A stretch of 64,000 nt of DNA, taken from NCBI RefSeq assembly GCF_003751225.1, contig NZ_RJKE01000001.1, forward strand, positions 992,001 to 1,056,000, read 5' to 3'. Numbering within the stretch: position 1 is the stretch's first letter; each line of letters begins with the position of its first letter. The stretch comes from Actinocorallia herbida. GTDB taxonomy: Bacteria > Actinomycetota > Actinomycetes > Streptosporangiales > Streptosporangiaceae. Positions 1-64,000 of this stretch are shown here, in pieces. The notes under the pieces are model-generated. The model saw nothing but the letters and a program-made list of their open reading frames with translations. It had not been told where the DNA came from and searched no databases. A program made the position numbers and the translations under genes.

Positions 1-746
1 CGGATGACCGAGCGGTCGGAGACGGTGAACGGCTGCCACAGCTCCGGGTGCGGGTACTGGTACGGCTTCGGGCAGACCGAGATGCCCTGGATGACGCCCT
101 CGTCGTCGATCTCGCCGGGGGTGCCGAACTTGCGGGTCCATTCGCCGGCGGGCCAGCCCTCGATGCCGGAGAACGGCTTCGGCACCTCGTAGTCGAGGAC
201 GTCGCTCTTGTAGCGGAGGAGGTCCTCCGACCACGCCAGCTTCATGATCTTCAGCACCTCGCCGAAGACGTCGAAGTTGCGGTTGTCGGTGGCCGAGCCG
301 TCCGAGCGGGCGGCGACGGCGTCCCAGCGCTGGCCGAGGACCTGCATCCAGCGGTTCTGGTAGCCGCGCGCGACGCCCAGGCGCAGGCGGCCCTTGGAGA
401 AGTGGTCGAGCAGGGCGACGTCCTCGGCCGCGCGGATCGGGTCCCAGGCGGGGAGCACGAGGCCGAGCGGCGCGAGCAGGATGCGCTCGGTGCGGGCCGC
501 GAGGTCGGTGAGGAACATCAGCGGGTTCACCGAGAACTCGAAGCCCTCGGAGTGGAAGTGGTGCTCGGTCATCATGAGGGCGTGGAAGCCGACCTGGTCG
601 GCGGTGACGGCGATCTCACGGACCTCGTCGAGGAGCTTCTGGTAGGACTCCACGTCCCGTCCGATCGGCCGCTTGGCCACCGCGTTCTCCTCGGCGGCCC
701 AGCCTGAACCCGGAATCTGCGGGTTGAGGAAGATCGAGAATTTCAC
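1..746 (-). CDS. LLM-class flavin-dependent oxidoreductase, 3' end outside window
   Basis: Reading leftward from a GTG at 746, the frame stays open to the window edge, so the C-terminus is missing. The visible part, about 248 residues, begins MKFSIFLNPQIPGSGW and has the bacterial luciferase-like barrel signatures: a TEHHF motif near residue 60, an APLGLVLP strand, and DHFSKGRLRLGVARGYQ near residue 110. This family uses FMN or coenzyme F420; members oxidise or monooxygenate small organic substrates. It resembles the LLM gene at 34009-35067, which also has an HHF motif. A CAAGC-N4-GCTTG palindrome lies 74 bp upstream, suggesting shared control with the other CoA-metabolism genes. The GTG start was chosen because the protein begins at the conserved first beta strand. 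The substrate is unknown. Confidence 0.8.
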   Translation of the reverse strand, partial: MKFSIFLNPQIPGSGWAAEENAVAKRPIGRDVESYQKLLDEVREIAVTADQVGFHALMMTEHHFHSEGFEFSVNPLMFLTDLAARTERILLAPLGLVLPAWDPIRAAEDVALLDHFSKGRLRLGVARGYQNRWMQVLGQRWDAVAARSDGSATDNRNFDVFGEVLKIMKLAWSEDLLRYKSDVLDYEVPKPFSGIEGWPAGEWTRKFGTPGEIDDEGVIQGISVCPKPYQYPHPELWQPFTVSDRSVI

Positions 747-819
747 GGCGCATGCTCCTCGCGGTCGACGGCGTCCGAGTGGGATTCGGTGAGCGCCAGT
801 CTGGCAAAGGCCGCCATAA

Positions 820-833
820 CAAGCAAGCGCTTG
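820..833. promoter_or_regulatory. KstR2-like operator upstream of LLM gene
   Basis: CAAGCAAGCGCTTG is a 5+5 inverted repeat with a 4-bp spacer and also contains the shorter perfect palindrome CAAGCGCTTG (824-833). It lies 74 bp upstream of the GTG at 746. The published mycobacterial KstR2 site is AnCAAGnnCTTGnT, which the inner palindrome fits at the core. Confidence 0.6.
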
Positions 834-892
834 GGCGATTACTTCCCCCGATGTGACCCGCCGCACACTCGCCGCGGGCCCCGGAACGCACC

Positions 893-923
893 GGACCCCC
901 GCCCCGAAGCGGGGCGGGGGTCC
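893..923 (-). terminator. Hairpin terminator after Ig-repeat protein gene
   Basis: A perfect 13-bp stem (GGACCCCCGCCCC and its complement) closes a 5-base GAAGC loop, 18 bp past the stop at 941 on the minus strand. There is no clear U-tract, as is usual in high-GC actinobacteria. Confidence 0.7.
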
Positions 924-940
924 TCAGGAGCCGGAGCGCG

Positions 941-1999
941 CTAGGGCGCCGCGGCGGCGGGGGTGACGGTGAACGTCTGGGCGTCCACGACGAGCTTGCC
1001 CTTGTAGGTCGCGCTGATGGTGAACGTCAGCGGACCGGTCAGGTTCTTGAAACCGAAGTAGAACTTCACGTTCGGCTGGCCGGCCGGGATGGTGACGGTC
1101 TGCTGCGCGCCCTGGGCGAGGCCGAAGACCACGTCGTCCTTCTTGTCCGAGGTGACGATGACGTCCGCGCCGCCCGCCGGAGCCGGGCCGGTGAGCACGA
1201 CGTCGGCCTCGACCCCGTCCGCGTCCGCGGTGAAGTTCGGGTCCGCGTGCACGACGATGTCGTACAGCTCGGGGGCCTCGGCCGCGCCGGGCGTCAGGGT
1301 GAGGTTGCGGCTGAGGGTGGCGCCACCGTAGGACGCGCTGACCTTCACCGTCTGCTGGGCGGCGACCTTCTGGGTCGTCACCTGGAAGACCGCGGTCCGC
1401 TCACCGGCGAGCACCTTCACCGACGCGGGCACCTCGGCGCGGAAGTTCGAGGTCTCCAGCAGCACGCCCGCGCCGCCCTTCGGCGCTGCGGCGTTCAGCG
1501 TGACCGTGCCGGTCAGCGCGGTGCCGCCGTTGACGTTCTGCTGGCTGAGCGCGATGCCCTTCAGGAAGTGCTTCGGGGTCAGCTTGAGCTTCTTGGTGAT
1601 CTTCTTGCCGTTGAGCGCGGCGGTGACGGCCACCGTGCGCTTCTTGGCGGTGGCCGTCGTCTTGACGGTGAACTTCGCCGTCTTCTGGCCGGCCTTCACC
1701 TTGACGGTGGCCGGGACCTTGACGAACTTCGTGTTCTTCGAGGTCAGCGTCACCTTCACGCCGCCCGCGGGGGCCGCGGTGGTGAGCTTGACCGTGCCGG
1801 TGGTCTTCTTGCCGCCGGCCAGCGGGTTCGCGGCGAACGTGACCGCGGCGGGCTTGGGCTTGGCCGCGCGCAGGTGCACGGCCTCGGCGACGGCGTCAAG
1901 GGAGCCGCCGCCCGCCGCGGCGACCGCCGTGCCGCCCGAGACGACGAGCGCTACGGCGACCGCACCGCCGATGAGCACTCTCTTGAGCTGACGGGACAT
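941..1999 (-). CDS. Secreted protein with tandem Ig-like repeats
   Basis: The 352-residue protein begins MSRQLKRVLIGGAVAVALVVSGG, a typical Sec signal peptide ending near an AVAAA cleavage region. The start is set at 1999 because GGAGG lies 8 bases upstream; an in-frame ATG at 2038 lacks one. The mature part holds three Ig-like beta repeats of 80-95 residues, at about residues 55-140, 145-230 and 240-345. Each begins with a GG(T/A)xxTGTVxL-type strand followed by AP(A/K)GG, and ends with a TAxFxVTT strand. The first repeat is very rich in Lys and Thr. There is no sortase motif and no enzymatic domain. A cell-surface or extracellular structural role is inferred from the architecture only. It is monocistronic, with a strong terminator at 893-923. 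Confidence 0.75.
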   Translation of the reverse strand: MSRQLKRVLIGGAVAVALVVSGGTAVAAAGGGSLDAVAEAVHLRAAKPKPAAVTFAANPLAGGKKTTGTVKLTTAAPAGGVKVTLTSKNTKFVKVPATVKVKAGQKTAKFTVKTTATAKKRTVAVTAALNGKKITKKLKLTPKHFLKGIALSQQNVNGGTALTGTVTLNAAAPKGGAGVLLETSNFRAEVPASVKVLAGERTAVFQVTTQKVAAQQTVKVSASYGGATLSRNLTLTPGAAEAPELYDIVVHADPNFTADADGVEADVVLTGPAPAGGADVIVTSDKKDDVVFGLAQGAQQTVTIPAGQPNVKFYFGFKNLTGPLTFTISATYKGKLVVDAQTFTVTPAAAAP

Positions 2000-2147
2000 T
2001 CCGACCGCCTCCATGATCTTCACTAGCGAACAGGGCATCTTTCCGCTTGCACGCGACCCCTGTCCAGGCGATCGGGTGAATGAAAGATAACGACCTGTCC
2101 GTCTAAGCGGCGATCCGGCGGCTTCTGTTACGGCTCGGGGGGAGCTG

Positions 2148-2969
2148 TCAGGTCTTGTCGGCTTTCGCCGCTCTGCGCTCGCGGCGGGTGAGCTGGGCGA
2201 GCCAGGTGCGGAGGACGTGCAGGAACTCCGCCGGGCGTTCCTCGTGCAGGCGGTGGCCGTTGCCGGGAAAGACGTGGGTCTCGGCGCCGAGGGCGTCGCG
2301 CTCCCAGGCCGCGCGCTCGGGGTCGGCCCACAGGGAGAGGACCGGCTGGGTGCGGCCCGCGAGGTAGGCCGCGGACTGGGGCCGGACGCCGAACTGGCCG
2401 TCCGCGACGAACAGCGCGGCGAAGACCTCGGCGAGGACGTGGGGGGCGGTGCCGAGCAGTTTGCGCTCGTGCCAGGCCTTGATCGACGGGGGCGACGCGG
2501 GAGTGTAGAGGGTCGAGTCCATGGCGAGCGCGGTCTCGTGGGCGTTCGTGCGCAGGCCGTCGGCGTAGCCGGACATGAAGGCCGCGATGTCCTCGCGCAG
2601 GCCGTACCCGGGGTCGACGGCGACCACGCCGCGCACCAGCTCCGGATGCTCGACCGCGAGGACGCTCACCACCTGGCCGCCGAGCGAGTGCCCGACGGCG
2701 ACGACGCGCGCGACCCCTAGGCGGCCGAGCAGCGCGGCGAGGTCCTCGGCCATCTCCCTGGGCACGTTGCCCTTGTCCGGGACCGAGCTGTAGCCGTGCC
2801 CGCGCAGGTCGGGCGCGATGACGCGGAAGTCTCCGGCGAGGTCGGGCAGGTGCCACACCCAGTCGTGGGAGTCGGCGCCCATGCCGTGCACGAGCAGCAG
2901 GACGTCGGCGTCGCGCGGGCCGTCGTCGGTGTAGAAGAGGCGGACGTCGCGGACTTCGGCGAACGGCAT
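2148..2969 (-). CDS. Alpha/beta-fold hydrolase
   Basis: This 273-residue protein is a standard alpha/beta hydrolase. The oxyanion-hole strand is LLLVHGMGADSHDW near residue 25, the nucleophile elbow is VGHSLGG near residue 92, a mobile lid follows residue 130, and the catalytic His is in PGNGHRLHEERP near residue 238. The acid is probably the Asp of SLWADPERAAW. The family includes esterases, C-C bond hydrolases and epoxide hydrolases; the sequence does not choose among them. It is divergent from the LLM gene starting at 3014, and both face the perfect operator at 2986-2999. It is therefore probably co-regulated with the CoA and steroid genes of the window. The ATG at 2969 starts exactly before the first conserved strand. 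Confidence 0.85.
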   Translation of the reverse strand: MPFAEVRDVRLFYTDDGPRDADVLLLVHGMGADSHDWVWHLPDLAGDFRVIAPDLRGHGYSSVPDKGNVPREMAEDLAALLGRLGVARVVAVGHSLGGQVVSVLAVEHPELVRGVVAVDPGYGLREDIAAFMSGYADGLRTNAHETALAMDSTLYTPASPPSIKAWHERKLLGTAPHVLAEVFAALFVADGQFGVRPQSAAYLAGRTQPVLSLWADPERAAWERDALGAETHVFPGNGHRLHEERPAEFLHVLRTWLAQLTRRERRAAKADKT

Positions 2970-2985
2970 GGGCGGACTCCTTGAG

Positions 2986-2999
2986 CAAGCAATTGCTTG
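2986..2999. promoter_or_regulatory. KstR2-like operator in divergent promoter
   Basis: CAAGCAATTGCTTG is a perfect 14-bp palindrome lying 17 bp from the ATG of the hydrolase gene and 15 bp from the ATG of the LLM gene. Its position between two divergent starts supports an operator role. It lacks the 10-bp CAAGNNCTTG spacing and so represents the longer version of the motif. Confidence 0.65.
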
Positions 3000-3013
3000 G
3001 TAGGGTAGCGGAT

Positions 3014-3892
3014 ATGCGCCTCGGCATCACGATGTTCGCCACCGATCAGACCATGCCGCCCCACGAGCTGGCCATCGCCGTCGAAGAACGCGGCTTCTCT
3101 TCCCTGTACCTCCCCGAGCACACCCACATCCCGACGTCCCGGCTCACCCCTTCGGCGGCCACCTTGGCGACGTCCGGGGTCGGCGCCTCCGGGTTCCTCC
3201 GGGGCACCTCCGGGGACGAGACCCTGTCGGAGTCGTACGCGCGGACCCTCGACCCGTTCGTCTCCCTGGCGATGGCCGCGTCCGTCACGTCGACGCTGAC
3301 GCTCGGCACGGGGGTCGCGCTCCTCGCGCAGCGGGAGCCGATCGGGACCGCCAAGGCGGTGGCCACCCTTCAACACCTGTCCGGGGGCAGGTTCGTGCTG
3401 GGCGCCGGCTACGGGTGGAACGTCGAGGAGGCCGCCGACCACGGCGTCGTCTGGCACGAGCGGCGCGCGCTCGTCGGCGAGCGGATCGCGGCGATGCGCG
3501 CGCTGTGGCGCGACGAGGTGGCCGCCTACAAGGGCGCGCACGTGGCGCTCAGCCCGAGCTGGGCCTGGCCCAAGGCCGACGTGCCCGTGCTGCTCGGCGG
3601 GGGCGGCGGCCCGAAGCTGTTCGCCGCGATCGCCGCGCACGGCGACGGCTGGCTGCCGATCGGCGGCGCCGGGATCGCCGAGGCGCTGCCAAGGCTCGCC
3701 GCGGCCTACGAGGCGGCCGGGCGCGACCCGGAGACGGCGGTCGTCATCCCGTTCGGATCGCTGCCGACCCCGGGCAAGCTCGCCCGCTTCGCCGAACTCG
3801 GCATCCGGGAGACCGTCCTGCGGGTGACGTCGGGCACGCGCGACGCGGTGCTGCGCGAACTCGACGCCCACACCGGCTTCCTGGCCTCCTGA
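3014..3892 (+). CDS. LLM-class F420/FMN-dependent oxidoreductase
   Basis: The 292-residue protein begins MRLGITMFATDQTMPPHELA. It carries the LLM barrel motifs SLYLPEHTHIP near residue 32, LTLGTGVALLAQREPI near residue 97 and LSGGRFVLGAGYGWNVEEA near residue 120, and it keeps the typical GGGGGPKLF turn that contacts the cofactor phosphate. This pattern matches the F420-dependent LLM subgroup common in mycobacteria. The frame opens at 2981, but that start would lie inside the operator, so the ATG at 3014 is preferred. The leader is very short and may be absent. It is convergent with the thioesterase gene, only 10 bp apart. The substrate is unknown. Confidence 0.85.
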   Translation: MRLGITMFATDQTMPPHELAIAVEERGFSSLYLPEHTHIPTSRLTPSAATLATSGVGASGFLRGTSGDETLSESYARTLDPFVSLAMAASVTSTLTLGTGVALLAQREPIGTAKAVATLQHLSGGRFVLGAGYGWNVEEAADHGVVWHERRALVGERIAAMRALWRDEVAAYKGAHVALSPSWAWPKADVPVLLGGGGGPKLFAAIAAHGDGWLPIGGAGIAEALPRLAAAYEAAGRDPETAVVIPFGSLPTPGKLARFAELGIRETVLRVTSGTRDAVLRELDAHTGFLAS

Positions 3893-3902
3893 ACCCGGAG
3901 GA

Positions 3903-4595
3903 TCAGGAGGTCCGCTGCTCCTGCGCCTCGTCCGCCTCCTCGGCCAGCAGGTGCCTGGGGGTGACGAACATCGCCGTCGCCTCCACGGTCACCCTGCCGT
4001 CCGGGGTGGTGATCTCTCCGTCGGCCCAGCACTTGCGGCCCTCGCGCCGGGTGATCCTGGCCTTGAGGGTGAGCGGAACGCGCAGCGGCGTCGGCCTGCG
4101 GTACCGCAGCTCCAGCGTGGCGGTGAAGCCGGGCACGCCCGACATCCCCGCCGTCATGCCGAGCACCTGGTCGAAGATCGCGGCGCTGATCCCGCCGTGC
4201 ACGAGCCCGGGAGGGCCCTCGTAGGGCTCGTCGAGGGTGAAGACCGAGCGCACCGAGCCGTCGGGCAGCGCCTCGAACGGGATGGGCGGCGCGACCGGGT
4301 TGAGCACCCCGGTGACGGGGTTGCCGAGCTGGCGGGACATCCCGCTCGCGATCAGGCCGTCGATGGGGGTGTCGGCCATCGGCGCCGCGCCGAGCCGGGC
4401 GGCGCCGAGCCGGTCGGTCAGCGCCCGTACCTGGCCGGTGATCTCGGCGATCTCGGCGTCGGGCACGTCGGTGAGCACGACGGCGTCGATGAGCGCGCGC
4501 ACCTCCTCGGCGAGGCGCGCGCGCACGGCGACCTGCTCCTCGCCGAGGAACGACCGGTCCTGGGGGCGGATGGTCGGGGGAAGGGCGGTCGTCAT
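3903..4595 (-). CDS. PaaI-like hotdog-fold thioesterase
   Basis: The 230-residue protein has a C-terminal hotdog domain, about residues 95-215. The PaaI signature is PPGLVHGGISAAIFDQVLG near residue 130, followed by the strand TATLELRYRRPTPLRVPL. The N-terminal 90 residues are an alpha-helical extension seen in actinobacterial members. PaaI-type enzymes hydrolyse acyl- or phenylacetyl-CoA thioesters. The ATG at 4595 is preferred to the GTG at 4604 because AGGAG lies 8 bases before it. A palindrome at 4623-4639 is 28 bp upstream. It may be a salvage thioesterase that releases CoA from stalled pathway intermediates; this is inference. Confidence 0.82.
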   Translation of the reverse strand: MTTALPPTIRPQDRSFLGEEQVAVRARLAEEVRALIDAVVLTDVPDAEIAEITGQVRALTDRLGAARLGAAPMADTPIDGLIASGMSRQLGNPVTGVLNPVAPPIPFEALPDGSVRSVFTLDEPYEGPPGLVHGGISAAIFDQVLGMTAGMSGVPGFTATLELRYRRPTPLRVPLTLKARITRREGRKCWADGEITTPDGRVTVEATAMFVTPRHLLAEEADEAQEQRTS

Positions 4596-4622
4596 GGGGG
4601 TCACTCCTGCACCTGGGATTTC

Positions 4623-4639
4623 CTAGAACCGCATTCTAG
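4623..4639. promoter_or_regulatory. Palindrome resembling a KstR half-site pair
   Basis: CTAGAACCGCATTCTAG has 6-bp perfect arms (CTAGAA/TTCTAG) around 5 bp, directly upstream of the thioesterase gene. It resembles the KstR site TnnAACnnGTTnnA but is one base longer and lacks the right-hand GTT. An operator role is plausible; assignment to KstR is weak. Confidence 0.35.
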
Positions 4640-4651
4640 ACAGGTCCCCGC

Positions 4652-5395
4652 TCAGCCCAGGTACGCGGCCCGCACCGCGGGATCGTCGCGCACCTCGGCC
4701 GGCGCGCCCTCGGCGATGACCTTGCCCAGGTCGAGCACCACGATCCGCTCGCAGGTGTCCATCACGAACCCGACGTCGTGCTCGACCAGCAGCACCGTCG
4801 CCTCCACCGAGGCCAGCACCCCGGCGAAGACCTCGGCCTGCGCCGGGTCGAGGCCGGACGTCGGCTCGTCGAGCAGCAGGATCTTCGGGTCGTCCGCCAG
4901 CGCGCGGGCCAGCTCCACGAGGCGGCGCCGCCCGATCGGCAGTTCCGCCGCGTACAGCCCGGCGAGGTCGGCGATGCCGCAGCGCGCCAGCGCCTCCTCC
5001 GCCCGCGCCCGCCGCGCCCTCTCCCGGGACCGCCGCGTCGGCAGCGCCAGCAGGTCGGCGGCGAGGCCGCCGCCCCCGCCGTGCCACTCCAGCGCGGTCA
5101 GCACGTTCTCCAGGACCGTCAGCCGCCCGAACACCTGCGGCCGCTGGAACGTCCTGGCCATCCCGTCGCGGGCGCGGCGCACCGCGCCCCGCCCGGTGAC
5201 GTCCGCGCCGTCCACCCTGACCTGCCCGCCATCCGGCCTGCGCAGCCCCGTGACCACGTCGAACAGGGTCGTCTTCCCCGCCCCGTTGGGCCCGATCACC
5301 CCGCAGACCTGCCCTTCGGCCACCGTGAAGGACACTTCGCTGAGCGCATGCACCCCCCCGAAGCTGACACTGATCCCTTCCAGTTCCAGGCTCAT
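4652..5395 (-). CDS. livG: Branched-chain-type ABC transporter ATPase (LivG-like)
   Basis: The 247-residue ATPase has Walker A GPNGAGKT near residue 36, the Q-loop ARTFQRPQVF near residue 88, Walker B ILLLDEPTSGLD near residue 172 and the switch His in LLVEHDVGFVMDTCERIVVLDLGKVIAEG. The ABC signature is degenerate: ELPIGRRRLVELARAL replaces LSGGQ, a substitution known in LivG-type subunits. The start ATG overlaps the stop of the upstream fused permease gene (ATGA), so the two are translationally coupled. It supplies the second ATPase of the importer whose other ATPase is fused to the permeases at 5392-8076. Confidence 0.9.
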   Translation of the reverse strand: MSLELEGISVSFGGVHALSEVSFTVAEGQVCGVIGPNGAGKTTLFDVVTGLRRPDGGQVRVDGADVTGRGAVRRARDGMARTFQRPQVFGRLTVLENVLTALEWHGGGGGLAADLLALPTRRSRERARRARAEEALARCGIADLAGLYAAELPIGRRRLVELARALADDPKILLLDEPTSGLDPAQAEVFAGVLASVEATVLLVEHDVGFVMDTCERIVVLDLGKVIAEGAPAEVRDDPAVRAAYLG

Positions 5396-8076
5396 GAACT
5401 TCCCTCTTCGACCGGACTTCCGGCGGGTCGGATTCCCAGATAGGCGGCGGTCAGTTCGTCGGCGTCGACCTCGGCTCGGGGGCCGCGCCAGGTGATGCGG
5501 CCCTGGCCCATGTAGGCGACGGTGTCGGCGATCTCCAGGGCCTCGTGGGCCTTCTCCTCCACCACGAGCAGGGCGACGCCGCGCTCGCGCAGCTCGCCGA
5601 ACAGATCGAAGACCTGCCGGACGACGAGCGGGGCGAGGCCGAGCGACGGCTCGTCGGCGATGAGCACCTTCGGCGGCCGGACGAGGGCGGGGGCGAGGGC
5701 GAGGATCTGCTGCTCGCCGCCGGACAGCGAGCCCGCGGGCAGGTCCCGGCGTTCGGCGAGCCGGGGGAACCTCTCGTAAGCGGTGGCCCTGTCCGACGCC
5801 GAAGGCAGCCAGAGCGTCAGGTTCTCCTCCACGGTCAGGCCGGGGAAGACGCCTCTGCCCTCGGGAGCCAGGTACATGCCTTCACGTGCGCGTTTGAACG
5901 CCGAGGCGCCGGTGACATCGGCCCCGCCGAGCAGGACCCGCCCGGACGAGGGCGTCACCGCGCCGATGGCGACGGCACAAGCCGTCGACTTGCCTGCGCC
6001 GTTCGCGCCGAGCAGGGCTACGACCTCGCCTCCGCGCACGGACAGGTCGACGCCCCGCAGCACCGTCGTGTCCCCGTACCCGGCGACGATCCCTTCGAGG
6101 ACGAGCGCGCCGTCGTCCGACGGCTCGGCCGCCCCGTCGGCCGGGGTCTCCTCGGCCTGCGCCTCCTCGGCCAGGGCCGCCCGCCGCCTCCGCCGGTACC
6201 GCTGCTCGGCGAACTGCGCGAGGACGCCGTCGGGGTGCTTGGCGAGGATCACGCCGCCGAGGCCGAAGAGGATCGCCTCCACATGGGTGGAATCGGTGAC
6301 GTACGACAGGATCTCGTGCGAGACCCCGACGATGAGCCCGCCGACCACGGCGCCGCCGATCCGCCGGACGCCCTGGAGCACCACCACCGCGAGCCAGAAG
6401 AACCCGAGGTTGACGCGCAGGTCGGTGGCGTAGATCTGGCCCGCGAACGTGGCGAACAGGACCCCGCCGAGGCCGCAGATGCCCGACGCGACCGCGAAGA
6501 GCGTCAGCTTGGTCCGCACCGCCGAGACACCCGAGGTCTGCGCGGCGGTCGGGGCGGAGCGCACCGCGAGGATCGCCCGCCCGGAAGGGGACCGCTCCAG
6601 GTTGCGGATCAGCAGTGCCACCACGCCGATCACCGCGAGCAGGAACACGATCCTGGTCCGCGGATCGCCCGTGTCGGTCGGGCCGAGCACGATCGCCGGG
6701 AACTTCCAGCCGATCGTCCCGTTGCTGAACACGTCGATCTGGAAGAGGACCTGGTCGGCGAGCAGGCCGAGCGCCAGCGTCGCCAGCGCGAGGACCTTCC
6801 CGCCCAGGCGCAGCGCGGGAAGCGCGACGATCAGGCCCGCCGCCACCGCCGCGAGGACGCCCAGCACGGCGGCGAGTCCGAAGGGAAGGCCATGTCCGAG
6901 GACGAGCCCGGCCGTCAGCGCGGCGAGCGCGGCGAACGACGCCTGCGCGAGGTTCACCATCCCGCCGACGCCCGTCACCACGACGAACGAGCAGAAGATG
7001 AGCGAGAACACCAGGCCGGTCGCGATGAGACCGGCCCAGTAGTCGCCCGCGAAGAACAGCACCCACACCAGACCGGCCGTTCCGCCGGCCGCCCACGGCA
7101 GCACCCGCCGCCAGCGCGGCAGGTCCGCGAGGTGGTCGGGCGGGGGCGCGTCCTCGGCGACCGTGCCCGCGACCCGCGACCGCGCGCGGTTCAGCACCAC
7201 GAGGCCGACCAGCAGGAGCAGCGCCGGGACACCCGTCGCCAGGCCCGTCACCTGCTCGGTGAGCGCGCCGCCGTACCCGGCGACGAGGTTCTGCACGACG
7301 CCGAGCGCGAGGCCCGCGGCGAACGTCCAGGGGATCGAGCGCAGCCGGCCGAACACCGACGCGGTCGCCGCGGTGAACATGAGGACGGTGAACGCGCTCT
7401 GGTCGAGGCCGAGCGCGGGGACGGCGAGCACCCCGGCCAGCGCGGCGAGCCCCGACGACAGCATCCACGCCTGGGCGGAGGCGGCGTCGGCGTCGACCCC
7501 GCGCCAGGTCGCCAGCGCGCGCTGGTCGACCGTCGCGCGCATGCGCAGGCCGAGCGGGGTGTGCCGCATGACCAGCCAGAGGCCGGCCGCGGCGAGCGCG
7601 GCGAGCGCGAACACCACGAGCTGGTCGGAGTCCAGCCTGACCCCGTCGAACGGCTCGAAGGAGGTGGGCGGCTGCGGGCCGAGCCCGCGCGCCGAGGCGC
7701 CCTCGGTGACCGACGGCAGCCCGAAGACCTCCACCAGCCACAGGCCGAGCGCGGGCAGCGCGATGAGCAGGCCGATCGTCGCGACGATCGCCTGGGTCTC
7801 CCCGGCGGCGGCGAGGCCGCGGAACATCAGCCGGTGCAGCGTGTAGCCGAGCAGCGGGGCGAACACCCCGACGGTGAGGACGACGGCGGGCCAGGCGGGC
7901 CAGCCCGCGCCGGTGGTGAGCTCGAAGTACAGCAGCGCGGCGACGAAGCCGACCGCGCCGTGGGCGAAGTTGAAGACGCCGGTGGCGGCGTAGGAGAGGG
8001 TCAGGCCGGAACCGAGCAGGGCGAAGATCGCGCCGGTCACGAGTCCGCTGAGCACCAGGCCGAGGAATTCGGTCAA
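5392..8076 (-). CDS. Three-domain fusion: LivH permease + LivM permease + LivF ATPase
   Basis: One uninterrupted 894-residue frame carries three subunits that are normally separate. Residues about 1-290 are a LivH-type permease (GLTLSYAATGVFNFAHGAVG motif, about eight membrane segments). Residues about 320-615 are a LivM-type permease (VVTGVGGMVNLAQASFAALAALTAG). Residues about 660-885 are a LivF-type ATPase with Walker A GANGAGKST, signature LSGGEQQ and Walker B VLIADEPSLGLAP. Linkers near 300 and 630 are charged and Pro/Ala/Glu rich. The start is a TTG at 8076 with GGGAG upstream. With LivG (ATGA overlap) and the lipoprotein at 8132 it forms a complete HAAT-family importer. Operators upstream of the lipoprotein gene place it in the KstR2-like regulon, suggesting import of a steroid-derived or other carboxylate rather than an amino acid. 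Confidence 0.88.
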   Translation of the reverse strand: MTEFLGLVLSGLVTGAIFALLGSGLTLSYAATGVFNFAHGAVGFVAALLYFELTTGAGWPAWPAVVLTVGVFAPLLGYTLHRLMFRGLAAAGETQAIVATIGLLIALPALGLWLVEVFGLPSVTEGASARGLGPQPPTSFEPFDGVRLDSDQLVVFALAALAAAGLWLVMRHTPLGLRMRATVDQRALATWRGVDADAASAQAWMLSSGLAALAGVLAVPALGLDQSAFTVLMFTAATASVFGRLRSIPWTFAAGLALGVVQNLVAGYGGALTEQVTGLATGVPALLLLVGLVVLNRARSRVAGTVAEDAPPPDHLADLPRWRRVLPWAAGGTAGLVWVLFFAGDYWAGLIATGLVFSLIFCSFVVVTGVGGMVNLAQASFAALAALTAGLVLGHGLPFGLAAVLGVLAAVAAGLIVALPALRLGGKVLALATLALGLLADQVLFQIDVFSNGTIGWKFPAIVLGPTDTGDPRTRIVFLLAVIGVVALLIRNLERSPSGRAILAVRSAPTAAQTSGVSAVRTKLTLFAVASGICGLGGVLFATFAGQIYATDLRVNLGFFWLAVVVLQGVRRIGGAVVGGLIVGVSHEILSYVTDSTHVEAILFGLGGVILAKHPDGVLAQFAEQRYRRRRRAALAEEAQAEETPADGAAEPSDDGALVLEGIVAGYGDTTVLRGVDLSVRGGEVVALLGANGAGKSTACAVAIGAVTPSSGRVLLGGADVTGASAFKRAREGMYLAPEGRGVFPGLTVEENLTLWLPSASDRATAYERFPRLAERRDLPAGSLSGGEQQILALAPALVRPPKVLIADEPSLGLAPLVVRQVFDLFGELRERGVALLVVEEKAHEALEIADTVAYMGQGRITWRGPRAEVDADELTAAYLGIRPAGSPVEEGSS

Positions 8077-8094
8077 AACGGCTCCCGAGGGGTC

Positions 8095-8124
8095 GGCGCC
8101 GCCCCGCCGTGGCGGGACGGCGCC
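8095..8124 (-). terminator. Intercistronic hairpin between binding-protein and permease genes
   Basis: Arms GGCGCCGCCCCGCC and GGCGGGACGGCGCC pair over 14 bp with one mismatch. The hairpin sits between the stop of the binding-protein gene (8132) and the TTG start of the permease fusion. Such hairpins usually stabilise the upstream message or partly stop transcription, so the binding protein is made in excess. Confidence 0.6.
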
Positions 8125-8131
8125 GGAGGCA

Positions 8132-9376
8132 CTACTTCAGCGGGGTGTTGGCGGTGCACTTGAGGTGCTGCGCCACCTCGAAGGAGTCCCCGTTCAGCCG
8201 GACGAGCGCGCCGCAGCCATTGGGCTCCTTCTTGTCCTTGGGGTACTCGATCCGCCCGAAACCGGGGTTCTCGTAGGTGAAGGCATCCGCCGCGGCGAGG
8301 AACGACTCACGCGTCAGGTCCTTGCCCGCCTTGGCGGCGATGGCGAGGAACACGTCGGCGGCCCAGTAGCCCACGGCCATGTGCTGGGTGAACTCGACGG
8401 CGCCGCCGCCGGACGCCTTGGTGATGTCCGCCTTCATCTTGACGACCTCGGGCAGATCCGACTCGAACGGCTCGAACTGCGGCGAGGACAGGACGCCGTT
8501 CAGGCCCGCCTTGAGCGCGGGGTCCTTGAGCACGACGGGGTCGTAGCTCGTCGCGTCACTGATCGCGCCCTTGTATCCGGCCTTGCGCAGCGCGCCGAAC
8601 AGCCCCGCGTTGAGCTTGGCGCCGGCCATGATCGACACGACCACGTCGGGCGGGCCGCCCTCGGCGTCCATGATCTTGTTGACGTAGGGCAGCCAGTCCT
8701 GCGGCGGCGCGGTCGCGGGGATGGCCGCCGACGTGCCGGCGATCCCGAATCCGGCCGCGGTGAACGACAGGCCGATGTTGCCGACGCCCGTCTTGGAGGC
8801 GGTGGAGTCGGTGCCCTGGATCCAGGCGGTCTTGCCGTCGGCGCCGCCGAGTTCGGCGGCCACCTGCGAGCCCCACCAGGTCTGGGTGGAGGAGCCGGGG
8901 GAGGGCGCGAGGCAGCCGTTGTAGCCGAACGCCGACTTGAGACCGCACCACTGCGGACCCGTCGCCCAGCCGAACCACGGCACGCCCTGCTGCTCCAGGA
9001 AGCCGCCGCCGCCGAACGACGGCGAGCTGACCGGGACGACCGCGAACACCTCGTCCTTCTGGACGAGCTTCTGCGCCGCGGTGGCGCCCTTGGCCGGGTC
9101 CATCCCGTCGTCTTCTGCCCCGACGAACTCGATCTTGCGCCCGTTCACACCGCCTTCTTCGTTGGCCCGGTCGAACCGGGCCTTGGCGCCGATCTCGGCG
9201 GCGCCGGTGGAGTATCCGGTGGCGCTGGTCTTGGCCAGGATGCCGCCGATCTTGATGGTGGTGTCGGTGACGCCCGCGGCTCCGTCGCCGGAGCCGGTGT
9301 TCTCCGTCGTCGTACAGCCGGTGAGGAGGGTCGCGGTGATGGCCGCGGCGACCGCGGCCCGAGTTTTCATGCGCAT
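8132..9376 (-). CDS. Lipoprotein substrate-binding protein of Liv-type ABC importer
   Basis: The 414-residue protein begins MRMKTRAAVAAAITATLLTGC, a lipoprotein signal with lipobox LTGC, so it is anchored outside the membrane. The mature part is a two-lobed periplasmic-binding-protein type I fold: IKIGGILAKTS near residue 48, NEEGGVNGRKIEFV near residue 77, a central ligand region and a hinge near residue 250. It matches the amide/urea/branched-chain (HAAT) family rather than classical LivJ. The ATG at 9376 has GGGAG upstream. The intergenic space up to 9489 carries two operator copies shared with the divergent alcohol dehydrogenase. It is the first gene of the operon followed by the fused permease/ATPase and LivG. 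The ligand cannot be read from the sequence. Confidence 0.88.
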   Translation of the reverse strand: MRMKTRAAVAAAITATLLTGCTTTENTGSGDGAAGVTDTTIKIGGILAKTSATGYSTGAAEIGAKARFDRANEEGGVNGRKIEFVGAEDDGMDPAKGATAAQKLVQKDEVFAVVPVSSPSFGGGGFLEQQGVPWFGWATGPQWCGLKSAFGYNGCLAPSPGSSTQTWWGSQVAAELGGADGKTAWIQGTDSTASKTGVGNIGLSFTAAGFGIAGTSAAIPATAPPQDWLPYVNKIMDAEGGPPDVVVSIMAGAKLNAGLFGALRKAGYKGAISDATSYDPVVLKDPALKAGLNGVLSSPQFEPFESDLPEVVKMKADITKASGGGAVEFTQHMAVGYWAADVFLAIAAKAGKDLTRESFLAAADAFTYENPGFGRIEYPKDKKEPNGCGALVRLNGDSFEVAQHLKCTANTPLK

Positions 9377-9414
9377 ATGGGGTGGACTCCCGTGCGGAGT
9401 TCGCGCTAACTGAC

Positions 9415-9428
9415 CTAGCGCTCGCTTG
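9415..9428. promoter_or_regulatory. KstR2-like operator, one mismatch
   Basis: CTAGCGCTCGCTTG differs from CAAGC-N4-GCTTG at one base. It lies 39 bp upstream of the binding-protein gene start on the minus strand and is the nearer of two copies in this divergent promoter region. Confidence 0.5.
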
Positions 9429-9457
9429 ATCCGGAGGGTACGACGCCGGTCTCGTAC

Positions 9458-9471
9458 CAAGCAAGTGCTTG
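9458..9471. promoter_or_regulatory. KstR2-like operator upstream of alcohol dehydrogenase
   Basis: CAAGCAAGTGCTTG is a perfect copy of the motif; with flanks, CC...GG extends the arms by one base on each side. It lies 17 bp upstream of the ATG at 9489, where a bound repressor would block transcription. Confidence 0.65.
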
Positions 9472-9488
9472 GTGTTACGGTGCTCGGT

Positions 9489-10589
9489 ATGACGACAATG
9501 CGTGCCGCCGTGCTCCGCGAGTTCGGCGCCCCCCTGGAGATCCTTTCGGTGGACGTGCAGGAGCCGAGGGCCGGCGAGGTCCTGGTGAAGATCGCCGCCT
9601 CCGGCATCTGCGGCTCCGACCTGAAGACCTTGGACGGCAAGAGCCCCGTCGTCAGGAAGCTCCCCGTCATCCCCGGGCATGAGAGCGCGGGCGTCGTCGC
9701 CGCCGTGGGACCCGGCGTGACCGGGGTGAAGGAGGGCGACCACGTCATCGTGGCGATGAACGGGCCGTGCGGACGGTGCCGCAACTGCACCCGCGGCCGG
9801 GTCCACCTGTGCTCGGGCAGGTCCCGGATGGCCGCGATCATGGGCATGATGCCCGACGGCTCCACCCGGCTGTCCCTCGACGGCGAGGCCGTGGCCCCCT
9901 ACATCGGCATCGGCTCGTTCGCCGAGTACGCGGTGGTCGCCGAGCCGATGTGCGTCCGGGTCGCCAAGGACGTGCCGCTCGACCTGCTGTCGCTGACCGC
10001 CTGCGGCGTCGTCACCGGGGTCGGCGCGGTGCTCAACACCGCGAAGGTCGAGCCCGGCGCGTCGGTGCTGGTCGTGGGCGCGGGCGGGGTCGGCCTCAAC
10101 GTCATCCAGGGCGCGGTGCTCGCGGGCGCGACGACCGTCATCGCGGCCGACGTGCTGCCCGGCAAGCTCGAGCTGGCCAAGGAGTTCGGCGCCACCCACA
10201 CGCTGCTGTCGGAGGACCTGCCCAAGCAGGTCGGCGAGATCGTCCGGGGCGGCGTCGACTACGCGTTCGACGTCACCGGCAACCCCGCGGCCCTCACCGC
10301 GGCGTTCGCCGCCACCCAGCCCGGCGGCACCACGGTCATGGTCGGCAGCCCCTCGGCCCCGACCCTCGACATCCCCACCTCCGCGCTCTTCTCCTCCCGC
10401 CGCCTCATGGGCACCCAGGGCGGCGACGCCAACCCCGCGCGCGACCTCCCCCTCCTCGTCGACCTCTACCGCCAGGGCCGCCTCAACCTCGACTCCCTGG
10501 CCACCGAACGCGTCTCCCTCGACGCCGTCAACGACGCCATCACCCGGGTCCGCACCGGCCAGGTGGCCCGCTCCATCATCACCTTCTGA
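9489..10589 (+). CDS. Zinc-dependent alcohol dehydrogenase (MDR family)
   Basis: The 366-residue medium-chain dehydrogenase has catalytic-zinc Cys in SGICGSD near residue 38 and GHESAG near residue 62. The structural-zinc loop GPCGRCRNCTRGRVHLC near residue 92 contains all four Cys. The NAD-binding motif is VVGAGGVGLNVIQGA near residue 195, followed by an acidic residue (AADV), which favours NAD over NADP. Length and the zinc loop are like the class III/FrmA branch. It probably oxidises an alcohol to an aldehyde or ketone in the same catabolic programme as its neighbours, because its promoter holds a perfect operator. ATG 9489 is preferred; ATG 9498 is possible. A hairpin terminator follows. 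Confidence 0.88.
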   Translation: MTTMRAAVLREFGAPLEILSVDVQEPRAGEVLVKIAASGICGSDLKTLDGKSPVVRKLPVIPGHESAGVVAAVGPGVTGVKEGDHVIVAMNGPCGRCRNCTRGRVHLCSGRSRMAAIMGMMPDGSTRLSLDGEAVAPYIGIGSFAEYAVVAEPMCVRVAKDVPLDLLSLTACGVVTGVGAVLNTAKVEPGASVLVVGAGGVGLNVIQGAVLAGATTVIAADVLPGKLELAKEFGATHTLLSEDLPKQVGEIVRGGVDYAFDVTGNPAALTAAFAATQPGGTTVMVGSPSAPTLDIPTSALFSSRRLMGTQGGDANPARDLPLLVDLYRQGRLNLDSLATERVSLDAVNDAITRVRTGQVARSIITF

Positions 10590-10595
10590 CCGCCT

Positions 10596-10623
10596 CCGGG
10601 GGTGGCGCGGACGCCGCCCCCGG
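10596..10623 (+). terminator. Hairpin terminator after alcohol dehydrogenase
   Basis: The arms CCGGGGGTGGCG and CGCCGCCCCCGG form a 12-bp stem with one G-U pair and a 4-base loop, 7 bp after the stop at 10589. Confidence 0.65.
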
Positions 10624-10904
10624 GGCTCCCCGCCCGTCAGTCGGCGAAGAGCTCGTCGACATGGGTGGCGTTGGCGGCCCGTTCCAGCCACCGGTCGAGC
10701 TGGTCGCCGTCTTCGCAGGCGAGAATGCGCTCTCGCGCGGGCTGCGTGACCAGGATGTCGCGCGCTCGGAGGACCTTGATGACGGCCTCGGCGGCCGCCT
10801 GGGCGGCTCCCTCCGCGCGGAGGGAGTCGGTCCAGGGGCTGCTGTAGCTGAAGGGCTCGTACTGCATGAGGCTCTCCAGGTAAGTGCGACCGGAATCGGT
10901 GAGT

Positions 10905-11817
10905 GAGCCTTTTTCATCGTGCTTCGCGGTTGGCGAGGACGGCGATGGCTTTGACGAGGTGGCCGGCTTTGGAGGGGCTGCACCGGAGTCGGTGGAGTAG
11001 TTTCCATGACTTGAGCTGGGCGTTCGCCCGTTCGCCGGGTGCGCGCAGGCGGGCGTGGGAGCGGTTGGCCTGCTTCTGGGAGGCGGGTTTGCCGCGGCCC
11101 TTGTAGGGCGTGATCACCACGCGGGTCTCGGCGCCCTGGTAGCCCTTGTCGGCAAGGACAGTGATTCCGGTCTTGTGGAGCTCGCGCAGGATGCCCCAGA
11201 TCCGTGCGGCCGTCAGGTCGTGCGTCCGGCCGGGCAGCGCGCCCGAGGTCCACAGGATCTCCCCGTCAGGGCCTGCGATGACCTGGATGTTCACGCCGTG
11301 GTGGCGGTGCTTGGCCGAGTAGTACGGGCGGTCTGCGGCGACGCGGTCGGTGCGGATGAGTGTCCCGTCCATGACCAGCAGGTGCAGCCCGTCCCGCACG
11401 GCCCGGCGCAGCACCTGTGTCAGCTTCGGCGACCGGGACGACAGCAGCGCGACGACCTCCTCGACATACCGCCAAGCCGTCGAGATCGACACCTCGAAAC
11501 CAGCCCCCAACTGCGCGAACGTTTCTCCCTTGCGCAGGTGGACCAGCACCAGCAGCGCCTGCCGGCCTGGATTCAGCAGCCGCCAGGCCGAACCGATCGC
11601 CCTGCGATGCCGACGGATCAGCCCCGCGACGTAGTTCAGCGTTGAACGCGACAAATCGACGGCAGCACGATAGAACAGCACCGAAGCTCCTGGTCGAGAC
11701 GGGTGTTGGTTGTGGTGATCAACCCATCTACCAGGGGCTTCTTATCGTTTGAGGCCGTTCCGGGAACCCGCGGCCATGCTGTGATCAGCCCACCCGCACC
11801 CAGGATGAAAAAGGCTC
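10905..11817 (-). mobile_element. IS5-family insertion sequence, 913 bp, intact
   Basis: It has 14-bp perfect terminal inverted repeats (GAGCCTTTTTCATC at 10905-10918, complement at 11804-11817), flanked by the 3-bp direct repeat AGT (10902-10904 and 11818-11820). A 3-bp ANT duplication is characteristic of the ISL2 group of IS5. It contains one transposase gene and interrupts the gene at 10637-12419. Confidence 0.9.
10914..11681 (-). CDS. IS5-family DDE transposase
   Basis: This 255-residue transposase begins MLFYRAAVDLSRSTLNYVAG. It has an N-terminal helix-turn-helix (FAQLGAGFEVSISTAWRYVEEV, residues about 55-76). The DDE core follows: first Asp in LLVMDGTLIRTDRV near residue 103, second Asp in VLADKGYQGA near residue 175, and Glu in RAPGERANAQLKSW near residue 218. 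The spacing and the DKGYxG motif fit the DDE_Tnp_4 type used by IS5 relatives. The frame is intact, with no sign of programmed frameshift. The stop lies 9 bp inside the left end of the element. The element is probably still active, given perfect ends and a clean target duplication. Confidence 0.92.
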   Translation of the reverse strand: MLFYRAAVDLSRSTLNYVAGLIRRHRRAIGSAWRLLNPGRQALLVLVHLRKGETFAQLGAGFEVSISTAWRYVEEVVALLSSRSPKLTQVLRRAVRDGLHLLVMDGTLIRTDRVAADRPYYSAKHRHHGVNIQVIAGPDGEILWTSGALPGRTHDLTAARIWGILRELHKTGITVLADKGYQGAETRVVITPYKGRGKPASQKQANRSHARLRAPGERANAQLKSWKLLHRLRCSPSKAGHLVKAIAVLANREAR

Positions 11818-12512
11818 AGTGAACCCGCGACGAGGCTGTAGTACCGGGCTGCCTTTTCGCGGTCGGGCAAGGAATCGATGGCGGTGCAGAGGTTGCGGAG
11901 GAGGGGACGGTTGGCGGGGTCGTCGCCATGGTCCATGGCGGTGAGTGCGGCGAGGGAAATGTTCTCTTTCGCCGCCTCCATGGTGGAAATCGATTCTGTT
12001 CCGGACGGGCCGCAGGTGAGGGGGCGGAAGACCAGGCCGGGGCGGCCGAGGTCGAAGCCCGCCGCGCACCAGTTCGCGACCGCCGGGTCGGGGGTGATGA
12101 CGATGAAGGCGACCGGGCAGCGCAGGTCATGCCGCAGCCGCGCGTGGTAGAGCGGCCACGCCCACTCGCGGGAGCCGTCCTTGCGGAGCTGGACCTCCAG
12201 GCAGACGGCGAACTTCACCTTGCCGTCGGGGCGGGTGAAGACGAAGGTGCGGTCCCGGGTGAGCTCCACGGGCCGGAGGTCGTTGGCGTCCTCCGAGCCG
12301 AGCGAGATCGCGCACCCGTCGGGGATCTTCACGCCCAGTTGGGCGCAGAAATGGGTCACGAGGTCCGGGTTCTCTTTGACGAGAAGCATCCGTGCCTCAT
12401 GCGCTGAGGAAACAGGCATGGGTGGGACTGTAGTGACGGGTGACGGAATTCGTGCGCCAAATCAAGCTTTTCGGAAATGGATTGTCCGGGTTTATTAATA
12501 AGGAGGTGAAAA

Positions 12513-12590
12513 TTGATTTTGGCTGGGTGGGGTGGGGGATCTCCCGGTTTCGGGGGGTGGGATGGGGGTAGTGGGGGGCCGGTCGGGTAG
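12513..12590 (+). CDS. Candidate 25-residue Gly-rich peptide with perfect Shine-Dalgarno
   Basis: AAGGAGGTGA (12500-12509), a full complement to the 16S rRNA tail, is followed 3 bases later by TTG and 24 further sense codons (MILAGWGGGS...) ending in TAG at 12588. The site sits in an unusually AT-rich patch (TTTATTAATA) upstream of the CBS gene. The peptide has no recognisable family, and a non-ATG start plus low complexity make coding doubtful. Confidence 0.2.
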   Translation: MILAGWGGGSPGFGGWDGGSGGPVG

Positions 12591-12635
12591 GGCGGTTGGT
12601 GGACGGAGTGAATCGTCGGCTTCTGGGGGGAAGTC

Positions 12636-13064
12636 ATGGGGAACGAGATGAATGCTCGCGATCTGATGAGTCCTGGGGCGCGGACCATCGAGGGGCACGA
12701 GACGCTGGACCGGGCGGCGCAGCTCATGCGCGAGGAGGGCGTGGGGGCGCTGCCGATCGTCGGGCCGTCCGGGCGGTACGAGGGGATCCTGACGGACCGG
12801 GACATCGTGCTGAAGTGCGTCGCCGAAGGGCATGACCCGGCCAAGGTCACGGCGGCCGATCTCGCGGGCGGGCTGTACTCGTGCCCGCCGAGCGCGACCG
12901 TCGCGGAGGCGCTGGGGATCATGGAGAAGCACCGGATCCGCAGGCTGCCCGTGATCGACGACGACTCGATCGTCGGCATGATCAGCGAGGCCGACCTCGC
13001 CGAGCACCTGCCCGACACCCAACTCGCGGAGTTCTGCCACAAGATCTACATGGGCAGGGCCTGA
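12636..13064 (+). CDS. Paired CBS-domain protein, Hrp1-like
   Basis: The 142-residue protein consists of two CBS domains (residues about 8-62 and 75-130). The motifs are ETLDRAAQLMREEGVGALPIVG, GILTDRDIVLKCVAEG, ATVAEALGIMEKHRIRRLPVID and VGMISEADLAEHLPD. Length, order and the short tail ending in HKIY match the hypoxic response protein 1 type (Rv2626c) of mycobacteria, a cytoplasmic or secreted dimer of uncertain ligand. CBS pairs generally bind adenine nucleotides. The ATG at 12636 is preceded by GGGGGGAAG. It is convergent with the SDR gene, 21 bp apart, and has no visible link to steroid genes. No DosR-type box was recognised in the upstream 200 bp. Confidence 0.85.
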   Translation: MGNEMNARDLMSPGARTIEGHETLDRAAQLMREEGVGALPIVGPSGRYEGILTDRDIVLKCVAEGHDPAKVTAADLAGGLYSCPPSATVAEALGIMEKHRIRRLPVIDDDSIVGMISEADLAEHLPDTQLAEFCHKIYMGRA

Positions 13065-13085
13065 CCGCGCCCGACGGCGGCCGGT

Positions 13086-13859
13086 TCAGGCGAAGTGCTG
13101 GCCGCCGTTGACGTCGAGGACCGCGCCGGTGGTGGTGGCGGAGGCGTCGGAGGCGAAGTGGAGGACGGCTCGGGCGATGTCCTCTTCGGTGGCGATGCGG
13201 CGCAGTGCCATGGCGGCGGTGTCACGGGCGTGGATCTCCTCGAAGGTGGTGCCTTCGGCGGCGGCGCGGGCGGCCATCCAGTCGTCGAGGACGGCGCTGG
13301 CGATCCAGCCGGGGGCGACGCAGTTGACGCGGACGCCGTGCGGGCCCAGTTCGTCGGCGAGACAGTGCGAGAGCAGGTGGACGGCCGCCTTCCCGGCCGC
13401 GTAGTCGCTGCGTCCGGCGTATCCGGATCGGCTGGACATCGAGGTGATGTTCACGATCGACCCGGAGCCTTGCGCGACCATGTACGGCGCGAGGTAACGG
13501 CACGCCAGGAGCGTCCCGTACGCGGCGATGTCCACGACTTCGCGCCACTTGCTGAGATATGCCGCGTCCATGTCGAGGACGTTCTTGCGGTACGTGCCCG
13601 GAAAGGCCGCGTTGACCAGCACGTCGATCCGGCCGAACCGCTCGTGCACCGTCGCCGCGAGCGCCTGGACGGCTTCGGGGTCGGTCACGTCGGTGGGCAC
13701 GGCGAGGGCGCCGGTCTCGGCGGCGATCGCCTCGAGCGTCGCGGGGGTCCTGGCGGCGACGGCGACCTTCGCGCCCTCGTCGGCCATGAGCCGCGCGAGG
13801 GTCCTGCCGAGCCCCGGTCCCGCGCCGGTGATGACCGCGATCTTGCCTTCGAGCACCAT
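13086..13859 (-). CDS. Short-chain dehydrogenase/reductase (SDR)
   Basis: The 257-residue classical SDR has the cofactor motif TGAGPGLG near residue 11, the NAA(F) segment of the NNAG motif (VLVNAAFPG) near residue 87, Ser in ITSMSSRSG near residue 142 and YAAGK at about 155-159. The catalytic Ser-Tyr-Lys set is complete. The tail DVNGGQHFA is typical of actinobacterial hydroxyacyl or hydroxysteroid dehydrogenases. The gene is divergent from the acyl-CoA dehydrogenase operon, and both share the perfect operator at 13873-13886, 14 bp from this ATG. It probably oxidises a hydroxyl group of a CoA-bound catabolite; the substrate is inferred from context only. Confidence 0.87.
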   Translation of the reverse strand: MVLEGKIAVITGAGPGLGRTLARLMADEGAKVAVAARTPATLEAIAAETGALAVPTDVTDPEAVQALAATVHERFGRIDVLVNAAFPGTYRKNVLDMDAAYLSKWREVVDIAAYGTLLACRYLAPYMVAQGSGSIVNITSMSSRSGYAGRSDYAAGKAAVHLLSHCLADELGPHGVRVNCVAPGWIASAVLDDWMAARAAAEGTTFEEIHARDTAAMALRRIATEEDIARAVLHFASDASATTTGAVLDVNGGQHFA

Positions 13860-13872
13860 GCGCGCACTGTAC

Positions 13873-13886
13873 CAAGCGATTGCTTG
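13873..13886. promoter_or_regulatory. KstR2-like operator between SDR and ACAD operon
   Basis: CAAGCGATTGCTTG is a perfect CAAGC-N4-GCTTG site, 13 bp from the SDR ATG and 17 bp from the GTG of the first acyl-CoA dehydrogenase. Flanking GTACC...GGTAC (13869-13873 and 13890-13894) forms an additional outer inverted repeat. Confidence 0.68.
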
Positions 13887-13903
13887 TTTGGTACCGTGCG
13901 GAC

Positions 13904-15025
13904 GTGGATCTCACCTTCACGCCCGCCCAGGAGGCGCTCCGCGCCGAGGTCAGGGAGTGGCTCGCGGCCAACGTGCCGGCCGAGCCCCTCCCGTCGATGG
14001 ACACCGCAGAGGGGTTCGCGAGGCACCGGGAGTGGGAGCGCTCGCTCGCCGCGGCCCGCCTCAGCGTCCCGACCTGGCCCGCCGAGTACGGCGGGCGCGG
14101 GGCCGGACTCGTCGAATGGCTCATCTGCGAAGAGGAGTACTGGGCCTCCGGCGCCCCCGGCCGGGTCAGCCAGAACGGGATCTTCCTGCTCGCGCCGACC
14201 GTCCTGCACTGGGGCACGCCCGAGCAGAAGGCCCGGTTCCTCCCGAAGATGGCGACGGCCGAGGAGGTCTGGGCCCAGGCCTGGTCCGAGCCGGAGTCCG
14301 GCAGCGACCTCGCGTCCCTGCGCGCCACCGCCACCCCGGACGGCGACGGCTGGCGGCTGAGCGGCCAGAAGACCTGGAGCTCCCGCGCGGTGTTCGCCGA
14401 CTGGGGCTTCGGCCTGTTCCGCTCCGACCCCGCCTCCGAACGCCACCATGGCCTCACCTACTACCTCTTCCCCCTCGACGCCCCGGGCATCACCGTCCGG
14501 CCGATCGCCCAGCTCGACGGGGAGACCGGCTTCGCGGAGATCTTCTTCGACGACGTGTACGTGCCCGCGTCACAGGTGCTCGGCGGCGTCGGCAAGGGGT
14601 GGTCGGTCGCGATGGCCACCACGTCGTCCGAACGCGGTCTCACCTTGCGCAGCCCGGGACGGTTCATGGCCGTCGCGGACAGGCTGCTCGCCCTCGCCGC
14701 GGAGTCGGGCGACCGGACCCTCCAGGACGCCGCGGTCGGCGCCTGGTCCGACGCCGACGCCTACCGCCTGTACACCTGGGCCGCGGTGGCGCGCCTGGAA
14801 GAGGGCATCGAACTCGGGCCCGCCTCGTCCCTGATGAAGACCTTCTGGTCCGAACTCGACCTGAAACTGCACGAACTCGCCCTGGCCCTGCGCGGCCCCG
14901 CCGCCGCCCTCGCCGACCGCTGGATGGACGGGTTCCTGTTCGCCCTCGCCGGCCCGATCTACGCCGGGACGAACGAGATCCAGCGCAACATCATCGCCGA
15001 ACGAGTCCTGGGGCTGCCCCGATGA
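13904..15025 (+). CDS. Acyl-CoA dehydrogenase, large-type subunit (FadE)
   Basis: The 373-residue protein is an acyl-CoA dehydrogenase: VDLTFTPAQEALRAEVREWLA at the N-terminus, the FAD/substrate motif QAWSEPESGSDLASL near residue 127, SGQKTWSS near residue 155, and IYAGTNEIQRNIIAERVLGLPR at the end. In MCAD the base is the Glu of YEGT; here that position is Ala (YAGT), so the base must be elsewhere, as in other FadE types. It is followed with ATGA overlap by a second, shorter ACAD. This is the arrangement of the heterotetrameric (alpha2beta2) steroid-side-chain and ring FadE pairs of mycobacteria. The GTG at 13904 is chosen because upstream codons run into the operator. It is the first gene of a five-gene operon. 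Confidence 0.88.
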   Translation: MDLTFTPAQEALRAEVREWLAANVPAEPLPSMDTAEGFARHREWERSLAAARLSVPTWPAEYGGRGAGLVEWLICEEEYWASGAPGRVSQNGIFLLAPTVLHWGTPEQKARFLPKMATAEEVWAQAWSEPESGSDLASLRATATPDGDGWRLSGQKTWSSRAVFADWGFGLFRSDPASERHHGLTYYLFPLDAPGITVRPIAQLDGETGFAEIFFDDVYVPASQVLGGVGKGWSVAMATTSSERGLTLRSPGRFMAVADRLLALAAESGDRTLQDAAVGAWSDADAYRLYTWAAVARLEEGIELGPASSLMKTFWSELDLKLHELALALRGPAAALADRWMDGFLFALAGPIYAGTNEIQRNIIAERVLGLPR

Positions 15026-16032
15026 GATTCGCCTTCACCGAGGACCAGCGGATGCTGGCCGCGACGGTCGCCGAGACCCTCGCCAAGTCCTGCCCGCCCG
15101 CGCTGGTGCGCGCCGCGCGCACCGATCCGGCGGTCCGGCGCGGCGACGCCTGGGCCGCGCTCGCCGGGCTGGGCCTGCTCGGCGCGACCGTGCCCGAGGA
15201 CCAGGGCGGCCTCGGCCTCACCCCCCTCGACACCGTGCTCGCCTGGGTCGAGGTCGGCCGCGCCTGCGTCCCCGGCCCCCTCGTCGAGACCGCGGTCGCC
15301 GCGCCGCTGCTGCTGCCGAAGGGCTCGCCGTGGCTCGAACGGATCGCGGCGGGCGAGGCCGCGGTGTCCGTGCGCTGCGCGGAGAACCCCTACCTGCTCG
15401 ACGCCGACGTGGCCGACCTGCTCCTGCTGCCGGAGGAGGCCACCGCCTCGCCCGTCGCGCTGGACTCCGCCGACGGGACGCGGCGGCTGTTCACCGTCGC
15501 GGGCGAGACCGCCCCGGGCGGCACCGCCGCCGACCACGCGTCGGTCGCGGTCTCCGCCCAGCTCCTCGGCCTCGGCGACCACCTCCTGGACGCCGCCGTC
15601 GCCTACGCCGCGCAGCGCAGGCAGTTCGGCAAGGCCATCGGCTCCTTCCAGGCGGTCAAGCACCTGCTCGCCGACGTCGCGGTGGGCCTGCGCTTCGCCG
15701 AACCGCTGGTGCACCGCGCCGCGTACTCCCTCGCGCACCCCGGCCCGGTACCCGGCAGCCCCGGCGAAGCCGGGTCCTCCCAGCGGCCGGGAACCGGGCC
15801 CCATGGGTACAGCCCGGACATCGCTCGCGACGTGTCGGCGGCCAAGGTCGCGGTCGCCGAGGCGGCGCACCGCGCGGCCCGGGTCGCGCTCCAGGTGCAC
15901 GGCGCGATCGGCTACACCGACGAACTCGACCTGCACCTGTGGCTGTCGCGGGTCTGGGCGCTCGTCCCGGCCTGGGGCGACCCCGGATTCCACCGGGCCC
16001 GGATGCGCGCGGCGCTCCTGGCCGCCCGGTGA
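15022..16032 (+). CDS. Acyl-CoA dehydrogenase, short partner subunit (FadE)
   Basis: This 336-residue ACAD begins MRFAFTEDQRMLAATVAETL. It keeps VPEDQGGLG near residue 59, AQRRQFGKAIGSFQAVKHLLAD near residue 193 and ALQVHGAIGYTDELDLHLW near residue 291. It lacks the YxGT motif and much of the middle domain, as in the non-catalytic-like partners of alpha2beta2 FadE pairs. An oddity lies between residues about 239 and 262: a Pro/Gly/Ser insert (PGPVPGSPGEAG...) encoded by a palindromic DNA element (15742-15800) in a helix that is normally continuous. The reading frame is kept. ATGA overlap with the upstream ACAD and GTGA overlap with hyuA mark tight coupling. Confidence 0.85.
   Translation: MRFAFTEDQRMLAATVAETLAKSCPPALVRAARTDPAVRRGDAWAALAGLGLLGATVPEDQGGLGLTPLDTVLAWVEVGRACVPGPLVETAVAAPLLLPKGSPWLERIAAGEAAVSVRCAENPYLLDADVADLLLLPEEATASPVALDSADGTRRLFTVAGETAPGGTAADHASVAVSAQLLGLGDHLLDAAVAYAAQRRQFGKAIGSFQAVKHLLADVAVGLRFAEPLVHRAAYSLAHPGPVPGSPGEAGSSQRPGTGPHGYSPDIARDVSAAKVAVAEAAHRAARVALQVHGAIGYTDELDLHLWLSRVWALVPAWGDPGFHRARMRAALLAAR
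15742..15800. repeat. In-frame palindromic element inside acyl-CoA dehydrogenase gene
   Basis: The outer arms GGCCCGGTACCCGGC (15742-15756) and GCCGGGAACCGGGCC (15786-15800) are inverted repeats over 15 bp with one mismatch. An inner perfect hairpin (CCCGGC-GAA-GCCGGG, 15760-15774) is nested within. It is translated as a Pro/Gly/Ser-rich insert. Confidence 0.7.
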
Positions 16033-18107
16033 CCGGCGTCACCGTCGCCACCGACGTCGGCGGCACCTTCACCGACGTGGTGCTGGCCGGGGCCGACGGG
16101 CGCGTCCACGTCGTCAAGACGCTGACCACGCCCGACGACCCGGGCGATGGCCTGCTGCGCGGTGTAAGCGAAGTGCTCGCCCTCGCAGACGTCGCTCCGG
16201 GGGAAGTGTCCAGGTTCGTCCATGCGACGACGCTCGCCACGAACGTCATCCTGGAGCGGCGCGGCGTGCCCGTCGCGTTCGTGACGACCGAAGGCTTCCG
16301 GGCGATGCTCGCGCTCGGCCGCCAGGCCCGCGTCGAGGAGGAGCGCTTCGACCTCGGCTTCGCCCAGCCCGAGCCGCCCGTGCCGCTCACGCACACCTTC
16401 GCGGTGGCCGGCCGGATCGGCGCGGACGGGTGCGAGGCGGCCCCCCTGGACGAGGAGGGCGCGGCCCGGGTCGCCGAGGAGATCGCGGCCCTGGGAGTCG
16501 CCGCCGTCGCGGTGTGCCTCCTGCACTCCTACGCCGAGCCCGCCCACGAACGCCGCCTCGCGGAGATCCTCCGCGCCCGCCTCGGCGACCTGCCCGTGGT
16601 CCTGTCCAGCGACGTGTGGCCCGAGATGGGCGAGTACGAACGGGCCACCACCACGCTCATGTCGGCCTATGTCGGGCCCGTCATGGACTCCTACCTGCGG
16701 CGGCTCACCGGACGGTTGCGCGACCTCGGGATCACCGCGCCGGTCCAGGTGATGGAGTCGGCGGGCGGGGTCCTGCCCGTCGAGCTGGCCGCCGCCCGGG
16801 CCGTCCACACGATCGAGTCGGGCCCCGCGGCGGGCGTCATCGCCGCGGCCGACGCGGGCGCGGCGCGCGGCCTTGCCGACCTCATCTCCTTCGACATGGG
16901 CGGCACCACCGCCAAGGCCGGGCTGGTGCGCGGCGGCCGCCCCGGCATCACGCACGAGTTCCAGGTCGGCGGCAAGGGCAGCTTCGGCGGGCGCAGGCCC
17001 GGCTCCGGCGTGCCCATCAAGATCCCCGCGATCGACCTCGCCGAGGTCGGCGCCGGAGGCGGCTCGATCGCGTCGGTCTCCGGCGGGACGCTGAGGGTCG
17101 GCCCGCGGTCGGCGGGCGCCGATCCCGGCCCGGCCTGCTACGGCCGCGGCGGCGTGGAGCCGACCGTCACCGACGCCAACCTCATCCTCGGCTACCTGTC
17201 CCCGGACGAGTTCGCGTTCCCGCTGTCGAGAGAACGCGCCGAAGAGGCGATGCGCAAGGTGGCCGACCCGCTGGGGGTCGACACGGCGACCGCGGCGGCC
17301 GCCGTCCACGACATCGCCAACGCGCAGATGGGGACGGCGGTCCACGTCGTCACCGTACGGCGCGGCATCGACCCGCGCGGATACGCCCTCGTCGCCCTGG
17401 GCGGGGCCGCCCCCACCCACGCGGCCCGGCTCGCCGAGCGGTTCGGCATCACCCGGGTGCTCGTCCCGCCGAACTCCGGCGTCGGCTCGGCCGCGGGCCT
17501 GCTGCGCGCCGACCTCTCCGTGGAGCGCGCCCGCACCTTCCTGCGCCCTGCCGCCTCGCTCACCGCGGACGCCCTCGGTGAGCTCGCGTCCCTCCTCGAC
17601 GCCCTGGAGACCACCGCACGCGCCGACCTCTCGGCGCTCGTGGGCGGAGAGATCACGCGGTCGGTAGGGGTCCGCTTCATTGGGCAGGCGCATGCCTTCA
17701 CCGTCGATCTTCCGCCCGGCCCGCTCACCCCGGCGCTCATCGCGCACGTCACCGAGGACTTCTACAAGAAGTACGAGGAGTCCTACGGCATCCCTCTGCG
17801 CGATCCGGCGGAGCTGACCACCGCGCGCGTTCGCGTCACCGTGGCGGCGCCGCACCCTCCGCCCGCGCCGATCGTGCCGGTGCCCGCCGCCGAGACCACG
17901 CGCGCGGTCCACCTCGACGGGGTGCGGCAGGACATCCCGGCGCATCCCAGGGCGTCCTGCGTGCCGGGCGAGCCGCTGCCGGGACCGCGCATCCTCACCG
18001 ACGCCCAGTGCTCGGTGCTCGTCCCGCCCGGCTGGCGGGCCATCGCGACCCCCGAGGGCGCCACCCTGCTGGAGCGCCTCCCCGCCGAGCCGAGTGAGGC
18101 CCGATGA
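16029..18107 (+). CDS. hyuA: Hydantoinase/oxoprolinase HyuA-like ATPase subunit
   Basis: The 692-residue protein has the HyuA/acetone-carboxylase fold. The N-terminal ATPase motif is ATDVGGTFTDVVL near residue 7, followed by HATTLATNVILERRG near residue 64. The central phosphate-binding segment is ISFDMGGTTAKAGLV near residue 287. The segment IDLAEVGAGGGSIASV...GPRSAGADPGPACYG near residue 340 is the metal/nucleotide region. Relatives use ATP to activate a carbonyl for hydrolysis (5-oxoprolinase, N-methylhydantoinase) or carboxylation (acetone and acetophenone carboxylases). It pairs with HyuB through an ATGA overlap. Presence in an ACAD operon under a KstR2-like operator is unusual and points to a CoA- or ketone-linked reaction, which is inference. 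The GTG at 16029 overlaps the upstream stop. Confidence 0.85.
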   Translation: MTGVTVATDVGGTFTDVVLAGADGRVHVVKTLTTPDDPGDGLLRGVSEVLALADVAPGEVSRFVHATTLATNVILERRGVPVAFVTTEGFRAMLALGRQARVEEERFDLGFAQPEPPVPLTHTFAVAGRIGADGCEAAPLDEEGAARVAEEIAALGVAAVAVCLLHSYAEPAHERRLAEILRARLGDLPVVLSSDVWPEMGEYERATTTLMSAYVGPVMDSYLRRLTGRLRDLGITAPVQVMESAGGVLPVELAAARAVHTIESGPAAGVIAAADAGAARGLADLISFDMGGTTAKAGLVRGGRPGITHEFQVGGKGSFGGRRPGSGVPIKIPAIDLAEVGAGGGSIASVSGGTLRVGPRSAGADPGPACYGRGGVEPTVTDANLILGYLSPDEFAFPLSRERAEEAMRKVADPLGVDTATAAAAVHDIANAQMGTAVHVVTVRRGIDPRGYALVALGGAAPTHAARLAERFGITRVLVPPNSGVGSAAGLLRADLSVERARTFLRPAASLTADALGELASLLDALETTARADLSALVGGEITRSVGVRFIGQAHAFTVDLPPGPLTPALIAHVTEDFYKKYEESYGIPLRDPAELTTARVRVTVAAPHPPPAPIVPVPAAETTRAVHLDGVRQDIPAHPRASCVPGEPLPGPRILTDAQCSVLVPPGWRAIATPEGATLLERLPAEPSEAR

Positions 18108-19702
18108 ACGACGACCTGACCGCCGAGATCCTGCGCAACGCGCTGTGCACGGCGGCCGAGGAGGCCAGCATCGTGGTGGTGCGCTCGGCCTACTCGACGT
18201 TCATCGTCGAGGGCGCCGACGCCGCGGCCGCCGTGCTCGACGTGCGCGGCAGGCTCATCGCGCACTCGACGTCGACCGCGATCATCCAGTGCGCGTCGCT
18301 GCGCAGCGCCCTGCCCTACCTGCTGCGCCGCTTCCCCGCCGCGGAGATGACGCCCGGTGACGTGTTCCTCATGAACGACGTCTACCAGGGCGGCATCCAC
18401 GCCAACGACCTGCTGGTGTTCCGGCCGGTGTTCGCCGAAGGCGAGGCCGCGTACTTCACCGGGACCCTTATCCACGTCGCCGACCTGTCGGGCCTGTCCG
18501 CCGGCGGCATGGCCTCCGACGCCACCGACGTCTTCCTGGAGGGCGTCCAGCTGCCCCCGGTCCGGATCGCGACCGCGGAAGGGCTCGTCGACGACGTCGT
18601 GGCGATCCTCGCGGCCAACTCCCGCACCCCCGACAAGCTCGTCGGCGACCTGCGCGCGCTCATCGCGGGCGCCAACGTGGCGGCCCGGCGGGTGGCGGAG
18701 CTGATCGACGAGCGCTTCGCCGACGGCGTCGCGGCCTACCTCGCCGACACCGAGCTGCGGATGCGCGCCTCGCTGCGGGCCATCCCCGACGGGACCTACA
18801 CCGGCGCCTACACCCTCGACGACGGGCTCACCGTCCGAGTCGCCGTCACCCTCGCCGACGGGGCCGCGACGCTCGACTTCACCGGCACCGACGGCCAGGT
18901 GCCGCTCCCGGTGAACTCGGGTTTCTCCCAGACGCTCGGCGGCGTCATGTACGCGATCCGGTGCTACGTCGACCCTGCGCTGCCGCTCAACGAGGGGTGC
19001 TTCGCCCCGCTGGACGTCGTGCTCCCCGAAGGCAGCCTCGTGCACTGCACCCGGCCGTATCCGGGCGGCGGAAGGTTCGGCACGGTGGCGGCGGCGGAGG
19101 AGGCCATCTTCGCCGCGCTCACCAGCGCGCTCCCTGGCCGCGGCGTCGCCGCCTCGGGCATCCTCCAGGGGTTCAGCATGAGCGGCGTGGACCGGCCGTG
19201 GCTGCACATGTCGTTCGACCTCGGTGGGATGGGTGCGGGAGCGGACCGCGACGGCCCCGACGCGACCGGCGCGCTGTTCGGCGGCGGCCGCAACATCATC
19301 CCGCAGGCCGAGCCGGTGGAGGCGAGGCTCCCGGTGCGGATCGAAGCCGTCGAGCTGATCCCGGACTCGGGAGGCGACGGCACCCGGCGCGGCGGCCTCG
19401 GCACCCGCACGGTGATCCGCCTTCTGGAGGACGCCCGCGTCGACACCCGCGGAGACCGCCTGCACCGGCCGCCTCCCGGAGCGGAAGGCGGGCTCCCCGG
19501 ACGGGCCGGAGGCTACTTCCGGGAACTGCCCGACGGCACGCGGGAGCCCCTGGACACCAAAGCGACCCGGCAGCCTTTGCGGGCGGGGGAGTCCTTCGTC
19601 CTGGAGACGTCCGGCGGCGGTGGGTACGGCCCCCCGCCCGGCCGCGCGGAGGCCGACCGGGCCCGCGACCTCGCCGACGGACGCACCACCCGCGACTCGT
19701 AA
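18104..19702 (+). CDS. hyuB: Hydantoinase B/oxoprolinase HyuB-like subunit
   Basis: The 532-residue protein is the HyuB partner: ILRNALCTAAEEASIVVVRSAYS near residue 8, GDVFLMNDVYQGGIHANDL near residue 86, HVADLSGLSAGG near residue 122, and GTDGQVPLPVNSGFSQTLGGVMYAIRC near residue 265. The C-terminus holds GGRNIIPQAEPV, LIPDSGGDGTRRGGLG and the end motif LETSGGGGYGPPPGR. HyuB subunits carry the hydrolase or carboxylase active site and bind metal; HyuA supplies ATP turnover. The start ATG overlaps the hyuA stop. An LLM gene follows 15 bp later, so this is an interior gene of the 13904-20578 operon. No separate gamma subunit, as in acetone carboxylase, is seen. Confidence 0.87.
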   Translation: MNDDLTAEILRNALCTAAEEASIVVVRSAYSTFIVEGADAAAAVLDVRGRLIAHSTSTAIIQCASLRSALPYLLRRFPAAEMTPGDVFLMNDVYQGGIHANDLLVFRPVFAEGEAAYFTGTLIHVADLSGLSAGGMASDATDVFLEGVQLPPVRIATAEGLVDDVVAILAANSRTPDKLVGDLRALIAGANVAARRVAELIDERFADGVAAYLADTELRMRASLRAIPDGTYTGAYTLDDGLTVRVAVTLADGAATLDFTGTDGQVPLPVNSGFSQTLGGVMYAIRCYVDPALPLNEGCFAPLDVVLPEGSLVHCTRPYPGGGRFGTVAAAEEAIFAALTSALPGRGVAASGILQGFSMSGVDRPWLHMSFDLGGMGAGADRDGPDATGALFGGGRNIIPQAEPVEARLPVRIEAVELIPDSGGDGTRRGGLGTRTVIRLLEDARVDTRGDRLHRPPPGAEGGLPGRAGGYFRELPDGTREPLDTKATRQPLRAGESFVLETSGGGGYGPPPGRAEADRARDLADGRTTRDS

Positions 19703-19717
19703 GGACGGACGGCACCC

Positions 19718-20578
19718 ATGAGATTCGGCATCCCCCTCGGCCTCGTGCACCCCGCGCTGTGGAAGCCGCTCGCGATCGAGGCCGACAGGCTCGGCTTCGA
19801 CTCCGTGTGGATCCCCGAGCACCTGGTCTTCACCACCGACCTGTCGACCGCGAACTATCCGGGCACCTCCGACCCCGGCATCAACCCGCGCACCCCGCTG
19901 TTCGACGCCCTCGGCTACCTGTCCCACCTCGCGGCGGTGACCCGTCATGTGCGGCTCGGCACCGCCGTCTACCTGTACGGGCTGAGGCACCCGTTCATCA
20001 GCGCGCGCGCCTTCGCGACGCTCGACCATCTTTCGGACGGACGGGCCATCGCGGGCGTCGGAAGTGGTTGGTACCGGGGCGAATGGGATGCGGCGGGGGT
20101 GGACTTCCGCACCCGGGGATCCCGCCTCGACGAGGCGCTCGACCTGTCCCGGCGGCTGTGGACCGAGCCCGTCGTCGCGCACGAGGGCCGTCACTTCACC
20201 TGCGCCGAGGTCGCCTTCGAACCGAAGCCCGTCCAGCCCGTCATCCCCGTGACCGTCGGCGGCGAGTCCGACGCGGCGCTCCGCCGCGCCGCCCGCAACG
20301 ACGGCTGGATCAGCATGCCCCAGACGCCCGAGGCCATCGCCCCCCGGCTGGCCCTCCTGCGCGACTTGCGCGCGAAGGCCGAGGTGGACCGCACGAACCG
20401 GCCCCCCTTCGAGGTCACCGTGCACGCCTACGAACTCCAGGCCCCCGCCGAGATCCCCGTCTGGGAGTCCCTGGGCATCGACCGCCTCATCGTTCGGCCC
20501 TGGACCCGCTCCCGGGACGCGGTAGCCTCCCTGGCGCCTTTCGCGGAGGCGTACGGCGTCTTCTCGCCCGCCTCCTGA
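19718..20578 (+). CDS. LLM-class F420-dependent oxidoreductase
   Basis: The 286-residue protein begins MRFGIPLGLVHPALWKPLA and has LGFDSVWIPEHLVF near residue 25, HVRLGTAVYLYGLRHPF near residue 75 and LSDGRAIAGVGSGWYRGEWDAAGVDF near residue 103. VTVGGESDAALRRAARNDGWI near residue 182 binds the cofactor phosphate. The GxGWYxxEW pattern fits F420-linked LLM enzymes of the TIGR03619/Rv2161c style. AAGGA lies 9 bases before the ATG. It is the last gene of the ACAD-Hyu operon and may hydrogenate or oxidise the same intermediate. It is one of four LLM proteins in the window; sequence differences suggest separate substrates. Confidence 0.85.
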   Translation: MRFGIPLGLVHPALWKPLAIEADRLGFDSVWIPEHLVFTTDLSTANYPGTSDPGINPRTPLFDALGYLSHLAAVTRHVRLGTAVYLYGLRHPFISARAFATLDHLSDGRAIAGVGSGWYRGEWDAAGVDFRTRGSRLDEALDLSRRLWTEPVVAHEGRHFTCAEVAFEPKPVQPVIPVTVGGESDAALRRAARNDGWISMPQTPEAIAPRLALLRDLRAKAEVDRTNRPPFEVTVHAYELQAPAEIPVWESLGIDRLIVRPWTRSRDAVASLAPFAEAYGVFSPAS

Positions 20579-20588
20579 TGCGCCCGCC

Positions 20589-21191
20589 CTACGGCCCTGT
20601 GCTGTCGGCGCCCTTAGGGATGCCGGGGGCGGTCGCGAGGATGCCGGTGAGGAGGGTGGCGAGGGCGTCGGCGGTGCCCGTGGCCCGGGAATCACCCGTG
20701 GACAGACGGCGGACGGCGAGCCCGTACAGGAGGCTGACGACGACCGGTGCGTGCCGTCCGGGATCGGGGACGCCCAGGGCGTCGAGGATCGCCGCGGCGA
20801 GCGCGTCATAGGCGGCGACCGAGCGCGCGGCGGCCTCCTGGAGCGAGGGGTCGCGAGCGGCCTGGAGATGCAGCTCCAGCGTGGCGATCTGCTCGCGGGT
20901 CCCCGCGAGCGCGACGATGGCGCGCTCCACCTCCGCCGCCGCCTCGTGCGGCGTGAGCGCCGCCCCCGCGAACCCCAGCGCCAGCCCCGAGATCCGCTCG
21001 ATCTCCACGTCCACGAACCGCGTGAGCGCCGCATGCAGCAGCTCCCCCTGCGCCGCGAAGTGGTAGGTCAACGTCCCCAGCGACACCCCCGCCTCCGCCG
21101 CCACCCGCCGATTGCTGACCGCCCCGACCCCGTCCTCGGCGACCAACCGCAGAGTCGCACCGATGATGCGCTCCCGCGCGGCAGTACTCAT
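20589..21191 (-). CDS. TetR-family regulator, divergent from amidase
   Basis: The 200-residue regulator has an N-terminal TetR helix-turn-helix: REIIGATLRLVAEDG-like first helix (RERIIGATLRLVAEDGVGAVS), then NRRVAAEAGVSLGTLTYHFAAQGELL, residues about 8-52. The C-terminal ligand domain is alpha-helical (TREQIATLELHLQAARDPSLQEA) and diverged, so the ligand is unknown. The gene is transcribed away from the amidase gene. The 92-bp gap between them contains a perfect 20-bp palindrome, almost certainly its operator, so it should repress itself and the amidase. It converges with the LLM gene, 10 bp apart. It is unlike KstR2 and should not recognise the CAAGC motif. Confidence 0.87.
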   Translation of the reverse strand: MSTAARERIIGATLRLVAEDGVGAVSNRRVAAEAGVSLGTLTYHFAAQGELLHAALTRFVDVEIERISGLALGFAGAALTPHEAAAEVERAIVALAGTREQIATLELHLQAARDPSLQEAAARSVAAYDALAAAILDALGVPDPGRHAPVVVSLLYGLAVRRLSTGDSRATGTADALATLLTGILATAPGIPKGADSTGP

Positions 21192-21254
21192 GGCGGCCGA
21201 TCCTCCCAGATTCCGTCCCGCCCGGGGCTTCCCCGGGCGGTGTTCGGGAGTTTA

Positions 21255-21274
21255 TCGTTCGTTCGAACGAACGA
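21255..21274. promoter_or_regulatory. 20-bp perfect palindromic operator
   Basis: TCGTTCGTTCGAACGAACGA is a perfect palindrome built of TCGT/ACGA steps, located 9 bp upstream of the amidase ATG and overlapping its GAGGAGG ribosome-binding region. It is the presumed site of the divergent TetR regulator at 20589-21191. Confidence 0.75.
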
Positions 21275-21283
21275 GGAGGCGTC

Positions 21284-22675
21284 ATGGGCGGATATCTCGG
21301 GCTCGCGGAGCAGGCGGCGTTGGTGGGGAAGGGGGAGGCGAGTGCCACGGAGCTGGTCGAGGGGGCGCTGAGGCGGATCGAGGAGGTGGACGGGCGGGTC
21401 GGGGCGTTCCGGGTCGTGCGCGGTGAGCGGGCGCTCGAGGAGGCCGCCGAGGCCGACCGGAGGCGCGCGGCGGGGGAGCGGCTGCCGCTGCTCGGGGTGC
21501 CCGTCGCGGTCAAGGACGACACGGACGTCGAGGGCGAGACCACGCCCTTCGCCGTGCGGGGCGCCCACCGGCCCGCGGTCCGGGACGCCGAACAGGTCAG
21601 GCGGCTGCGCGCGGCGGGCGCGATCATCGTCGGCAAGACCCGCACCTGCGAGATCGGGCTGTGGCCGTTCAGCGAGTCGCCCGGGTTCGGCGCGGCCCAC
21701 AACCCGTGGAAGCTCGGCTACACGCCGGGCGGCTCCTCCGGCGGGTCCGCGGCGGCCGTCGCGGCGGGCATGGTCGCCGCCGCCGTCGGCTCCGACGGCG
21801 CGGGCTCCATCCGCATCCCCGCCGCGTGGACCAACCTCGTCGGCATCAAGCCCCAGCGCGGCAGGGTCTCCGGCCACCCGCACACCGACCCCTTCTACGG
21901 CCTGACGGTCTGGGGCCCCCTCGCCAGGACCGTCGAAGACGCCGCGCTCCTCCTCGACGTCCTGTCGGGCAGCCACCCGGACGACGTCCACCGGCTCGAT
22001 CCTCCCCGCACGCCCTTCGCCGAGGCGGCCCGGCGGGAACCCCGCCGGCTCCGCGTCGCCGTCTCCTACCGGACGGCCTGGGGCGTGCCCGGCGGCATCG
22101 ACCCCGAGGTCCGCGCCGCGATCGAGCGGACGGCCCGCGTGCTCACCGACCTCGGCCACAAGGTCTTCCCGGCCGACCCCGACTACGGGCCCGTCGCGCT
22201 CGGCCTCGTGCCGCGCGGCACCACGGGCGTCGCCGACTGGCTCGACGCGATGCCCGACCCGCGGCCGGAGGCGCGCACGGAGATAGAGGCGAAGATCGGC
22301 CGGATCGCCGGGCGGAGGCTGCTGCCCTTGGCGCGTCGGCTCGACCCCTATCTGCGCCGCCGCGTCGGCCGGATCTTCGCCGCCGCCGACGTCGTCCTCA
22401 CCCCGACCACCGCGCACCTCCCGTCCCGCGTCGGCGCGTTCGACGGCGCGGGCTACCGGCGCACCCAGTCCGGCGTGGCGGCCCTGTGCCCCCTCGCCTG
22501 GCCCTGGAACGTCCTGGGCTGGCCCGCGGTGAGCGTCCCCGCCGGCTTCTCCTCGGGCGGCCTGCCCATCGGCGCGCAGCTCCTCGCCCACGACAGCGAC
22601 GAGGCCACCCTCCTCACCCTCGCCGCCCAGCTCCAGGACGCCGAGCGCTGGCAGGACAGGACCCCCGTGCTGTAA
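21284..22675 (+). CDS. Amidase-signature family hydrolase
   Basis: The 463-residue enzyme shows the Ser-cisSer-Lys triad of amidase-signature hydrolases. The Lys is in PVAVKDDTDVEG near residue 76, the glycine/serine-rich segment TPGGSSGGSAAAVAAGM near residue 147 holds the cis-Ser, and the nucleophile Ser is in GSDGAGSIRIPAAW near residue 172. The family hydrolyses amides to acid and ammonia; the GatA role is excluded by the lack of a gatCB context. The next motif, GIKPQRGRVSGHP, is standard. It is regulated by the divergent TetR through the palindrome overlapping its leader. The substrate is unknown; an amide, nitrile-derived or aryl amide catabolic role is likely. Confidence 0.88.
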   Translation: MGGYLGLAEQAALVGKGEASATELVEGALRRIEEVDGRVGAFRVVRGERALEEAAEADRRRAAGERLPLLGVPVAVKDDTDVEGETTPFAVRGAHRPAVRDAEQVRRLRAAGAIIVGKTRTCEIGLWPFSESPGFGAAHNPWKLGYTPGGSSGGSAAAVAAGMVAAAVGSDGAGSIRIPAAWTNLVGIKPQRGRVSGHPHTDPFYGLTVWGPLARTVEDAALLLDVLSGSHPDDVHRLDPPRTPFAEAARREPRRLRVAVSYRTAWGVPGGIDPEVRAAIERTARVLTDLGHKVFPADPDYGPVALGLVPRGTTGVADWLDAMPDPRPEARTEIEAKIGRIAGRRLLPLARRLDPYLRRRVGRIFAAADVVLTPTTAHLPSRVGAFDGAGYRRTQSGVAALCPLAWPWNVLGWPAVSVPAGFSSGGLPIGAQLLAHDSDEATLLTLAAQLQDAERWQDRTPVL

Positions 22676-22689
22676 CGCGTCCCCTTGCG

Positions 22690-23385
22690 TTAAGAGGTGG
22701 CGGAGAGCGCCTCCTTGAGGGTCACCCGGGACAGGGCGTCGGCCTTGCGGGTCGTCTCGGGGAGGCGGTACTCCGGCGTCAGCGCGAGCGTGAGGGCCAC
22801 ACAGGAGTCCAGGTCGACGAGGTGGCCTGGGGAGACGTGCACGGGCCGGATCCCCGGCCGGGTGCGCAGGGTGCGGCCCACCTCCTCGCCGTCGAGGAGC
22901 AGGGGCGTGGAAGCGCCGCGCTCCGCCCCCGGAACGGACGCCGGAAGGAGCGGCGTCTTCGCGACCCCGAAGGAGGGCCGCCCGGTCAGCAGCCCCAGGT
23001 GGCAGGCGAGGCCGAACCGCCGCGGATGGGCGAGGCCGTGCCCGTCGCAGACGAGCACGTCGGGCTCGGTCCGCAACGCCCGCAGGGCCGACAGCAGGGC
23101 GGGCACCTCCCGGAACGCGAACAGCCCGGGGACATACGGGAACGAAGGCCGCTCCACGGACACCGCCTGGTCGACCACCTCAAAGGTGACCGCGTCCAGG
23201 ACGACGACGGCCGCCGCCACGAGCCCGTCGCCCTCCCCGTCCCCGGCGTAGGCGACGTCCAGGCCCGCCACCGTCGAAGGCCGGGCGGCGAGCGGCGCGA
23301 AGCGCAGCCGGGACCGCAGCTCCTCCTGGATCGCCTCGGCCTCCGCGACCGACCCCGGCCGCACGTACGTCCCGACGATCTCCAT
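22690..23385 (-). CDS. nfi: Endonuclease V (deoxyinosine 3' endonuclease)
   Basis: The 231-residue protein has the endonuclease V landmarks. VAGLDVAYAGDG near residue 39 holds the first catalytic Asp, RPSFPYVPGLFAFREVPALL near residue 80 is the wedge motif, and DVLVCDGHGLAHPRRFGLACHLG near residue 108 holds the second Asp and the substrate-pocket Gly-His. FGVAKTPL follows. The enzyme nicks DNA one base 3' of inosine made by adenine deamination, starting repair. It converges with the amidase gene; the two stop codons lie in a small inverted repeat (TAACGC/GCGTTA, 22673-22692). The gene is a standard housekeeping repair function and unrelated to its catabolic neighbours. Confidence 0.9.
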   Translation of the reverse strand: MEIVGTYVRPGSVAEAEAIQEELRSRLRFAPLAARPSTVAGLDVAYAGDGEGDGLVAAAVVVLDAVTFEVVDQAVSVERPSFPYVPGLFAFREVPALLSALRALRTEPDVLVCDGHGLAHPRRFGLACHLGLLTGRPSFGVAKTPLLPASVPGAERGASTPLLLDGEEVGRTLRTRPGIRPVHVSPGHLVDLDSCVALTLALTPEYRLPETTRKADALSRVTLKEALSATS

Positions 23386-23438
23386 CTCCCGACCTTAACG
23401 AGCAGCCCGCCACGGCCGCCATCCGAGGAAGGCCGCCC

Positions 23439-23466
23439 GGGTGCCGAAGACCGGGTGCCGAAGACC
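23439..23466. repeat. Two tandem 14-bp copies
   Basis: GGGTGCCGAAGACC is present twice head to tail in the gap between the endonuclease V start and the SDR terminator. It is probably a small slippage duplication. Confidence 0.7.
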
Positions 23467-23479
23467 GGGAGACAGAAGA

Positions 23480-23517
23480 CCCGCCGCGCACCCCCCAGCA
23501 GGTCGGTGCGCGGCGGG
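23480..23517 (-). terminator. Terminator of the CoA-ligase operon
   Basis: The perfect 13-bp arms CCCGCCGCGCACC and GGTGCGCGGCGGG have a 12-base loop, 20 bp beyond the SDR stop at 23538 on the minus strand. Confidence 0.75.
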
Positions 23518-23537
23518 CCCGTTCGAGGGCGCGGCTG

Positions 23538-24296
23538 TCAGAAGCCGGCGCCGGTGATCATGCCGCCGTCGATGACGATCTCGGCGCCGGTGACGTAGGC
23601 GGAGTCGTCGGAGACGAGGTAGGTGATGAGGCCGGAGACCTCGTGGGTGTTGCCCATCCGGCCCAGGGGGAGGTTGGCGAGGAAGGCGTCGGCCTTGGGG
23701 GCGGCCTCGGCGACGACGTCCGGGTCGAGGGACATGGCGGTGAAGATGCCGCCGGGGTGGATGGAGTTGACCCGGATGTTGTACTTGCCGAGTTCGCGGG
23801 CCGCGGTCTTGGTGAGGCCGCGGACGCCGAACTTGCTGGCGCTGTAGGCCGAGTAGCCCGCGGAGGACACGAAGCCCTCGGTGGAGCTGACGTTGACGAT
23901 GGCGCCGCCGCCCTCGCGCATCGCCGGGATGACCGCCTTGACGCCGAGCCACTGCCCGACGAGGTTGATCTCCAGGACCCGCTGGAACTCGGCGACCTCC
24001 ATGTCCTCGATGTACTTGACCTTGATGACGCCCGCGTTGTTGATCAGCCCGTGCAGGCCGCCGTAGGTCTTCACCGCGAGGGACACCGCGGTGTCCCAGT
24101 CCGCAGGGCTGGTGACGTCCATGCGGGTGAAGAGCGCGCTGTCGCCTATCTCGGCCGCCAGCGCCGCGCCCTCCTCTTCCAGGACGTCGCCGAAGACGAC
24201 CTTCGCGCCTTCGGAGGTGAGGCGCCGCACGTGGGCCTTGCCCATGCCGCGCGCCCCTCCGGAGATGAGGACGACCTTTCCGTCGAGCTGGCCCAT
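23538..24296 (-). CDS. SDR, 3-alpha/20-beta-hydroxysteroid dehydrogenase-like
   Basis: The 252-residue classical SDR has SGGARGMGKAH near residue 12, NNAGVIKVKYIEDM near residue 87, Ser in VNVSSTEGF near residue 137 and YSASK at about 152-156. The GGARGMGxAH nucleotide motif and the pattern GYSAYSASKFGVRGLTKTAA are typical of the 3-alpha(or 20-beta)-hydroxysteroid dehydrogenase branch, which many actinobacterial catabolic SDRs share. The start at 24296 has a GGAG and overlaps the stop of the upstream acyl-CoA synthetase. It is the last gene of the 28811-23538 operon. A beta-hydroxyacyl-CoA or hydroxysteroid oxidation role is inferred. Confidence 0.87.
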   Translation of the reverse strand: MGQLDGKVVLISGGARGMGKAHVRRLTSEGAKVVFGDVLEEEGAALAAEIGDSALFTRMDVTSPADWDTAVSLAVKTYGGLHGLINNAGVIKVKYIEDMEVAEFQRVLEINLVGQWLGVKAVIPAMREGGGAIVNVSSTEGFVSSAGYSAYSASKFGVRGLTKTAARELGKYNIRVNSIHPGGIFTAMSLDPDVVAEAAPKADAFLANLPLGRMGNTHEVSGLITYLVSDDSAYVTGAEIVIDGGMITGAGF

Positions 24297-26467
24297 CAGT
24301 GGTCTCCGTTCGATTGCCGGGGGGATGCCTTGCGGCGGCCGCGGAGGGCCGACGCGGCGGCGGAGATCGCGGCCGCCGCGGCCTCCATGCCGCGGTAGAG
24401 GGGGACGCCGCCTTCGCGGGCCGCGGCGCGCACCGCGTCCTCGACCCCTGCGGGCGCGCATTCGCCGTTGCGCAGCACGAGCGTGACGCGGGTGTGCGGC
24501 AGCGCGCGCTGGAGGTCGGCGACGGCCCGGGTGTAGGCGAGCAGGGGTTCGACGCTGTCGCCGAAGGTGAAGAAGCTCTGCGCGTTGACGTGCGCGACGA
24601 CGTCGGGGTACGCGCGGTGCGCCAGGATCGCGGTGACGGCCCGGGCGACGAGCGCGGGGTCGGCGCGCGGCCCCACGGGCACCTCCAGCGGGTTGGCCAG
24701 GGAGGTGCCCGCGCCGAGACCGAGGGCGCGCAGCGCGTCCCTGGCTTCGGCGGGGAAGCCGTCGAGGCGCAGGCCCGCCGCGTCGAAGGTGTCGGCGGCG
24801 AGGACGCTGGCCCCGCCGGACGGCCCGATCACCAGGACGCCGTCGTCGCCTTCCGGCACGGCGCGCCCGGCGTGCCGGTCGAAGAAATCGAGGACGCCGA
24901 CGAGGTCGTCCTGGCAGGTGACGAGCGCGAGGCCCGTCTGCCGGGACAGCGCCGTCCACACCCGGCCGTCGCCGATCATGCCGCCGGTGTGCGAGGAGGC
25001 CGCCTCGCGGCCCTGCGCGCTGCGTCCGCCGACGAGCGCCACGACGGGCTTGGGGCAGGCCGCCAGGGCGGTGCGCAAGGCGACGCCGTCCCTCGGGTCC
25101 TCAAGGTAGAGGCCGATGGCCGACGTCGAGGGGTCCTCGCCCAGGTAGGCCAGAAGGTCGGCGGGCGTGACGTCGAGGCTGTTGCCGACGGTGGCGACCT
25201 TCGAATACGCCAGCCCCCTGCGTTCGCCGACCTTGATGACCTCTCCTGCGAGCCCTCCGGACTGCGAGACCACCGAGACGGTCCCGGGCGGACCCTGCGT
25301 GCCGCCGAGGAAGGTCTGGCCTCCGGCGGGGGAGTAGACGCCCATGCAGTTGGGCCCGAGGAGCCGTGTGCCCGGCGGCACCGCGGCGAGCAGCGCGGCT
25401 TCGGCCGAGGCGTCCCCGGTCTCCCCGAAGCCCCCGCTCATCACCTGGACGAACGGGATGCCGGAAGCCTGCGCGACGACGTCCGCGCACTGGGACGCGG
25501 GCACCGCGACGAGCGCGTAGTCCACGTCGGCTTCCGCGAGGGATTTCACGCACGGGACGCCGTCGATGGACGGGGCCGTAGGGTGGACCGCGTAGATGGG
25601 TCCGGAGAAGACCTTCTGGTAGAAGCCGAGGAACATGTTCCCGAAGTTCGGCTTCTTGGTGGACGCCCCGACGACCGCGACGGCACGCGGCGCGAACAGT
25701 GCGTCGAATGTCACCGTTCGGTTAGCCACCGAACCGGTCGTCTCGCGCGTCCCTCTATGCGAGGGGACGGCCGCGGCGCGGTGGCTCGTCCCCTCTTCGC
25801 CTTCCCGGCTTCCCGGAACGAGCCGAGCGTCCACCGCGATCACCCCGTCCGGGGAGCAGATCACGGGATTCAGCTCGAACTCCGCGAAGCCCTCGAACGC
25901 GGGCGAACCGAGCGCGTCGGCGACCGCGAGCACGGTCTTCACCAGCGCGTCGAGATCGACGCCGGGACGGCCCCGGTAGCCCTCCAACAGGGCCTTGCCG
26001 CGCAGTTCGCCGAGCATGCCGCGCACGTCGGCCTCGGTGACCGGCAGCAGCCGCAGCGCGGCGTCGTCCAGCACCTCGGTGAGGACACCACCGAGCCCGA
26101 CGAGCAGGACCGGGCCGAACGCCGGGTCCCGGACCGCGCCGATGATGACCTCGACGCCCGGCGCGGCCTGCTCCTCGACGAGGAACCCCTCGGCGGGGAC
26201 ACCGCGCGCGAGCATGCCGGCCGCCGCGGCGGCGGCCTCCTCCGCGGAGGCGTTGCCGAGCGCGACTGCTCCGGCGTCGCTCTTGTGCAGCAGTTCGGGC
26301 CCGTACGCCTTGACGACGAGCGGCGGCGTCAGGTCCGCCGCGGCCGCGCGCACGTCCCCGTCGGCGGGCACGTGCGCGCCGCGCGGGACGCGTACGCCGA
26401 AGCCGGAGACGAGCGCCTTGACCTCATGTTCCGGAAGATGCCCAGCGGGCTCGGGAAGGTGCCCCAT
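24296..26467 (-). CDS. NDP-forming acyl-CoA synthetase, fused with ATP-grasp first
   Basis: The 723-residue protein joins an ATP-grasp domain (residues about 10-225; PLVVKAYGPELLHKSDAGAVALG and LVGLGGVLTEV) to a CoA-binding and ligase part. That part begins near residue 255 with RAVAVVGASTKKPNFGN, then GPNCMGVYSP, SVVSQSGGLAGEVI and the phosphohistidine motif GREAASSHTGG near residue 500. This is the ADP-forming acetyl-CoA synthetase/Pat-like superfamily, which uses a phosphorylated His. Here the ATP-grasp domain precedes the CoA-binding domain, the reverse of the E. coli Pat order. It lies one base after an AMP-forming ligase gene in the same operon, so two chemistries of CoA activation are co-expressed. 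The substrate is probably a branched or cyclic acid. Confidence 0.85.
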   Translation of the reverse strand: MGHLPEPAGHLPEHEVKALVSGFGVRVPRGAHVPADGDVRAAAADLTPPLVVKAYGPELLHKSDAGAVALGNASAEEAAAAAAGMLARGVPAEGFLVEEQAAPGVEVIIGAVRDPAFGPVLLVGLGGVLTEVLDDAALRLLPVTEADVRGMLGELRGKALLEGYRGRPGVDLDALVKTVLAVADALGSPAFEGFAEFELNPVICSPDGVIAVDARLVPGSREGEEGTSHRAAAVPSHRGTRETTGSVANRTVTFDALFAPRAVAVVGASTKKPNFGNMFLGFYQKVFSGPIYAVHPTAPSIDGVPCVKSLAEADVDYALVAVPASQCADVVAQASGIPFVQVMSGGFGETGDASAEAALLAAVPPGTRLLGPNCMGVYSPAGGQTFLGGTQGPPGTVSVVSQSGGLAGEVIKVGERRGLAYSKVATVGNSLDVTPADLLAYLGEDPSTSAIGLYLEDPRDGVALRTALAACPKPVVALVGGRSAQGREAASSHTGGMIGDGRVWTALSRQTGLALVTCQDDLVGVLDFFDRHAGRAVPEGDDGVLVIGPSGGASVLAADTFDAAGLRLDGFPAEARDALRALGLGAGTSLANPLEVPVGPRADPALVARAVTAILAHRAYPDVVAHVNAQSFFTFGDSVEPLLAYTRAVADLQRALPHTRVTLVLRNGECAPAGVEDAVRAAAREGGVPLYRGMEAAAAAISAAASALRGRRKASPRQSNGDH

Positions 26468-28051
26468 CTAGCCGAGCACCTCGGCGAACTCATCGCGGAT
26501 GCCCCGGCGCAGCAGCTTGCCGGGACCGCCCGACCCGTCGGTGGTGTGCGGCAGCTCGGCGGCGACGACGACCGCGTCGGGCAGCTGGTGCGCGGGCAGC
26601 GTCGCGGCGAGCGCGGCGAGCACCGCCTCCCCGTCCAGCGAGGTCCCGGCGCGCGGCACGACCGCGAGCAGGATCTTCTGCTCGGCCGCGCCGCTCTCGG
26701 CGTGCGCGGGGACGCCCACGGCGCCCGCCTCGGCCACGCCGGGCACCTCGACGGCCTTCTCCTCGATCTGCGCGGGCTGGGACCACTGGCCGCCCTTGAG
26801 GATGGCGTCGTCGCGTCGGCCGAGGACCGACAGGGTGCCGTCCTCGGTGATGATCCCGAGGTCGCCGCCGACGAACCAGCCGTCGCGCAGGGACTCGGCG
26901 GTCTTCTCCGGGAGGCCGTCGTAGCCCGTCATCATGTTGGGGCCGGTCAGGTTGATCTCGCCGACCTCGCCGACGAGCCTTTCCCCGTCCGGGCCGGTCA
27001 CCTTCACCGCGGAGCCCTTGCGGGCGCGTCCGGAGGCGGTGATGGGCTGGGAGCCGTCGTCCTGCCTGCCGAAGACCGTGTAGGGCGCTTCCGTCTGGCC
27101 GTAGTAGGAGTAGATGGCGGCGTCCGGGAAGCGGGCCTTGATGCGGTCGCGCAGGGCGGGCAGCAGAGGCTCCCCGCCGAGGATGATGGCCCGCAGCGAC
27201 GACAGGTCGGCGCTCTCGTGGTCGTCGCTGCCGAGCAGCGCCGAGAAGAACGACGGGATGAGCGACACGTGCGTGACGCGCTCGCGCGGCACCACCTGGG
27301 TGAAGGTCGCAGGGCTCCAGTCCTGCTCCAGGACGAGCTTCTGGCCCGCGTAGAAGGCCGGCCCGACGAGCGCGGGGAAGCCGATGCCCCAGATGATGGC
27401 GCCGGTCCCGGTGACGGAGTCCTCGGCCGTCGCCACGTCGGTCCAGATCTGCGCGATGGAGATCGCGGAGAAGTGCGTGTGCACGACCGGCTTGGGCAGG
27501 CCCGTGGTCCCGCTGGTGTAGAAGAGCGCGAGGGGGTCGGACCCGTGGCCGCCGTAGGGGGGCTCCTCCTCGGAGGCGCCGGAGGCGAGCGCGTCGAGGT
27601 CGACGGTGTTCTCCCCGCCTGGGACGGCCTCTCCCGGGCCGCCCACCTTGATCCACAGCTTGACGTTCGGGAGCGCGCCGCGCACCTGCCCGACGAGGTC
27701 CGCCACGGTCGCGTCGTAGACGAAGACCGTCGCCTCGGACGCCTCCACGACCTGCCTGAGGGTGTCCGCGGACCAATACGGGTTCAGCGCGGAGACGATC
27801 GACCCGATCTTCATCTGCGCGAGGTAGACCTCGGCGACGTGCAGGGTCTCGTTCATCAGCGACGCCACCCGGACACCGGGGGAGACCCCCGCCGCGAGCA
27901 GCGCGTGGGCGACCCGGTTGACGTTCCGGTTCAGCTCCGCGTAGGTGAAGGACCGTGTGCCGCAGTAGGTGAGCGCGGTCTTGCCGGGGGTGCGCAGGGC
28001 GTTCGCCGTGAGGATGGCGTAGGCGTAGTTCGAGAACGGGGAGTGCGTCAC
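26468..28051 (-). CDS. AMP-forming acyl-CoA synthetase
   Basis: The 527-residue ligase has the adenylate-forming motifs LALFYTSGTTGLPKPVVHTH near residue 173 (P-loop), YSYYGQTEAPYTV near residue 312, and GDLGIITEDGTLSVLGRRDDAILKGG near residue 395. A C-terminal GGPGKLLRR provides the catalytic Lys near residue 514. It makes acyl-AMP and then acyl-CoA from a carboxylic acid, ATP and CoA. The GTG at 28051 is preceded by AAAGGAG. It sits between the VOC gene and the NDP-forming synthetase, which starts directly after its TAG. FadD-type enzymes for steroid fragments (e.g. FadD3) are related, but the substrate cannot be read here. Confidence 0.88.
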   Translation of the reverse strand: MTHSPFSNYAYAILTANALRTPGKTALTYCGTRSFTYAELNRNVNRVAHALLAAGVSPGVRVASLMNETLHVAEVYLAQMKIGSIVSALNPYWSADTLRQVVEASEATVFVYDATVADLVGQVRGALPNVKLWIKVGGPGEAVPGGENTVDLDALASGASEEEPPYGGHGSDPLALFYTSGTTGLPKPVVHTHFSAISIAQIWTDVATAEDSVTGTGAIIWGIGFPALVGPAFYAGQKLVLEQDWSPATFTQVVPRERVTHVSLIPSFFSALLGSDDHESADLSSLRAIILGGEPLLPALRDRIKARFPDAAIYSYYGQTEAPYTVFGRQDDGSQPITASGRARKGSAVKVTGPDGERLVGEVGEINLTGPNMMTGYDGLPEKTAESLRDGWFVGGDLGIITEDGTLSVLGRRDDAILKGGQWSQPAQIEEKAVEVPGVAEAGAVGVPAHAESGAAEQKILLAVVPRAGTSLDGEAVLAALAATLPAHQLPDAVVVAAELPHTTDGSGGPGKLLRRGIRDEFAEVLG

Positions 28052-28086
28052 AGCGGTCTCCTTTCCGGGACGGGGTGGCGGGGGGT

Positions 28087-28425
28087 TCAGCGGGCGGAGT
28101 AGACGACGAAGGGGTTCCCGGCCGGGTCGCGCAGAAGGGCGCGCACTTCGTGCGGTCCTTCTTCCGGCCCGCGCACGAGCTCGGCCCCCGCGCCGGTGAG
28201 GCGCGCGACGGTGGCGGGCACGTCCTCGACCTTGAAGGAGGCCGCGACGGCTCCGGCGAGGTCCTCCTCGGCGCCGACCAGCGCGAAGGTGGTGCCGCCG
28301 CCGTCGAGCGCGGCGAAACGGTCGCCGTCGGCGAACTTGACGGCCAGGCCGAGCCCGTCGCGGTAGAACGCGACGGCCGCGGCGAGATCCTTGGCGGGGT
28401 ACATGACGTTGCCGATGCGGGTCAC
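28087..28425 (-). CDS. VOC/glyoxalase-fold small protein
   Basis: The 112-residue protein is a single vicinal-oxygen-chelate domain: TRIGNVMYPAKDLAAAVAFYRDGLGL at the start, GGGTTFALVG in the middle and RALLRDPAGNPFVVYS at the end. The betaalphabetabetabeta repeats are recognisable, but the metal His is not clearly kept, so a binding or isomerase role is as likely as dioxygenase. Mycobacterial steroid clusters also carry small VOC or methylmalonyl-CoA-epimerase-like proteins, but no match is claimed. The GTG start at 28425 overlaps the stop of the OB-fold gene (GTGA), showing translational coupling within the operon. Confidence 0.8.
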   Translation of the reverse strand: MTRIGNVMYPAKDLAAAVAFYRDGLGLAVKFADGDRFAALDGGGTTFALVGAEEDLAGAVAASFKVEDVPATVARLTGAGAELVRGPEEGPHEVRALLRDPAGNPFVVYSAR

Positions 28426-28811
28426 GCGGGTCTCCAGGAGGGGACGGGGCCGAAGCCGGGGAGGTCGTCGAAGCAGACGCGGACGGGCATCCCGATCGCG
28501 GGTTCCGCGGCGTGCAGCGTGCCGAAGGCGCGGACTCCCTCGGCGAGGTCGATCCAGGCGACGGTGTAGGGCGGGGTGAAGCCCGGCAGGAACGTCCGGT
28601 GGACCGTGCTGAACGTGTGCACGCTGCCGTATCCGGAAACCGGGGTGAACGGCAGGTTCGTTCCGCCGCAGTAGGGGCACGACGTCTCGGGAAGGTGGAC
28701 GAACCGGGTGCAGTCGGCGCAGCGCTGCAACGCGAGTTCGCCCCGCCGGCAGGCCGCCCAGTAGGGCTCTGTCAGCGGGCTCGGCGCGGGGACGGGGCGT
28801 GCGGGGTCCAT
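28422..28811 (-). CDS. OB-fold zinc-ribbon (DUF35) protein
   Basis: The 129-residue protein has an N-terminal helix, a rubredoxin-like zinc ribbon (LQRCADCTRFVHLPETSCPYCGG, four Cys, residues about 29-51) and a C-terminal OB fold (VSGYGSVHTFSTVHRTFLPGF, PYTVAWIDLAEG). DUF35 proteins partner with lipid-transfer-type thiolases such as Ltp2, where they complete retro-aldolases that cut steroid side chains. A thiolase of that kind lies at 36370-37464, though not adjacent. The ATG at 28811 is selected; upstream codons would run into the operators. It is the first gene of the five-gene operon to 23538, facing the isochorismatase operon across two operator copies. Confidence 0.85.
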   Translation of the reverse strand: MDPARPVPAPSPLTEPYWAACRRGELALQRCADCTRFVHLPETSCPYCGGTNLPFTPVSGYGSVHTFSTVHRTFLPGFTPPYTVAWIDLAEGVRAFGTLHAAEPAIGMPVRVCFDDLPGFGPVPSWRPA

Positions 28812-28821
28812 CGCGGCCAAA

Positions 28822-28835
28822 CTAGCGCACGCTTG
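28822..28835. promoter_or_regulatory. KstR2-like operator, one mismatch
   Basis: CTAGCGCACGCTTG, one base from the consensus CAAGC-N4-GCTTG, lies 11 bp from the DUF35 gene ATG. It is the left-hand of two in the divergent promoter. Confidence 0.5.
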
Positions 28836-28856
28836 GTAAGCGGACAAGGGGCTACC

Positions 28857-28870
28857 CAAGCAAGCGCTAG
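28857..28870. promoter_or_regulatory. KstR2-like operator, one mismatch
   Basis: CAAGCAAGCGCTAG, one base from consensus, lies 18 bp upstream of the GTG at 28889. With the site at 28822-28835 it brackets the intergenic region, spaced 35 bp start to start. Confidence 0.5.
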
Positions 28871-28888
28871 GGCGCGTAGATTGCCTGC

Positions 28889-29530
28889 GTGCCCCTCGAT
28901 CTCAGCGAACTCGCCGCCCCCGGCAGCACCGCGGTCCTGGTCATGGAAATGCAGCGCGGCGTCCTCGGGGACATCGCCAGATTCCCCGGACTCCGCGAGA
29001 TCTGCGCCGAGCGCGGCACCGTCGCCGCCACCGCGCGGGTCCTCGCCGCCGCACGCGCCGCGGGCGTGCCCGTCATCCAGTGCACCGCCGCCTTCCGCGC
29101 CGACCGCGCCGGCAGCCACACCACGAACACGCCCTTCCTGCGCAACCTCCTGCGCGACCCCGCGCACATGCTGGAGGGCACCCCCGCGATCGAGGTGCTG
29201 CCCGAGCTCGCCGCCGCGGGCGACCTGGAGAACCGCCGCTACCACGGCTTCACGCCCTTCACCGGGACCACCCTCGACCAGGTGCTGCGCTCCCTCGGCG
29301 TGACGACGGTCGTCGGCGTCGGCGTCTCCCTGAACCTCGCGATCCCCGGGCTGTGCTCGGAGGCCGTCGCCCTCGGCTACCGCGTCGTGGTCCCGGTCGA
29401 CGCGGTCGCGGGCATCCCCGCCGAGCACGGCGACGCGGTCCTCGCGCACACGATCTCCCTGCTCGCCACCCGCACGACCGCCGACGACCTCGCCAAGGCC
29501 TGGTCCCCGACCGACGGAGCAGCCCCGTGA
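28889..29530 (+). CDS. Isochorismatase-fold protein lacking the catalytic Cys
   Basis: The 213-residue protein is an isochorismatase/nicotinamidase-fold member: LVMEMQRGVLGDIARF near residue 17 aligns with the LVIDMQ strand, and HGFTPFTGTTLDQVLRSLGVTTVVGVGV near residue 112 aligns with the Lys/His and GV(A/T)TN region. Two catalytic positions are changed. The usual Asp of DMQ is Glu, and the segment SLNLAIPGLCSEAVALGY has Ala where cysteine hydrolases carry the nucleophile; a Cys is present five residues later. True isochorismatases such as EntB also lack that Cys, so an ether-cleaving or altered role is possible. The start is the GTG at 28889. It overlaps the following SDR gene by GTGA and shares the double operator. 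Confidence 0.8.
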   Translation: MPLDLSELAAPGSTAVLVMEMQRGVLGDIARFPGLREICAERGTVAATARVLAAARAAGVPVIQCTAAFRADRAGSHTTNTPFLRNLLRDPAHMLEGTPAIEVLPELAAAGDLENRRYHGFTPFTGTTLDQVLRSLGVTTVVGVGVSLNLAIPGLCSEAVALGYRVVVPVDAVAGIPAEHGDAVLAHTISLLATRTTADDLAKAWSPTDGAAP

Positions 29531-30270
29531 CCTTCCCCGGACTCGACCTGCCCGGCCGCACCGCCCTGGTGACCGGCGGCGCGGGCGGCATCGGCCGCGC
29601 GATCTGCCGCGACCTCGCCGCCCTCGGCGCCCGCGTCCTCATCGCAGACCTCGACGCCGACGCCGCGGCCTCCTTCGCCAAGGAGCTCCCCGACGCCGCG
29701 GGCCTCGCCGTCGACCTCGCCGACCCCGCCTCGATCGACGCCCTCGCCGAGCGCGCCGGACCCGTCGACGTCCTGGTGCACAACGCAGGGATCTCCATCG
29801 TCGAGCCGTTCACCGAGAGCGACCCGGCGGCCTGGGACCTCATGTGGAAGGTCAACCTGCGCGCCCCGATGCAGCTCACCAAGGCGCTGCTGCCCGGCAT
29901 GGTCGAGCGCGGCTGGGGCCGCCTCGTCTTCGTCTCCAGCGACGGCGCGCGCGCGGGCTCCGGCGGCGAAGGCGCCTACGGGGCGACGAAGGCCGGCCTG
30001 TTCGGCCTCGCCAAGTCCCTCGCCCGCGAGGCGGCCCGGGGCGGCGTGACCAGCAACATCGTCTGCCCCGGCCCCACCGACACCCCCATGGTCCGCGAGG
30101 TCGCCAAGGCCCACCCCGACCTCCTCGACAAACTCGCCAAGGGCATCCCGCTGCGCCGCATCGGCACCCCCGAGGACGTCGCAGGGCTGATCGCCTACCT
30201 CTGCACCGACAGGGCCGGCTACATCACCGGCCAGACCCTGTCGGTCAGCGGCGGCATCACCATGCAGTGA
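29527..30270 (+). CDS. SDR, FabG/BadH-like
   Basis: The 247-residue classical SDR has VTGGAGGIGRAI near residue 15, HNAGISIVEPF near residue 82, Ser in VFVSSDGARAG near residue 136 and YGATK at about 150-154. The C-terminal GYITGQTLSVSGGITMQ is that of 3-oxoacyl-ACP reductase and 2-hydroxycyclohexanecarbonyl-CoA dehydrogenase types. Its GTG start overlaps the upstream isochorismatase-like gene (GTGA). It probably oxidises or reduces a hydroxy/oxo acyl-CoA in the same route as the ligase operon transcribed the other way. It converges with the serine hydrolase, 22 bp apart. Confidence 0.87.
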   Translation: MTFPGLDLPGRTALVTGGAGGIGRAICRDLAALGARVLIADLDADAAASFAKELPDAAGLAVDLADPASIDALAERAGPVDVLVHNAGISIVEPFTESDPAAWDLMWKVNLRAPMQLTKALLPGMVERGWGRLVFVSSDGARAGSGGEGAYGATKAGLFGLAKSLAREAARGGVTSNIVCPGPTDTPMVREVAKAHPDLLDKLAKGIPLRRIGTPEDVAGLIAYLCTDRAGYITGQTLSVSGGITMQ

Positions 30271-30292
30271 CCACCGGGTGGACGGGCGGGAT

Positions 30293-31447
30293 TCAGCCCA
30301 GGGCGGCGTAGGCGGCCTTGAGGAGTTCGAAGGAGCGGAGGTCGCCGCCGATCGCGTCGCCCATGAGGTTGGGGATGAAGGCGAAGGCGAGGCCGGCCGC
30401 GGGGTCGCCGAGGCCGAGCGAGCCGCCCGCGCCCGAGTGGCCGAAGGCCGTCCGGCGGCCTTCCCCGGGGACGCGGAAGTTCACGTTGGGACGCATGTAG
30501 CCCAGGCCGAAGGCGGTGTTCACCAGGAGCGTCCGGTCCGGGCCGTCGACCCTGGTCCGCGTGGCGTCGGCGAGGGTGTCCGGGCGCAGGATCTCCCCGC
30601 GCACGAGCCTGTCGTAGAAGGCGGCGAGGTCGCGCGGCGCGGCGAGCATGCCCGCGGCGGGCCAGCCGCCGGCCAGCACGAGCGGGTTGTTGAAGGACGT
30701 GCGCGGGTTGTGCAGCGCCCGGTTCATCCGCGATACGGGATCCATGTACGCCTCGGCGAGGCGGTGCAGCAGGTCGTCGGTCTTGGGCCGGGCGACGGGG
30801 TCGGCGCCGCCCGCGGGGGCGGGCCGTCCGCCGAGCCTGGCGGCCTGGGCGATGACCTCGGGCGGCGCGCCGATCCACAGGTCGGGCGCGAACTCGCGGC
30901 GCACGAACTCCCCGACGGTCACGCCCGCGTTCCTGCGGACGATCTCGCCCGCGAGCCAGCCGTAGGTGAGCGCGTGGTAGCCGTGGCCGTCGCCGGGCGT
31001 CCACTCCGGGGTCTGCCCGGCGAGCAGCGCGGCCATCGCCGCGGGGTCGGTCGCCTCCTCGGGGGTGACCGGGCGGGCGAAGGCGGGGAGGCCGGTCTGG
31101 TGGCTGAGCAGGTGCTCACCCGTGACCGCGTCCTTGCCCTGGCCGCCGAACTCCGGCCACCAGTCCGTCACCGGGGCGGTGAGGTCGACCTCGCCGCGCT
31201 CGGCGAGCAGCAGCGCCGCGGTGGCGGTGACGGCCTTGGTGCACGAGAACGCCACACAGCGTGTGTCACGCTCCCAGAGCCGCCCGGTGCGCCCGTCGGC
31301 GGTGCCGCCCCACAGGTCCACCACGGGCCGCCCGCCGACGACCACCGCCACCGCCGCGCCGACCTGCCGGCCCGCGGCGAACTGCTCCTCGAACACCTCG
31401 CGGACGCCCTGGAAGGCCGGATCGCAGTGTCCGTCGACGAAGCCCAT
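30293..31447 (-). CDS. Beta-lactamase-fold serine hydrolase
   Basis: The 384-residue protein has the class C beta-lactamase/EstB fold. The nucleophile motif SxxK is in FSCTKAVTATAALLLAERG near residue 69, YHALTYGWLAGEIVRR near residue 155 supplies the Tyr, and GHSGAGGSLGLGDP near residue 330 replaces the KTG box. No signal peptide is present, so it is cytoplasmic. Such proteins are esterases or amide hydrolases; mycobacterial relatives (LipL/LipE group) hydrolyse esters. The ATG at 31447 has GGAGGAG upstream. It is divergent from the cyclase gene with a gap of only 27 bp, which contains no CAAGC motif. Confidence 0.87.
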   Translation of the reverse strand: MGFVDGHCDPAFQGVREVFEEQFAAGRQVGAAVAVVVGGRPVVDLWGGTADGRTGRLWERDTRCVAFSCTKAVTATAALLLAERGEVDLTAPVTDWWPEFGGQGKDAVTGEHLLSHQTGLPAFARPVTPEEATDPAAMAALLAGQTPEWTPGDGHGYHALTYGWLAGEIVRRNAGVTVGEFVRREFAPDLWIGAPPEVIAQAARLGGRPAPAGGADPVARPKTDDLLHRLAEAYMDPVSRMNRALHNPRTSFNNPLVLAGGWPAAGMLAAPRDLAAFYDRLVRGEILRPDTLADATRTRVDGPDRTLLVNTAFGLGYMRPNVNFRVPGEGRRTAFGHSGAGGSLGLGDPAAGLAFAFIPNLMGDAIGGDLRSFELLKAAYAALG

Positions 31448-31474
31448 GTCTCCTCCTCGAAAGGTCGCCACATC

Positions 31475-32410
31475 ATGACACCGGCTGAAGCGCAGCAGAC
31501 CCCCCAGGGATCGCATAATTGGGGCCGTTGGGGAGAAAAAGATGAAAAAGGGGCACTTAATCTGCTCAGCCCCGAAGTGGTGCTGGCCGCCGTGGGCACC
31601 GTCACCGAGGGCCGGATCCTCCAGCTCGCCCTGCCGATCAAGGGCTCGACCTCCGGCCCCGCGCCCACCACGGTCCCGCACCTGCGCGGGCGGCCCCTGC
31701 CCCAGCACTTCATGTCGGTCGACGGCGCCGACTACGTCGCGGGCACCCGGCCCGTCGGCGCGGGCCTGCGCATGGCCGACGACGCCATCATCGTCACCCC
31801 GCACGGCACCACCACCCACATGGACGCGCTGTGCCACATGTGGGCCGGGGACTCCCTCTACAACGGGCACCCCGCCTCCCGCGTCCGCTCCTACGGGGCC
31901 ACCCGGTGCGGCATAGACAAGGCCGGGCCTGTGGTCGCCCGCGCGTCGTTCTTCGACATCCCCGCCCTGCGCGGCGTCCCTTATCTCGCCGCCGAAGAGC
32001 GCATCACGGTCGCCGACCTCGAAGCCTGCGGCGCCGACGTCCGCCCAGGCGACGTAGCGATGATCCGCACAGGCTGGCCCCTTGCCTGGGCCGAATCACC
32101 CGAGAAGTACTGGTCCGGCCAGCCCGGCCTCTCCGCGGAGGCGGGGCGCTGGCTGGCCGACCGCGACATCGCCATGGTCGCCTCGGACAACTCCGCCATC
32201 AGCGCTCTCAACGCCCACCAAGGCGCCGACGAATCCCTGGACGACGACCTCCACCTGCTCTTCCTCTGGCGCCACGGCATCCACCTCGCCGAGATGCTCT
32301 GGCTCGAAGAGCTGTCCGGGGCGGGCCGCACCCATTTCCTGTTCGTCGCGGCCCCGCTGAACATCGAAGGCGGCACCGCGAGCCCGATCACCCCGCTCGC
32401 CGTCCTGTGA
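31475..32410 (+). CDS. Cyclase-family (kynurenine formamidase-like) metal hydrolase
   Basis: The 311-residue protein has the cyclase/KynB metal motif HGTTTHMDALCH near residue 109 (form HxGTxxD). It also has WGRWGEKDEKGALNLLSPE near the start and MVASDNSAI and HGIHLAEMLWLEELS near the end, typical of the longer two-domain members found in polyketide and aromatic degradation. Family enzymes hydrolyse cyclic amides, formamides or lactones. The ATG at 31475 is the only good start after the divergent serine-hydrolase gene. A strong hairpin follows the stop, converging with the synthetase at 32467. The substrate is unknown; lactone opening in ring catabolism is a guess. Confidence 0.85.
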   Translation: MTPAEAQQTPQGSHNWGRWGEKDEKGALNLLSPEVVLAAVGTVTEGRILQLALPIKGSTSGPAPTTVPHLRGRPLPQHFMSVDGADYVAGTRPVGAGLRMADDAIIVTPHGTTTHMDALCHMWAGDSLYNGHPASRVRSYGATRCGIDKAGPVVARASFFDIPALRGVPYLAAEERITVADLEACGADVRPGDVAMIRTGWPLAWAESPEKYWSGQPGLSAEAGRWLADRDIAMVASDNSAISALNAHQGADESLDDDLHLLFLWRHGIHLAEMLWLEELSGAGRTHFLFVAAPLNIEGGTASPITPLAVL

Positions 32411-32416
32411 CGCACC

Positions 32417-32447
32417 GCGCCGGACCGTCGCAGGGACGGTCCGGCGC
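32417..32447. terminator. Shared bidirectional terminator hairpin
   Basis: The perfect 13-bp arms GCGCCGGACCGTC and GACGGTCCGGCGC have a 5-base loop. The hairpin lies between two convergent genes, 6 bp after the cyclase stop and 19 bp from the synthetase stop. Confidence 0.8.
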
Positions 32448-32466
32448 CGCGCGTCGACACAGGGAC

Positions 32467-33978
32467 TCAGGACGAGCCGGGGTAGTTGCCACCGCCGTGC
32501 GCGGCGTCGAGGGCGTCGTAGTCCGGCGTATAGCCCTTCTTCGGGATCTCCGCGACGAAGGCGACGTGGCGGGGCTTCTTGTAGGAGGCGATCTCGCCTC
32601 GGACGTGTTCGATGACCGACTCCTCGGTCTCCGACGCGCCTTCGGCAAGGACCACGACGGCCTTCACCGTCTGGCCGAACCGCTCGTCCGGCACCCCGAT
32701 GACGGCGGCGTCGGCGATCGACGGGTGGCTCTTCAGCGCGCGCTCGACCTCGGCCGGGTAGATGTTCTCGTTCGCCGACTTGATCATCCGAAGCTTCGGG
32801 CCGATGAACGTCAGCGTGCCGTCGGGCTCGCGGCGGCCGAGGTCGCCGGTGTGGTGCCAGCCGCCGCGGAACTTGGCCTCGTTCAGCTCGGGCCGGTTGT
32901 GGTAGCCGCTGAAGACCGACCAGCCGCGCGCGCAGATCTCGCCGACCTCACCGGCCGGGACCTCCCGGCCGGCGGCGTCGAGGAGCCGGATCGCGGCGAG
33001 GGTGCCCGCGCGTCCGGCCGGGCCCGCGCCGCCCGGGGCCAGGCCGAGGAAGGTCAGCATGCCGCCGACCTCGGTCTGCCCGTAGCCGCCCATCTTGGAC
33101 GAGCACCACGGCGAGTCGTCCACGGTGATCATCGCGTCCCACGCGGGGGAGTGGGCCACGAAGCGCAGGGACGACAGGTCGTACTCGCCGTCGGCGTTGG
33201 CCGCGACGAGGCCGTCGATCATCGGGCCGAACAGGAACGCCTGCGTGCACGACTCGGCGTCGATGAGACGGCACACCTCCTGCGGCTCGTAGGCGGGCGT
33301 GAAGACGTTCTTGCCGCCGAGCAGGAACGTCGCGAGCACGAACATCGTGGTGCCGACGTGGAACATCGGGCCGCACGCCAGGAACGCGAACCCGTCGCGC
33401 ATCTCCCGCTGGTGCAGCAGCGCCTCGGCGTGCGCGATCAGCGCGCGGTGCGACAGCAGGGCCGCGTGCGGGCGCCCGTCGAAGGCCGCGGTGTAGAGCG
33501 CGAGCACAGGCTCGCCGCCGTCTACCGGCGCCGAGGGCTCGTCGTCCGGATGGGCGGCAAGGAACTCCTCGTACTCCAGGCCCGCCTGCACCCACGCGGC
33601 CTTGACCGGGCTCTCAGCGCGCGCCTGCGCGACCGCCTCGGACTCCTCCCAGACGACGACCTTCGGTTCCAGGTCGCCGAGGACGAAGCCCAGCTCGTCC
33701 GAGGTCTGCCGCCAGTTGGCCGGGCACAGCACCGCGCCGAGCCTGCCGCAGGCCAGCAGCAGTTCGAGGATCCGGAAGGAGTTCTGGCCGAGCCACAGCA
33801 CCCGCTCGCCGCGCTGCACCCCGGCCCCGGCCAGCGCGCCCGCGAGCCGGTTCACCCGGGCGTCCAGCGCGGGATAGGTGAGCCGGACGGCACCGTCGAC
33901 CGCCGCGACGTCCAAGGGACGGCCGCGCCGGTGCTCGCCGAGGACGTCGCCGAGCGTCAGCTCGTGGATCAGGGACAT
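32467..33978 (-). CDS. AMP-binding acyl-CoA synthetase with atypical P-loop
   Basis: The 503-residue protein is clearly an adenylate-forming enzyme: RLTYPALDARVNRLA at the start, GGYGQTEVGGMLTFLG near residue 303 and WHHTGDLGRREPDGTLTFIGPKLRMIKSANENIYPAEVERAL near residue 385. The ATP phosphate loop, normally YTSGTTGxPKG, is YTAAFDGRPHAALLSH near residue 162, lacking the Ser/Thr cluster and Lys. The C-terminal catalytic Lys region is IPKKGYTPDYDAL. A subgroup of actinobacterial steroid-cluster synthetases has this YTAAFxGRP form, so it is probably active but mechanistically different. It follows an LLM gene by 30 bp with a good GAGGAGG, forming a two-gene operon under the operator at 35113. 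Confidence 0.82.
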   Translation of the reverse strand: MSLIHELTLGDVLGEHRRGRPLDVAAVDGAVRLTYPALDARVNRLAGALAGAGVQRGERVLWLGQNSFRILELLLACGRLGAVLCPANWRQTSDELGFVLGDLEPKVVVWEESEAVAQARAESPVKAAWVQAGLEYEEFLAAHPDDEPSAPVDGGEPVLALYTAAFDGRPHAALLSHRALIAHAEALLHQREMRDGFAFLACGPMFHVGTTMFVLATFLLGGKNVFTPAYEPQEVCRLIDAESCTQAFLFGPMIDGLVAANADGEYDLSSLRFVAHSPAWDAMITVDDSPWCSSKMGGYGQTEVGGMLTFLGLAPGGAGPAGRAGTLAAIRLLDAAGREVPAGEVGEICARGWSVFSGYHNRPELNEAKFRGGWHHTGDLGRREPDGTLTFIGPKLRMIKSANENIYPAEVERALKSHPSIADAAVIGVPDERFGQTVKAVVVLAEGASETEESVIEHVRGEIASYKKPRHVAFVAEIPKKGYTPDYDALDAAHGGGNYPGSS

Positions 33979-34008
33979 GTGCGCCTCCTCGCGCTGGAAT
34001 CGGACGGG

Positions 34009-35067
34009 CTACCGGAAGGCGGGCATGACCTCGGAGGCGAAGAAGCGCAGGGTCTTGCGCATGTCCTCGATCGGGACCTGCCGGGTGGAGCCGAAGTCGC
34101 ACATGAGGTTCGAGAAGCCCATCTCCTGGACCATCTGGATCTGCGCGATGACGCGCTCGGGGTCGCCGATGACCTCGAGCTGCTCCCACCGGAAGTCGTT
34201 ACCGACGGAGCCGCCCTTGAGGTACTTGTCCTGCCAGTACTCGAAGCCCTTGGCGACCTCGCCGGTCTTGGAGTCGATCGGCGCGCTCTGCGCGTTGAAG
34301 ATCCGGCTCCGGTCGAAGGACGCCTCGAACCGAGCCTGGTCGGCCTTCGCCTGCTCGATCGTCGGCGCGACGTACACCGCGCGCGAGGCGATGAGCTCGA
34401 CGGCGGAGGTGTCCACCCCGTGCGCCGCGGCGGTCGTGTGCCAGGTCTCCGCGGCCTTGGCGATCTTGCGGAAGGGCGCGGCGGGGTCGGCCAGGATGGG
34501 CAGCCCCCGGGCCGCGTAGATCTCGACGGTGTCGGGGGAGACCGCGGCCACGTGGACGGGCGGATGCGGGGTCTGCAAGGGCTTGGGCTGGAGCGTGATC
34601 GGGTTGCCCGACCCGTAGAACTTGCCCTGGAAGTGCACGTCCTCGCCGGTCCACAGCTCGAGGATCATCGACAGGGCCTCGTCGAACCTGTCGCGCGCCT
34701 CGCTGAGCGAGAGCCCGAACGACTCGAACTCGACGCTCTGGTAACCGCGCCCGATGCCGAGCTGGAGCCGTCCGTTCGACAGCAGGTCGACCATCGCGGC
34801 CTCTTCGGCCACATGGATCGGGTTGTGCAGCGGCAGCACCACGATCCCGGTGCCGAGCCGCAGCTTCTCGGTCCGCCCGGCCAGGTTGGCCAGCAGCGTG
34901 AAGATGTTGTTCACCAGGCCGTAGTCGCGGAAGTGGTGCTCGGCGACCCAGACGCCGTCGAACCCCAGCTCCTCGAGGAGCTCGACCACCTCGATCTGGT
35001 AGTCGTACACCTCCTTCGCGCTCTGCCCTGGGAAGCGGTGAAAGAGATGGAAGGTCGAGAACTTCAT
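34009..35067 (-). CDS. LLM-class flavin/F420 oxidoreductase
   Basis: The 352-residue enzyme begins MKFSTFHLFHRFPGQSAKEVYDYQ. It has GFDGVWVAEHHFRDYGLVNN near residue 34, LRLGTGIVVLPLHNPIHVAEEAAMVDLLSNGRLQLGIGRGYQ near residue 70, and a C-terminal dimer arm. This is the alkanal-monooxygenase-like group of steroid gene clusters, like Rv3520c in mycobacteria, although identity was not measured. It precedes the atypical synthetase gene in one operon and has a perfect CAAGC-N4-GCTTG site 46 bp upstream of its ATG. It closely resembles the truncated gene at 1-746 in the HHF and GRGYQ segments. It likely acts on an oxidised steroid-derived CoA ester or acid. Confidence 0.85.
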   Translation of the reverse strand: MKFSTFHLFHRFPGQSAKEVYDYQIEVVELLEELGFDGVWVAEHHFRDYGLVNNIFTLLANLAGRTEKLRLGTGIVVLPLHNPIHVAEEAAMVDLLSNGRLQLGIGRGYQSVEFESFGLSLSEARDRFDEALSMILELWTGEDVHFQGKFYGSGNPITLQPKPLQTPHPPVHVAAVSPDTVEIYAARGLPILADPAAPFRKIAKAAETWHTTAAAHGVDTSAVELIASRAVYVAPTIEQAKADQARFEASFDRSRIFNAQSAPIDSKTGEVAKGFEYWQDKYLKGGSVGNDFRWEQLEVIGDPERVIAQIQMVQEMGFSNLMCDFGSTRQVPIEDMRKTLRFFASEVMPAFR

Positions 35068-35112
35068 GGGCCGGGACGCTCCTTACCGTGGCCGGTGCGC
35101 CGAATCATTAAA

Positions 35113-35126
35113 CAAGCGCTCGCTTG
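35113..35126. promoter_or_regulatory. KstR2-like operator upstream of LLM-synthetase operon
   Basis: CAAGCGCTCGCTTG is a perfect copy of the long motif, 46 bp before the ATG at 35067. The flanking AA...GG adds no symmetry. Confidence 0.65.
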
Positions 35127-35225
35127 GTAGCGTAGCAGTCGACGGGGCTCGCGGCGAGGTGCGGGGAGTCGCCGCAGGTGGCGGGGCGGGGTGGCGAACA
35201 AGTGGTACGGCCTAGGCTGGGAGGC

Positions 35226-35519
35226 ATGATCAGGCATGTGGTGATGTTCACGTGGAAGGCCGAGGCGACCGAGGAGCAGCGGGCGGCGGTGCCGGCCGAG
35301 CTCGCGAAGCTGCCGGCGGCCATTCCGGAGATCCGGCGCTATGAGTTCGGACCAGGGCGCAATCCGGGGAACAAGGACTTCGTCCTGGTCGCGGACTTCG
35401 ACGATGATGAGAGCTTCGTCACCTACCGCGACCACCCCGCTCACCAGGCGTTCATCGCCGCGTGCGTGACGCCGATCGCCGCTGACCTGGCCAGGGTGCA
35501 GTACGAAGTGGCGTCCTGA
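35226..35519 (+). CDS. Dabb-domain (stress-responsive A/B barrel) small protein
   Basis: The 97-residue protein is a ferredoxin-like alpha+beta barrel of the Dabb family: MIRHVVMFTWKAEATEEQ at the start, the central strand RRYEFGPGRNPGNKDFVLVADFDDDESF and the end motif YRDHPAHQAFIAACVTPIAADLARVQYEV. Dabb proteins dimerise; some are olivetolic-acid-type cyclases or heme-independent oxygenases, and many have no known activity. The His in YRDHPAH is the conserved one. The gene is monocistronic between the LLM operon and kstR2, with the two kstR2 operators starting 30 bp after its stop. No enzyme activity is proposed. Confidence 0.85.
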   Translation: MIRHVVMFTWKAEATEEQRAAVPAELAKLPAAIPEIRRYEFGPGRNPGNKDFVLVADFDDDESFVTYRDHPAHQAFIAACVTPIAADLARVQYEVAS

Positions 35520-35548
35520 CCGATCAGCCGGTTTCCCAGGGCTCTTAA

Positions 35549-35562
35549 CAAGCGCTTGCTCA
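35549..35562. promoter_or_regulatory. kstR2 operator 1
   Basis: This site contains the perfect 10-bp core CAAGCGCTTG (35549-35558), followed by a partial GCT that only loosely completes the longer version. It is the distal of two sites in front of kstR2, fitting autoregulation as described for mycobacterial KstR2. Confidence 0.6.
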
Positions 35563-35595
35563 GGATTTAACATGATGACAATCTGTGTTCCCGAA

Positions 35596-35605
35596 CAAGC
35601 ACTTG
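35596..35605. promoter_or_regulatory. kstR2 operator 2
   Basis: CAAGCACTTG, with CA as the central two bases, fits CAAGNNCTTG and lies 22 bp before the kstR2 GTG. The spacing to operator 1 is 47 bp start to start. Confidence 0.6.
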
Positions 35606-35627
35606 GGCATCACGGCATAATGAGGGG

Positions 35628-36290
35628 GTGACTACGACGACGAGCAGCGGACGCGCCAAGGGCTCCGGTGACGCGGCCGGCGGACGCCGGCGCGCGCGGG
35701 GCGGCCAGGCGCTGGCCTCCGAGAGGCGCGAGCATCTGGTGCGCTTGGCGGCCGAGCTGTTCGCCAGGAAGGGCTTCCAGGCCACCACGGTCCGGGACAT
35801 CGCCAAAGAGGCGGGCATCCTGTCGGGCAGTCTCTACCACCATTTCGACTCCAAGGAGTCGATCGTTGACGAGATCCTGTCCTCCTTCTTCGGCGAGCTG
35901 ATGGCGGCCAACCGCGCGGCGGTCGAGCGGGGCGGCACCCCGCGCGAGGTGATCTCCGCGCTGGTGCGCATCGCCTTCGGCACCCTCGAGCCGCACCGCG
36001 CGGCGATCACGGTGATGCAGAACGACTGGAACTACCTCAAGCACCAGGAACGGTTCGCCTACCTCACCAAGGCCGAGGACGACGTCGAGGAGATGTGGGT
36101 CTCCGCCCTCGCCGCCGGGCAGACCACCGGCCTGTTCCGCGAGGACATCGACCCCAAGCTCACCTACCGGATGATCCGCGACACCATCTGGGTCGCCGTG
36201 CGCTGGTTCAAGCCCGGTGGCCGCCTGGACACCGAGGGTCTGGCCGAGCACTACCTCAAGGTCCTCTTCGACGGCATCGTCACCCACTGA
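35628..36290 (+). CDS. kstR2: KstR2-type TetR repressor of HIP-CoA catabolism
   Basis: The 220-residue regulator has the TetR helix-turn-helix ERREHLVRLAAELFARKGFQATTVRDIAKEAGILSGSLYHHFDSKESIVDEIL (residues about 32-84). Its C-terminal stretch TYRMIRDTIWVAVRWFKPGG near residue 178 and the AGILSGSLYHHF segment match what I recall of M. tuberculosis KstR2 (Rv3557c). That repressor of the last-rings genes is released by HIP-CoA. The N-terminus is about 20 residues longer and rich in Thr/Ser/Gly. The GTG at 35628 starts 22 bp after a CAAGCACTTG site. It ends in a strong hairpin. Regulation of the ipd genes, fadE30-like gene and several others in the window is inferred from motif copies. Confidence 0.88.
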   Translation: MTTTTSSGRAKGSGDAAGGRRRARGGQALASERREHLVRLAAELFARKGFQATTVRDIAKEAGILSGSLYHHFDSKESIVDEILSSFFGELMAANRAAVERGGTPREVISALVRIAFGTLEPHRAAITVMQNDWNYLKHQERFAYLTKAEDDVEEMWVSALAAGQTTGLFREDIDPKLTYRMIRDTIWVAVRWFKPGGRLDTEGLAEHYLKVLFDGIVTH

Positions 36291-36313
36291 CGGATCCGTG
36301 CCCTGAACGGGTG

Positions 36314-36339
36314 TCCCGCCGCCGAATCGGGCGGCGGGA
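36314..36339. terminator. Terminator between kstR2 and thiolase genes
   Basis: The perfect 10-bp arms TCCCGCCGCC and GGCGGCGGGA have a 6-base loop, followed by TTTCTGTGTT. It serves the convergent genes kstR2 (stop 36290) and thiolase (stop 36370). Confidence 0.75.
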
Positions 36340-36369
36340 TTTCTGTGTTCGCGCGGCCCCGGACGCCCC

Positions 36370-37464
36370 TCAGGCGGGGACCAGGATCGCCGCGGAGCCG
36401 TAGGAGCCCCCGAAGCCCGTCACGAGGGCGGGGCCTGCCCCCGCGCGCACCTGCCGCACCGCCTCGGCGGTGTTGTTGAGCCCGTGCACGTACCCCTCCG
36501 ACAGCAGTCCGCCGTGCGGGTTCACCCGCTCCAGGGCCTCCTCGAGGCCGTCGGCGAGGTCCTCGCGGGCGAGCAGCCCGAAGTCCTCGAGCTGGCGCGG
36601 CACGAGCCAGCTGTAGGCGTCGTAGAGCAGCCCCACGCCGATGTCGGACGGCTTCATGCCCGCGGCGTCGTACAGCGGCCCTGCGAGGTAGTGGCCGAAC
36701 GTCCGGGTGACGTCCTCGGCGCGGTCCATCGTCGAGCAGCCGGGGCCGCCGCCGCGCACCACGGCGCGGATCAGGGGGGCGCCGGGCCGGGGCGCGGAGA
36801 CCACCAGCGCGCACGCCGCGTCGGTCTCCTGGCAGCAGTCCGCGCGGCGCAGCGGCGAGGCGATCATGGGCTCGGCGAGGTAGTCGGCGTGGCTGACGGC
36901 CTTGCGCACGAGTGCCCGGGAATTGCCCAGCGCGAACGCGCGTGAGCGCCGGACGACCGCGGACAGATGGTTTTCGGACAGCCCTCTTTCGTGCAGATAC
37001 CGCTGTGCGGCGAGCGCGAACTGGTGGACCGGGCCGGCCATTCCGTAGGGGTGCGTGAACTGTTCCTCCGCGCCCTCGCCCAGTTTCAGGCCGAGGGCGT
37101 TCATCCGCTTGCCCGACCGTCCGTTGAGCGCCCGGTAGACCAGCACCGACCTGGCGATTCCGGACGCGACGAGCTGGGCCGCGTCGCCGAGGACAGAGGC
37201 GCACTGGGTGCCTCCGCCGTAGAGCTCGTTGTGCCAGCCGATCTCGGAGATGCCCAGCTCACGGGCCACGTACAGGACCGGGGCCGAGTCGCCGAGGTGG
37301 TAGCTCAAGATCGCGTCGGGACGCTCGATCCCGGCGTCGGCGAGGGCCGCCCGGGAGGCGGTGAGCGCGAGCGCGAGCGGAGTCACTCCCGAACTGCGGG
37401 TAATTTCAGACATGCCGATTCCGGTCACCGCCGCCTTGTCCGAAAAGGACTGGCGCGCGGTCAC
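36370..37464 (-). CDS. Lipid-transfer-type thiolase (SCP-x/Ltp-like, possible retro-aldolase)
   Basis: The 364-residue protein belongs to the thiolase superfamily branch of SCP-x and Ltp proteins: SDKAAVTGIGMSEITRSSG at the N-terminus, GGGTQCASVLGDAAQLVASGIA near residue 84, SYSWLVPRQLEDFGL near residue 275, and NPHGGLLSEGYVHGLNNTAEAV near residue 314. The position of the classical nucleophile is in GGTQCAS; Ltp2-type retro-aldolases have lost it. Ltp2 works with a DUF35 protein, and one is encoded at 28422-28811. The GTG at 37464 overlaps the stop of a small ORF upstream (GTGA). The longer ATG start at 37536 is less likely because the first residues there are low complexity. Confidence 0.8.
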   Translation of the reverse strand: MTARQSFSDKAAVTGIGMSEITRSSGVTPLALALTASRAALADAGIERPDAILSYHLGDSAPVLYVARELGISEIGWHNELYGGGTQCASVLGDAAQLVASGIARSVLVYRALNGRSGKRMNALGLKLGEGAEEQFTHPYGMAGPVHQFALAAQRYLHERGLSENHLSAVVRRSRAFALGNSRALVRKAVSHADYLAEPMIASPLRRADCCQETDAACALVVSAPRPGAPLIRAVVRGGGPGCSTMDRAEDVTRTFGHYLAGPLYDAAGMKPSDIGVGLLYDAYSWLVPRQLEDFGLLAREDLADGLEEALERVNPHGGLLSEGYVHGLNNTAEAVRQVRAGAGPALVTGFGGSYGSAAILVPA

Positions 37465-37598
37465 GGGAGCCGGCCGGTGGCGAAAGCGGGAACGTGGACG
37501 CCGCCCGTGGCGGAAGGGGCGCGATCCATCCACCACGGGCGGCGGGCCCGGGTCCGGGAGAGCTCCGCGATCACCTGGAAGAACAGTCCCGAGGGCAT
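37461..37598 (-). CDS. Small ORF overlapping thiolase start
   Basis: This 45-codon ORF begins MPSGLFFQVIAELSRTRARR and ends with a TGA sharing bases with the thiolase GTG (GTGA). It lies directly under the perfect operator at 37631-37644, 32 bp from its ATG. The third codon position is about 89 percent G or C, as in real genes here. The peptide has one hydrophobic segment and an Arg-rich centre. It has no recognised family. It could be translated for coupling to the thiolase or encode a small partner. Alternatively the space may be a leader whose coding look is chance. Confidence 0.45.
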   Translation of the reverse strand: MPSGLFFQVIAELSRTRARRPWWMDRAPSATGGVHVPAFATGRLP

Positions 37599-37630
37599 GG
37601 CAGCACGCTAACGCGAAAGTCGTTCAAGGG

Positions 37631-37644
37631 CAAGCGCTTGCTTG
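37631..37644. promoter_or_regulatory. KstR2-like operator upstream of thiolase operon
   Basis: CAAGCGCTTGCTTG is perfect for both versions of the motif: the 10-bp CAAGCGCTTG core and the 14-bp CAAGC-N4-GCTTG. It is the best candidate site in the window. Confidence 0.7.
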
Positions 37645-37701
37645 GGTGAATCACGGCCGACCGTGCGATGAAACGAAAAGTAACGTTTACATATCGGACA
37701 C

Positions 37702-37749
37702 TTGACGTCACCGGTACTGTGCGGCTGTGATGCGTGGGAGCGCTCCCAC
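37702..37749 (+). promoter_or_regulatory. ceb promoter with CebR-type palindrome
   Basis: A TTGACG -35 (37702-37707) and a weak TGTGAT -10 (37726-37731, spacing 18) are followed by TGGGAGCGCTCCCA (37735-37748), a perfect palindrome extended by G/C on the flanks. This sequence is the classical LacI-family CebR operator of Streptomyces, relieved by cellobiose. Its location over the likely transcription start fits repression. Confidence 0.85.
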
Positions 37750-37789
37750 AGACCACCACCCCCATCCCCACCCCGGGAGGAACACCCCC

Positions 37790-39085
37790 ATGAAGTTCAG
37801 CCGTAAAACCGCCGCGTTCGCGGCAGTGCTCGCCGGAGTCCTGGTCGCCGGTACCGCCTGTGGCGGGTCGGACGACGAGAACGCCTCCGGCGGCGACATC
37901 ACGCTGACCGTCGACACCTTCGGCGCCTTCGGCTACGAAGAGCTGTTCACGCAGTACGAGGCCGCGCACCCCGGCATCAAGATCGAGCACCGCAACGAGA
38001 AGGAGCACGAGAAGGTCTACGTGCCCAAGCTCCTGCAGTACCTCGAGACCGGCAGCGGCGCGGGCGACGTCGTCGCGCTGGAGGAGGGCGTCCTCACCAG
38101 CCTCCGCGGCCAGGCCGACAAGTTCATCGACTTCAACGGCTACGGCGGCGCCGAGCTCGAGGCGAACTTCATCAAGTGGAAGTACGACCTGGGCAAGAGC
38201 CTCGACGGCAAGAGCCTGATGGCGCTCGGCACCGACGTCGGCGGCCTGGCGATGTGCTACCGCACCGACCTGTTCGAGAAGGCCGGCCTGCCGACCGAGC
38301 GTGACGAGGTCAGCAAGCTGTGGCCGACCTGGGCCGACTACAGCGCCACCGGCGCGAAGTTCCAGGACAAGGTCGCCGACACCAAGTTCGTCGACGGCCC
38401 GGCCGCGCTGTACAACGCGATCCTGTCGCAGGAGGCGCCGAAGAACGGCAACTACACCTACTTCGACAACGCCGGCGCCTACGTCGCGGACAAGAACCCG
38501 GCCGTCAAGACCGCGTTCGACACCGTGAACGGCCTCAAGGACCTGTCCGCGGGCCTCAAGGCGTTCACCCCCGAGTGGCAGACCGGCTTCAAGAAGGACT
38601 CCTTCGCCACCATGGCCTGCCCGGCCTGGATGCTCGGCGTCATCAAGGAGAACTCCGGCGACGCCTACGCCGGCAAGTGGGACGTCGCGTCGGTGCCCGG
38701 CGGCGGCGGCAACTGGGGCGGCTCCTACCTCGCGGTGCCCAAGCAGTCCGAGCACCCGAAGGAGGCCGCTGAGCTGGCCGAGTTCCTGACCAGCCCCGAG
38801 TCGCAGATCGCCGCGTTCAAGGCCGTCAACGCCCTGCCGACCTCCCCGCAGGCCCTCGCCGACCCGCAGGTCGCCGACGCCAAGAACGACTACTTCAACG
38901 ACGCCCCGGTCGGCAAGATCTTCGCCGCGGGCGCCAGCACCCTCCAGCCGGTCCAGCTCGGGGTCGAGAACGTCTCGGTCCGGACCGTCTTCGAGGACAT
39001 CCTGATCGCCATCGGCCAGGGCCAGCTCTCCGCTGGCGAGGGCTGGACGAAGGCGATCGAGGACGGCCGGAAGAAGTCTGAGTAA
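37790..39085 (+). CDS. cebE: Cellobiose/cello-oligosaccharide-binding lipoprotein CebE
   Basis: The 431-residue extracytoplasmic sugar-binding protein begins MKFSRKTAAFAAVLAGVLVAG with lipobox AGTAC. The mature part is family 1 solute-binding: ITLTVDTFGAFGYEELFTQYE near residue 40, HEKVYVPKLLQYLETGSGAGDVVALEEG near residue 82, and aromatic sugar contacts (WGGSYLAVPKQSEHP near residue 305). GGGAGG precedes the ATG at 37790 by 9 bases. It is followed by a hairpin, then cebF, cebG, bglC and cebR, the set known in Streptomyces for cellobiose uptake. The energising ATPase MsiK is not in the window and is expected elsewhere. Regulation is by CebR at 37735-37748. Confidence 0.9.
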   Translation: MKFSRKTAAFAAVLAGVLVAGTACGGSDDENASGGDITLTVDTFGAFGYEELFTQYEAAHPGIKIEHRNEKEHEKVYVPKLLQYLETGSGAGDVVALEEGVLTSLRGQADKFIDFNGYGGAELEANFIKWKYDLGKSLDGKSLMALGTDVGGLAMCYRTDLFEKAGLPTERDEVSKLWPTWADYSATGAKFQDKVADTKFVDGPAALYNAILSQEAPKNGNYTYFDNAGAYVADKNPAVKTAFDTVNGLKDLSAGLKAFTPEWQTGFKKDSFATMACPAWMLGVIKENSGDAYAGKWDVASVPGGGGNWGGSYLAVPKQSEHPKEAAELAEFLTSPESQIAAFKAVNALPTSPQALADPQVADAKNDYFNDAPVGKIFAAGASTLQPVQLGVENVSVRTVFEDILIAIGQGQLSAGEGWTKAIEDGRKKSE

Positions 39086-39104
39086 CACTCCCGGCCCCAG
39101 AGAG

Positions 39105-39145
39105 ACGGCGTCGCCCCCACTCCCCTTGACGCGGGGCGGCGCCGT
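39105..39145 (+). terminator. Intercistronic hairpin between cebE and cebF
   Basis: The arms ACGGCGTCGCCCC (39105-39117) and GGGGCGGCGCCGT (39133-39145) form 13 pairs with one G-U, and TTTCTC follows. It probably stabilises cebE mRNA and lowers cebF/G expression relative to the binding protein. Confidence 0.6.
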
Positions 39146-39171
39146 TTCTCATGTCCGCGAAAGGCATCCCG

Positions 39172-40077
39172 ATGAAGCAGAACCGGCCCCTAGCCCGGGC
39201 CGCCACCTGGTTCGACCTCAAGGCCGCACCGTATTTCCTGGTCTCCCCGTACTTCATTCTCTTCGCCATCTTCGGTCTCTTCCCGCTCGGCTTCACCGTC
39301 TGGGTGTCCCTGCACGACTGGGAGCTCGCCGGAGACCGGGAGTGGATCGGACTTCAGAACTACACGGATCTCGTCCTAGACCCGGACTTCTGGAACTCGG
39401 TCGTCAATACGCTCGGCATGTTCGTCATGGCGACCGTCCCGCAGCTGCTGCTGGCCCTGATGCTGGCCAACGCGCTGAACAAGAGGATGCGGTTCCGGCT
39501 GCTGTTCCGGCTCGGCGTCCTCGTGCCGATGGTGACCTCGATCGTCGCCGTGGCGGTGGTCTTCGGCCAGCTCTTCGCCCGTGACTACGGCGCCTTCAAC
39601 TGGCTGCTCGGCACGGACGGCCTCGACTGGAAAGCCGAGAAGCTGACGTCGTGGACCGCCATCTCGGTGATGGTCGACTGGCGCTGGGCCGGCTACAACG
39701 CGCTGATCTACCTCGCCGCGATGCAGGCCATCCCGCGCGACCTCTATGAGGCCGCGTCGATCGACGGCGCCTCCTCGCGCCGGCAGTTCTGGCAGATCAC
39801 GATCCCGATGCTCAAGCCCGCGATCATCTTCACGACGCTCACCTCGACGATCGGCGGACTGTCGCTGTTCACCGAGCCCGTCATGTTCGCGCAGGGCGAC
39901 GTCGGCGGCGGCTCGCTCGGCCAGTTCCAGACGATCGCCATGTACATGTACGAGATGGCGTTCCGGGAGCGCGAGTACGGCTACGCGTCGGCGGTGGCCT
40001 GGATGCTGTTCCTCCTCATCGTCCTGGTCTCGCTCGTCAGCTTCCTGTTCACCCGCCGGATCGGGGGCACCAAGTGA
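39172..40077 (+). CDS. cebF: Cellobiose ABC permease CebF
   Basis: The 301-residue permease has six membrane segments, the first about residues 30-52 (YFILFAIFGLFPLGFTVWVSLHDWEL). The inner-membrane EAA loop YEAASIDGASSRRQFWQITIPMLKPAI near residue 195 contacts the ATPase. It is a MalF/UgpA-type transporter subunit. The ATG at 39172 is chosen because GAAAGG lies about 7 bases before it; an ATG at 39151 in the same frame lacks a ribosome site. The gene is followed by cebG with a GTGA overlap. It works with CebE, CebG and an ATPase to import cellobiose or cellotriose. Confidence 0.9.
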   Translation: MKQNRPLARAATWFDLKAAPYFLVSPYFILFAIFGLFPLGFTVWVSLHDWELAGDREWIGLQNYTDLVLDPDFWNSVVNTLGMFVMATVPQLLLALMLANALNKRMRFRLLFRLGVLVPMVTSIVAVAVVFGQLFARDYGAFNWLLGTDGLDWKAEKLTSWTAISVMVDWRWAGYNALIYLAAMQAIPRDLYEAASIDGASSRRQFWQITIPMLKPAIIFTTLTSTIGGLSLFTEPVMFAQGDVGGGSLGQFQTIAMYMYEMAFREREYGYASAVAWMLFLLIVLVSLVSFLFTRRIGGTK

Positions 40078-40907
40078 AAGACAACCTCCCCAAGGCGACG
40101 GTGCTCACGCGGATCGCGCTCGGCTTCGCGCTGATCCTGTCGGCGTTCCCGATCTACTGGATGTTCATCATCGCCACCCGCGGCAACGACGTCGTCGGCC
40201 AGGTGCCGCCGCCGCTGCTGCCGGGCGGCAACCTGGGCGAGAACCTCGAGCGCCTGTGGGACATGCGGGACGCCAACTTCGTCCTCGGCCTCACCAACTC
40301 CGCGATCATCGCCACCACGGTGACGGTGTCGGTGGTCGTGCTCAGCAGCCTCGCCGGGTTCGCCTTCGCGAAGCTGCGGTTCAAGGGCCGCGACGGGCTG
40401 CTCGTCACCGTCCTGCTGACGATGGCGGTGCCGCTCCAGCAGATGGGCATCATCCCGCTCTACATCATGATGGTGAAGCTCGGCTGGACCGACCAGTTGC
40501 AGGCCGTCATCCTGCCGTTCCTGGTCAACGCGTTCGGTGTCTTCTTCATGCGGCAGTACGCCGAGCAGGCGATCCCGGACGAGCTGATCGAGGCCGCGCG
40601 CGTCGATGGCTGCTCGACCCTGCGGATCTACTGGAGCATCGTGCTCCCGGCGCTGCGCCCGGCCATCGCGGTCCTCGGCCTGCTCACCTTCATGCAGACC
40701 TGGAACGAGTTCATCTGGCCGATGGCCGTGCTCACCCAGTCGAACCCGACGGTCCAGCTGTCCCTGTCCAACCTGAACGGCGCGCACTTCCAGGACTACA
40801 CGCTGGTGTTCACCGGCACCGCCCTGGCGACGCTGCCGCTGATCGTCATCTTCATTCTGTTCGGCCGCCAGATCGTCGGCGGCATCATGGAAGGGGCCGT
40901 CAAGTAA
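40074..40907 (+). CDS. cebG: Cellobiose ABC permease CebG
   Basis: The 277-residue MalG-type permease has six predicted membrane segments (first LTRIALGFALILSAFPIYWMFIIATRG) and the EAA loop IEAARVDGCSTLRIYWSIVLPALRPAIAVLGLL near residue 180. The GTG start overlaps the cebF stop, and the stop TAA overlaps the bglC ATG by one base, so the permease and glucosidase genes are coupled. It forms the second half of the membrane channel with CebF. Sequence and operon position are those of Streptomyces CebG. Confidence 0.9.
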   Translation: MKDNLPKATVLTRIALGFALILSAFPIYWMFIIATRGNDVVGQVPPPLLPGGNLGENLERLWDMRDANFVLGLTNSAIIATTVTVSVVVLSSLAGFAFAKLRFKGRDGLLVTVLLTMAVPLQQMGIIPLYIMMVKLGWTDQLQAVILPFLVNAFGVFFMRQYAEQAIPDELIEAARVDGCSTLRIYWSIVLPALRPAIAVLGLLTFMQTWNEFIWPMAVLTQSNPTVQLSLSNLNGAHFQDYTLVFTGTALATLPLIVIFILFGRQIVGGIMEGAVK

Positions 40908-42286
40908 TGGCTACTCGGGGGTTCCCTGAAGGTTTCGCCTGGGGCGCGGCCACCGCCTCGTACCAGATCGAGGGCTCCGTGACGGCCGACGGCCGCGGCG
41001 CCTCCATCTGGGACACGTTCGCGCACACGCCCGGCAAGGTCCTGAACGGGGAGAACGGCGACGTCGCGGTCGACCATTACGCCCGCTACGCCGAAGACGT
41101 GGCCCTCATGGGGTCGCTCGGGCTGAACGCCTACCGCTTCTCCCTGTCGTGGCCGCGGATCCAGCCCGGCGGCCGCGGGGTGAACGGCGCGGGCCTCGAC
41201 TTCTACAAGAGGCTCGTGGACGAACTGCTGGAGCAGGGCATCACGCCGTACGCCACGCTCTACCACTGGGACCTGCCTCAGGAGCTCCAGGACGCGGGCG
41301 GCTGGCCCGAGCGCGACACCGCCTACCGGTTCGCCGAGTACGCGCAGGTCGCGCACGAGGCGCTGTCGGACCGGGTGAAGCACTGGATGACGGTCAACGA
41401 GCCGTGGTGCGCGGCCTTCCTGGGCTACGGCTCGGGCGACCACGCCCCGGGCCTGCGCTCCTCGGCGCAGGCCGTGCGGGCGGCGCACCACCTGCTGCTC
41501 GCGCACGGGCTCGCCGCGCCGCTGCTCAAGGCGAACGACTGCCTTGTCGGCGCCGCGCCGAACCTCTACGCGGTGACGCCGGTCTCGGACTCCGAGGCCG
41601 ACCTCGACGCGGCCCGCCGGATCGACGGCCTCCAGAACCGCTTCTTCCTGGACGCGCTCCTGCGCGGGTCCTACCCGGAGGACGTGGTCGCGGACCTCGA
41701 GCCGTTCGGCTTCGCGGACGTGGTGCAGCCCGGAGACCTCGACCTCATCGGGGGCAAGGTCGATTTCCTCGGGATCAACTACTACTCGCGGCACACCGTC
41801 TCGGCCGACCCCGACGCCGCGGGCATGGTGGCCACGTCCCCGTTCGCCTCGGCCTCTCCGTGGCCGGGCGCGGAGAGCGTCGCGTTCGTCAACGCGGGCC
41901 GTCCGGTGACCGACATGGGCTGGGAGGTGGACCCGGGGGGTCTGCACGAGATCCTCACCCGGGTCGCCAAGGAGTACCCGTCGGTGCCGCTCTACATCAC
42001 CGAGAACGGCGCCGCCTACGTCGACACCGTCGCAGACGGCGGGGTGGACGACCAGGAACGGCTCGACTACATCGAGGCGCACCTCGCGGCGTGCCACGAC
42101 GCCATCGCCGACGGCGTCCCGCTGAAGGGCTACTTCGCGTGGTCCTTCCTGGACAACTTCGAGTGGGGCTGGGGTTACGGCAAGAGGTTCGGTCTGGTCT
42201 ACGTGGACTACGAGACCCAGGTCCGCATCCCGAAGTCGAGCGCGCACTGGTACGGCCGGGTGGCCCGGCACAATGGTCTGTCGTGA
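40907..42286 (+). CDS. bglC: GH1 beta-glucosidase BglC
   Basis: The 459-residue cytoplasmic enzyme is glycoside hydrolase family 1. The acid/base Glu is in WMTVNEPWCAAFLGY near residue 166, the nucleophile Glu in LYITENGAAYVD near residue 366, and aglycone-site Trp in FAWSFLDNFEWGWGYGKRFGLVYVDY near residue 408. It hydrolyses imported cellobiose to glucose. The N-terminus GFPEGFAWGAATASYQIEGS is typical. It is cotranscribed with cebEFG, as the position after cebG with one-base overlap suggests. The cebR gene starts within its last codons (GTGA). Confidence 0.93.
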   Translation: MATRGFPEGFAWGAATASYQIEGSVTADGRGASIWDTFAHTPGKVLNGENGDVAVDHYARYAEDVALMGSLGLNAYRFSLSWPRIQPGGRGVNGAGLDFYKRLVDELLEQGITPYATLYHWDLPQELQDAGGWPERDTAYRFAEYAQVAHEALSDRVKHWMTVNEPWCAAFLGYGSGDHAPGLRSSAQAVRAAHHLLLAHGLAAPLLKANDCLVGAAPNLYAVTPVSDSEADLDAARRIDGLQNRFFLDALLRGSYPEDVVADLEPFGFADVVQPGDLDLIGGKVDFLGINYYSRHTVSADPDAAGMVATSPFASASPWPGAESVAFVNAGRPVTDMGWEVDPGGLHEILTRVAKEYPSVPLYITENGAAYVDTVADGGVDDQERLDYIEAHLAACHDAIADGVPLKGYFAWSFLDNFEWGWGYGKRFGLVYVDYETQVRIPKSSAHWYGRVARHNGLS

Positions 42287-43278
42287 ACAACCAGCGTCCC
42301 ACTCTGGAGGCGGTCGCCGCGCGGGCCGGTGTCGGGCGCGGCACCGTCTCCAGGGTCGTCAACGGCTCTCCCAAGGTCAGTCCGCAGGCGCGTGAGGCGG
42401 TCCTCAAGGCGATCGAGGAACTGGGCTATGTGCCCAACCCGGCCGCCAGGACCCTCGTCACCCGTCGGACCGACACCGTCGCCCTCGTGGTGTCGGAGTC
42501 GGAGGAGCGGATCTGGGGGGAGCCGTTCTTCGCCGGGATCATCCGGGGGATCAGCGGCGGCCTCGCCGAGACCGAGTTCCAGCTCCTGCTGGCGATGTCG
42601 CAGTCCGAGGCCGACCGCGAGCGGCTGACCCGCTATCTGACGGGCCAGCACGTCGACGGCGCGCTGCTGCTGTCGCTGCACGGCGACGACCCGCTGCCCA
42701 GGCATCTGGAGGAGCGGGGCCTGCCGACGGTCAGGGCGGGCACGGCTCCGGGGGAGACCCCCGTGGCCTATGTGGACGCCGACAACGTGGGCGGGGCCCG
42801 CCTCGCCGTGGAGCACCTCCTCGGCCGGGGCAGGTCCCGGATCGTCACCATCGCCGGCCCCCAGGACATGGGGGTGGGCGTGGACCGTCTGACGGGCTAC
42901 CGCGAGACGGTCCGGGGCGAGGGCCATGTCGCCTACGGGGACTTCTCCGAGGAGAGCGGCGCGGCCGCCATGCTGGACCTGCTGGCGCGGGTCCCGGACC
43001 TCGACGCGGTGTACGCGGCCTCGGATCCGATGGCGATCGGCGCGATGCGGGAGCTGCGCAGGGCGGGCCGCTCGGTGCCCGAGGACGTGGCGGTCGTCGG
43101 GTTCGACGACTCGGCCTCGGCCCGGTCGACGGTGCCTCCGCTCACATCGGTGCACCAACCGGTGGAGGAGATGGGCCGGGCGATGGCGGAACTGCTGCTG
43201 GCCCGGATCCAGGGCCGGGAGATCCCGACATCCGCGGTGATACTCGACACCTACCTGGTGGTACGGGAGTCCAGCTGA
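42283..43278 (+). CDS. cebR: LacI-family cellobiose repressor CebR
   Basis: The 331-residue regulator has an N-terminal LacI helix-turn-helix (PTLEAVAARAGVGRGTVSRVVNGSPKVSPQAREAV, residues about 4-38) and a hinge, then a type I binding-protein core (DTVALVVSESEERIWGEPFFAGII near residue 65; VVGFDDSASARSTVPPLTSVHQPVEEMG near residue 267). The GTG start overlaps the bglC stop. In Streptomyces CebR represses cebEFG-bglC and is released by cellobiose; its palindrome is present at 37735. Being the last gene of the same operon gives negative autoregulation. This differs from species where cebR lies upstream on its own. Confidence 0.9.
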   Translation: MNNQRPTLEAVAARAGVGRGTVSRVVNGSPKVSPQAREAVLKAIEELGYVPNPAARTLVTRRTDTVALVVSESEERIWGEPFFAGIIRGISGGLAETEFQLLLAMSQSEADRERLTRYLTGQHVDGALLLSLHGDDPLPRHLEERGLPTVRAGTAPGETPVAYVDADNVGGARLAVEHLLGRGRSRIVTIAGPQDMGVGVDRLTGYRETVRGEGHVAYGDFSEESGAAAMLDLLARVPDLDAVYAASDPMAIGAMRELRRAGRSVPEDVAVVGFDDSASARSTVPPLTSVHQPVEEMGRAMAELLLARIQGREIPTSAVILDTYLVVRESS

Positions 43279-43301
43279 GCGGGTTTACCGGTATTTCCCA
43301 C

Positions 43302-43332
43302 TTGACATAGCGGTTTTACCTTTTAGTAAAAC
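43302..43332 (+). promoter_or_regulatory. Sigma70-like promoter with inverted repeat
   Basis: TTGACA (43302-43307) and TAGTAA (43324-43329) are 16 bp apart. Inside the spacer and over the -10, GTTTTAC (43313-43319) and GTAAAAC (43326-43332) form an inverted repeat that could be an operator. The AT content is unusual for this genome. Confidence 0.6.
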
Positions 43333-43384
43333 TTCATTGCGTTCTTCTTGGGTTTGCGGGAGTTTGCGCCTATCCTCGCGTGGC

Positions 43385-44440
43385 ATGTTCCAAGAATCCT
43401 CCGCCTCTCGTGCAACCTTCGGTCAAGCTCATGTGTCCGGACATGTGAGTGAGCCGCGGCGGCCCGTTTTCGTCGGGGGATGCCCGCGGTCCGGGACCAC
43501 CCTGTTGCGCAGCATGCTGAACAGCCACCCCGAGCTGGCCATCCCGCACGAGACCTACTTCGTGGTGCCGGCCTGGCGTCGCCGTGACGCGTTCGGCGAC
43601 CTGACCGAGGAGGCCGAGCGCCGCGCGGTCGCCCGCTGGATCGTGGAGACCCCCAAGACCCGCTATCCCAGGCTCGCGCTGACCGAGGACGAGCTGTCGG
43701 ACGCGCTCGCCGCCGCTCCGCCGACCATCGGCTCCCTCATGGCCGCCGCCTTCGCCGCGTCCGCCGCCAAGCAGGACAAGCCGCGCTGGGGCGACAAGCG
43801 CCCGTCGTACATCACCAACATGAACGCGGTCTTCGGGCTCTTCCCCAACGCCCAGTTCGTCAACATCATCCGTGACCCGCGCGGCGCGATCTCCTCGATG
43901 AAGCGGATCGGCTGGAGCTGGGGCGGCCTCCCGTCCGCCACCGAGATGTGGACGCGCTCGATCGAGTCCGGCGACACCTGGCGCCGCCGCCTCGGCCCCG
44001 ACCAGTTCATGAACGTCTACTACGAGGACCTGGTGACGTCCCCCGAGGCCGTCGTCGCCCAGCTCGTCGCCTTCCTCGGACTCGACCCCGCGGGCGTCGA
44101 GGCGATGCTGCACCACCACGAGGCGAAGGACATCCCCACCGGAACCCCCTTCACCGAGGTCGCCAAGCCGGTCAACACCGACGCGATGCGCACCTGGGAG
44201 AAGGAGCTGACCGCCGAGGACCTGGCGTTCATCGACCATGTCGCGGGCCCGATCATGGCCCGGCACGGCTACGAGCCCGCCGCCCCCGTCGGCGCCGCCC
44301 CGGACGCCGAGAAGCTCCGCAAACTCCGCAAGATCCGCAGCCGCCGCACCGGCGAGATCCGCAAGCGCCAGGCCGTGGAACTCAAGCGCAAGTTCACCTA
44401 CCGCCACCCCGCTGCCTCCCGCCTCCACCTGGACGACTGA
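43385..44440 (+). CDS. Sulfotransferase-family protein
   Basis: The 351-residue protein has the PAPS-binding motifs: the 5'-phosphosulfate loop FVGGCPRSGTTLLRSMLNSHPE near residue 31 and the 3'-phosphate motif FVNIIRDPRGAISSMKRIGW near residue 160. The C-terminus is a long basic helix (LRKLRKIRSRRTGEIRKRQAVELKRKF). Such enzymes transfer sulfate to hydroxyl groups of lipids or sugars; mycobacterial Stf enzymes act on glycolipids. The true start is uncertain: ATG 43385 is used here, but GTG 43445 lies immediately before the first conserved residue. It has its own AT-rich promoter at 43302, and a 2-kb repeat field follows the stop. Confidence 0.82.
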   Translation: MFQESSASRATFGQAHVSGHVSEPRRPVFVGGCPRSGTTLLRSMLNSHPELAIPHETYFVVPAWRRRDAFGDLTEEAERRAVARWIVETPKTRYPRLALTEDELSDALAAAPPTIGSLMAAAFAASAAKQDKPRWGDKRPSYITNMNAVFGLFPNAQFVNIIRDPRGAISSMKRIGWSWGGLPSATEMWTRSIESGDTWRRRLGPDQFMNVYYEDLVTSPEAVVAQLVAFLGLDPAGVEAMLHHHEAKDIPTGTPFTEVAKPVNTDAMRTWEKELTAEDLAFIDHVAGPIMARHGYEPAAPVGAAPDAEKLRKLRKIRSRRTGEIRKRQAVELKRKFTYRHPAASRLHLDD

Positions 44441-44589
44441 CCAACCCCTTGCTCTCTTCCCGGACCGGCGACCACCACCCCGTCGCCGGTCCACCCCGCC
44501 CCGCCCCGACCATCCCACCCCCATCACGACCACAGCGCTCGCACGTCGGCCGAAACCCACCCCGCCACCGCGCTGATCGCCCCAGCCGG

Positions 44590-46420
44590 CCCCACCCACA
44601 GCGCGAAGGCAGCACCCACGCCCCGCCCGGGTCCGGGCCTCACCGCGAGCGGAATCCGACGCAGCTCCCCGCCCCCGCCCCTCGCCCCGGCCGCACCCGC
44701 CCGCAGCGCCAACACGATGCCCGCGCCCGTTCGGATCCCGGTCCCACTCGCGCTGGCCGCACTCGTCCGTAGCGTCAACGCGATGCCCGCGCCCCATCCG
44801 GGCCTCAGGTGTCGCTCGTGCCGGCCGCACCCGCCCGTGGTGCGAACACGATGCCCGCGCCCGTTCGGATCCCGGTCCCACTCGCGCTGGCCGCACTCGT
44901 CCGCAGCGCCAACACGATGCCCGCGCCCGCCCCGCCCCCTGCCCCGGTCACACTCGCCCGCAGCGCCAACGCGATGCCCGCGCCCGTCCGGGGCCGGGTG
45001 TCGCTCGTGCCGGCCGCACCCGTTCACAGCGCGAACACAGCGTCTGCGCCCCGCCTCGGTCGCAGGTGCCGCTCGCGACACTCGTGCCAGTCGTACCCGT
45101 CCATGGTGCGAACACGATGCCCGGTGCCCGTCCGAGTCCCGGTGCCGCTCACGGGCACCCGCCCGTGGTGCGAACACGGCGCCTGCGCCCCGTCCGGTTC
45201 CGGGTGCCGCTCGCTCCGCTCGCGTCAGTCGTACCCGCGTGGTGCGAACGCGATGCCTACGCCCCGTCCGGGTTCCGGATGCCGCTCGTGCCGCTCGGTC
45301 GTACCCGCCTGCGGTGCGAACACGGTGCCCGCGTTCCGGTCAAGGCGCGGTCCCGACCGCGGTGTTCGCGGCAGTCGCACCCGTCCGCGGCGCAGAGGCA
45401 GCTGCTGAGAGCCGGTAGGATCCGCGTGCCCGCCTCCCTCCTCCCGCCTCGATCCGGACGACCGAGCCCGGCCCCTTTCGCGGACCGGTGTCCCCTCGAC
45501 GTCACCGGCCCGAAACCGCACCCCACCGAGGTGGTCGCGGCAGCCCCGCCCGCGCGACCACGGCACGAACACGGCGCTCGCGTACCTGCCGGAGCCCGGC
45601 CCCCGCCACGGGGTTAGAGCCAGGCGCACCCGCCCGCGGCGCAGAGACACCGGGTGCGAGCCGGTAAGGACCTCCGGTCTGCCTGCCGCCTCCACCTGAC
45701 GACTGAGCCTCGCCCCTTCCGAGGTTCGGCGACCCGTGGTCGTCGTCGGTCCGGAACCTGGACCCCGATCGAGCCGACCCCATCCGTCCGCAGGGCGACC
45801 ACGGGGCTCGCGCGCCTGCCGGAACTCGGGTTCTGGCCACGGGGTGCAAGCCGGGCACACCCTTCTGCGGTGCGGAGGCGGGTTGCGCACCTGCCGGAAT
45901 CCGGGCTTCGGCCACGGGTGCAAGCCGGGCGCACCCGCCCGCAGCGTGTGGCGGGGTCGCGCACCTGCGGAATCCGGGCCCGAACCCGGGGTTCGAGCCA
46001 GGCGCACCCGTTCGCGGGGCGCGCCGGTCGGGGGGCGGGATCTGATCGAGGTGATCGAGCCGGGCGCACCCGTCTGCGGTGCGGAGGCGGCGCTCGCGCG
46101 CTGGTCGGGGGGCTGGCGTCTGCGCGGGCGGAAGCTGACGCCGGGGCCGGTCCTTCGTCGCCGTGACCGCGGTGATCGTAGGGGGCACGTCGGTTCGCGG
46201 CGCGCGGGGGCGGCGGGCTTGTGCCGGTCGGAGGCCGGGGCTTCGGCATGGTCGTGGATTTCCTTTCTGGTGGGCGGTGCCTGACCGGCGGGAGCGCACC
46301 GTGCGGGAGGAGGTGATCTTGGCGAAGGGCTCCGGGTCGGCGGAGTCCGTCACCCCGTAGGCCTCGTTGGCGAGCCGGGGGCGGCGGGCCGCCGTGTTCG
46401 GCATTCCGTTCTGGTGCGCA
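44590..46420. repeat. Non-coding array of degenerate tandem repeats (57-80 bp units)
   Basis: Between the sulfotransferase stop (44440) and the monooxygenase stop (46429) lies about 2 kb with no convincing gene. About 15-19 units repeat with drift. Each contains a core like CACCCGTCCGCGGTGCG followed by AACACGGTGCCCGCGCC in the left half, or GAGGCGG...CGCGCACCTGCCGG in the right half. Unit starts read at 44709, 44776, 44846, 44912, 44969, 45035, 45112, 45174, 45248 and 45320, then more loosely to about 46190. Open frames on all strands exist only because of GC bias. Units are neither identical nor separated by unique spacers. Confidence 0.8.
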
Positions 46421-46428
46421 CCACCTGG

Positions 46429-47628
46429 TCAGTAGGGGCGGAGCTGGTAGGAGGAGACGATCTTGGCGAAGGATTCGATGTCGGCGGCGGCGCGGGTGTC
46501 GGCGGCCTCGGCGGAACCGGAGGCCTCGTCGGCGATCTGGGCGCGGCGCGCTGCCATGTTCCATACGGCCATCTCCTGGTTGGCCGTGACATAGTCGCGG
46601 AGGTCGTCCTCGTAGGCGGCGAAGGCCGCGGTGTGATCGCCCGCGGCGGCCTTGAGCTCTCCGGCCAGGACATAGGCGCCGACCATGGCCATGGTGGTGC
46701 CCTGCCCGGACAGAGGCGAGCCGCAGTACGCCGCGTCGCCCAGCAGCACGACCCGGCCGCGGGACCAGGAGTCCAGGTGGATCTGGGCCGCTGCGTCGAA
46801 GTGGAAGTCGGGCGCTTCCCGCATCAGCTCCAGCAGCCGTGGCAGATGCCAGCCGCCCCCGGCCAGCGCGCGGGCCACCAGCTCCTTCTGCGCCGGGACG
46901 TCGCGGTGGTCGTAGGAGAGCGGCGTCTCTGGGTCGAACATCAGGTAGACCCGCGCCTCGGTGTTGTCGCGGGCGCTCATCACCATCGCGCCGCCCAGAC
47001 CGCCGCCGGGCAGCTGGTGCATGACCTGCCAGTGGTCGAGGCCGAGGAAGTTCGGGACCGTGCAGACCGCGGTGCAGGTGCCCAGGTCGCGGAGGAACCG
47101 CTCGGTCGGGCCGAAGGACAGGCGGCGGACGTTGGAGTGCAGCCCGTCGGCGCCGACCACGAGGTCGAAGGGGCGCCGCAGCCCGCTGTCGAAGGTGACC
47201 CGGACCTCGTCGGCGTCCTGATCCAGGGCGGCGATCGAGTCGTCGAAGAGGTACTCGATCTCTGCGCCGCCCGCCTCGACGAGCGCCAGGGCCAGGTCGT
47301 CGCGGAGGATCTCGAGGTCGGGGCTGCTGAGATCGCCGCCGCTCACCGTGCGCTCGGTGCTGCGGTACAGCTCGGCGCCGTCCGCGTCGACCACGGACAT
47401 GCCGCGCATTCCGACGGCCTTGGCGCGCAACCTCTCCAGCACGCCCATCCGCGCGGCGACGTCCAGCGCGGGGCCGCGCACGTCGATCGCCTGGCCGCCG
47501 GGGCGGATGGAGGGCGCCCGCTCCACGACGGTCACGGCGCAGCCGTAGCGGTTCAGCCAGTAGGCCGCGGCGGGGCCGGCGACGCTCGCGCCGGAGATCA
47601 GGATCCGCAGGCCGCTCAGTTCGCTCAT
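46429..47628 (-). CDS. FAD-dependent aromatic-type monooxygenase
   Basis: The 399-residue flavoprotein of the PHBH/UbiH class has an N-terminal FAD motif (LRILISGASVAGPAAAYWLNRYGCAVTVVERAP, about residues 6-38), DG motif LVVGADGLHSNVRR near residue 155, and GD motif GRVVLLGDAAYCGSPLSGQGTTMA near residue 287. Enzymes hydroxylate phenolic or polyketide substrates, or tetracycline-like drugs. The ATG at 47628 is preceded by GAGGA; the frame opens upstream but within the operator. It is divergent from the TetR gene 47715, so TetR probably represses it. No biosynthetic cluster surrounds it; it is a stand-alone pair isolated between two repeat arrays, suggesting a detoxification island. Confidence 0.87.
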   Translation of the reverse strand: MSELSGLRILISGASVAGPAAAYWLNRYGCAVTVVERAPSIRPGGQAIDVRGPALDVAARMGVLERLRAKAVGMRGMSVVDADGAELYRSTERTVSGGDLSSPDLEILRDDLALALVEAGGAEIEYLFDDSIAALDQDADEVRVTFDSGLRRPFDLVVGADGLHSNVRRLSFGPTERFLRDLGTCTAVCTVPNFLGLDHWQVMHQLPGGGLGGAMVMSARDNTEARVYLMFDPETPLSYDHRDVPAQKELVARALAGGGWHLPRLLELMREAPDFHFDAAAQIHLDSWSRGRVVLLGDAAYCGSPLSGQGTTMAMVGAYVLAGELKAAAGDHTAAFAAYEDDLRDYVTANQEMAVWNMAARRAQIADEASGSAEAADTRAAADIESFAKIVSSYQLRPY

Positions 47629-47647
47629 TCTCGGTTCCTCCTCGGGG

Positions 47648-47688
47648 AAACTGTGTCCGTCGGACACGGTGTACCATAGACACAGTTT
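47648..47688. promoter_or_regulatory. Operator region between monooxygenase and TetR genes
   Basis: An outer inverted repeat AAACTGTGTC (47648-47657) / GACACAGTTT (47679-47688) encloses GTGTCC-GTC-GGACAC (47653-47667). The nested arms make a compact divergent operator that ends 26 bp before the TetR ATG and starts 20 bp before the monooxygenase ATG. Confidence 0.75.
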
Positions 47689-47714
47689 GCCGCCGAGCGC
47701 AAGGAGGTATCGAG

Positions 47715-48404
47715 ATGGCCGCCGATCTGACGGCGAACGCCCTGCTCTGGGAGCGGCGCACCCCGCCGAGCCGGGGGCCCAAGCCGACGTTGCGGCTCGA
47801 CACGATCACCGAGGCGGGCATCGGCCTCGCCGACGCGGGCGGGCTCGCGGCGGTGACCATGCAGCGGGTCGCGGAACAGGTCGGCGTCACCAAGATGGCG
47901 CTGTACCGGTACGTTCCGGGCAAGGTCGAACTCGTCGCGCTGATGACCGACCAGGCGCTCGGCGCGCCCCCACCCCTCCCATCGGGGGGCTGGCGGGATC
48001 GGCTCGACACCTGGGCCCGGCACATGTACACGCGGTTCTCCGCCCACCCATGGACCCTGGAGGCGACCGTGGGGCCGCGCGCGATCGGCCCCAACGAACT
48101 CGACTGGATGGAGCAGGCCACCGCGGCCCTCACGGGCACCGGCCTGCCCGGCCCACAGATGCTCGACGTGGCGGCGACCCTCACCGGCCACGTCCGGATG
48201 GTCGCCCAGCAGGGCGCCGCCGCCCCGACCGGCGCCGTCGAACGCGAACTCGCCGCGACGATCAGCACCCTGCTGGCCGACCGTGCGGACCGCTACCCCG
48301 CCCTCACCAAGGCCCTCGCCGTCTCCGGCGGCCAGGACCAGGCCCTGGACTTCGGCCTACGCTGCATCCTCGACGGCGTCGCCTCCCGCATCACCTCCGG
48401 CTGA
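47715..48404 (+). CDS. TetR-family regulator (TetR C-terminal class)
   Basis: The 229-residue regulator has a winged N-terminus and helix-turn-helix (LRLDTITEAGIGLADAGGLAAVTMQRVAEQVGVTKMALYRYVPGKVELVALMTDQAL, about residues 26-83). A TetR_C-type ligand domain then begins near residue 96 (LDTWARHMYTRFSAHPWTLEA). The MALYRYVPGKVEL pattern is typical of drug-response TetR proteins. An AGGAGG site lies 5 bases before the ATG. The divergent FAD monooxygenase and the nested palindrome between them point to a substrate-inducible resistance or degradation pair. It is followed by a second repeat array. Confidence 0.87.
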   Translation: MAADLTANALLWERRTPPSRGPKPTLRLDTITEAGIGLADAGGLAAVTMQRVAEQVGVTKMALYRYVPGKVELVALMTDQALGAPPPLPSGGWRDRLDTWARHMYTRFSAHPWTLEATVGPRAIGPNELDWMEQATAALTGTGLPGPQMLDVAATLTGHVRMVAQQGAAAPTGAVERELAATISTLLADRADRYPALTKALAVSGGQDQALDFGLRCILDGVASRITSG

Positions 48405-48419
48405 CTGACCCCGGGCCAA

Positions 48420-49070
48420 GTCCCGTATCACCTCCGGCCTGCGATTCCGCGTCGGTGCCCTGGTCGCCCATGCGCGCAGCCCGGCCGGGCGGACGTGCCC
48501 TGCGGCGCTTTCGCGTGGTCGCGACCTGATCGAGTGAGCGCGGGTCGGTTGTGCGCTGTGGTTTTTCCGGGTGGTCGCGACCTGGTCGGGTGGGGTGCGG
48601 GTCGGCTGAGCGGCCGTTCCGCGGTGCTTCCGCGCGTCGCGACCCGACCGGGTGAGGACGGGGTCGGTGTGGCGTTGCGGGTGGGGGCTTGGGCCGGAGA
48701 CGCGCGGGGGCCGCCCAGGTGGGCGTGTTCTGGGGGTGCGCGCGTGTGAGCCGGGTGCGGGTGGGGTCGGCTCGGACGGTGCGCCCCGAGGCCGGTTTCC
48801 GCCTGTCGGCGCCTTGGCCGGGTGGTGAGGGGGCGGATCGGCGGCCGCGTCCCCGGTGCGCGGCTCCGCGCGTCGGTGCCCTGGCCGGGAGAGCCCGGTC
48901 GGGTGAAGGCCGGGGTCGGCTTGGCGGTCGTGTCTCGGGTGGTTTCGCGGGGCGGGGGTCCTGGTCAGGGTGCTGGTGGGGTCGGTTCGGTGGCGGTGTC
49001 TTCGGGGTGCGGCGGCGCGGGTGGGGACGGGCGGCGGGGTGTCGGGGCCGGGGTGTTCGGAGGGGTTCGG
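48420..49070. repeat. Second non-coding array of degenerate repeats
   Basis: Units of 50-85 bp between the TetR stop and the AraC start contain variants of GGTCGCGACCTGGTCGGGTG...GCGGGTCGG and TTCCGCG, for example beginning near 48493, 48549 and 48606, then GGT(C)GGTGCCCTGGCCGG-type units near 48800-48960. There is no gene. The motif differs from the array at 44590-46420 but the style (degenerate, 50-85 bp, 3' of a gene) is the same. Confidence 0.65.
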
Positions 49071-49083
49071 GGATACTGGGAGG

Positions 49084-49749
49084 GTGTTTCGGGAGCGGGT
49101 GGTGCGTGGGGGAGTGGTCTGGGAGAACGGGTCGCCCGGGCCCCATCGGGTGTTGCCGGACGGGTGTCTTGATCTGGTGTGGGCGGGGGGTGAGGTGGTC
49201 GTCGCGGGGCCGGATACGGGGTTTCGGGTGGTCTCCGGTGGGGGTGGGGTGGTCTTGGGGCTGCGGTTCACGCATGGGATGGGGCCTGTGGTGCTCGGGG
49301 TTCCGGCCGTGGAGCTGGTCGATCGTCTTGTGCCGCTCGCCGATCTGTGGGGCGGTGCGGAGGCGGAGCGGCTCGCCGAGCGGCTGGCGGAGGCGTCCGC
49401 GCCCGGGGCGGTGCTCGCCTCGCTCGCCGCGCGGCGGATGGGGGAGGCGGGGCCTGATCCGCTGGCGGCCGAGTTGTTCGCGGGGCCGGTGGGGTCGGTG
49501 GCGGGGCTCGCGGGGCGGGTGGGGCTCAGCGAGCGTCAGTTGCACCGTCGGGCCCTTGCGTCGTTCGGGTACGGGGTGAAGACGCTGATGCGGGTCAGGC
49601 GGCTCAGCGGGGCGCTGGACCTCCTGCGGGAGGGCGTGGCGCCCGCCGAGGCCGCCGTGCGGGGCGGTTACGCCGACCAGGCGCACCTCGGGCGCGAGGT
49701 CAAGGCGATGACGGGGCTGCCGCCGTCGGCGTACCGCCCGGCGCGGTGA
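49084..49749 (+). CDS. AraC-family regulator with short N-terminal domain
   Basis: The 221-residue protein has a C-terminal AraC DNA-binding domain with two helix-turn-helices (VAGLAGRVGLSERQLHRRALASFGYGVKTLMRVRRLSGALDLLREG, then PAEAAVRGGYADQAHLGREVKAMTGLPPSAYR). The N-terminal 110 residues hold a small sensor domain (HRVLPDGCLDLVWAGGEVVVAGP), the DUF6597 type. The upstream region is a repeat array and the start is uncertain; GTG at 49084 with GGGAGG just before it is used. It converges with the VOC gene; stop codons are adjacent. Targets are unknown, though AraC-VOC neighbours are common. Confidence 0.78.
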   Translation: MFRERVVRGGVVWENGSPGPHRVLPDGCLDLVWAGGEVVVAGPDTGFRVVSGGGGVVLGLRFTHGMGPVVLGVPAVELVDRLVPLADLWGGAEAERLAERLAEASAPGAVLASLAARRMGEAGPDPLAAELFAGPVGSVAGLAGRVGLSERQLHRRALASFGYGVKTLMRVRRLSGALDLLREGVAPAEAAVRGGYADQAHLGREVKAMTGLPPSAYRPAR

Positions 49750-50139
49750 TCACGGAAGCGGGCTGAAGAGGTCGACGCCGTTGCCGTCGGGGTCGTGGAC
49801 GATGGCGTAGCGCTGGCCCCATGGGGCGTCCCAAGGCTCCTTGCCGTGGTAGCCGGCTTCGTTGAGCCGGCCGTAGGCGGCGTCCACCTCGGCGGGCGAG
49901 TCGAAGGCGAACGCGAGGCTCACCCGCGACGAGCCCCGCGGGGCCGTCCACCGCGGGTCGAAGCTTCTGATCGTCTCCACGGTGTCCCAGGCGAGCCGCA
50001 GCCCGCCCGGCAGGACCGCCTCGACGTGCGGTGAGGACTCGGCCCCGTCCGGAAGGTCGAGGCCGAGCCGACGGTAGAAGGCCAGCGACGCCGCCATGTC
50101 GGCGACGACGAGGCCGATCAGATCCAGATGAGCTTTCAT
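49750..50139 (-). CDS. VOC/glyoxalase-fold protein
   Basis: The 129-residue protein has one vicinal-oxygen-chelate domain: LDLIGLVVADMAASLAFYRRLGLDLPDG at the N-terminus, PRGSSRVSLAFAFDSPAEVDAAYGRL in the middle, and YAIVHDPDGNGVDLFSPLP at the end. Its catalytic metal ligands are incomplete, so binding of a small hydrophobic ligand, as in bleomycin-resistance-type proteins, is more likely than dioxygenase activity. The ATG at 50139 is preferred to an upstream run of Arg/Ser codons. It is convergent with the AraC gene with no gap (stop codons at 49747 and 49750). Confidence 0.85.
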   Translation of the reverse strand: MKAHLDLIGLVVADMAASLAFYRRLGLDLPDGAESSPHVEAVLPGGLRLAWDTVETIRSFDPRWTAPRGSSRVSLAFAFDSPAEVDAAYGRLNEAGYHGKEPWDAPWGQRYAIVHDPDGNGVDLFSPLP

Positions 50140-50208
50140 GCACGCAACGCTACGACGCGGCCGGGACGCCTGTCTTGAACGAATCGGACGTCCCGGCCGC
50201 ACCCGCGC

Positions 50209-52653
50209 CTACTTCACCAGGTACGGCAGTCCGTTGTTGCCGGGCCTGCCGCCCTGGGGGATGCGGACGAGCTGGGGGTCGTGGTCGCTGGCCTTCTCGG
50301 CGAACTCGACGTTGATGTGCACGACGCCGTAGCCGAAGCTGCGGATCGACGGGCTCAGCAGGATGTGGTCGAGCACCTGGGAGTTGCCGTCGTAGATGTA
50401 GCTGTAGCGCTCGCTCGGCCGCAGGGTCTCGATCAGCGGCTTCAGCGCCCTGCCGTTGCCGGTGAGCGTCTTCAGGGCGGGCGAGAACTGGTAGTCGTTG
50501 ATGTCGCCCAGGACGACGACCTCGGCCTTGCCCTTGCTCAGCCGGTCCAGGTCGTCGACGAAGGCGTTGACCTCGGCGGCCTGCTGGAGCCGCTGGGTCT
50601 CCGAGGAGCGCACGGGCGGCTGGGTGCGGCCGTGCAGGGGCTGGTCGCCGCCCTTGCTGTTGAAGTGGTTGGCGATGACGAAGAGCTGCCTTCCGCGGAA
50701 GGAGAACTCTCCGGCGAGCGGCTTGCGGCTGTCGGTCCAGGCGGCGCTGCCGGGGTTGATCCGGCCGGGAGAGGCGGAGAGGGAGACCTTGTCGCCCTTG
50801 CCGTCGACGACTTGGACGGCCGTGGTGGAGTCGCCTCCGGCCCGGTCGACGAACTCCACGCCGCGCGCGGGGTTGAACAGGAACACCTGGCGGATGTTGC
50901 CGCCGGGGGCGCCGCCGTCCTCGTGCGCGACCGGGTCGATCTGGCGCCACTCGTAGGCGGGTCCGCCCGCCGCCTGGATGGCCGCGGTGAACTTCGCCAG
51001 GGTCTGGTCGGCGGCCACGGTAGGGTCGTCGGTTCCGCCCGTGGTGCCGGTGTTGTCCTGGATCTCCTCCAGGGCCACGATGTCGGGCGAGCCGAGGTTG
51101 TGCACGATGCCCTCGGCGAGCTGAGCGAACTTGGCGGCGCCGTCGCCCGCCGCGAGGTTCTCCACGTTGTAGGTGGCGATGCCGACGGTCCTGCTGTTCG
51201 CCGGGAGCGGCGCGACGACCTGGCGCTGGATGCCGCCGTCCTGCTCGGTGCCGAAGGCCGACGCGTAGATGGAGTACCCGCCGTAGTTCTGGTAGTGCAG
51301 CGGCCCGGAGGAGGTGCCCTTGAGGGTGTCCCCTACGTCGACGGTGGGGGCGGTGCCCAGCGCGTGGAGCTGGATGCGGCCGCTGTTGGGGTCGTCGTAC
51401 CCGGTGTAGACGGTGCCGCCGCGCTTGGTGCGGTTCTGGCGGGCGCGGGTCTGCACCCAGATCTCGCCGTAGGCGGTGGCCGAGACGGCGCGCACGTCGG
51501 TGACGGACACGACCATGCCCTCGTGGGCCTCGAGCCAGTCCAGGGCGGTCGCCGAGGGGTCGACGGCCAGGTCGTCGAGGTAGCCGTCGACCGTGTACTT
51601 CTCCGGCATGGCGACGGGCACGGCCGCGGGCACGGGGTTGCCGGAGGAGACCTTCGTGTAGACGGGGAGGGTCAGCTCGGTGAGCGTCTGGTTGGCGGAG
51701 GTGGTCGGGTAGTACTCCTTGACCACGCCGGTCACCAGGACGGCGTCGCCGACCGCGACCGCGGGCGCGAAGTTCCCGGTGTAGACGAAGAGGCCCTCGC
51801 TGGTCGCGGCGTCGTCGTCGGGCTCGGTGTCCTGGATCCAGAACCCGTCGGAGGTGACGGCGGTGACGACGCCGGGCACGCCCGTGACCTTCTGGTCCTT
51901 GGCCGGTGAGACGCGCCCGGCGCCCTGCACGTCGTGGATGCGCTTGTCGCCCGGCTCGGTGGGGGGCTCCTCGGTGCCGCCGCCGGGCGTCACCTGGAGC
52001 ATGGTGCCCGCGGCGTTGGTCGGGTTGGGCAGCTGCACCGCGAAGTCGGCGGAGTTGTCGTCGGTGTCGGCCAGGCCCTCCTTGCGGCCCGCCGAGGAGT
52101 TGTTCGCGAGCGTGCCCGCCGCCGACGTTTCACGTATGACTGCCGTGCCGTAACCGACGAGGTCCTTGATGGAGCCGTCGGCGGCGCAGTCGGCGAGGGT
52201 CTTGCAGGCGAGCGGCGTGGTGCCCGCGACCAGCGCGACGACGCCGCTGCCCGCGGCCATCGGGATGGTCCCGGTCACATCGGGCGCGGGCAGCGCCACG
52301 GCGGTCGCCGAACCGCCATCGGCCTCCTTGACCAGGAAGCGCTTGCCGGGCGCGACGGTCCCGCTCAGCGGCGTGACCTGCCACTGGGTGCTCGCGCCGG
52401 GGCTGGCGGGCGCGTACTGGACGCTGTAGCCGGTGAGGTCGAAGGGCGCGGTCCCGGCGTTGGCGAGTTCGACGAAGTCGCTCTTCAGCACCGAGCCGGA
52501 GTTGCCGCCACCGCCGTACACCTCGGCGATGACCAGGTCGGCGGAGGCGGCGTGCGCGGGCGGCGCGACCGCCAGGGCGACGGGCAGGCTCGCGGTCGCG
52601 AGCAGCCAGCCGAACCGGGACGTCCTGCGGGGCGTCGCGTGAGGGGTTGCCAC
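50209..52653 (-). CDS. Secreted multidomain endonuclease (ExeM/NucH type)
   Basis: The 814-residue secreted nuclease starts with signal peptide RFGWLLATASLPVALAVAPPAHA. A lamin-tail domain follows at about residues 38-180 (LVIAEVYGGGGNSGSVLKSDFVELAN, YSVQYA). An OB-fold-like/ExeM connecting domain spans about 230-470 (DVQGAGRVSPAKDQKVTGVPGVVTAV). The C-terminal endonuclease/exonuclease/phosphatase domain is at about 500-800, with TYNVENLA, IVALEEIQDN, RQLFVIANHFNSKGG, GDINDYQ and SDHDPQLVRI, including the conserved metal and catalytic His/Asp/Asn. It degrades extracellular DNA for phosphate or carbon. The GTG start has AAGGAG upstream. A charged Pro/Glu linker near residue 225 separates domains. 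Confidence 0.9.
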   Translation of the reverse strand: MATPHATPRRTSRFGWLLATASLPVALAVAPPAHAASADLVIAEVYGGGGNSGSVLKSDFVELANAGTAPFDLTGYSVQYAPASPGASTQWQVTPLSGTVAPGKRFLVKEADGGSATAVALPAPDVTGTIPMAAGSGVVALVAGTTPLACKTLADCAADGSIKDLVGYGTAVIRETSAAGTLANNSSAGRKEGLADTDDNSADFAVQLPNPTNAAGTMLQVTPGGGTEEPPTEPGDKRIHDVQGAGRVSPAKDQKVTGVPGVVTAVTSDGFWIQDTEPDDDAATSEGLFVYTGNFAPAVAVGDAVLVTGVVKEYYPTTSANQTLTELTLPVYTKVSSGNPVPAAVPVAMPEKYTVDGYLDDLAVDPSATALDWLEAHEGMVVSVTDVRAVSATAYGEIWVQTRARQNRTKRGGTVYTGYDDPNSGRIQLHALGTAPTVDVGDTLKGTSSGPLHYQNYGGYSIYASAFGTEQDGGIQRQVVAPLPANSRTVGIATYNVENLAAGDGAAKFAQLAEGIVHNLGSPDIVALEEIQDNTGTTGGTDDPTVAADQTLAKFTAAIQAAGGPAYEWRQIDPVAHEDGGAPGGNIRQVFLFNPARGVEFVDRAGGDSTTAVQVVDGKGDKVSLSASPGRINPGSAAWTDSRKPLAGEFSFRGRQLFVIANHFNSKGGDQPLHGRTQPPVRSSETQRLQQAAEVNAFVDDLDRLSKGKAEVVVLGDINDYQFSPALKTLTGNGRALKPLIETLRPSERYSYIYDGNSQVLDHILLSPSIRSFGYGVVHINVEFAEKASDHDPQLVRIPQGGRPGNNGLPYLVK

Positions 52654-52835
52654 GGAATCTCCTTGAGAGGCATCGGAGGCGGGGGAGATCTCCCGCGCCA
52701 GGATGCTTCGCCCGAGCCGTGGGGAACAGTGGCTATTCGCCCGAGATACCTGACGCGAGTGATCGCTCGTTAGGAGGTTTCCACAACACGCACCGTCGCC
52801 TGTGCAGGCGGCCACGGGAATTCATCCGGAGATGA

Positions 52836-52880
52836 CCGGAAGTTCGAAGAGCGGCACCGTACTGTTCTCCGAACTTCCGG
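52836..52880. terminator. Long-loop hairpin between ipdC and nuclease gene
   Basis: The perfect 11-bp arms CCGGAAGTTCG (52836-52846) and CGAACTTCCGG (52870-52880) have a 23-base loop, 12 bp past the ipdC stop. It could be the ipd operon terminator, or, given its size, an operator for the nuclease gene. Confidence 0.5.
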
Positions 52881-52891
52881 TCCAGCGCGAC

Positions 52892-53941
52892 CTAGGGCTG
52901 TTCGGGCAGCCTGCCGAGAACGTCCTCGGCCTCCTTCATCACCCGGTCGATGAGCTCCGCGCACGACGGCAGGTCGTCGATGAGCCCGACGACCTGGCCG
53001 GACGCCATGACGCCGAGGTCCGCGCGCCCGTCGACCATCGCCGCCTTGAGCAGCATCGGGGTGTTCGCGGCCATGAGCACCTGCGCCCAGGTCAGCTCCC
53101 GCCCGTGCTTCATCCGCTGTCCCTCGCGGATCATCGCCGCCCACGAGAGCCCGGACAGCCGCTTGAACCGCGCCGCGTTGGCGACCGCGCGGACCAGCCC
53201 GGTGACGGGCCCCGCCGACTCCAGCCGGGCGACGAGATCGGAGCTGAGCACCCGGTGCGGCATTCCGTCGACCCGGGTGGTGACGACCGTGTCGCGCACG
53301 CCCTTGCCGAGGTAGACGTCCTTGACGTCCTGCGCGACGGGCGAGTCGGAGGTGAGCAGGAACCTTGTGCCCATCGCGACCCCGGCCGCGCCGTACGACA
53401 GGGCGGCGATGAGGCCCCGCCCGTCGAAGAAGCCGCCCGCCGCGATGACGGGGATGTCCACCGCGTCGACGACGTCGGGCAGCAGCACGGTGGTGGGGAC
53501 GGGCCCGGTGTGGCCGCCGCCCTCGCCGCCCTGCACGATGACCGCGTCGGCGCCCCACGCGGCGACCTTCTCCGCGTGCCGCCGAGCCCCGATCGAGGGG
53601 ATGACGACGACGCCCGCGTCCTTGAGCGTCCCGATGAGCTTCTGGGAGGGGGCGAGGGCGAAGGAGGCGACCTTCACCCCTTCGGCGATCATCAGCGCGA
53701 CCCGGTCGGCCGCGTCGTCGGCGTCGGAGCGGATGTTCACGCCGAACGGCGCGTCCGTGCGCTCCTTGACCGAGTGGATCGCCTTGGCGGTCTCCTCCAG
53801 CGTCAGGGTGGAGGCGGCGATGATGCCGAGCCCTCCGGCCGCAGAGGTGGCCGCGGCCAAGCGCGCTCCGGCGACGTACCCCATGCCGGTCTGCACGATC
53901 GGGTACCGGATGCCGGTCAGCTCCGTCAGCGCGGTCTTCAT
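52892..53941 (-). CDS. ipdC: IpdC: flavin-dependent oxidoreductase of HIP-CoA pathway (NMO fold)
   Basis: The 349-residue protein has the nitronate-monooxygenase (2-nitropropane dioxygenase) TIM barrel: YPIVQTGMGYVAGARLAAATSAAGGLGIIAAS near residue 13, VIVQGGEGGGHTG near residue 137, VIAAGGFFDGRGLIAALSYGAAGVAMGTRFLLTSDSP near residue 172. IpdC in mycobacteria (Rv3553) is such a protein and performs a redox step on HIP-CoA-derived intermediates. The exact chemistry is not readable here. Its context, directly after ipdB with a 4-bp overlap, then ipdA and echA20, makes the assignment strong. The ATG at 53941 begins the protein immediately after the ipdB stop region. Confidence 0.88.
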   Translation of the reverse strand: MKTALTELTGIRYPIVQTGMGYVAGARLAAATSAAGGLGIIAASTLTLEETAKAIHSVKERTDAPFGVNIRSDADDAADRVALMIAEGVKVASFALAPSQKLIGTLKDAGVVVIPSIGARRHAEKVAAWGADAVIVQGGEGGGHTGPVPTTVLLPDVVDAVDIPVIAAGGFFDGRGLIAALSYGAAGVAMGTRFLLTSDSPVAQDVKDVYLGKGVRDTVVTTRVDGMPHRVLSSDLVARLESAGPVTGLVRAVANAARFKRLSGLSWAAMIREGQRMKHGRELTWAQVLMAANTPMLLKAAMVDGRADLGVMASGQVVGLIDDLPSCAELIDRVMKEAEDVLGRLPEQP

Positions 53942-54678
53942 GCGCGCACCTCCCGCTCCCGGATGCCCTTGGGGTCGAGGACCTCGCGCATGAGGCGGAG
54001 TTCCTCGCCCGTCGGGAGGCGGGTCTCGGGGACCTCGTCGGGGACGGTCAGCGCGAAGCCGGTGGCCGCGACCACGTCGTCGACGGTGACGCCCGGGTGG
54101 ACCGAGCGCAGCCGCAGCGACCCGTCGGGGGCGCGGAAGTCGAGGACCGCGAGGTTGGTGACGACGCCGCGGAGCTGGAACGCGCCCCGGTCGTTCCCGA
54201 CACCGGAGACATAGTCCACCTTGTCCACGAACACCCGGGTGGAGTGGCGCGGCACCCAGAAGCTCGTCGGGTTCAGCCGGGTGTTGCCCGGCGCGCCGCG
54301 CGAGCCCAGGAGCTGGGACTTCGGCCGGTCGGAAGGGCCGATGTGGCTGATGTTGCAGTTGCCGAAGCGGTCCATCTGGGACGGGCCGAGCCACACGTGC
54401 CGCCGCCCGTTCAGCACCAGCCACAGGTGCTCGCGGAACGGCAGCCAGCCTTCGACGTCGCCCGCGGGCGCGCCCAGCGGCACCGGCTCGGCCGTCAGGT
54501 AGGGGCCGCCGTCGGTGGTGAGCAGGCCCGGTTCGAACGTGGCCCGCGCCAGCCGCGCGCCGAGCGCCGGGGTCATGCCGGCCACGGCGGCCGCCACGAT
54601 CTCGCCGTCGCCGCGGAACATGTCGGCGCACGCGGCCGCGCAGACCTCGGCGCGCGTCGCCGTGAGTACCTCGCCCAT
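53938..54678 (-). CDS. ipdB: IpdB: COCHEA-CoA hydrolase beta subunit
   Basis: The 246-residue protein is a CoA-transferase family I beta-type subunit: EVCAAACADMFRGDGEIVAA, FEPGLLTTDGGPYLTAEPV near residue 50, VWLGPSQMDRFGNCNISHIGP near residue 95, and GVTVDDVVAATGFALTVPDEVPETR near residue 197. The CoA-transferase catalytic Glu is not evident; IpdAB is known to be a ring-opening C-C hydrolase rather than a transferase. The family length (about 250) and gene order ipdA-ipdB-ipdC match mycobacteria. It forms a heterotetramer with IpdA. It begins 18 bp after the ipdA stop and overlaps ipdC by 4 bp. Confidence 0.9.
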   Translation of the reverse strand: MGEVLTATRAEVCAAACADMFRGDGEIVAAAVAGMTPALGARLARATFEPGLLTTDGGPYLTAEPVPLGAPAGDVEGWLPFREHLWLVLNGRRHVWLGPSQMDRFGNCNISHIGPSDRPKSQLLGSRGAPGNTRLNPTSFWVPRHSTRVFVDKVDYVSGVGNDRGAFQLRGVVTNLAVLDFRAPDGSLRLRSVHPGVTVDDVVAATGFALTVPDEVPETRLPTGEELRLMREVLDPKGIREREVRA

Positions 54679-54695
54679 CGCCCTCTCCTCTCCGG

Positions 54696-55547
54696 TCACT
54701 GCTCTTCGCGCCAGGCGCGGACGGCGGCCTGGTAGGCGGCCTCGTCGCCGTCGAGGAAGCGGGCGCGGAACGCCGCCCACGACTCCGGCGACCCTGCCGC
54801 CTCGACGTAGTGGCGCTGGAACGCCTCGTCGCGGCGGTCGTCGTCGCCGGTGGTGAAGTGCGACCCGTTCGGGGTCTCCACGACGCCCTCGACCTGCGCC
54901 CGGCTGACCAGGAGCGCCTGGACGGGCCCCTCCTTGAGGAGGTCGGCGGTGTCCACGAGGCGTTCGCAGCTCACGAACGAGCGGTCGGCGGCCTTGGCGT
55001 ACAGGTCGTCGAAGTAGGGGTCGCCGCCGAGGTACAGGGCGTTGCCCCGGGCGTCGGCGCGCTGGAGGTGGACGAAGGAGACGTCCATCTTGAGCGCCGG
55101 GACGGCGATGAGCTCTTCGCCGCCGTAGGGGTCGGCCACGGTCTTGAGCCGAGGGTTCGTCGCCAGTACGTCGGAGCCGAGGCCCGCGGGGGTGGGCAGG
55201 AAGGGCAGTCCGTGCGCGGCCGCGTAGAGGCCGAACATGAACATGCCCTCGTCGTACTCCTCGAACTCGATGGAGCCGTTCTGCCTGGCCTGCCGGAAAT
55301 GCGGCTCCAGCGCGACCGAGTCCAGCGTGACGAAGGGCGCCACCAGTTTGCGGATCTTCCCTGCCGCGCAAAGGAGGCCGACGTCCGCGCCGCCGTAGGA
55401 GACGACCGTAAGGTCGCGCACGGGCGAGTTGCACAGAGCGCGGACCAGGGCCATCGGCTTGCGGCGCGAGCCCCAGCCGCCGATGCCGAGCGTCATCCCG
55501 CTCTCCACCGAGCCGACGATCTCCTCGATCGTCATCTGCCGTCCCAT
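54696..55547 (-). CDS. ipdA: IpdA: COCHEA-CoA hydrolase alpha subunit
   Basis: The 283-residue CoA-transferase-like alpha subunit has GMTLGIGGWGSRRKPMALVRALCNSPVRDLTVVSYGGADVGLLCAAGK near residue 18, YDEGMFMFGLYAAAHGLPFLPTPAGLGSDV near residue 98, and DPYFDDLYAKAADRSFVSCERLV near residue 175. The same phrases are found in Rv3551. With IpdB it opens the last steroid ring of COCHEA-CoA. The ATG at 55547 overlaps the echA20 stop (TGATG); an in-frame ATG four codons later is possible. Expression is expected from the KstR2-like site at 56352 in the divergent promoter. Confidence 0.92.
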   Translation of the reverse strand: MGRQMTIEEIVGSVESGMTLGIGGWGSRRKPMALVRALCNSPVRDLTVVSYGGADVGLLCAAGKIRKLVAPFVTLDSVALEPHFRQARQNGSIEFEEYDEGMFMFGLYAAAHGLPFLPTPAGLGSDVLATNPRLKTVADPYGGEELIAVPALKMDVSFVHLQRADARGNALYLGGDPYFDDLYAKAADRSFVSCERLVDTADLLKEGPVQALLVSRAQVEGVVETPNGSHFTTGDDDRRDEAFQRHYVEAAGSPESWAAFRARFLDGDEAAYQAAVRAWREEQ

Positions 55548-56293
55548 CAGCGCTCCCGGGAGACGAAGGCGTCGCGGTGCTGGTCGCCCGCGCCGGAGAG
55601 GTTCAGTTCGTAGGTGAAGCCCTGCTCGAACCGGTAGGACCGCTTGACGTCCACCGGGTCGATGCCGTTCAGCGACTCCTTGGCCCGCCGGATGACGAAC
55701 GGGTCCTTCTCGGCGATCTGCCCGGCGACCTCCAGCGCGGCCTCGCGCAGCGCCGCGCGCGGCACGACGGTGTGCACCGAGCCGAAGGCGTGCAACTGCT
55801 GGGCTGTCGCGGTGCGGGCCGTGTAGACCATCGCCCGCATGAGGTGCTGCGGCACCAGCCGGGCCAGGTGGGTGGCGGCGCCGAGCGCGCCCTGGTTGAC
55901 CTCGGGCAGGCCGAAGGTGGCGTCGTCGGAGGCGACGATGACGTCGGCGTTGCCGACGAGTCCGATGCCGCCGCCCAGGCAGAAGCCGTGCACCGCGGCG
56001 ATGACCGGCACCTCGCAGTCGTACACCGCGGCGAACGCGGCGTAGCAGCCCCGGTTGGCGCCCAGGAGCGCCTCGAAGCCCTCGGTGCGCTGCATCTCCT
56101 TGATGTCCACGCCCGCGTTGAAGCCGCGGCCTTCGGCGCGCAGGATCACCGCGCGCACCTGCGGGTCCCGCCCTGCCGCGGTGATCGCGTCGGCCAGCTC
56201 GAACCAGCCCTTGACGGTCAGCGCGTTCACCGGCGGCGCGTCCATGACGACCTCGGCCACCCCGGGCGCGGGCGTCGTTTGCGTGATCCCCAT
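55547..56293 (-). CDS. echA20: EchA20: enoyl-CoA-hydratase-fold ring hydrolase
   Basis: The 248-residue crotonase-fold protein begins MGITQTTPAPGVAEVVMDAPPVNAL. It carries AEGRGFNAGVDIKEMQRTEGFEALLGANRGCYAAF near residue 53, VHGFCLGGGIGLVGNADVIVASDDATFGLPEVNQGALGAATHLARLVPQHLMR near residue 100, and FEQGFTYELNLSGAGDQHRDAF at the end. These phrases are diagnostic for EchA20 (Rv3550), which hydrolyses HIEC-CoA to open a ring before IpdAB acts. The ATG at 56293 is selected over 56299 because GAGGG is 6 bases before it. It heads the minus-strand block echA20-ipdA-ipdB-ipdC. Confidence 0.92.
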   Translation of the reverse strand: MGITQTTPAPGVAEVVMDAPPVNALTVKGWFELADAITAAGRDPQVRAVILRAEGRGFNAGVDIKEMQRTEGFEALLGANRGCYAAFAAVYDCEVPVIAAVHGFCLGGGIGLVGNADVIVASDDATFGLPEVNQGALGAATHLARLVPQHLMRAMVYTARTATAQQLHAFGSVHTVVPRAALREAALEVAGQIAEKDPFVIRRAKESLNGIDPVDVKRSYRFEQGFTYELNLSGAGDQHRDAFVSRER

Positions 56294-56351
56294 GCACATC
56301 CCTCTGCGTTCGGCCACCGGCAGGGCGCCGGGGCGGGGCACTCTGTTTTAC

Positions 56352-56365
56352 CTAACGCTTGCTTG
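56352..56365. promoter_or_regulatory. Degenerate KstR2-like site in ipd divergent promoter
   Basis: CTAACGCTTGCTTG matches CAAGC-N4-GCTTG with two mismatches in the left arm. It lies 59 bp from the echA20 ATG and 33 bp before the TTG of the SDR gene. Weakness of this copy in the most KstR2-like block is notable. Confidence 0.45.
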
Positions 56366-56397
56366 GTACCGTAGCACGCGGCGAATGAGGAGGGTCA

Positions 56398-57168
56398 TTG
56401 AGCGTCGGCACGCTTGTCCACGACTACACGGGCCGGGTCGCGCTGGTCACCGGCGGTACGCGGGGCCTTGGCGCGGGCATCGCGCGGGCCTTCGCCGACG
56501 CCGGGGCCCGCGTCGTCGTCTGCGCCCGCAAAGCCGCCAGGAGGGCCGAAGGCGCGGACGCCCCCGGGCACTTCCTTCCGTGCGACGTACGCGACCCCGA
56601 GGACGTCGCAAGGCTGATGGACGACATCCGCGCCGAGTACGGGCGCCTGGACGTCGTCGTGAACAACGCCGGAGGCGGACCCTACGCACCCGTCGCGGAG
56701 GCGCCTCCCCGTCTTCTCCAGCGCGTCATCGAACTCAACCTCCTCGGGCCCCTGTACGTCGCGCAGGCCGCCTACCCCTTGATGGACGAAGGCGCGATCG
56801 TCATGGTCGGCAGCGTCAGCGGGACGAGGCCGTCGCCGGGGACGTCCGCGTACGGGGCGGCCAAGGCGGGGCTGCACCACCTGGCCGCGTGCCTCGCCGC
56901 GGAGTGGGCGCCGAAGGTGCGCGTCAACACCGTCGTCGTAGGGCTCGCCGAGAGCGGCGACGACCAGGCCGAGCACTACGGCGGCGAAGAGACGCTGCGC
57001 GCCATCAAGGCCACCGTCCCCGCCGGACGCTTCGCCACCCCTTCCGACGTCGCGGCGGCCTGCCTCTACCTCGCCTCCGCCCCGCACGTCACGGGCGCCT
57101 CCCTGACGCTCGACGGCGGCGGCGAACAGGCCGCGTGGCAGTACCTCGTCCAGAACCCCGGGTCCTGA
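56398..57168 (+). CDS. SDR of the ipd block (Rv3549c-like)
   Basis: The 256-residue classical SDR begins at a TTG with GAGGAGG 3 bases before it: VALVTGGTRGLGAGIARAFADAGARVVVCAR near residue 14, NNAGGGPYAPVAEAPP near residue 89, Ser in VMVGSVSG near residue 138, and YGAAK at about 151-155. C-terminal GGGEQAAWQYLVQNPGS is the steroid-cluster type. In mycobacteria the gene at this position, Rv3549c, is an uncharacterised SDR with cofactor NAD. Its place divergent from echA20 and followed by a second SDR reproduces Rv3549c-Rv3548c in inverted layout. It acts on a CoA thioester of ring catabolism by inference. Confidence 0.87.
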   Translation: MSVGTLVHDYTGRVALVTGGTRGLGAGIARAFADAGARVVVCARKAARRAEGADAPGHFLPCDVRDPEDVARLMDDIRAEYGRLDVVVNNAGGGPYAPVAEAPPRLLQRVIELNLLGPLYVAQAAYPLMDEGAIVMVGSVSGTRPSPGTSAYGAAKAGLHHLAACLAAEWAPKVRVNTVVVGLAESGDDQAEHYGGEETLRAIKATVPAGRFATPSDVAAACLYLASAPHVTGASLTLDGGGEQAAWQYLVQNPGS

Positions 57169-57213
57169 GGCCCGTTCCATCCGCAGTAGGCAACGCACAG
57201 GAGGAGAGCGCCC

Positions 57214-58116
57214 ATGCTCTGTGAAGGCCGGGTCGTCATCGTCACCGGGGCCGGACGCGGGATCGGCCGCGAACACGCCCTGGAGTTCGCGCGGCAGGGC
57301 GCCAAGGTCGTCGTCAACGACCTCGGCACGACGCTCCAAGGAGGCGGCCGCGCCAGCGACGTCGCCGAGTCCGTCGTGGCCGAGATCAAGGACCTCGGCG
57401 GCGAGGCGGTCGCCAACGGCGACGACATCGCGAGCTGGGACGGCGCCGCAGGACTCGTCCGCACCGCCGTGGAGACCTTCGGCGGCCTCGACGTCCTGGT
57501 GAACAACGCCGGGTTCGTCCGTGACCGGATGCTGGTGTCGATGAGCGAGACCGAGTGGGACGACGTCTTGCGCGTCCACCTCAAGGGTCACTTCGCTCCG
57601 CTCAGGCACGCCGGCGCCTACTGGCGTGAAGAGGCCAAGGCCGGGCGGCGGCCCGACGCGCGCGTCATCAACACCTCCTCCGGCGCCGGACTCCTCGGCT
57701 CGATAGGGCAGGGCAACTACGGTGCGGCCAAGGGCGGCATCGCCACCCTGACCCTGATCGCCGCCTCTGAACTGGCCCGCTACGGCGTCACCGTCAACGC
57801 CATCGCCCCCGCGGCGCGCACCCGGATGACCGAGGACGTGTTCGTCGACATGATGGCCAAGCCCGACTCCGGCTTCGACGCCATGCACCCCGGCAACGTC
57901 TCGCCGCTCGTCGTCTGGCTCGGCAGCGCCGCGTCAGCGCACGTCTCGGGGCGGGTCTTCGAGGTCGAGGGGGGCATGATCGGGATCGCCGACGGTTGGC
58001 GGCACGGCCCCCGCCTCGACCGCGGCGCCCGCTGGGTGCCCGCCGAGGTCGGCCCCGCCGTCGACGGGCTGCTCGCCGAGGCCGCCGCCCCCGAAGCCGT
58101 CTACGGCGCAGGCTGA
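57214..58116 (+). CDS. SDR of the ipd block (Rv3548c-like)
   Basis: The 300-residue SDR has VVIVTGAGRGIGREHALEFARQGAKVVVNDLG near residue 7, DDIASWDGAAGLVRTAVETFGGLDVLVNNAGFVRDRMLVSMSETEWDDVLRVHLKGHF near residue 70, Ser in VINTSSGAGLLGS near residue 150, and YGAAK at about 169-173. The DWRHGP-like tail (GWRHGPRLDRGARWVPAE) is longer than in classical SDRs and matches the multifunctional-enzyme/17-beta-HSD4-like type with 304 residues in Rv3548c. AGGAGGAGAG is 5 bases before the ATG. Its 3' end overlaps a convergent gene by 183 bp, unusual for this genome. The role is a hydroxyacyl-CoA dehydrogenation. Confidence 0.87.
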   Translation: MLCEGRVVIVTGAGRGIGREHALEFARQGAKVVVNDLGTTLQGGGRASDVAESVVAEIKDLGGEAVANGDDIASWDGAAGLVRTAVETFGGLDVLVNNAGFVRDRMLVSMSETEWDDVLRVHLKGHFAPLRHAGAYWREEAKAGRRPDARVINTSSGAGLLGSIGQGNYGAAKGGIATLTLIAASELARYGVTVNAIAPAARTRMTEDVFVDMMAKPDSGFDAMHPGNVSPLVVWLGSAASAHVSGRVFEVEGGMIGIADGWRHGPRLDRGARWVPAEVGPAVDGLLAEAAAPEAVYGAG

Positions 58117-59139
58117 CGCCTCCTCCAAGCGCGCGTGCAGGGTGCGCAGCAACTCGTCGCTCTGCGCGGTGAGCCTGTCGATCGTCGGGACGGCGAGCTC
58201 ATCGCGCACGGTGTCGGCGAGCAGTTCGTCGTACTCACGGGCGTGCGCGCCGAGGTCCTCCAGACGGCGGCAGGCCCGCAGCGCCGCGTCGGCCTCGCGC
58301 GTGCGCTCGGCGTACCGCTCCAGCGCCTCCACCCGGCGCGTCACCGCGGCCACCGACAGGGCGAGCTTGGCCTGCTGCGGCTCCAGCGCCGCGTTGAGCG
58401 CGGCGATCTCGGCCACCCCCGAGACCGTCGACAGCGCGACCGCGTCGCGCCGCAGCCTGGCCTGCCGGGCCAGCACCTGGGCGATCTCCCACTCCTGGCG
58501 AGGCAGCTCCAGTGCCGGGTCCAGCTCCTCCAGGAGGCCGTCGCGCACGACGAGCGCGTCCTTGACCGTGTCGGCCGCGCGCTGCGTCCGGACGAGCAGG
58601 GCGGCGGCCTCGGCGTCGAAGTCGTCCTCGGTGAGGTAGCGGTCGCCGCGGGCGCGCAGCGCGCCGTCGCGCCGCACCTCGTCCAGCAGCCTGCGCGCGC
58701 CGAGGGCCATCAGGATCAGCGGCAGGCCCAGCAGCCACTGCTCGTCCTGGAAGAGCAGGCACACCCCGAGGCCGAGCACCGCAAGAACGAAGGGGGCGCA
58801 CCGGGCGACGGGTCCGCGCCGCGCCACCACCGCGTCGAGTTCGCCGCGCAGGTCGGGATCGGCCACCGGACGCGGCCTGGCCCGTTCGGCGCGCTCGGCC
58901 GGGGGCGGAGACACCCGGGTCCAGCCGGACGGGATGTGCGTCTCGAAAGCGAAGTCGTCGGGTGAGATCTCCACCTCCGCGGGACCGGGCTCCAGCGGCC
59001 ACGCTCCCGAAGGCTCGTCCCCTGACGGTCCCCCGAAGAGCACCCACCACCCGCCCTTGCCTTCCGCGCACCGATAGCGTCCCGGCTGCACGTCGATCCC
59101 GACGAAGAACGTCCCCGTCCCGGGAATTCCTTCGGTCAC
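57934..59139 (-). CDS. Hypothetical membrane/coiled-coil protein with overlapping C-terminus
   Basis: The 401-residue protein starts with a beta-rich module (GTGTFFVGIDVQPGRYRCAEGKGGWWVLFGGP, residues about 7-60). Two membrane segments follow near 112-145 (APFVLAVLGLGVCLLF; LLGLPLILMALGA), then a long helical/coiled-coil region of Arg/Glu/Ala repeats (about 160-345). After residue about 340 the frame runs, without any stop, through the 3' end of the convergent SDR gene and ends only at 57934. The last 61 residues are Gly/Val rich and are probably antisense to the SDR. The GTG at 59139 has GGAGG upstream. No family is recognised. It could be a stress-response or sporulation-related membrane protein. 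Confidence 0.7.
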   Translation of the reverse strand: MTEGIPGTGTFFVGIDVQPGRYRCAEGKGGWWVLFGGPSGDEPSGAWPLEPGPAEVEISPDDFAFETHIPSGWTRVSPPPAERAERARPRPVADPDLRGELDAVVARRGPVARCAPFVLAVLGLGVCLLFQDEQWLLGLPLILMALGARRLLDEVRRDGALRARGDRYLTEDDFDAEAAALLVRTQRAADTVKDALVVRDGLLEELDPALELPRQEWEIAQVLARQARLRRDAVALSTVSGVAEIAALNAALEPQQAKLALSVAAVTRRVEALERYAERTREADAALRACRRLEDLGAHAREYDELLADTVRDELAVPTIDRLTAQSDELLRTLHARLEEASACAVDGFGGGGLGEQPVDGGADLGGHPAGAAVEAGAVPPTVGDPDHAPLDLEDPPRDVR

Positions 59140-59416
59140 GCCGCCCTCCCGCTGCGCTCGCCCCCCAAACCGGCGTCAACGCCTCATCTACCCACGCCCC
59201 CGCGATCTATGACCCCAGAACCTCGAATCCTTCCCCCCGAACCCCCGACCCACTCCTCCCACCCCACCCGCCCCTCCCGGACCTCCCGACCCGGACGACC
59301 GCTCCTCCCGAACGCGCCCTCGCGCGCCAGACCGCGCCCCGCGCGCCGCGGCGTGATCCCACACAGCACCTGCGTACGGCCCCGGACCCGCACGCGCTAA
59401 GGCGCGGTCCACGCGT

Positions 59417-59580
59417 GAGAGGGAGGGCGGCGTGCCTACGTGGACGAGGCGGCCGCGCTTTCAGGTCCGCCTCGGCACATCCGTTGTGCGCGCGCGGGTG
59501 GGTCGTGCGCGCGCGAGAGGTAGGGCGGCGTGCGTCCGCGGTGGCTGCGCTTTCGGGCTCGTACCCGGGTATCCGTTCTG
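59417..59580. repeat. Two diverged direct repeats in intergenic space
   Basis: In the 460-bp gap 59140-59602 without a gene, GAGAGGGAGGGCGGCGTGC...CCGTTGTG (59417-59488) and GAGAGGTAGGGCGGCGTGC...CCGTTCTG (59515-59580) are diverged copies about 98 bp apart. A short GGGTGC microsatellite follows next to the NUDIX gene end. Otherwise nothing gene-like is seen. Confidence 0.6.
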
Positions 59581-59602
59581 CGGGTGCGGGTGCGGGTGCG
59601 GG

Positions 59603-60127
59603 TCAGGGAGTGCGGAGGAGGAAGAGGGTGTAGGCGGCGAGGGTGACGGAGTCGGTGATGACGCCCTTGCGGAGCATGTCTTCGAGTTCGTCGGCGGAGA
59701 AGAGGCGGTGCTCCATCTCCTGTTCGGTGACTTCGCGGGCGATCGGACCGGGGGTGAGGCCGCGGGCGACGAAGACGTCGCACTCCTGGCTGGTCATGCC
59801 GGGGGCGATCGCGATCCGGCCGAGCAGCTCCAGCGAGGCGGCGCGCAGGCCCGTCTCCTCGGCGAGCTCGGCGCGGGCGAGTTCCTCGCCGGGTGGGCCG
59901 TCGTGCGGCCAGGTGCCCTGCACGAACTCCCACGAGCGGCGGCCGAGCGGGTAGCGGAACTGCTCGATGAGGTGGAAGCCGCCCTCCTCCACGGCGATCA
60001 CGCACGCGGCCGCCGGCTTGTCGACGACCGAGTACAGGCCGGGGGAGCCGTCCGGGTGGACGATGCGGTCCTCGCGCAGGCTCATCCAGGCGTTCCGGTA
60101 GATCTCACGAGAGCTCGTCGTCCGCAT
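59603..60127 (-). CDS. NUDIX hydrolase, ADP-ribose pyrophosphatase-like
   Basis: The 174-residue protein has the NUDIX fold: SLREDRIVHPDGSPGLYSVVDKPAAACVIAVEEGGFHLIEQFRYPLGRRSWEFVQGTWPHDGPP near the start. The NUDIX box is GPPGEELARAELAEETGL near residue 78; the usual REU Arg is Ala, which is odd, while the EExGL part and metal Glu residues are present. Such enzymes cleave nucleoside-diphosphate sugars (ADP-ribose type) by the presence of RRSWEFVQG. The exact start is uncertain between 60127 and 60136, both having an AGG nearby. It is divergent from the tRNA-hydrolase gene, 30 bp apart. Confidence 0.85.
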   Translation of the reverse strand: MRTTSSREIYRNAWMSLREDRIVHPDGSPGLYSVVDKPAAACVIAVEEGGFHLIEQFRYPLGRRSWEFVQGTWPHDGPPGEELARAELAEETGLRAASLELLGRIAIAPGMTSQECDVFVARGLTPGPIAREVTEQEMEHRLFSADELEDMLRKGVITDSVTLAAYTLFLLRTP

Positions 60128-60157
60128 CCGCCCCATCCTGCCCGATAACCTCGGGGG

Positions 60158-60817
60158 ATGAGCGATCATCCGCCCGTCGTGCACGACGATCCCGAAGGCG
60201 AGCCCCCCTGGGCGATGCAGCTCGCCATCCGGGCGGAGAAGGCCGACCCTCCCTCGCACGAGGCGGTGTGCGAGGTCGCGGCCTCGGCCGTCGTGCACCT
60301 GCTCGCCGACGAGCGGTTCGCCGAGGCCGTCGAGCGCTGGGAGGACGGGCGCATCCGCAAGGTGACCCGCCGGGCCCGCGGCGCGCGCTGGCGCGAGGTC
60401 GGCGAGCTGGCCGGGGTCACCGTCGCGCGCGGCGGGGCCGAGGTCCGCGCGTTCCCGCCCGGCCCGGTCACCGAGGTGCCGCCCGGGATCGCCAAGCTCC
60501 AGATCGCCGGCACCGACCTTGAGCGCGCCGAGACCGAGCCGCCCGCCGCCCCCTACGCGGCGCTCGTGCACAACCCCGACGCCAAGATGAGCACGGGCAA
60601 GGCCGCCGCCCAGTCCGGGCACGCCGCCCATCTCCTGTACCGCACCCTCCCGCCCGCAGAACGCGACGCCTGGCTCGCCGCAGGCGCCCCCGTCCACTTT
60701 CTCGGCTTCCCCTGGGACGAGGCCGTCGCGCGCGCCTCCGTGCACATCCGCGACGCGGGCTACACCGAGGTCGCCCCCGGCACGATGACCGCGGTCGCCT
60801 GGCTCGTCACCTCCTGA
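60158..60817 (+). CDS. Peptidyl-tRNA hydrolase 2-like protein (Pth2 domain)
   Basis: The 219-residue protein contains the Pth2-type motif KMSTGKAAAQSGHAAHLLYRTLP near residue 145, matching K(M/V)SxGKxAAQxxHA, followed by FLGFPWDEAVARASVHIRDAGYTEVAPGTMTAVAWL. The N-terminal 130 residues resemble a degenerate first copy (AMQLAIRAEKADPPSHEAVCEVAASAVV). Actinobacteria often carry this long, two-domain form beside a normal Pth1. The activity would release amino acids or peptides from tRNA, but it is unproven. The ATG is at 60158. No regulatory signal is seen in the 30-bp divergent gap. Confidence 0.8.
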   Translation: MSDHPPVVHDDPEGEPPWAMQLAIRAEKADPPSHEAVCEVAASAVVHLLADERFAEAVERWEDGRIRKVTRRARGARWREVGELAGVTVARGGAEVRAFPPGPVTEVPPGIAKLQIAGTDLERAETEPPAAPYAALVHNPDAKMSTGKAAAQSGHAAHLLYRTLPPAERDAWLAAGAPVHFLGFPWDEAVARASVHIRDAGYTEVAPGTMTAVAWLVTS

Positions 60818-60836
60818 CGCCCCAGCCGGCCCGCCC

Positions 60837-61178
60837 TCAGCCGTCGAAGCCGGTGCCCGTGGGGAGGCCCAGAGGCAGACGTGCGAAGACCCCCGACGGG
60901 GAGAGGGAGAGGCCGACGGCCATGGCGGCGTTGCCGAGGCGGGTGAGGACGTCGTGTTCGCGGGCGGTCATGCCGGGTTCCACGACCGGATGGCCTGTGG
61001 TCACGGAGCGGGGGCGGCCAGGCTCTCGTCCTGCTCGACTCCCTTGAGGAGAGGGCCGCGCGCTCCGCGGGGATCGCGGACGCGACGGTCGCGTCGTCCT
61101 CGAACATGGTGACCACGAGGACGGTGGCGCCCGGCAGACGCGCGAGGACCCGCCGGGTAACCTCGACGCCGGCGCCTG
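60837..61178 (-). pseudogene. Decayed NarL/LuxR-type response regulator
   Basis: A receiver-domain remnant reads GVEVTRRVLARLPGATVLVVTMFEDDATVASAI in one frame near 61165-61090. In another frame it reads ARGPLLKGVEQDESLA near 61060-61020, then a LuxR helix-turn-helix remnant, TAREHDVLTRLGNAAMAVGLSLSPSGVFARLP, ending at 60837. The N-terminal half of the receiver and the middle are missing, a frameshift separates the parts, and HTH residues after LSLSP are deleted. No partner kinase is seen nearby. It is clearly broken; no function is claimed. Confidence 0.7.
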
Positions 61179-61256
61179 GTCCCGGCCAGGACGCCGGTGC
61201 GCGCGAGGCGACGGGGCGGCCCGGCCCGGACGGGGGCGCGGGCCGGGCCGTCGGCG

Positions 61257-62396
61257 TCAGCGCTGCCAGCGGTTGAGCGTGTTGAGCGCGAACTCCTGGG
61301 TGCGGGACAGGGACTGCGGCGAAGGCTGCTGTGGCGGGGGGCCGCCCGGGCCCGCCGGCACGGGGACGGCCGCGGCGGCCTGGGCGGAGGTGCCCGCCTT
61401 GACGCTGAGGGCGTAGGAGAGGAACAGGGCGATCCCGAAGGCCACCGCGTACAGGGCGTGCTCCAGGAGCGTGCCGTAGGCGCCCGAGACGACGTCCAGG
61501 ACGGCCAGCACCGCGAACGAGGCGGTCCAGACGGCGAGCACGGGCAGGAACAGCACGCTGCGCCTGCGCCGCAGCGCCTCCACGGTGGCGACGAGCAGGA
61601 GGACCTGCACGGCCTTCACGGCGATGTACGCGGGACCGGCGATCCCCTCGGAGAGGTACTCGGCGAGCTCCTCCTTGCGGTCGCCGAAGCCGACCTGCCC
61701 GAGGACGAGGGTCAGCAGCGAGTACACGATGAGGAAAAGGCCGACGGCGTAGTGCTGCCGGTGCCACGACGCCGGAACGGGCCGGGCGGGGGCGGCCTGC
61801 TCGGGCGCGGGGTAAGGCGGCTGCGGGTAGGGAGGTCCCGGAGGGTAGGCCTGCGGAAGAGGGGCCGGCGGGTACTGCGGCTGCGGCGCGTGCGCCTGCG
61901 GAGGCTGCGGCGGGGCCGGTGGGGCCTGCGGAGCGTCCTGCCGGGTCTCGTACAGGGACTGGCCCTGCTGGGGCGCGGGGGGCGGCGGCTGATGCTGCGG
62001 CTGCTGCGGCTGCTGGAACTGCGTGCCGTAGGCGGGGCGGCCGGTCGGCTGCGCGTACGGGGAGTCCGGCGGGAGCACGTACTGGCCCCCCGGCTGCCCC
62101 GGCTCCTGCGACGGCCTGGGCGACCCCGCCACGGGCACGTCGAAGAACGTCGCGGGAGGCGCCTCGTTCTGCGGAGCCTTCACGGAGTCCGCGACGGTCT
62201 GCTGGACGTCGAAGACGGTCTCCGGCGGGGCCGGAGGCTCGGCGGGGGTCTCGGGCGGGGGAGGGGGCGAAGGGAGCGGCACGGGAACGGTCTTGTCGGA
62301 ATCCTGCCCTTCGGGGGCGGTTCCGCCACCCTGGCCGGGCGCCGCTTTCCCCGGAAGCGGGGTGTCGCTCCTGGTCTCGTACGGGTCGGTCGCCAT
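61257..62396 (-). CDS. Pro/Gln-rich membrane protein, hypothetical
   Basis: The 379-residue protein has a long N-terminal Pro/Gln/Ala-rich disordered region (residues 1-205, with PPPPPETPAEPPAPPETVFDV and PQPPYPAPEQ stretches). It is followed by four hydrophobic segments: YAVGLFLIVYSLLTLVLGQVGF, IAVKAVQVLLLVATVEAL, VLFLPVLAVWTASFAVLAVL and HALYAVAFGIALFLSYALSV, at about 215-335. The tail is SQSLSRTQEFALNTLNRWQR. No enzymatic motif exists. ATG 62396 has GAAGGG upstream. Similar proteins occur in actinomycetes near membrane stress genes, with no known function. Confidence 0.75.
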   Translation of the reverse strand: MATDPYETRSDTPLPGKAAPGQGGGTAPEGQDSDKTVPVPLPSPPPPPETPAEPPAPPETVFDVQQTVADSVKAPQNEAPPATFFDVPVAGSPRPSQEPGQPGGQYVLPPDSPYAQPTGRPAYGTQFQQPQQPQHQPPPPAPQQGQSLYETRQDAPQAPPAPPQPPQAHAPQPQYPPAPLPQAYPPGPPYPQPPYPAPEQAAPARPVPASWHRQHYAVGLFLIVYSLLTLVLGQVGFGDRKEELAEYLSEGIAGPAYIAVKAVQVLLLVATVEALRRRRSVLFLPVLAVWTASFAVLAVLDVVSGAYGTLLEHALYAVAFGIALFLSYALSVKAGTSAQAAAAVPVPAGPGGPPPQQPSPQSLSRTQEFALNTLNRWQR

Positions 62397-62582
62397 CGTC
62401 ACGCCCTTCGTCTGGATCGCCGTGAAGAACCTATATCGGGGGCGGCCTCTCGGCAGCCCGTCCTAGTCCCTTAGGGGGGTCCATGAACTAGATGCGGCGA
62501 TGGCGCTTGCGGGTTCGCGCCCGCGCCGGAATCCTGTGCGAGGTCGGGCCACGCGATTCTGTGTGGAAAGTGAGCTACGGGA

Positions 62583-62885
62583 ATGCCTGACACCACGGGG
62601 ACGACCGCGTCGACGCAGACGCGGCTCGCATATCTGGAGAAGCTCGGCGACGAACTCGTCGGGCGTGGTCTGCGGGTGAGGTTGACGGTGCCGCTGGGCA
62701 CCCAGCCGAGCCTTCATGTGATGAACCCTGCCGCCTCGGCTCTCACGGAGAACATCCTTGCGGAGCAGGGCGCGGACGGGTGGTGGTTCTGGTGGTCGTG
62801 GGCCGAGCGCATCGCGCAGGCCGACGACGTGCCCGCCGCCGCGGAAAGGGTCGCCCAGGTGCTCTCGGCCGATCAAGGCCAGTGA
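62583..62885 (+). CDS. Small hypothetical protein
   Basis: The 100-residue protein reads MPDTTGTTASTQTRLAYLEK... with an N-terminal helix (LAYLEKLGDELVGRGLRVRLTVPLG), the pattern LHVMNPAASALTENILAEQ and a Trp-rich strand WWFWWSWAERIAQADDVPAAAERVAQVLS. The composition and length match a recurring small protein of Streptosporangiales often near XRE/DUF397 regulator genes, but none is adjacent. The function is unknown. It is followed 7 bp later by a bidirectional terminator. A cytoplasmic location is predicted from the lack of a signal. Confidence 0.65.
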   Translation: MPDTTGTTASTQTRLAYLEKLGDELVGRGLRVRLTVPLGTQPSLHVMNPAASALTENILAEQGADGWWFWWSWAERIAQADDVPAAAERVAQVLSADQGQ

Positions 62886-62892
62886 AATCAAG

Positions 62893-62923
62893 GCGGTGTT
62901 CCACACACAAGGTGGAACACCGC
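62893..62923. terminator. Bidirectional terminator
   Basis: The perfect 12-bp arms GCGGTGTTCCAC and GTGGAACACCGC have a 7-base loop, between the small hypothetical gene and the acyl-CoA dehydrogenase gene. Confidence 0.8.
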
Positions 62924-62970
62924 TCTTCGGAAAGGCCCCGGGCCGGTGGTGGTGCTCCCGGTGCAGGGGG

Positions 62971-64000
62971 CTAGCGGGGGAGCCCGAGGGTGCGTTCGGC
63001 GATGATGTTGCGCTGGATCTCGCTGGAGCCGGCGTAGATGGTGTCGGAGCGGCTGAAGAGGCCGATGCGCTGGAGTTCGGAGAGGTCGTAGGGGGCGTCC
63101 TCGGCCAGGAGGCCGGCGGGGCCGGCGGCGTCGAGGGCGATCTCGCCGAGGCGGCGGTGCCATTCGGACCAGAACAGCTTGGCGACGGCGACTTCGGGGC
63201 CGGGCTCGCCCGCGCCGAGTGAGCGCATCGTGCGCAGGGCGTTGAGGCGCATCAGTTCGAGCTCGCTCCAGGAGCGCACCAGGCGGTCGCGCAGCTCCGG
63301 GAGGGTGCCGTGGGCTCGGGCGACGGCGACGACGGCCTCGAACTCGCGCCGGAAGCCGATCTGCTGGCCCAGGGTGGACGCGCCGCGCTCGTAGCCGAGG
63401 GTGGCCATGGCGACCCGCCAGCCTTCGCCGGGCGCACCGATGATGTTCGAGGCGGAGGTGCGTGCGCCGTCGAAGAAGACCTCGTTGAACTCGCTGGTGC
63501 CGGTCGGCTGGATGATCGGCCGGACCTCGATCCCGTCCTGGTGCATGGGGACGAGCAGGTACGAAAGGCCCTTGTGGCGCTGGGAGCCCGGTTCGGTGCG
63601 GCAGACCACGAAGCACCAGTCGGCGACGTGCGCGAGGGACGTCCACACCTTCTGCCCGGTGACGATCCAGTCGTCGCCGTCGCGGACGGCCCTGGTCTGC
63701 ACGTTGGCGAGGTCGGATCCCGCGTCGGGTTCGGAGTAGCCCTGGCACCAGAGTTCGTCTCCGCGGACGATGGGCGGCAGGAAGCGCGCGCGCTGCTCGT
63801 CGGTGCCGTAGTCGATGATGGTCGGGCCGATGAGGCCCTCGCCTATGTGCCCGAGCCTGTGCGGCGCGTGGGCCTTGGCGTACTCCTCGAAGAAGACGAC
63901 CTGCTCGGCGAGGGTCGCCTCACGTCCGCCGTGCTCCTTCGGCCAGCCGAGGCAGGTCCAGCCGTTCGCCCCGAGGTGCTTCTCCCAGGCGAGCCTGATG
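62971..64000 (-). CDS. fadE30: FadE30-like acyl-CoA dehydrogenase, 5' end outside window
   Basis: The visible 343 codons lack the N-terminus. They show WTCLGWPKEHGGREATLAEQVVFFEEYAKAHAPHRLGHIGEGLIGPTI, LWCQGYSEPDAGSDLANVQTRAV, the FAD motif VTGQKVWTSLAHVADW, and C-terminal IYAGSSEIQRNIIAERTLGLPR. The QGYSEPDAGSDLANVQTRAV segment resembles FadE30 (Rv3560c), the KstR2-regulated dehydrogenase of the HIP propionate chain. The MCAD Glu position is again Ala (YAGS). Neighbours beyond the edge in mycobacteria would be fadD3 and fadE31-33; they are not visible. The frame is open to the edge. Confidence 0.85.
   Translation of the reverse strand, partial: IRLAWEKHLGANGWTCLGWPKEHGGREATLAEQVVFFEEYAKAHAPHRLGHIGEGLIGPTIIDYGTDEQRARFLPPIVRGDELWCQGYSEPDAGSDLANVQTRAVRDGDDWIVTGQKVWTSLAHVADWCFVVCRTEPGSQRHKGLSYLLVPMHQDGIEVRPIIQPTGTSEFNEVFFDGARTSASNIIGAPGEGWRVAMATLGYERGASTLGQQIGFRREFEAVVAVARAHGTLPELRDRLVRSWSELELMRLNALRTMRSLGAGEPGPEVAVAKLFWSEWHRRLGEIALDAAGPAGLLAEDAPYDLSELQRIGLFSRSDTIYAGSSEIQRNIIAERTLGLPR

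Follow-up and report, generated by a model that had tools for sequence, protein, structure and literature searches.

Palindromic sites around a KstR2-like repressor gene of Actinocorallia herbida suggest takeover of a steroid ring C/D regulon by a paralogue

The window, a stretch of 64,000 nucleotides of Actinocorallia herbida DNA (genome G000), carries repeated palindromes that are real, intergenic and tightly clustered. They are very probably binding sites of one repressor related to KstR2, and comparison with relatives suggests that this sister repressor took over the genes for steroid rings C and D. The best explanation, which we judge likely, is takeover of the regulon by a KstR2 paralogue with rewiring of operators. 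It would offer a natural, testable case of a paralogous repressor capturing a regulon, in which living relatives show the promoters before and after the change.

The form CAAGC-N4-GCTTG occurs exactly at six places in the window (820, 2986, 9458, 13873, 35113 and 37631), where shuffles expect 0.04, and the 10-bp form CAAGNNCTTG also at six (824, 9462, 34576, 35549, 35596 and 37631; 0.23 expected). Eight of the twelve positions given in a preliminary description of this DNA are exact; the others are mismatched against the N4 form (9415, 28822 and 28857 at one letter each, 56352 at two), yet all four were recovered with scores of 11.5 to 17.1 (28822, at 11.5, slightly under 12) by a matrix built from only seven distinct published mycobacterial and rhodococcal KstR2 sites. 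At a score of at least 12, this matrix found 14 merged places in 144 kb (952-1096 kb), 14 intergenic and 0 coding by our in-house codon-score gene calls and all within 816-70060 of the window numbering, against a mean of 0.68 and a maximum of 2 in 60 simulations. At a score of at least 10, there were 18 places in the 144 kb, one of them coding and one beyond that span. The 10-bp copy at 34576, absent from matrix matches of at least 9, falls within an LLM gene (34009-35067); the earlier remark that none was noticed inside genes does not hold to the letter. A genome-wide frequency check on the exact motifs, as had been proposed, revealed clustering above chance: 8 of 18 N4 places in 9.80 Mb fall in 992820-1062060 (binomial p about 3e-13), as do 8 of 50 places of the 10-bp form (p about 3e-9). 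A chance origin was dropped on the shuffle counts and the simulations. Sites run on beyond the window at 64661, 64720 and 70043 (window numbering). The predicted operators in the window, none with a strand, are as follows.

820 to 837, operator before the LLM_A operon (minus strand, start about 746); matrix score 20.2; kept in G075.
2986 to 3003, operator between the alpha/beta hydrolase (minus) and LLM_B (plus) genes; 26.8; kept in G075 and G090.
9411 to 9428, operator in the importer/Zn-ADH divergent promoter; one mismatch to the N4 form; 12.7.
9458 to 9475, operator in the same promoter; 22.8; kept before Zn-ADH in G075 and G090.
13869 to 13886, operator between SDR1 (minus) and the FadE1-FadE2-HyuA-HyuB-LLM_C operon (plus); 24.0; also in FadE1 promoters of relatives.
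28818 to 28874, two operators, one mismatch each to the N4 form; 11.5 and 14.5; between the OB-fold/glyoxalase/FadD-A/ATP-grasp ligase/SDR2 run (minus) and isochorismatase-like/SDR3 genes (plus), with equivalents at the matching position in G075, G090, G048 and G173.
35109 to 35126, operator before LLM_D-FadD-B, CAAGCGAGCGCTTG on the minus strand; 21.0.
35545 to 35562, autoregulatory operator 1, TTAA CAAG CG CTTG CTCA, at -83 from the kstR2-B start; 20.5.
35592 to 35609, autoregulatory operator 2, CGAA CAAG CA CTTG GGCA, at -36; 13.5.
37627 to 37644, operator before a lipid-transfer-type thiolase gene (36370-37536, minus); 18.6; kept before the thiolase in G090, G173 and G048.
56348 to 56365, operator between EchA20-IpdABC (minus) and SDR4-SDR5 (plus); two mismatches to the N4 form; 17.1; TTAC CTAA CG CTTG CTTG recurs before SDR4 in G095 and at the G058 B locus.

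The idea that the N2 and N4 forms belong to separate regulators was considered and dropped on two grounds. CAAG-like half-sites in 4-bp steps can describe the seven distinct KstR2 sites from the literature as well as those of the window, and at LLM_D the N4 form is retained, with no N2 core, in 29 of 30 loci drawn from 46 matching genomes (14 identical bp; the thirtieth was found separately by locus comparison). One dimer probably reads CAAG-N6-CTTG, which equals the CAAGC-N4-GCTTG form, and the published CAAG-N2-CTTG form would then be two overlapping registers of it 4 bp apart. The N4 form is also carried by ro04652/ro04653 in Table 3 of Kendall et al. 2010 (PMC3068626). Sixteen distal places were fetched (all 10 distal exact N4 places and 6 distal 10-bp places picked by their central letters). 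Matrix scores were at least 16 at 11 of them, some of which precede genes without any obvious relation to steroids. The motif may therefore be shared with other TetR proteins, or the regulon may extend further. The top-scoring distal place (6742399) precedes an SDR-fadA6 operon.

The repressor predicted to bind all these palindromes is encoded in their midst:

35628 to 36290, plus strand, KstR2-B, a TetR repressor of clade B within the KstR2 family; its recognition helix reads SGSLYHHF.

Against the PDB it matched 2ibd (3e-53), which we take to be KstR2 of R. jostii, and KstR2 structures 4w1u (6e-49) and 4w97 (8e-49), the next sequence following at 4e-25. KstR2 is thus its nearest solved relative. 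R184 and W188, invariant in 12 B sequences, align with KstR2 positions 162 and 166; Arg162 and Trp166 are presumably the HIP-CoA-contact residues. Release would probably be by a CoA thioester like HIP-CoA. The two sites claimed for the kstR2 promoter are both present and kept by same-genus relatives: operator 1 has counterparts at -83 in L022 and L039 and at -82 in L032, and operator 2 in L022 (13.5), L032 (16.0, at -39) and L039 (10.5). KstR2-B would accordingly regulate itself and repress about a dozen promoters. The claimed resemblance to the published KstR2 motif also holds, since matrix sites near kstR2-B and its predicted targets match the KstR2 operator AnCAAGnnCTTGnT, several without a strict N2 core. 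Another TetR protein of the window (20589-21191 or 47715-48404) might bind the sites instead, as both genes sit within the cluster and 20589-21191 is kept beside an amidase gene in G075, G016, G173, G048 and G130. However, the sites match the matrix of published KstR2 sites and flank kstR2-B, and operator letters vary with the KstR2 helix, which makes this reading very improbable.

The genes that these sites would place under KstR2-B, together with neighbours in the cluster, are the following.

2148 to 2969, minus strand, alpha/beta hydrolase (Pfam), predicted target.
3014 to 3892, plus strand, LLM_B, F420-type LLM (TIGR03619), predicted target.
4652 to 9376, minus strand, Liv-type importer (Pfam): SBP 8132-9376, permease/ATPase fusion 5392-8076, ATPase 4652-5395.
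9498 to 10589, plus strand, zinc-dependent alcohol dehydrogenase, predicted target.
13904 to 20578, plus strand, FadE1, FadE2, HyuA, HyuB, LLM_C operon (Pfam, blastp).
23538 to 28622, minus strand, SDR2, ATP-grasp CoA ligase, FadD-A, glyoxalase-like and OB_ChsH2_C proteins (Pfam).
32467 to 35067, minus strand, LLM_D and FadD-B.
52892 to 56341, minus strand, EchA20, IpdA, IpdB and IpdC homologues, the steroid ring C/D opening set (Pfam, blastp, tree).
56398 to 58116, plus strand, SDR4 and SDR5, 51% and 73% identical to the SDR pair at the equivalent place in G300.
62971 to 63999, minus strand, FadE3, running past the window end; operators at 64661 and 64720.

Predicted sites precede the HIP (ring C/D) genes EchA20-IpdABC, FadE3, the FadD3-like operon and SDR-fadA6. 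The IpdA homologue matched 6co6 at 3e-93. FadE3 shares 63% identity with the acyl-CoA dehydrogenase that occupies the FadE30 position in Rhodococcus-like G300, and FadE1 shares 63% with one near the fadD3-like gene of G300 (blastp); the FadD3-like ligase shows only 43% identity to the G300 counterpart and falls under the NCBIfam cut-off. The KstR2-B regulon would thus comprise a catabolic set for steroid rings C and D (HIP-type) and an accessory module of importer, Hyu pair, LLM enzymes, extra ligases and lipid-transfer-type thiolases. Operators are kept before orthologous genes in the rearranged clusters of G090, G173 and G048. Together with the cluster of published-site matrix matches, operators kept in other genera leave the proposed expanded KstR2-like regulon well supported.

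Even if this core is right, the accessory operons could be bystanders or a second pathway, with divergent promoters controlled on one side only. One-sided control has a published precedent at the kstR2 promoter (PMC3068626), the importer and its operator were found together only in same-genus G075 among the relatives compared, and the sugar operon next to 37631 is improbable as a target. This reading is opposed by the LLM_D-FadD-B operator, kept across the loci described above, and, in other genera, by sites in front of the FadE1-Hyu operon, and we consider it unlikely. The extra operons that had been assigned to the same response therefore fared unevenly: Hyu, LLM, ligase and Zn-ADH genes keep their operators in relatives, and the importer does so only in G075.

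We asked how KstR2-B relates to the other KstR2 homologues. In the midpoint-rooted repressor tree, whose deepest split is weak (48/49), clade B is separate (98/97) and sister to G293 (98/99), the A clades lie apart, and KstR2-B does not group with classic KstR2. KstR2-A, found in Streptosporangiaceae and Streptomyces-like genomes, and KstR2-B share a common family, overlapping target genes and the same operator layout. They differ in that KstR2-A has the recognition helix G/A-GSLYYHF and operators in which one half-site or both have A or C as fourth base. Eighteen genomes, chosen because matches for B and a second KstR2 homologue were listed, were paired; 15 second homologues have clade-A helices and three (G067, G179, G117) belong to a third clade only. 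In 17 of 18 genomes, operators of the second homologue have A or C as the fourth base of the half-site (letters A45 C14 G9 T4). B operators, seen in 10 of the 18, mostly carry G (G27 T5 A3 C1); some places entered this count in two registers, and the rule used gave no site at 8 of the 18 B loci. The recognition helix also differs between the paralogues, S to G/A, a change that occurs in two separate clades. Outside B, both-G sites accompany S helices in 13 of 22 cases and G/A helices in 0 of 29, after four doubly counted genome stretches were removed by hand; because related genomes contribute sites that lack independence, the Fisher values serve as description. G117, whose second repressor is of the third clade and has an S helix, carries CAAG sites at that repressor.

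Takeover is suggested by two loci. At the SDR-fadA6 locus (17 loci compared; L289, with no SDR, excluded from the 13-versus-3 count), none of 13 A loci with kstR2A-fadA6 has a both-G operator. An SDR stands in front in 12 of the 13, and the operator lies directly before the SDR in 9 and before FadE in 4. Three genomes (G000, G075 and G048) have SDR-fadA6 without kstR2A and with a CAAG/CTTG promoter before the SDR. The gene across the rewired SDR promoter is MR_MLE and not FadE, so the far side is not syntenic. In G090 we found no SDR-fadA6 operon, the best FadA6 match being 61-65%. The EchA20-IpdABC sets of G000, G048 and G090 group with those of G114_A, a classic cluster (100/100), in a tree rooted on G300/G373 in which nesting depends on the root chosen. 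At 1e-30, KstR2-B is the single match to itself in the window genome, and KstR2-A has no match there. Classic KstR2-A would have been lost in the window lineage, its former targets SDR-fadA6, EchA20-IpdABC and the FadE pair now presumably answering to KstR2-B through CAAG operators. Searches of open-licence full texts, one of them on TetR operator insulation, gave no account of such a KstR2 takeover among the papers listed, and no paper on KstR2 with Actinomadura.

By contrast, KstR2-B could be a classic KstR2 with an enlarged regulon serving cholesterol catabolism. As in the Mycobacterium/Rhodococcus regulon (PMC3068626), there are a TetR protein with the same recognition helix, KstR2 as nearest solved relatives, a self-controlled promoter, a matching operator matrix and EchA20-IpdABC, FadE30-like and FadA6 genes under the sites, fadA6 being a published target. 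Expanded site sets are also predicted in Nocardioides simplex (29 operons, with duplicated ipdAB; PMC7807495). However, phytosterol elicits a response in N. simplex, which possesses ring A/B genes, and the text of that paper contains none of the terms luciferase, LLM, hydantoinase and branched-chain. Unlike the Mycobacterium/Rhodococcus case, the window has a repressor of a separate clade, which stands alongside a second KstR2 homologue in the 18 compared relatives, several more predicted operons and no KshA or HsaC at degrader level. The best KshA_C matches in G000 reach 103 and 99 bits, none at the steroid-degrader level of at least 240, against about 300 in G016, G300 and G373, and HsaC (TIGR03213) reaches 295 bits, under the cut-off of 366. 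One G000 KshA-like protein matched solved KshA at 8e-40 at best; such proteins were rejected as true KshA on that ground and because G016 has similar ones of 95-100 bits beside 300-bit ones. Among 200 family genomes, by hand-compiled lists, B (at least 60% identity, 126 genomes) is independent of KshA (at least 240 bits, 52 genomes): 31 have both, 95 B only, 21 KshA only and 53 neither (p 0.62). Rechecking the tables confirmed the lists apart from G018, which at 56% falls outside the B cut-off. The host thus seems to be without key enzymes for the first two steroid rings, with the ring C/D set present. The separate clade and the lack of degrader-level KshA and HsaC matches leave a classic, cholesterol-answering KstR2 unsupported, and we regard it as improbable. 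'KstR2-type regulon present' is thereby separated from 'degrades cholesterol', which is relevant to genome annotation.

Takeover by the paralogue leads to a broader proposal, to which we give even chances. Streptosporangiaceae KstR2 paralogues may have been insulated by coupled changes of the helix (S to G/A) and of operator base 4 (G to A/C); with the classic one deleted in the window lineage, the ring C/D regulon would have been captured through base-4 changes and one relocation beside a ready operator. It would thus be freed from sterol ring A/B catabolism, and the importer and LLM/Hyu module may have been added for scavenging HIP-like acids shed by other microbes. The helix position and the operator base are named here as testable determinants; if the scavenging idea is true, it would mean division of labour in soil steroid breakdown.

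Some minor observations were also made. The operator at 37627 to 37644 is adjoined on the side opposite the thiolase by a sugar-import/GH1 operon. A site scoring 14.0 lies at 17459 of G173, where no genes were called, and one site in L251 (1625) is within a called gene. A search of G000 for a possible relic of the A-type operator returned one place with one mismatch, at 429387.

The 9.80-Mb genome of A. herbida (G000), in which the window spans 992001-1056000, is a single contig of 72% GC, and one 69-kb stretch of it contains 8 of the 18 exact CAAGC-N4-GCTTG palindromes (N4 form) and 8 of the 50 exact copies of the 10-bp form. A matrix was built solely from the seven distinct KstR2 sites published by Kendall et al. 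2010 (PMC3068626, including Table 3). At scores of at least 12 it found 14 merged places in 144 kb. All are intergenic, although coding sequence makes up 86% of the stretch, and all fall within 816 to about 70060 (window coordinates). Sixty Markov simulations gave a mean of 0.68 such places and a maximum of 2. Eight of the 12 positions listed in the preliminary description are exact, three carry one mismatch and one carries two; that description noticed no copy inside a gene, but one 10-bp copy, at 34576, does lie in a gene.

The sole KstR2 homologue of this genome at 1e-30 is encoded in the window:
35628-36290, TetR repressor gene kstR2-B, whose nearest solved relatives are KstR2 chains (2ibd, 3e-53; 4w1u, 6e-49)
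Named relatives of the repressor come from Actinomadura, Actinoallomurus, Nonomuraea, Streptosporangium and others, and the window's family is accordingly taken to be Streptosporangiaceae as defined by GTDB. Residues aligned with KstR2 Arg162 and Trp166, which we take to be HIP-CoA contacts, are conserved in the window-type repressor. The two sites proposed for its own promoter were located at -83 and -36, and both are kept in the same-genus genomes G075 and G016 (L022, L039). Among 30 kstR2-B loci scanned, L030 and L050 gave no matrix match at 8.5, and several gave only weak matches or matches elsewhere.

Predicted operators in and beside the window occupy the following places:
before LLM_A
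between alpha/beta hydrolase and LLM_B
between Liv-type importer and zinc alcohol dehydrogenase (operators)
between SDR1 and FadE1-FadE2-HyuA-HyuB-LLM_C
between the OB-fold/glyoxalase/ligase run and isochorismatase-SDR3 (operators)
before LLM_D-FadD-B
before the lipid-transfer-type thiolase
56348, between EchA20-IpdABC and SDR4-SDR5
outside the window, between flavin reductase-FadE3 and a thiolase/OB-fold pair (operators)
outside the window, before an LLM/FadD run
IpdA of the window matches solved IpdA at 3e-93, and FadE3, SDR5 and FadD are 63%, 73% and 43% identical to same-place enzymes of a Rhodococcus-like cluster (G300). The nearest model for HyuA is caprolactamase alpha, with a score below the model cut-off. 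Liv-type permease and ATPase domains read as a single 894-aa protein (5392-8076); for G075 the gene calls give 912 aa for the corresponding protein. A DDE transposase gene (10914-11549) lies between the importer/alcohol dehydrogenase block and the FadE-Hyu block.

We examined 400 kb from six relatives, in which all sites listed were intergenic (that at 17459 of G173 within a stretch without called genes). Operators precede the same genes as in the window in G075, G090, G173 and G048, even where clusters of other genera are rearranged or inverted; in G016 and G130 the cluster is present in parts only. G090 keeps those of LLM_B/hydrolase, zinc alcohol dehydrogenase, FadE1-Hyu, the ligase runs, LLM_D, thiolase, EchA20-IpdABC, FadE3/thiolase and the FadD-LLM operon. 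Importer and operator occurred together in G075 only, among the relatives examined. Of the single response suggested earlier for importer, Hyu pair, ligases and LLM enzymes, conservation favors the last three as putative members. A site of at least 10.8 was present at 20 of 30 FadE1-like loci, with A-type letters at L170 and L174; the other ten had none, one of them (L173) being an incomplete stretch.

The published sites fit a layout of four CAAG-like half-sites placed every 4 bp, half-sites 1 and 3, like 2 and 4, being spaced by 10 bp. This is a usual spacing for one TetR dimer. In loci from 30 of 46 matching genomes, CAAGCGAGCGCTTG was found within 230 bp upstream of LLM_D in 29; the thirtieth, incomplete in the scan, has it in the sequence examined from the six relatives. 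The CAAG-N2-CTTG core is absent from all of these LLM_D operators, indicating that CAAG-N6-CTTG is conserved on its own. We infer that one dimer would bind CAAG-N6-CTTG and a second, overlapping dimer the fuller sites, accounting for both site forms.

Searches of the class and family revealed two or more KstR2 homologues in a number of relatives. In a midpoint-rooted tree with a weak deepest split (48/49), the window-type repressors form one clade, B (98/97), whose sister is G293, from a different family (98/99). Two classic KstR2 (A) clades stand apart from B, one Mycobacteriales-type (99/97) and one of the window's family with Streptomyces-like genomes (100/97). B and most other A-type genomes have the recognition helix SGSLYHHF. 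The A clade that comprises the window's family and the f18 genomes has G/AGSLYYHF instead, and a third clade has AGSIYHHF, so that the helix serine is replaced in two distinct clades. When B is set aside and duplicates are removed by hand, operators with G at the fourth base of both half-sites made up 13 of 22 sites with a serine helix versus 0 of 29 with a G/A helix. In 18 genomes chosen for carrying B and a second homologue, this base was G27 T5 A3 C1 at B sites and A45 C14 G9 T4 at sites of the second homologue, with no site by the rule used at the B locus in eight. The second repressor of G117, a third-clade protein with a serine helix, has CAAG sites at its locus, in agreement with the helix-letter rule. 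Its locus (L263) carries CAAG-CA-CTTG, and its sisters are AGSIYHHF proteins with CAAA sites. G000 has a single place, 429387-429404 (CTAGCAAGCGTTTGGTTG), that matches the A-type operator pattern with no more than one mismatch.

Have A-type targets passed to B? In 13 A loci kstR2A lies directly upstream of fadA6, and in 12 of them an SDR precedes the pair. The operator directly precedes the SDR in nine and a FadE in four; an operator with G at base 4 of both half-sites occurs in none of these loci. In G000 (6.74 Mb, FadA6 being located by whole-genome homology), G075 and G048, the SDR adjoins fadA6 without kstR2A, at gaps of 26, 15 and 90 bp, and its promoter carries CAAG-CA-CTTG. On the far side of this promoter lies an MR_MLE gene, versus FadE in A loci. 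The G000 site scored 27.1, the highest of 16 distal places; in G090 no SDR-fadA6 operon was confirmed. In a tree rooted on G300/G373 (G016 row without IpdC), EchA20-IpdABC of G000, G048 and G090 fall together with the A-cluster genes of G114 (100/100), nested among the A genes of the family; unlike them, the repressors of these genomes do not group with A. The 56348 operator is identical to the one that precedes SDR4 in G095; there SDR4 belongs to the B cluster, and EchA20-IpdABC reside in the A cluster instead. Relocation beside a ready operator is thus a likely route by which this operon would have come under B control.

Among 15 genomes compared, KshA_C scored about 300 bits in G016, G300 and G373, and in neither G000 (103 and 99 bits) nor the other 11; the same three alone passed the HsaC cut-off (TIGR03213). 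As far as KshA and HsaC tell, G000 appears not to be a cholesterol degrader. Across 200 family genomes, B occurred in 126, KshA in 52 and both in 31 (p 0.62). A KstR2-A cluster with EchA20-IpdABC (L258) lies in an f18 genome, G253, without a KshA match, so clade B is not alone in having ring C/D genes in the absence of KshA. Published work describes the pathway as missing in 55 of 57 Streptomyces genomes (PMC4810484), a streptomycete growing on HIP (PMC5380842) and possible cross-feeding of steroid intermediates (PMC8399759), which makes putative scavenging of HIP-like acids plausible.

The operator, the family of the repressor and the kind of target genes were known beforehand, and an expanded set of KstR2 sites (29 operons) has been predicted in Nocardioides simplex (PMC7807495). 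Judged from sequence comparisons, and as far as the literature was searched, three features would be new: clade B and the enlarged regulon predicted for it, the coupling of a helix-residue change to a change of operator base, and the proposed takeover in the lineage of the window.

Further strong distal sites of G000 were found between genes for a PhyH-like dioxygenase and an LLM enzyme (25.8; L013 3881, genome 7127881) and between P450 and GH64 genes (22.8; L018 3927, genome 8962927); these may also belong to the regulon or may serve other TetR proteins. A strong KstR2-type site (20.4; L008 4146, genome 6368146) precedes an MlaE permease gene, which lies opposite fdhD and heads a run of same-direction genes. 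Two CAAGCGAGCGCTTG sites, identical over 14 bp to the LLM_D operator and both scoring 23.8, stand before a lumazine-binding (riboflavin-synthase-like) gene (L006 3910) and between CaiB-type CoA transferase and SPFH genes (L007 4177).
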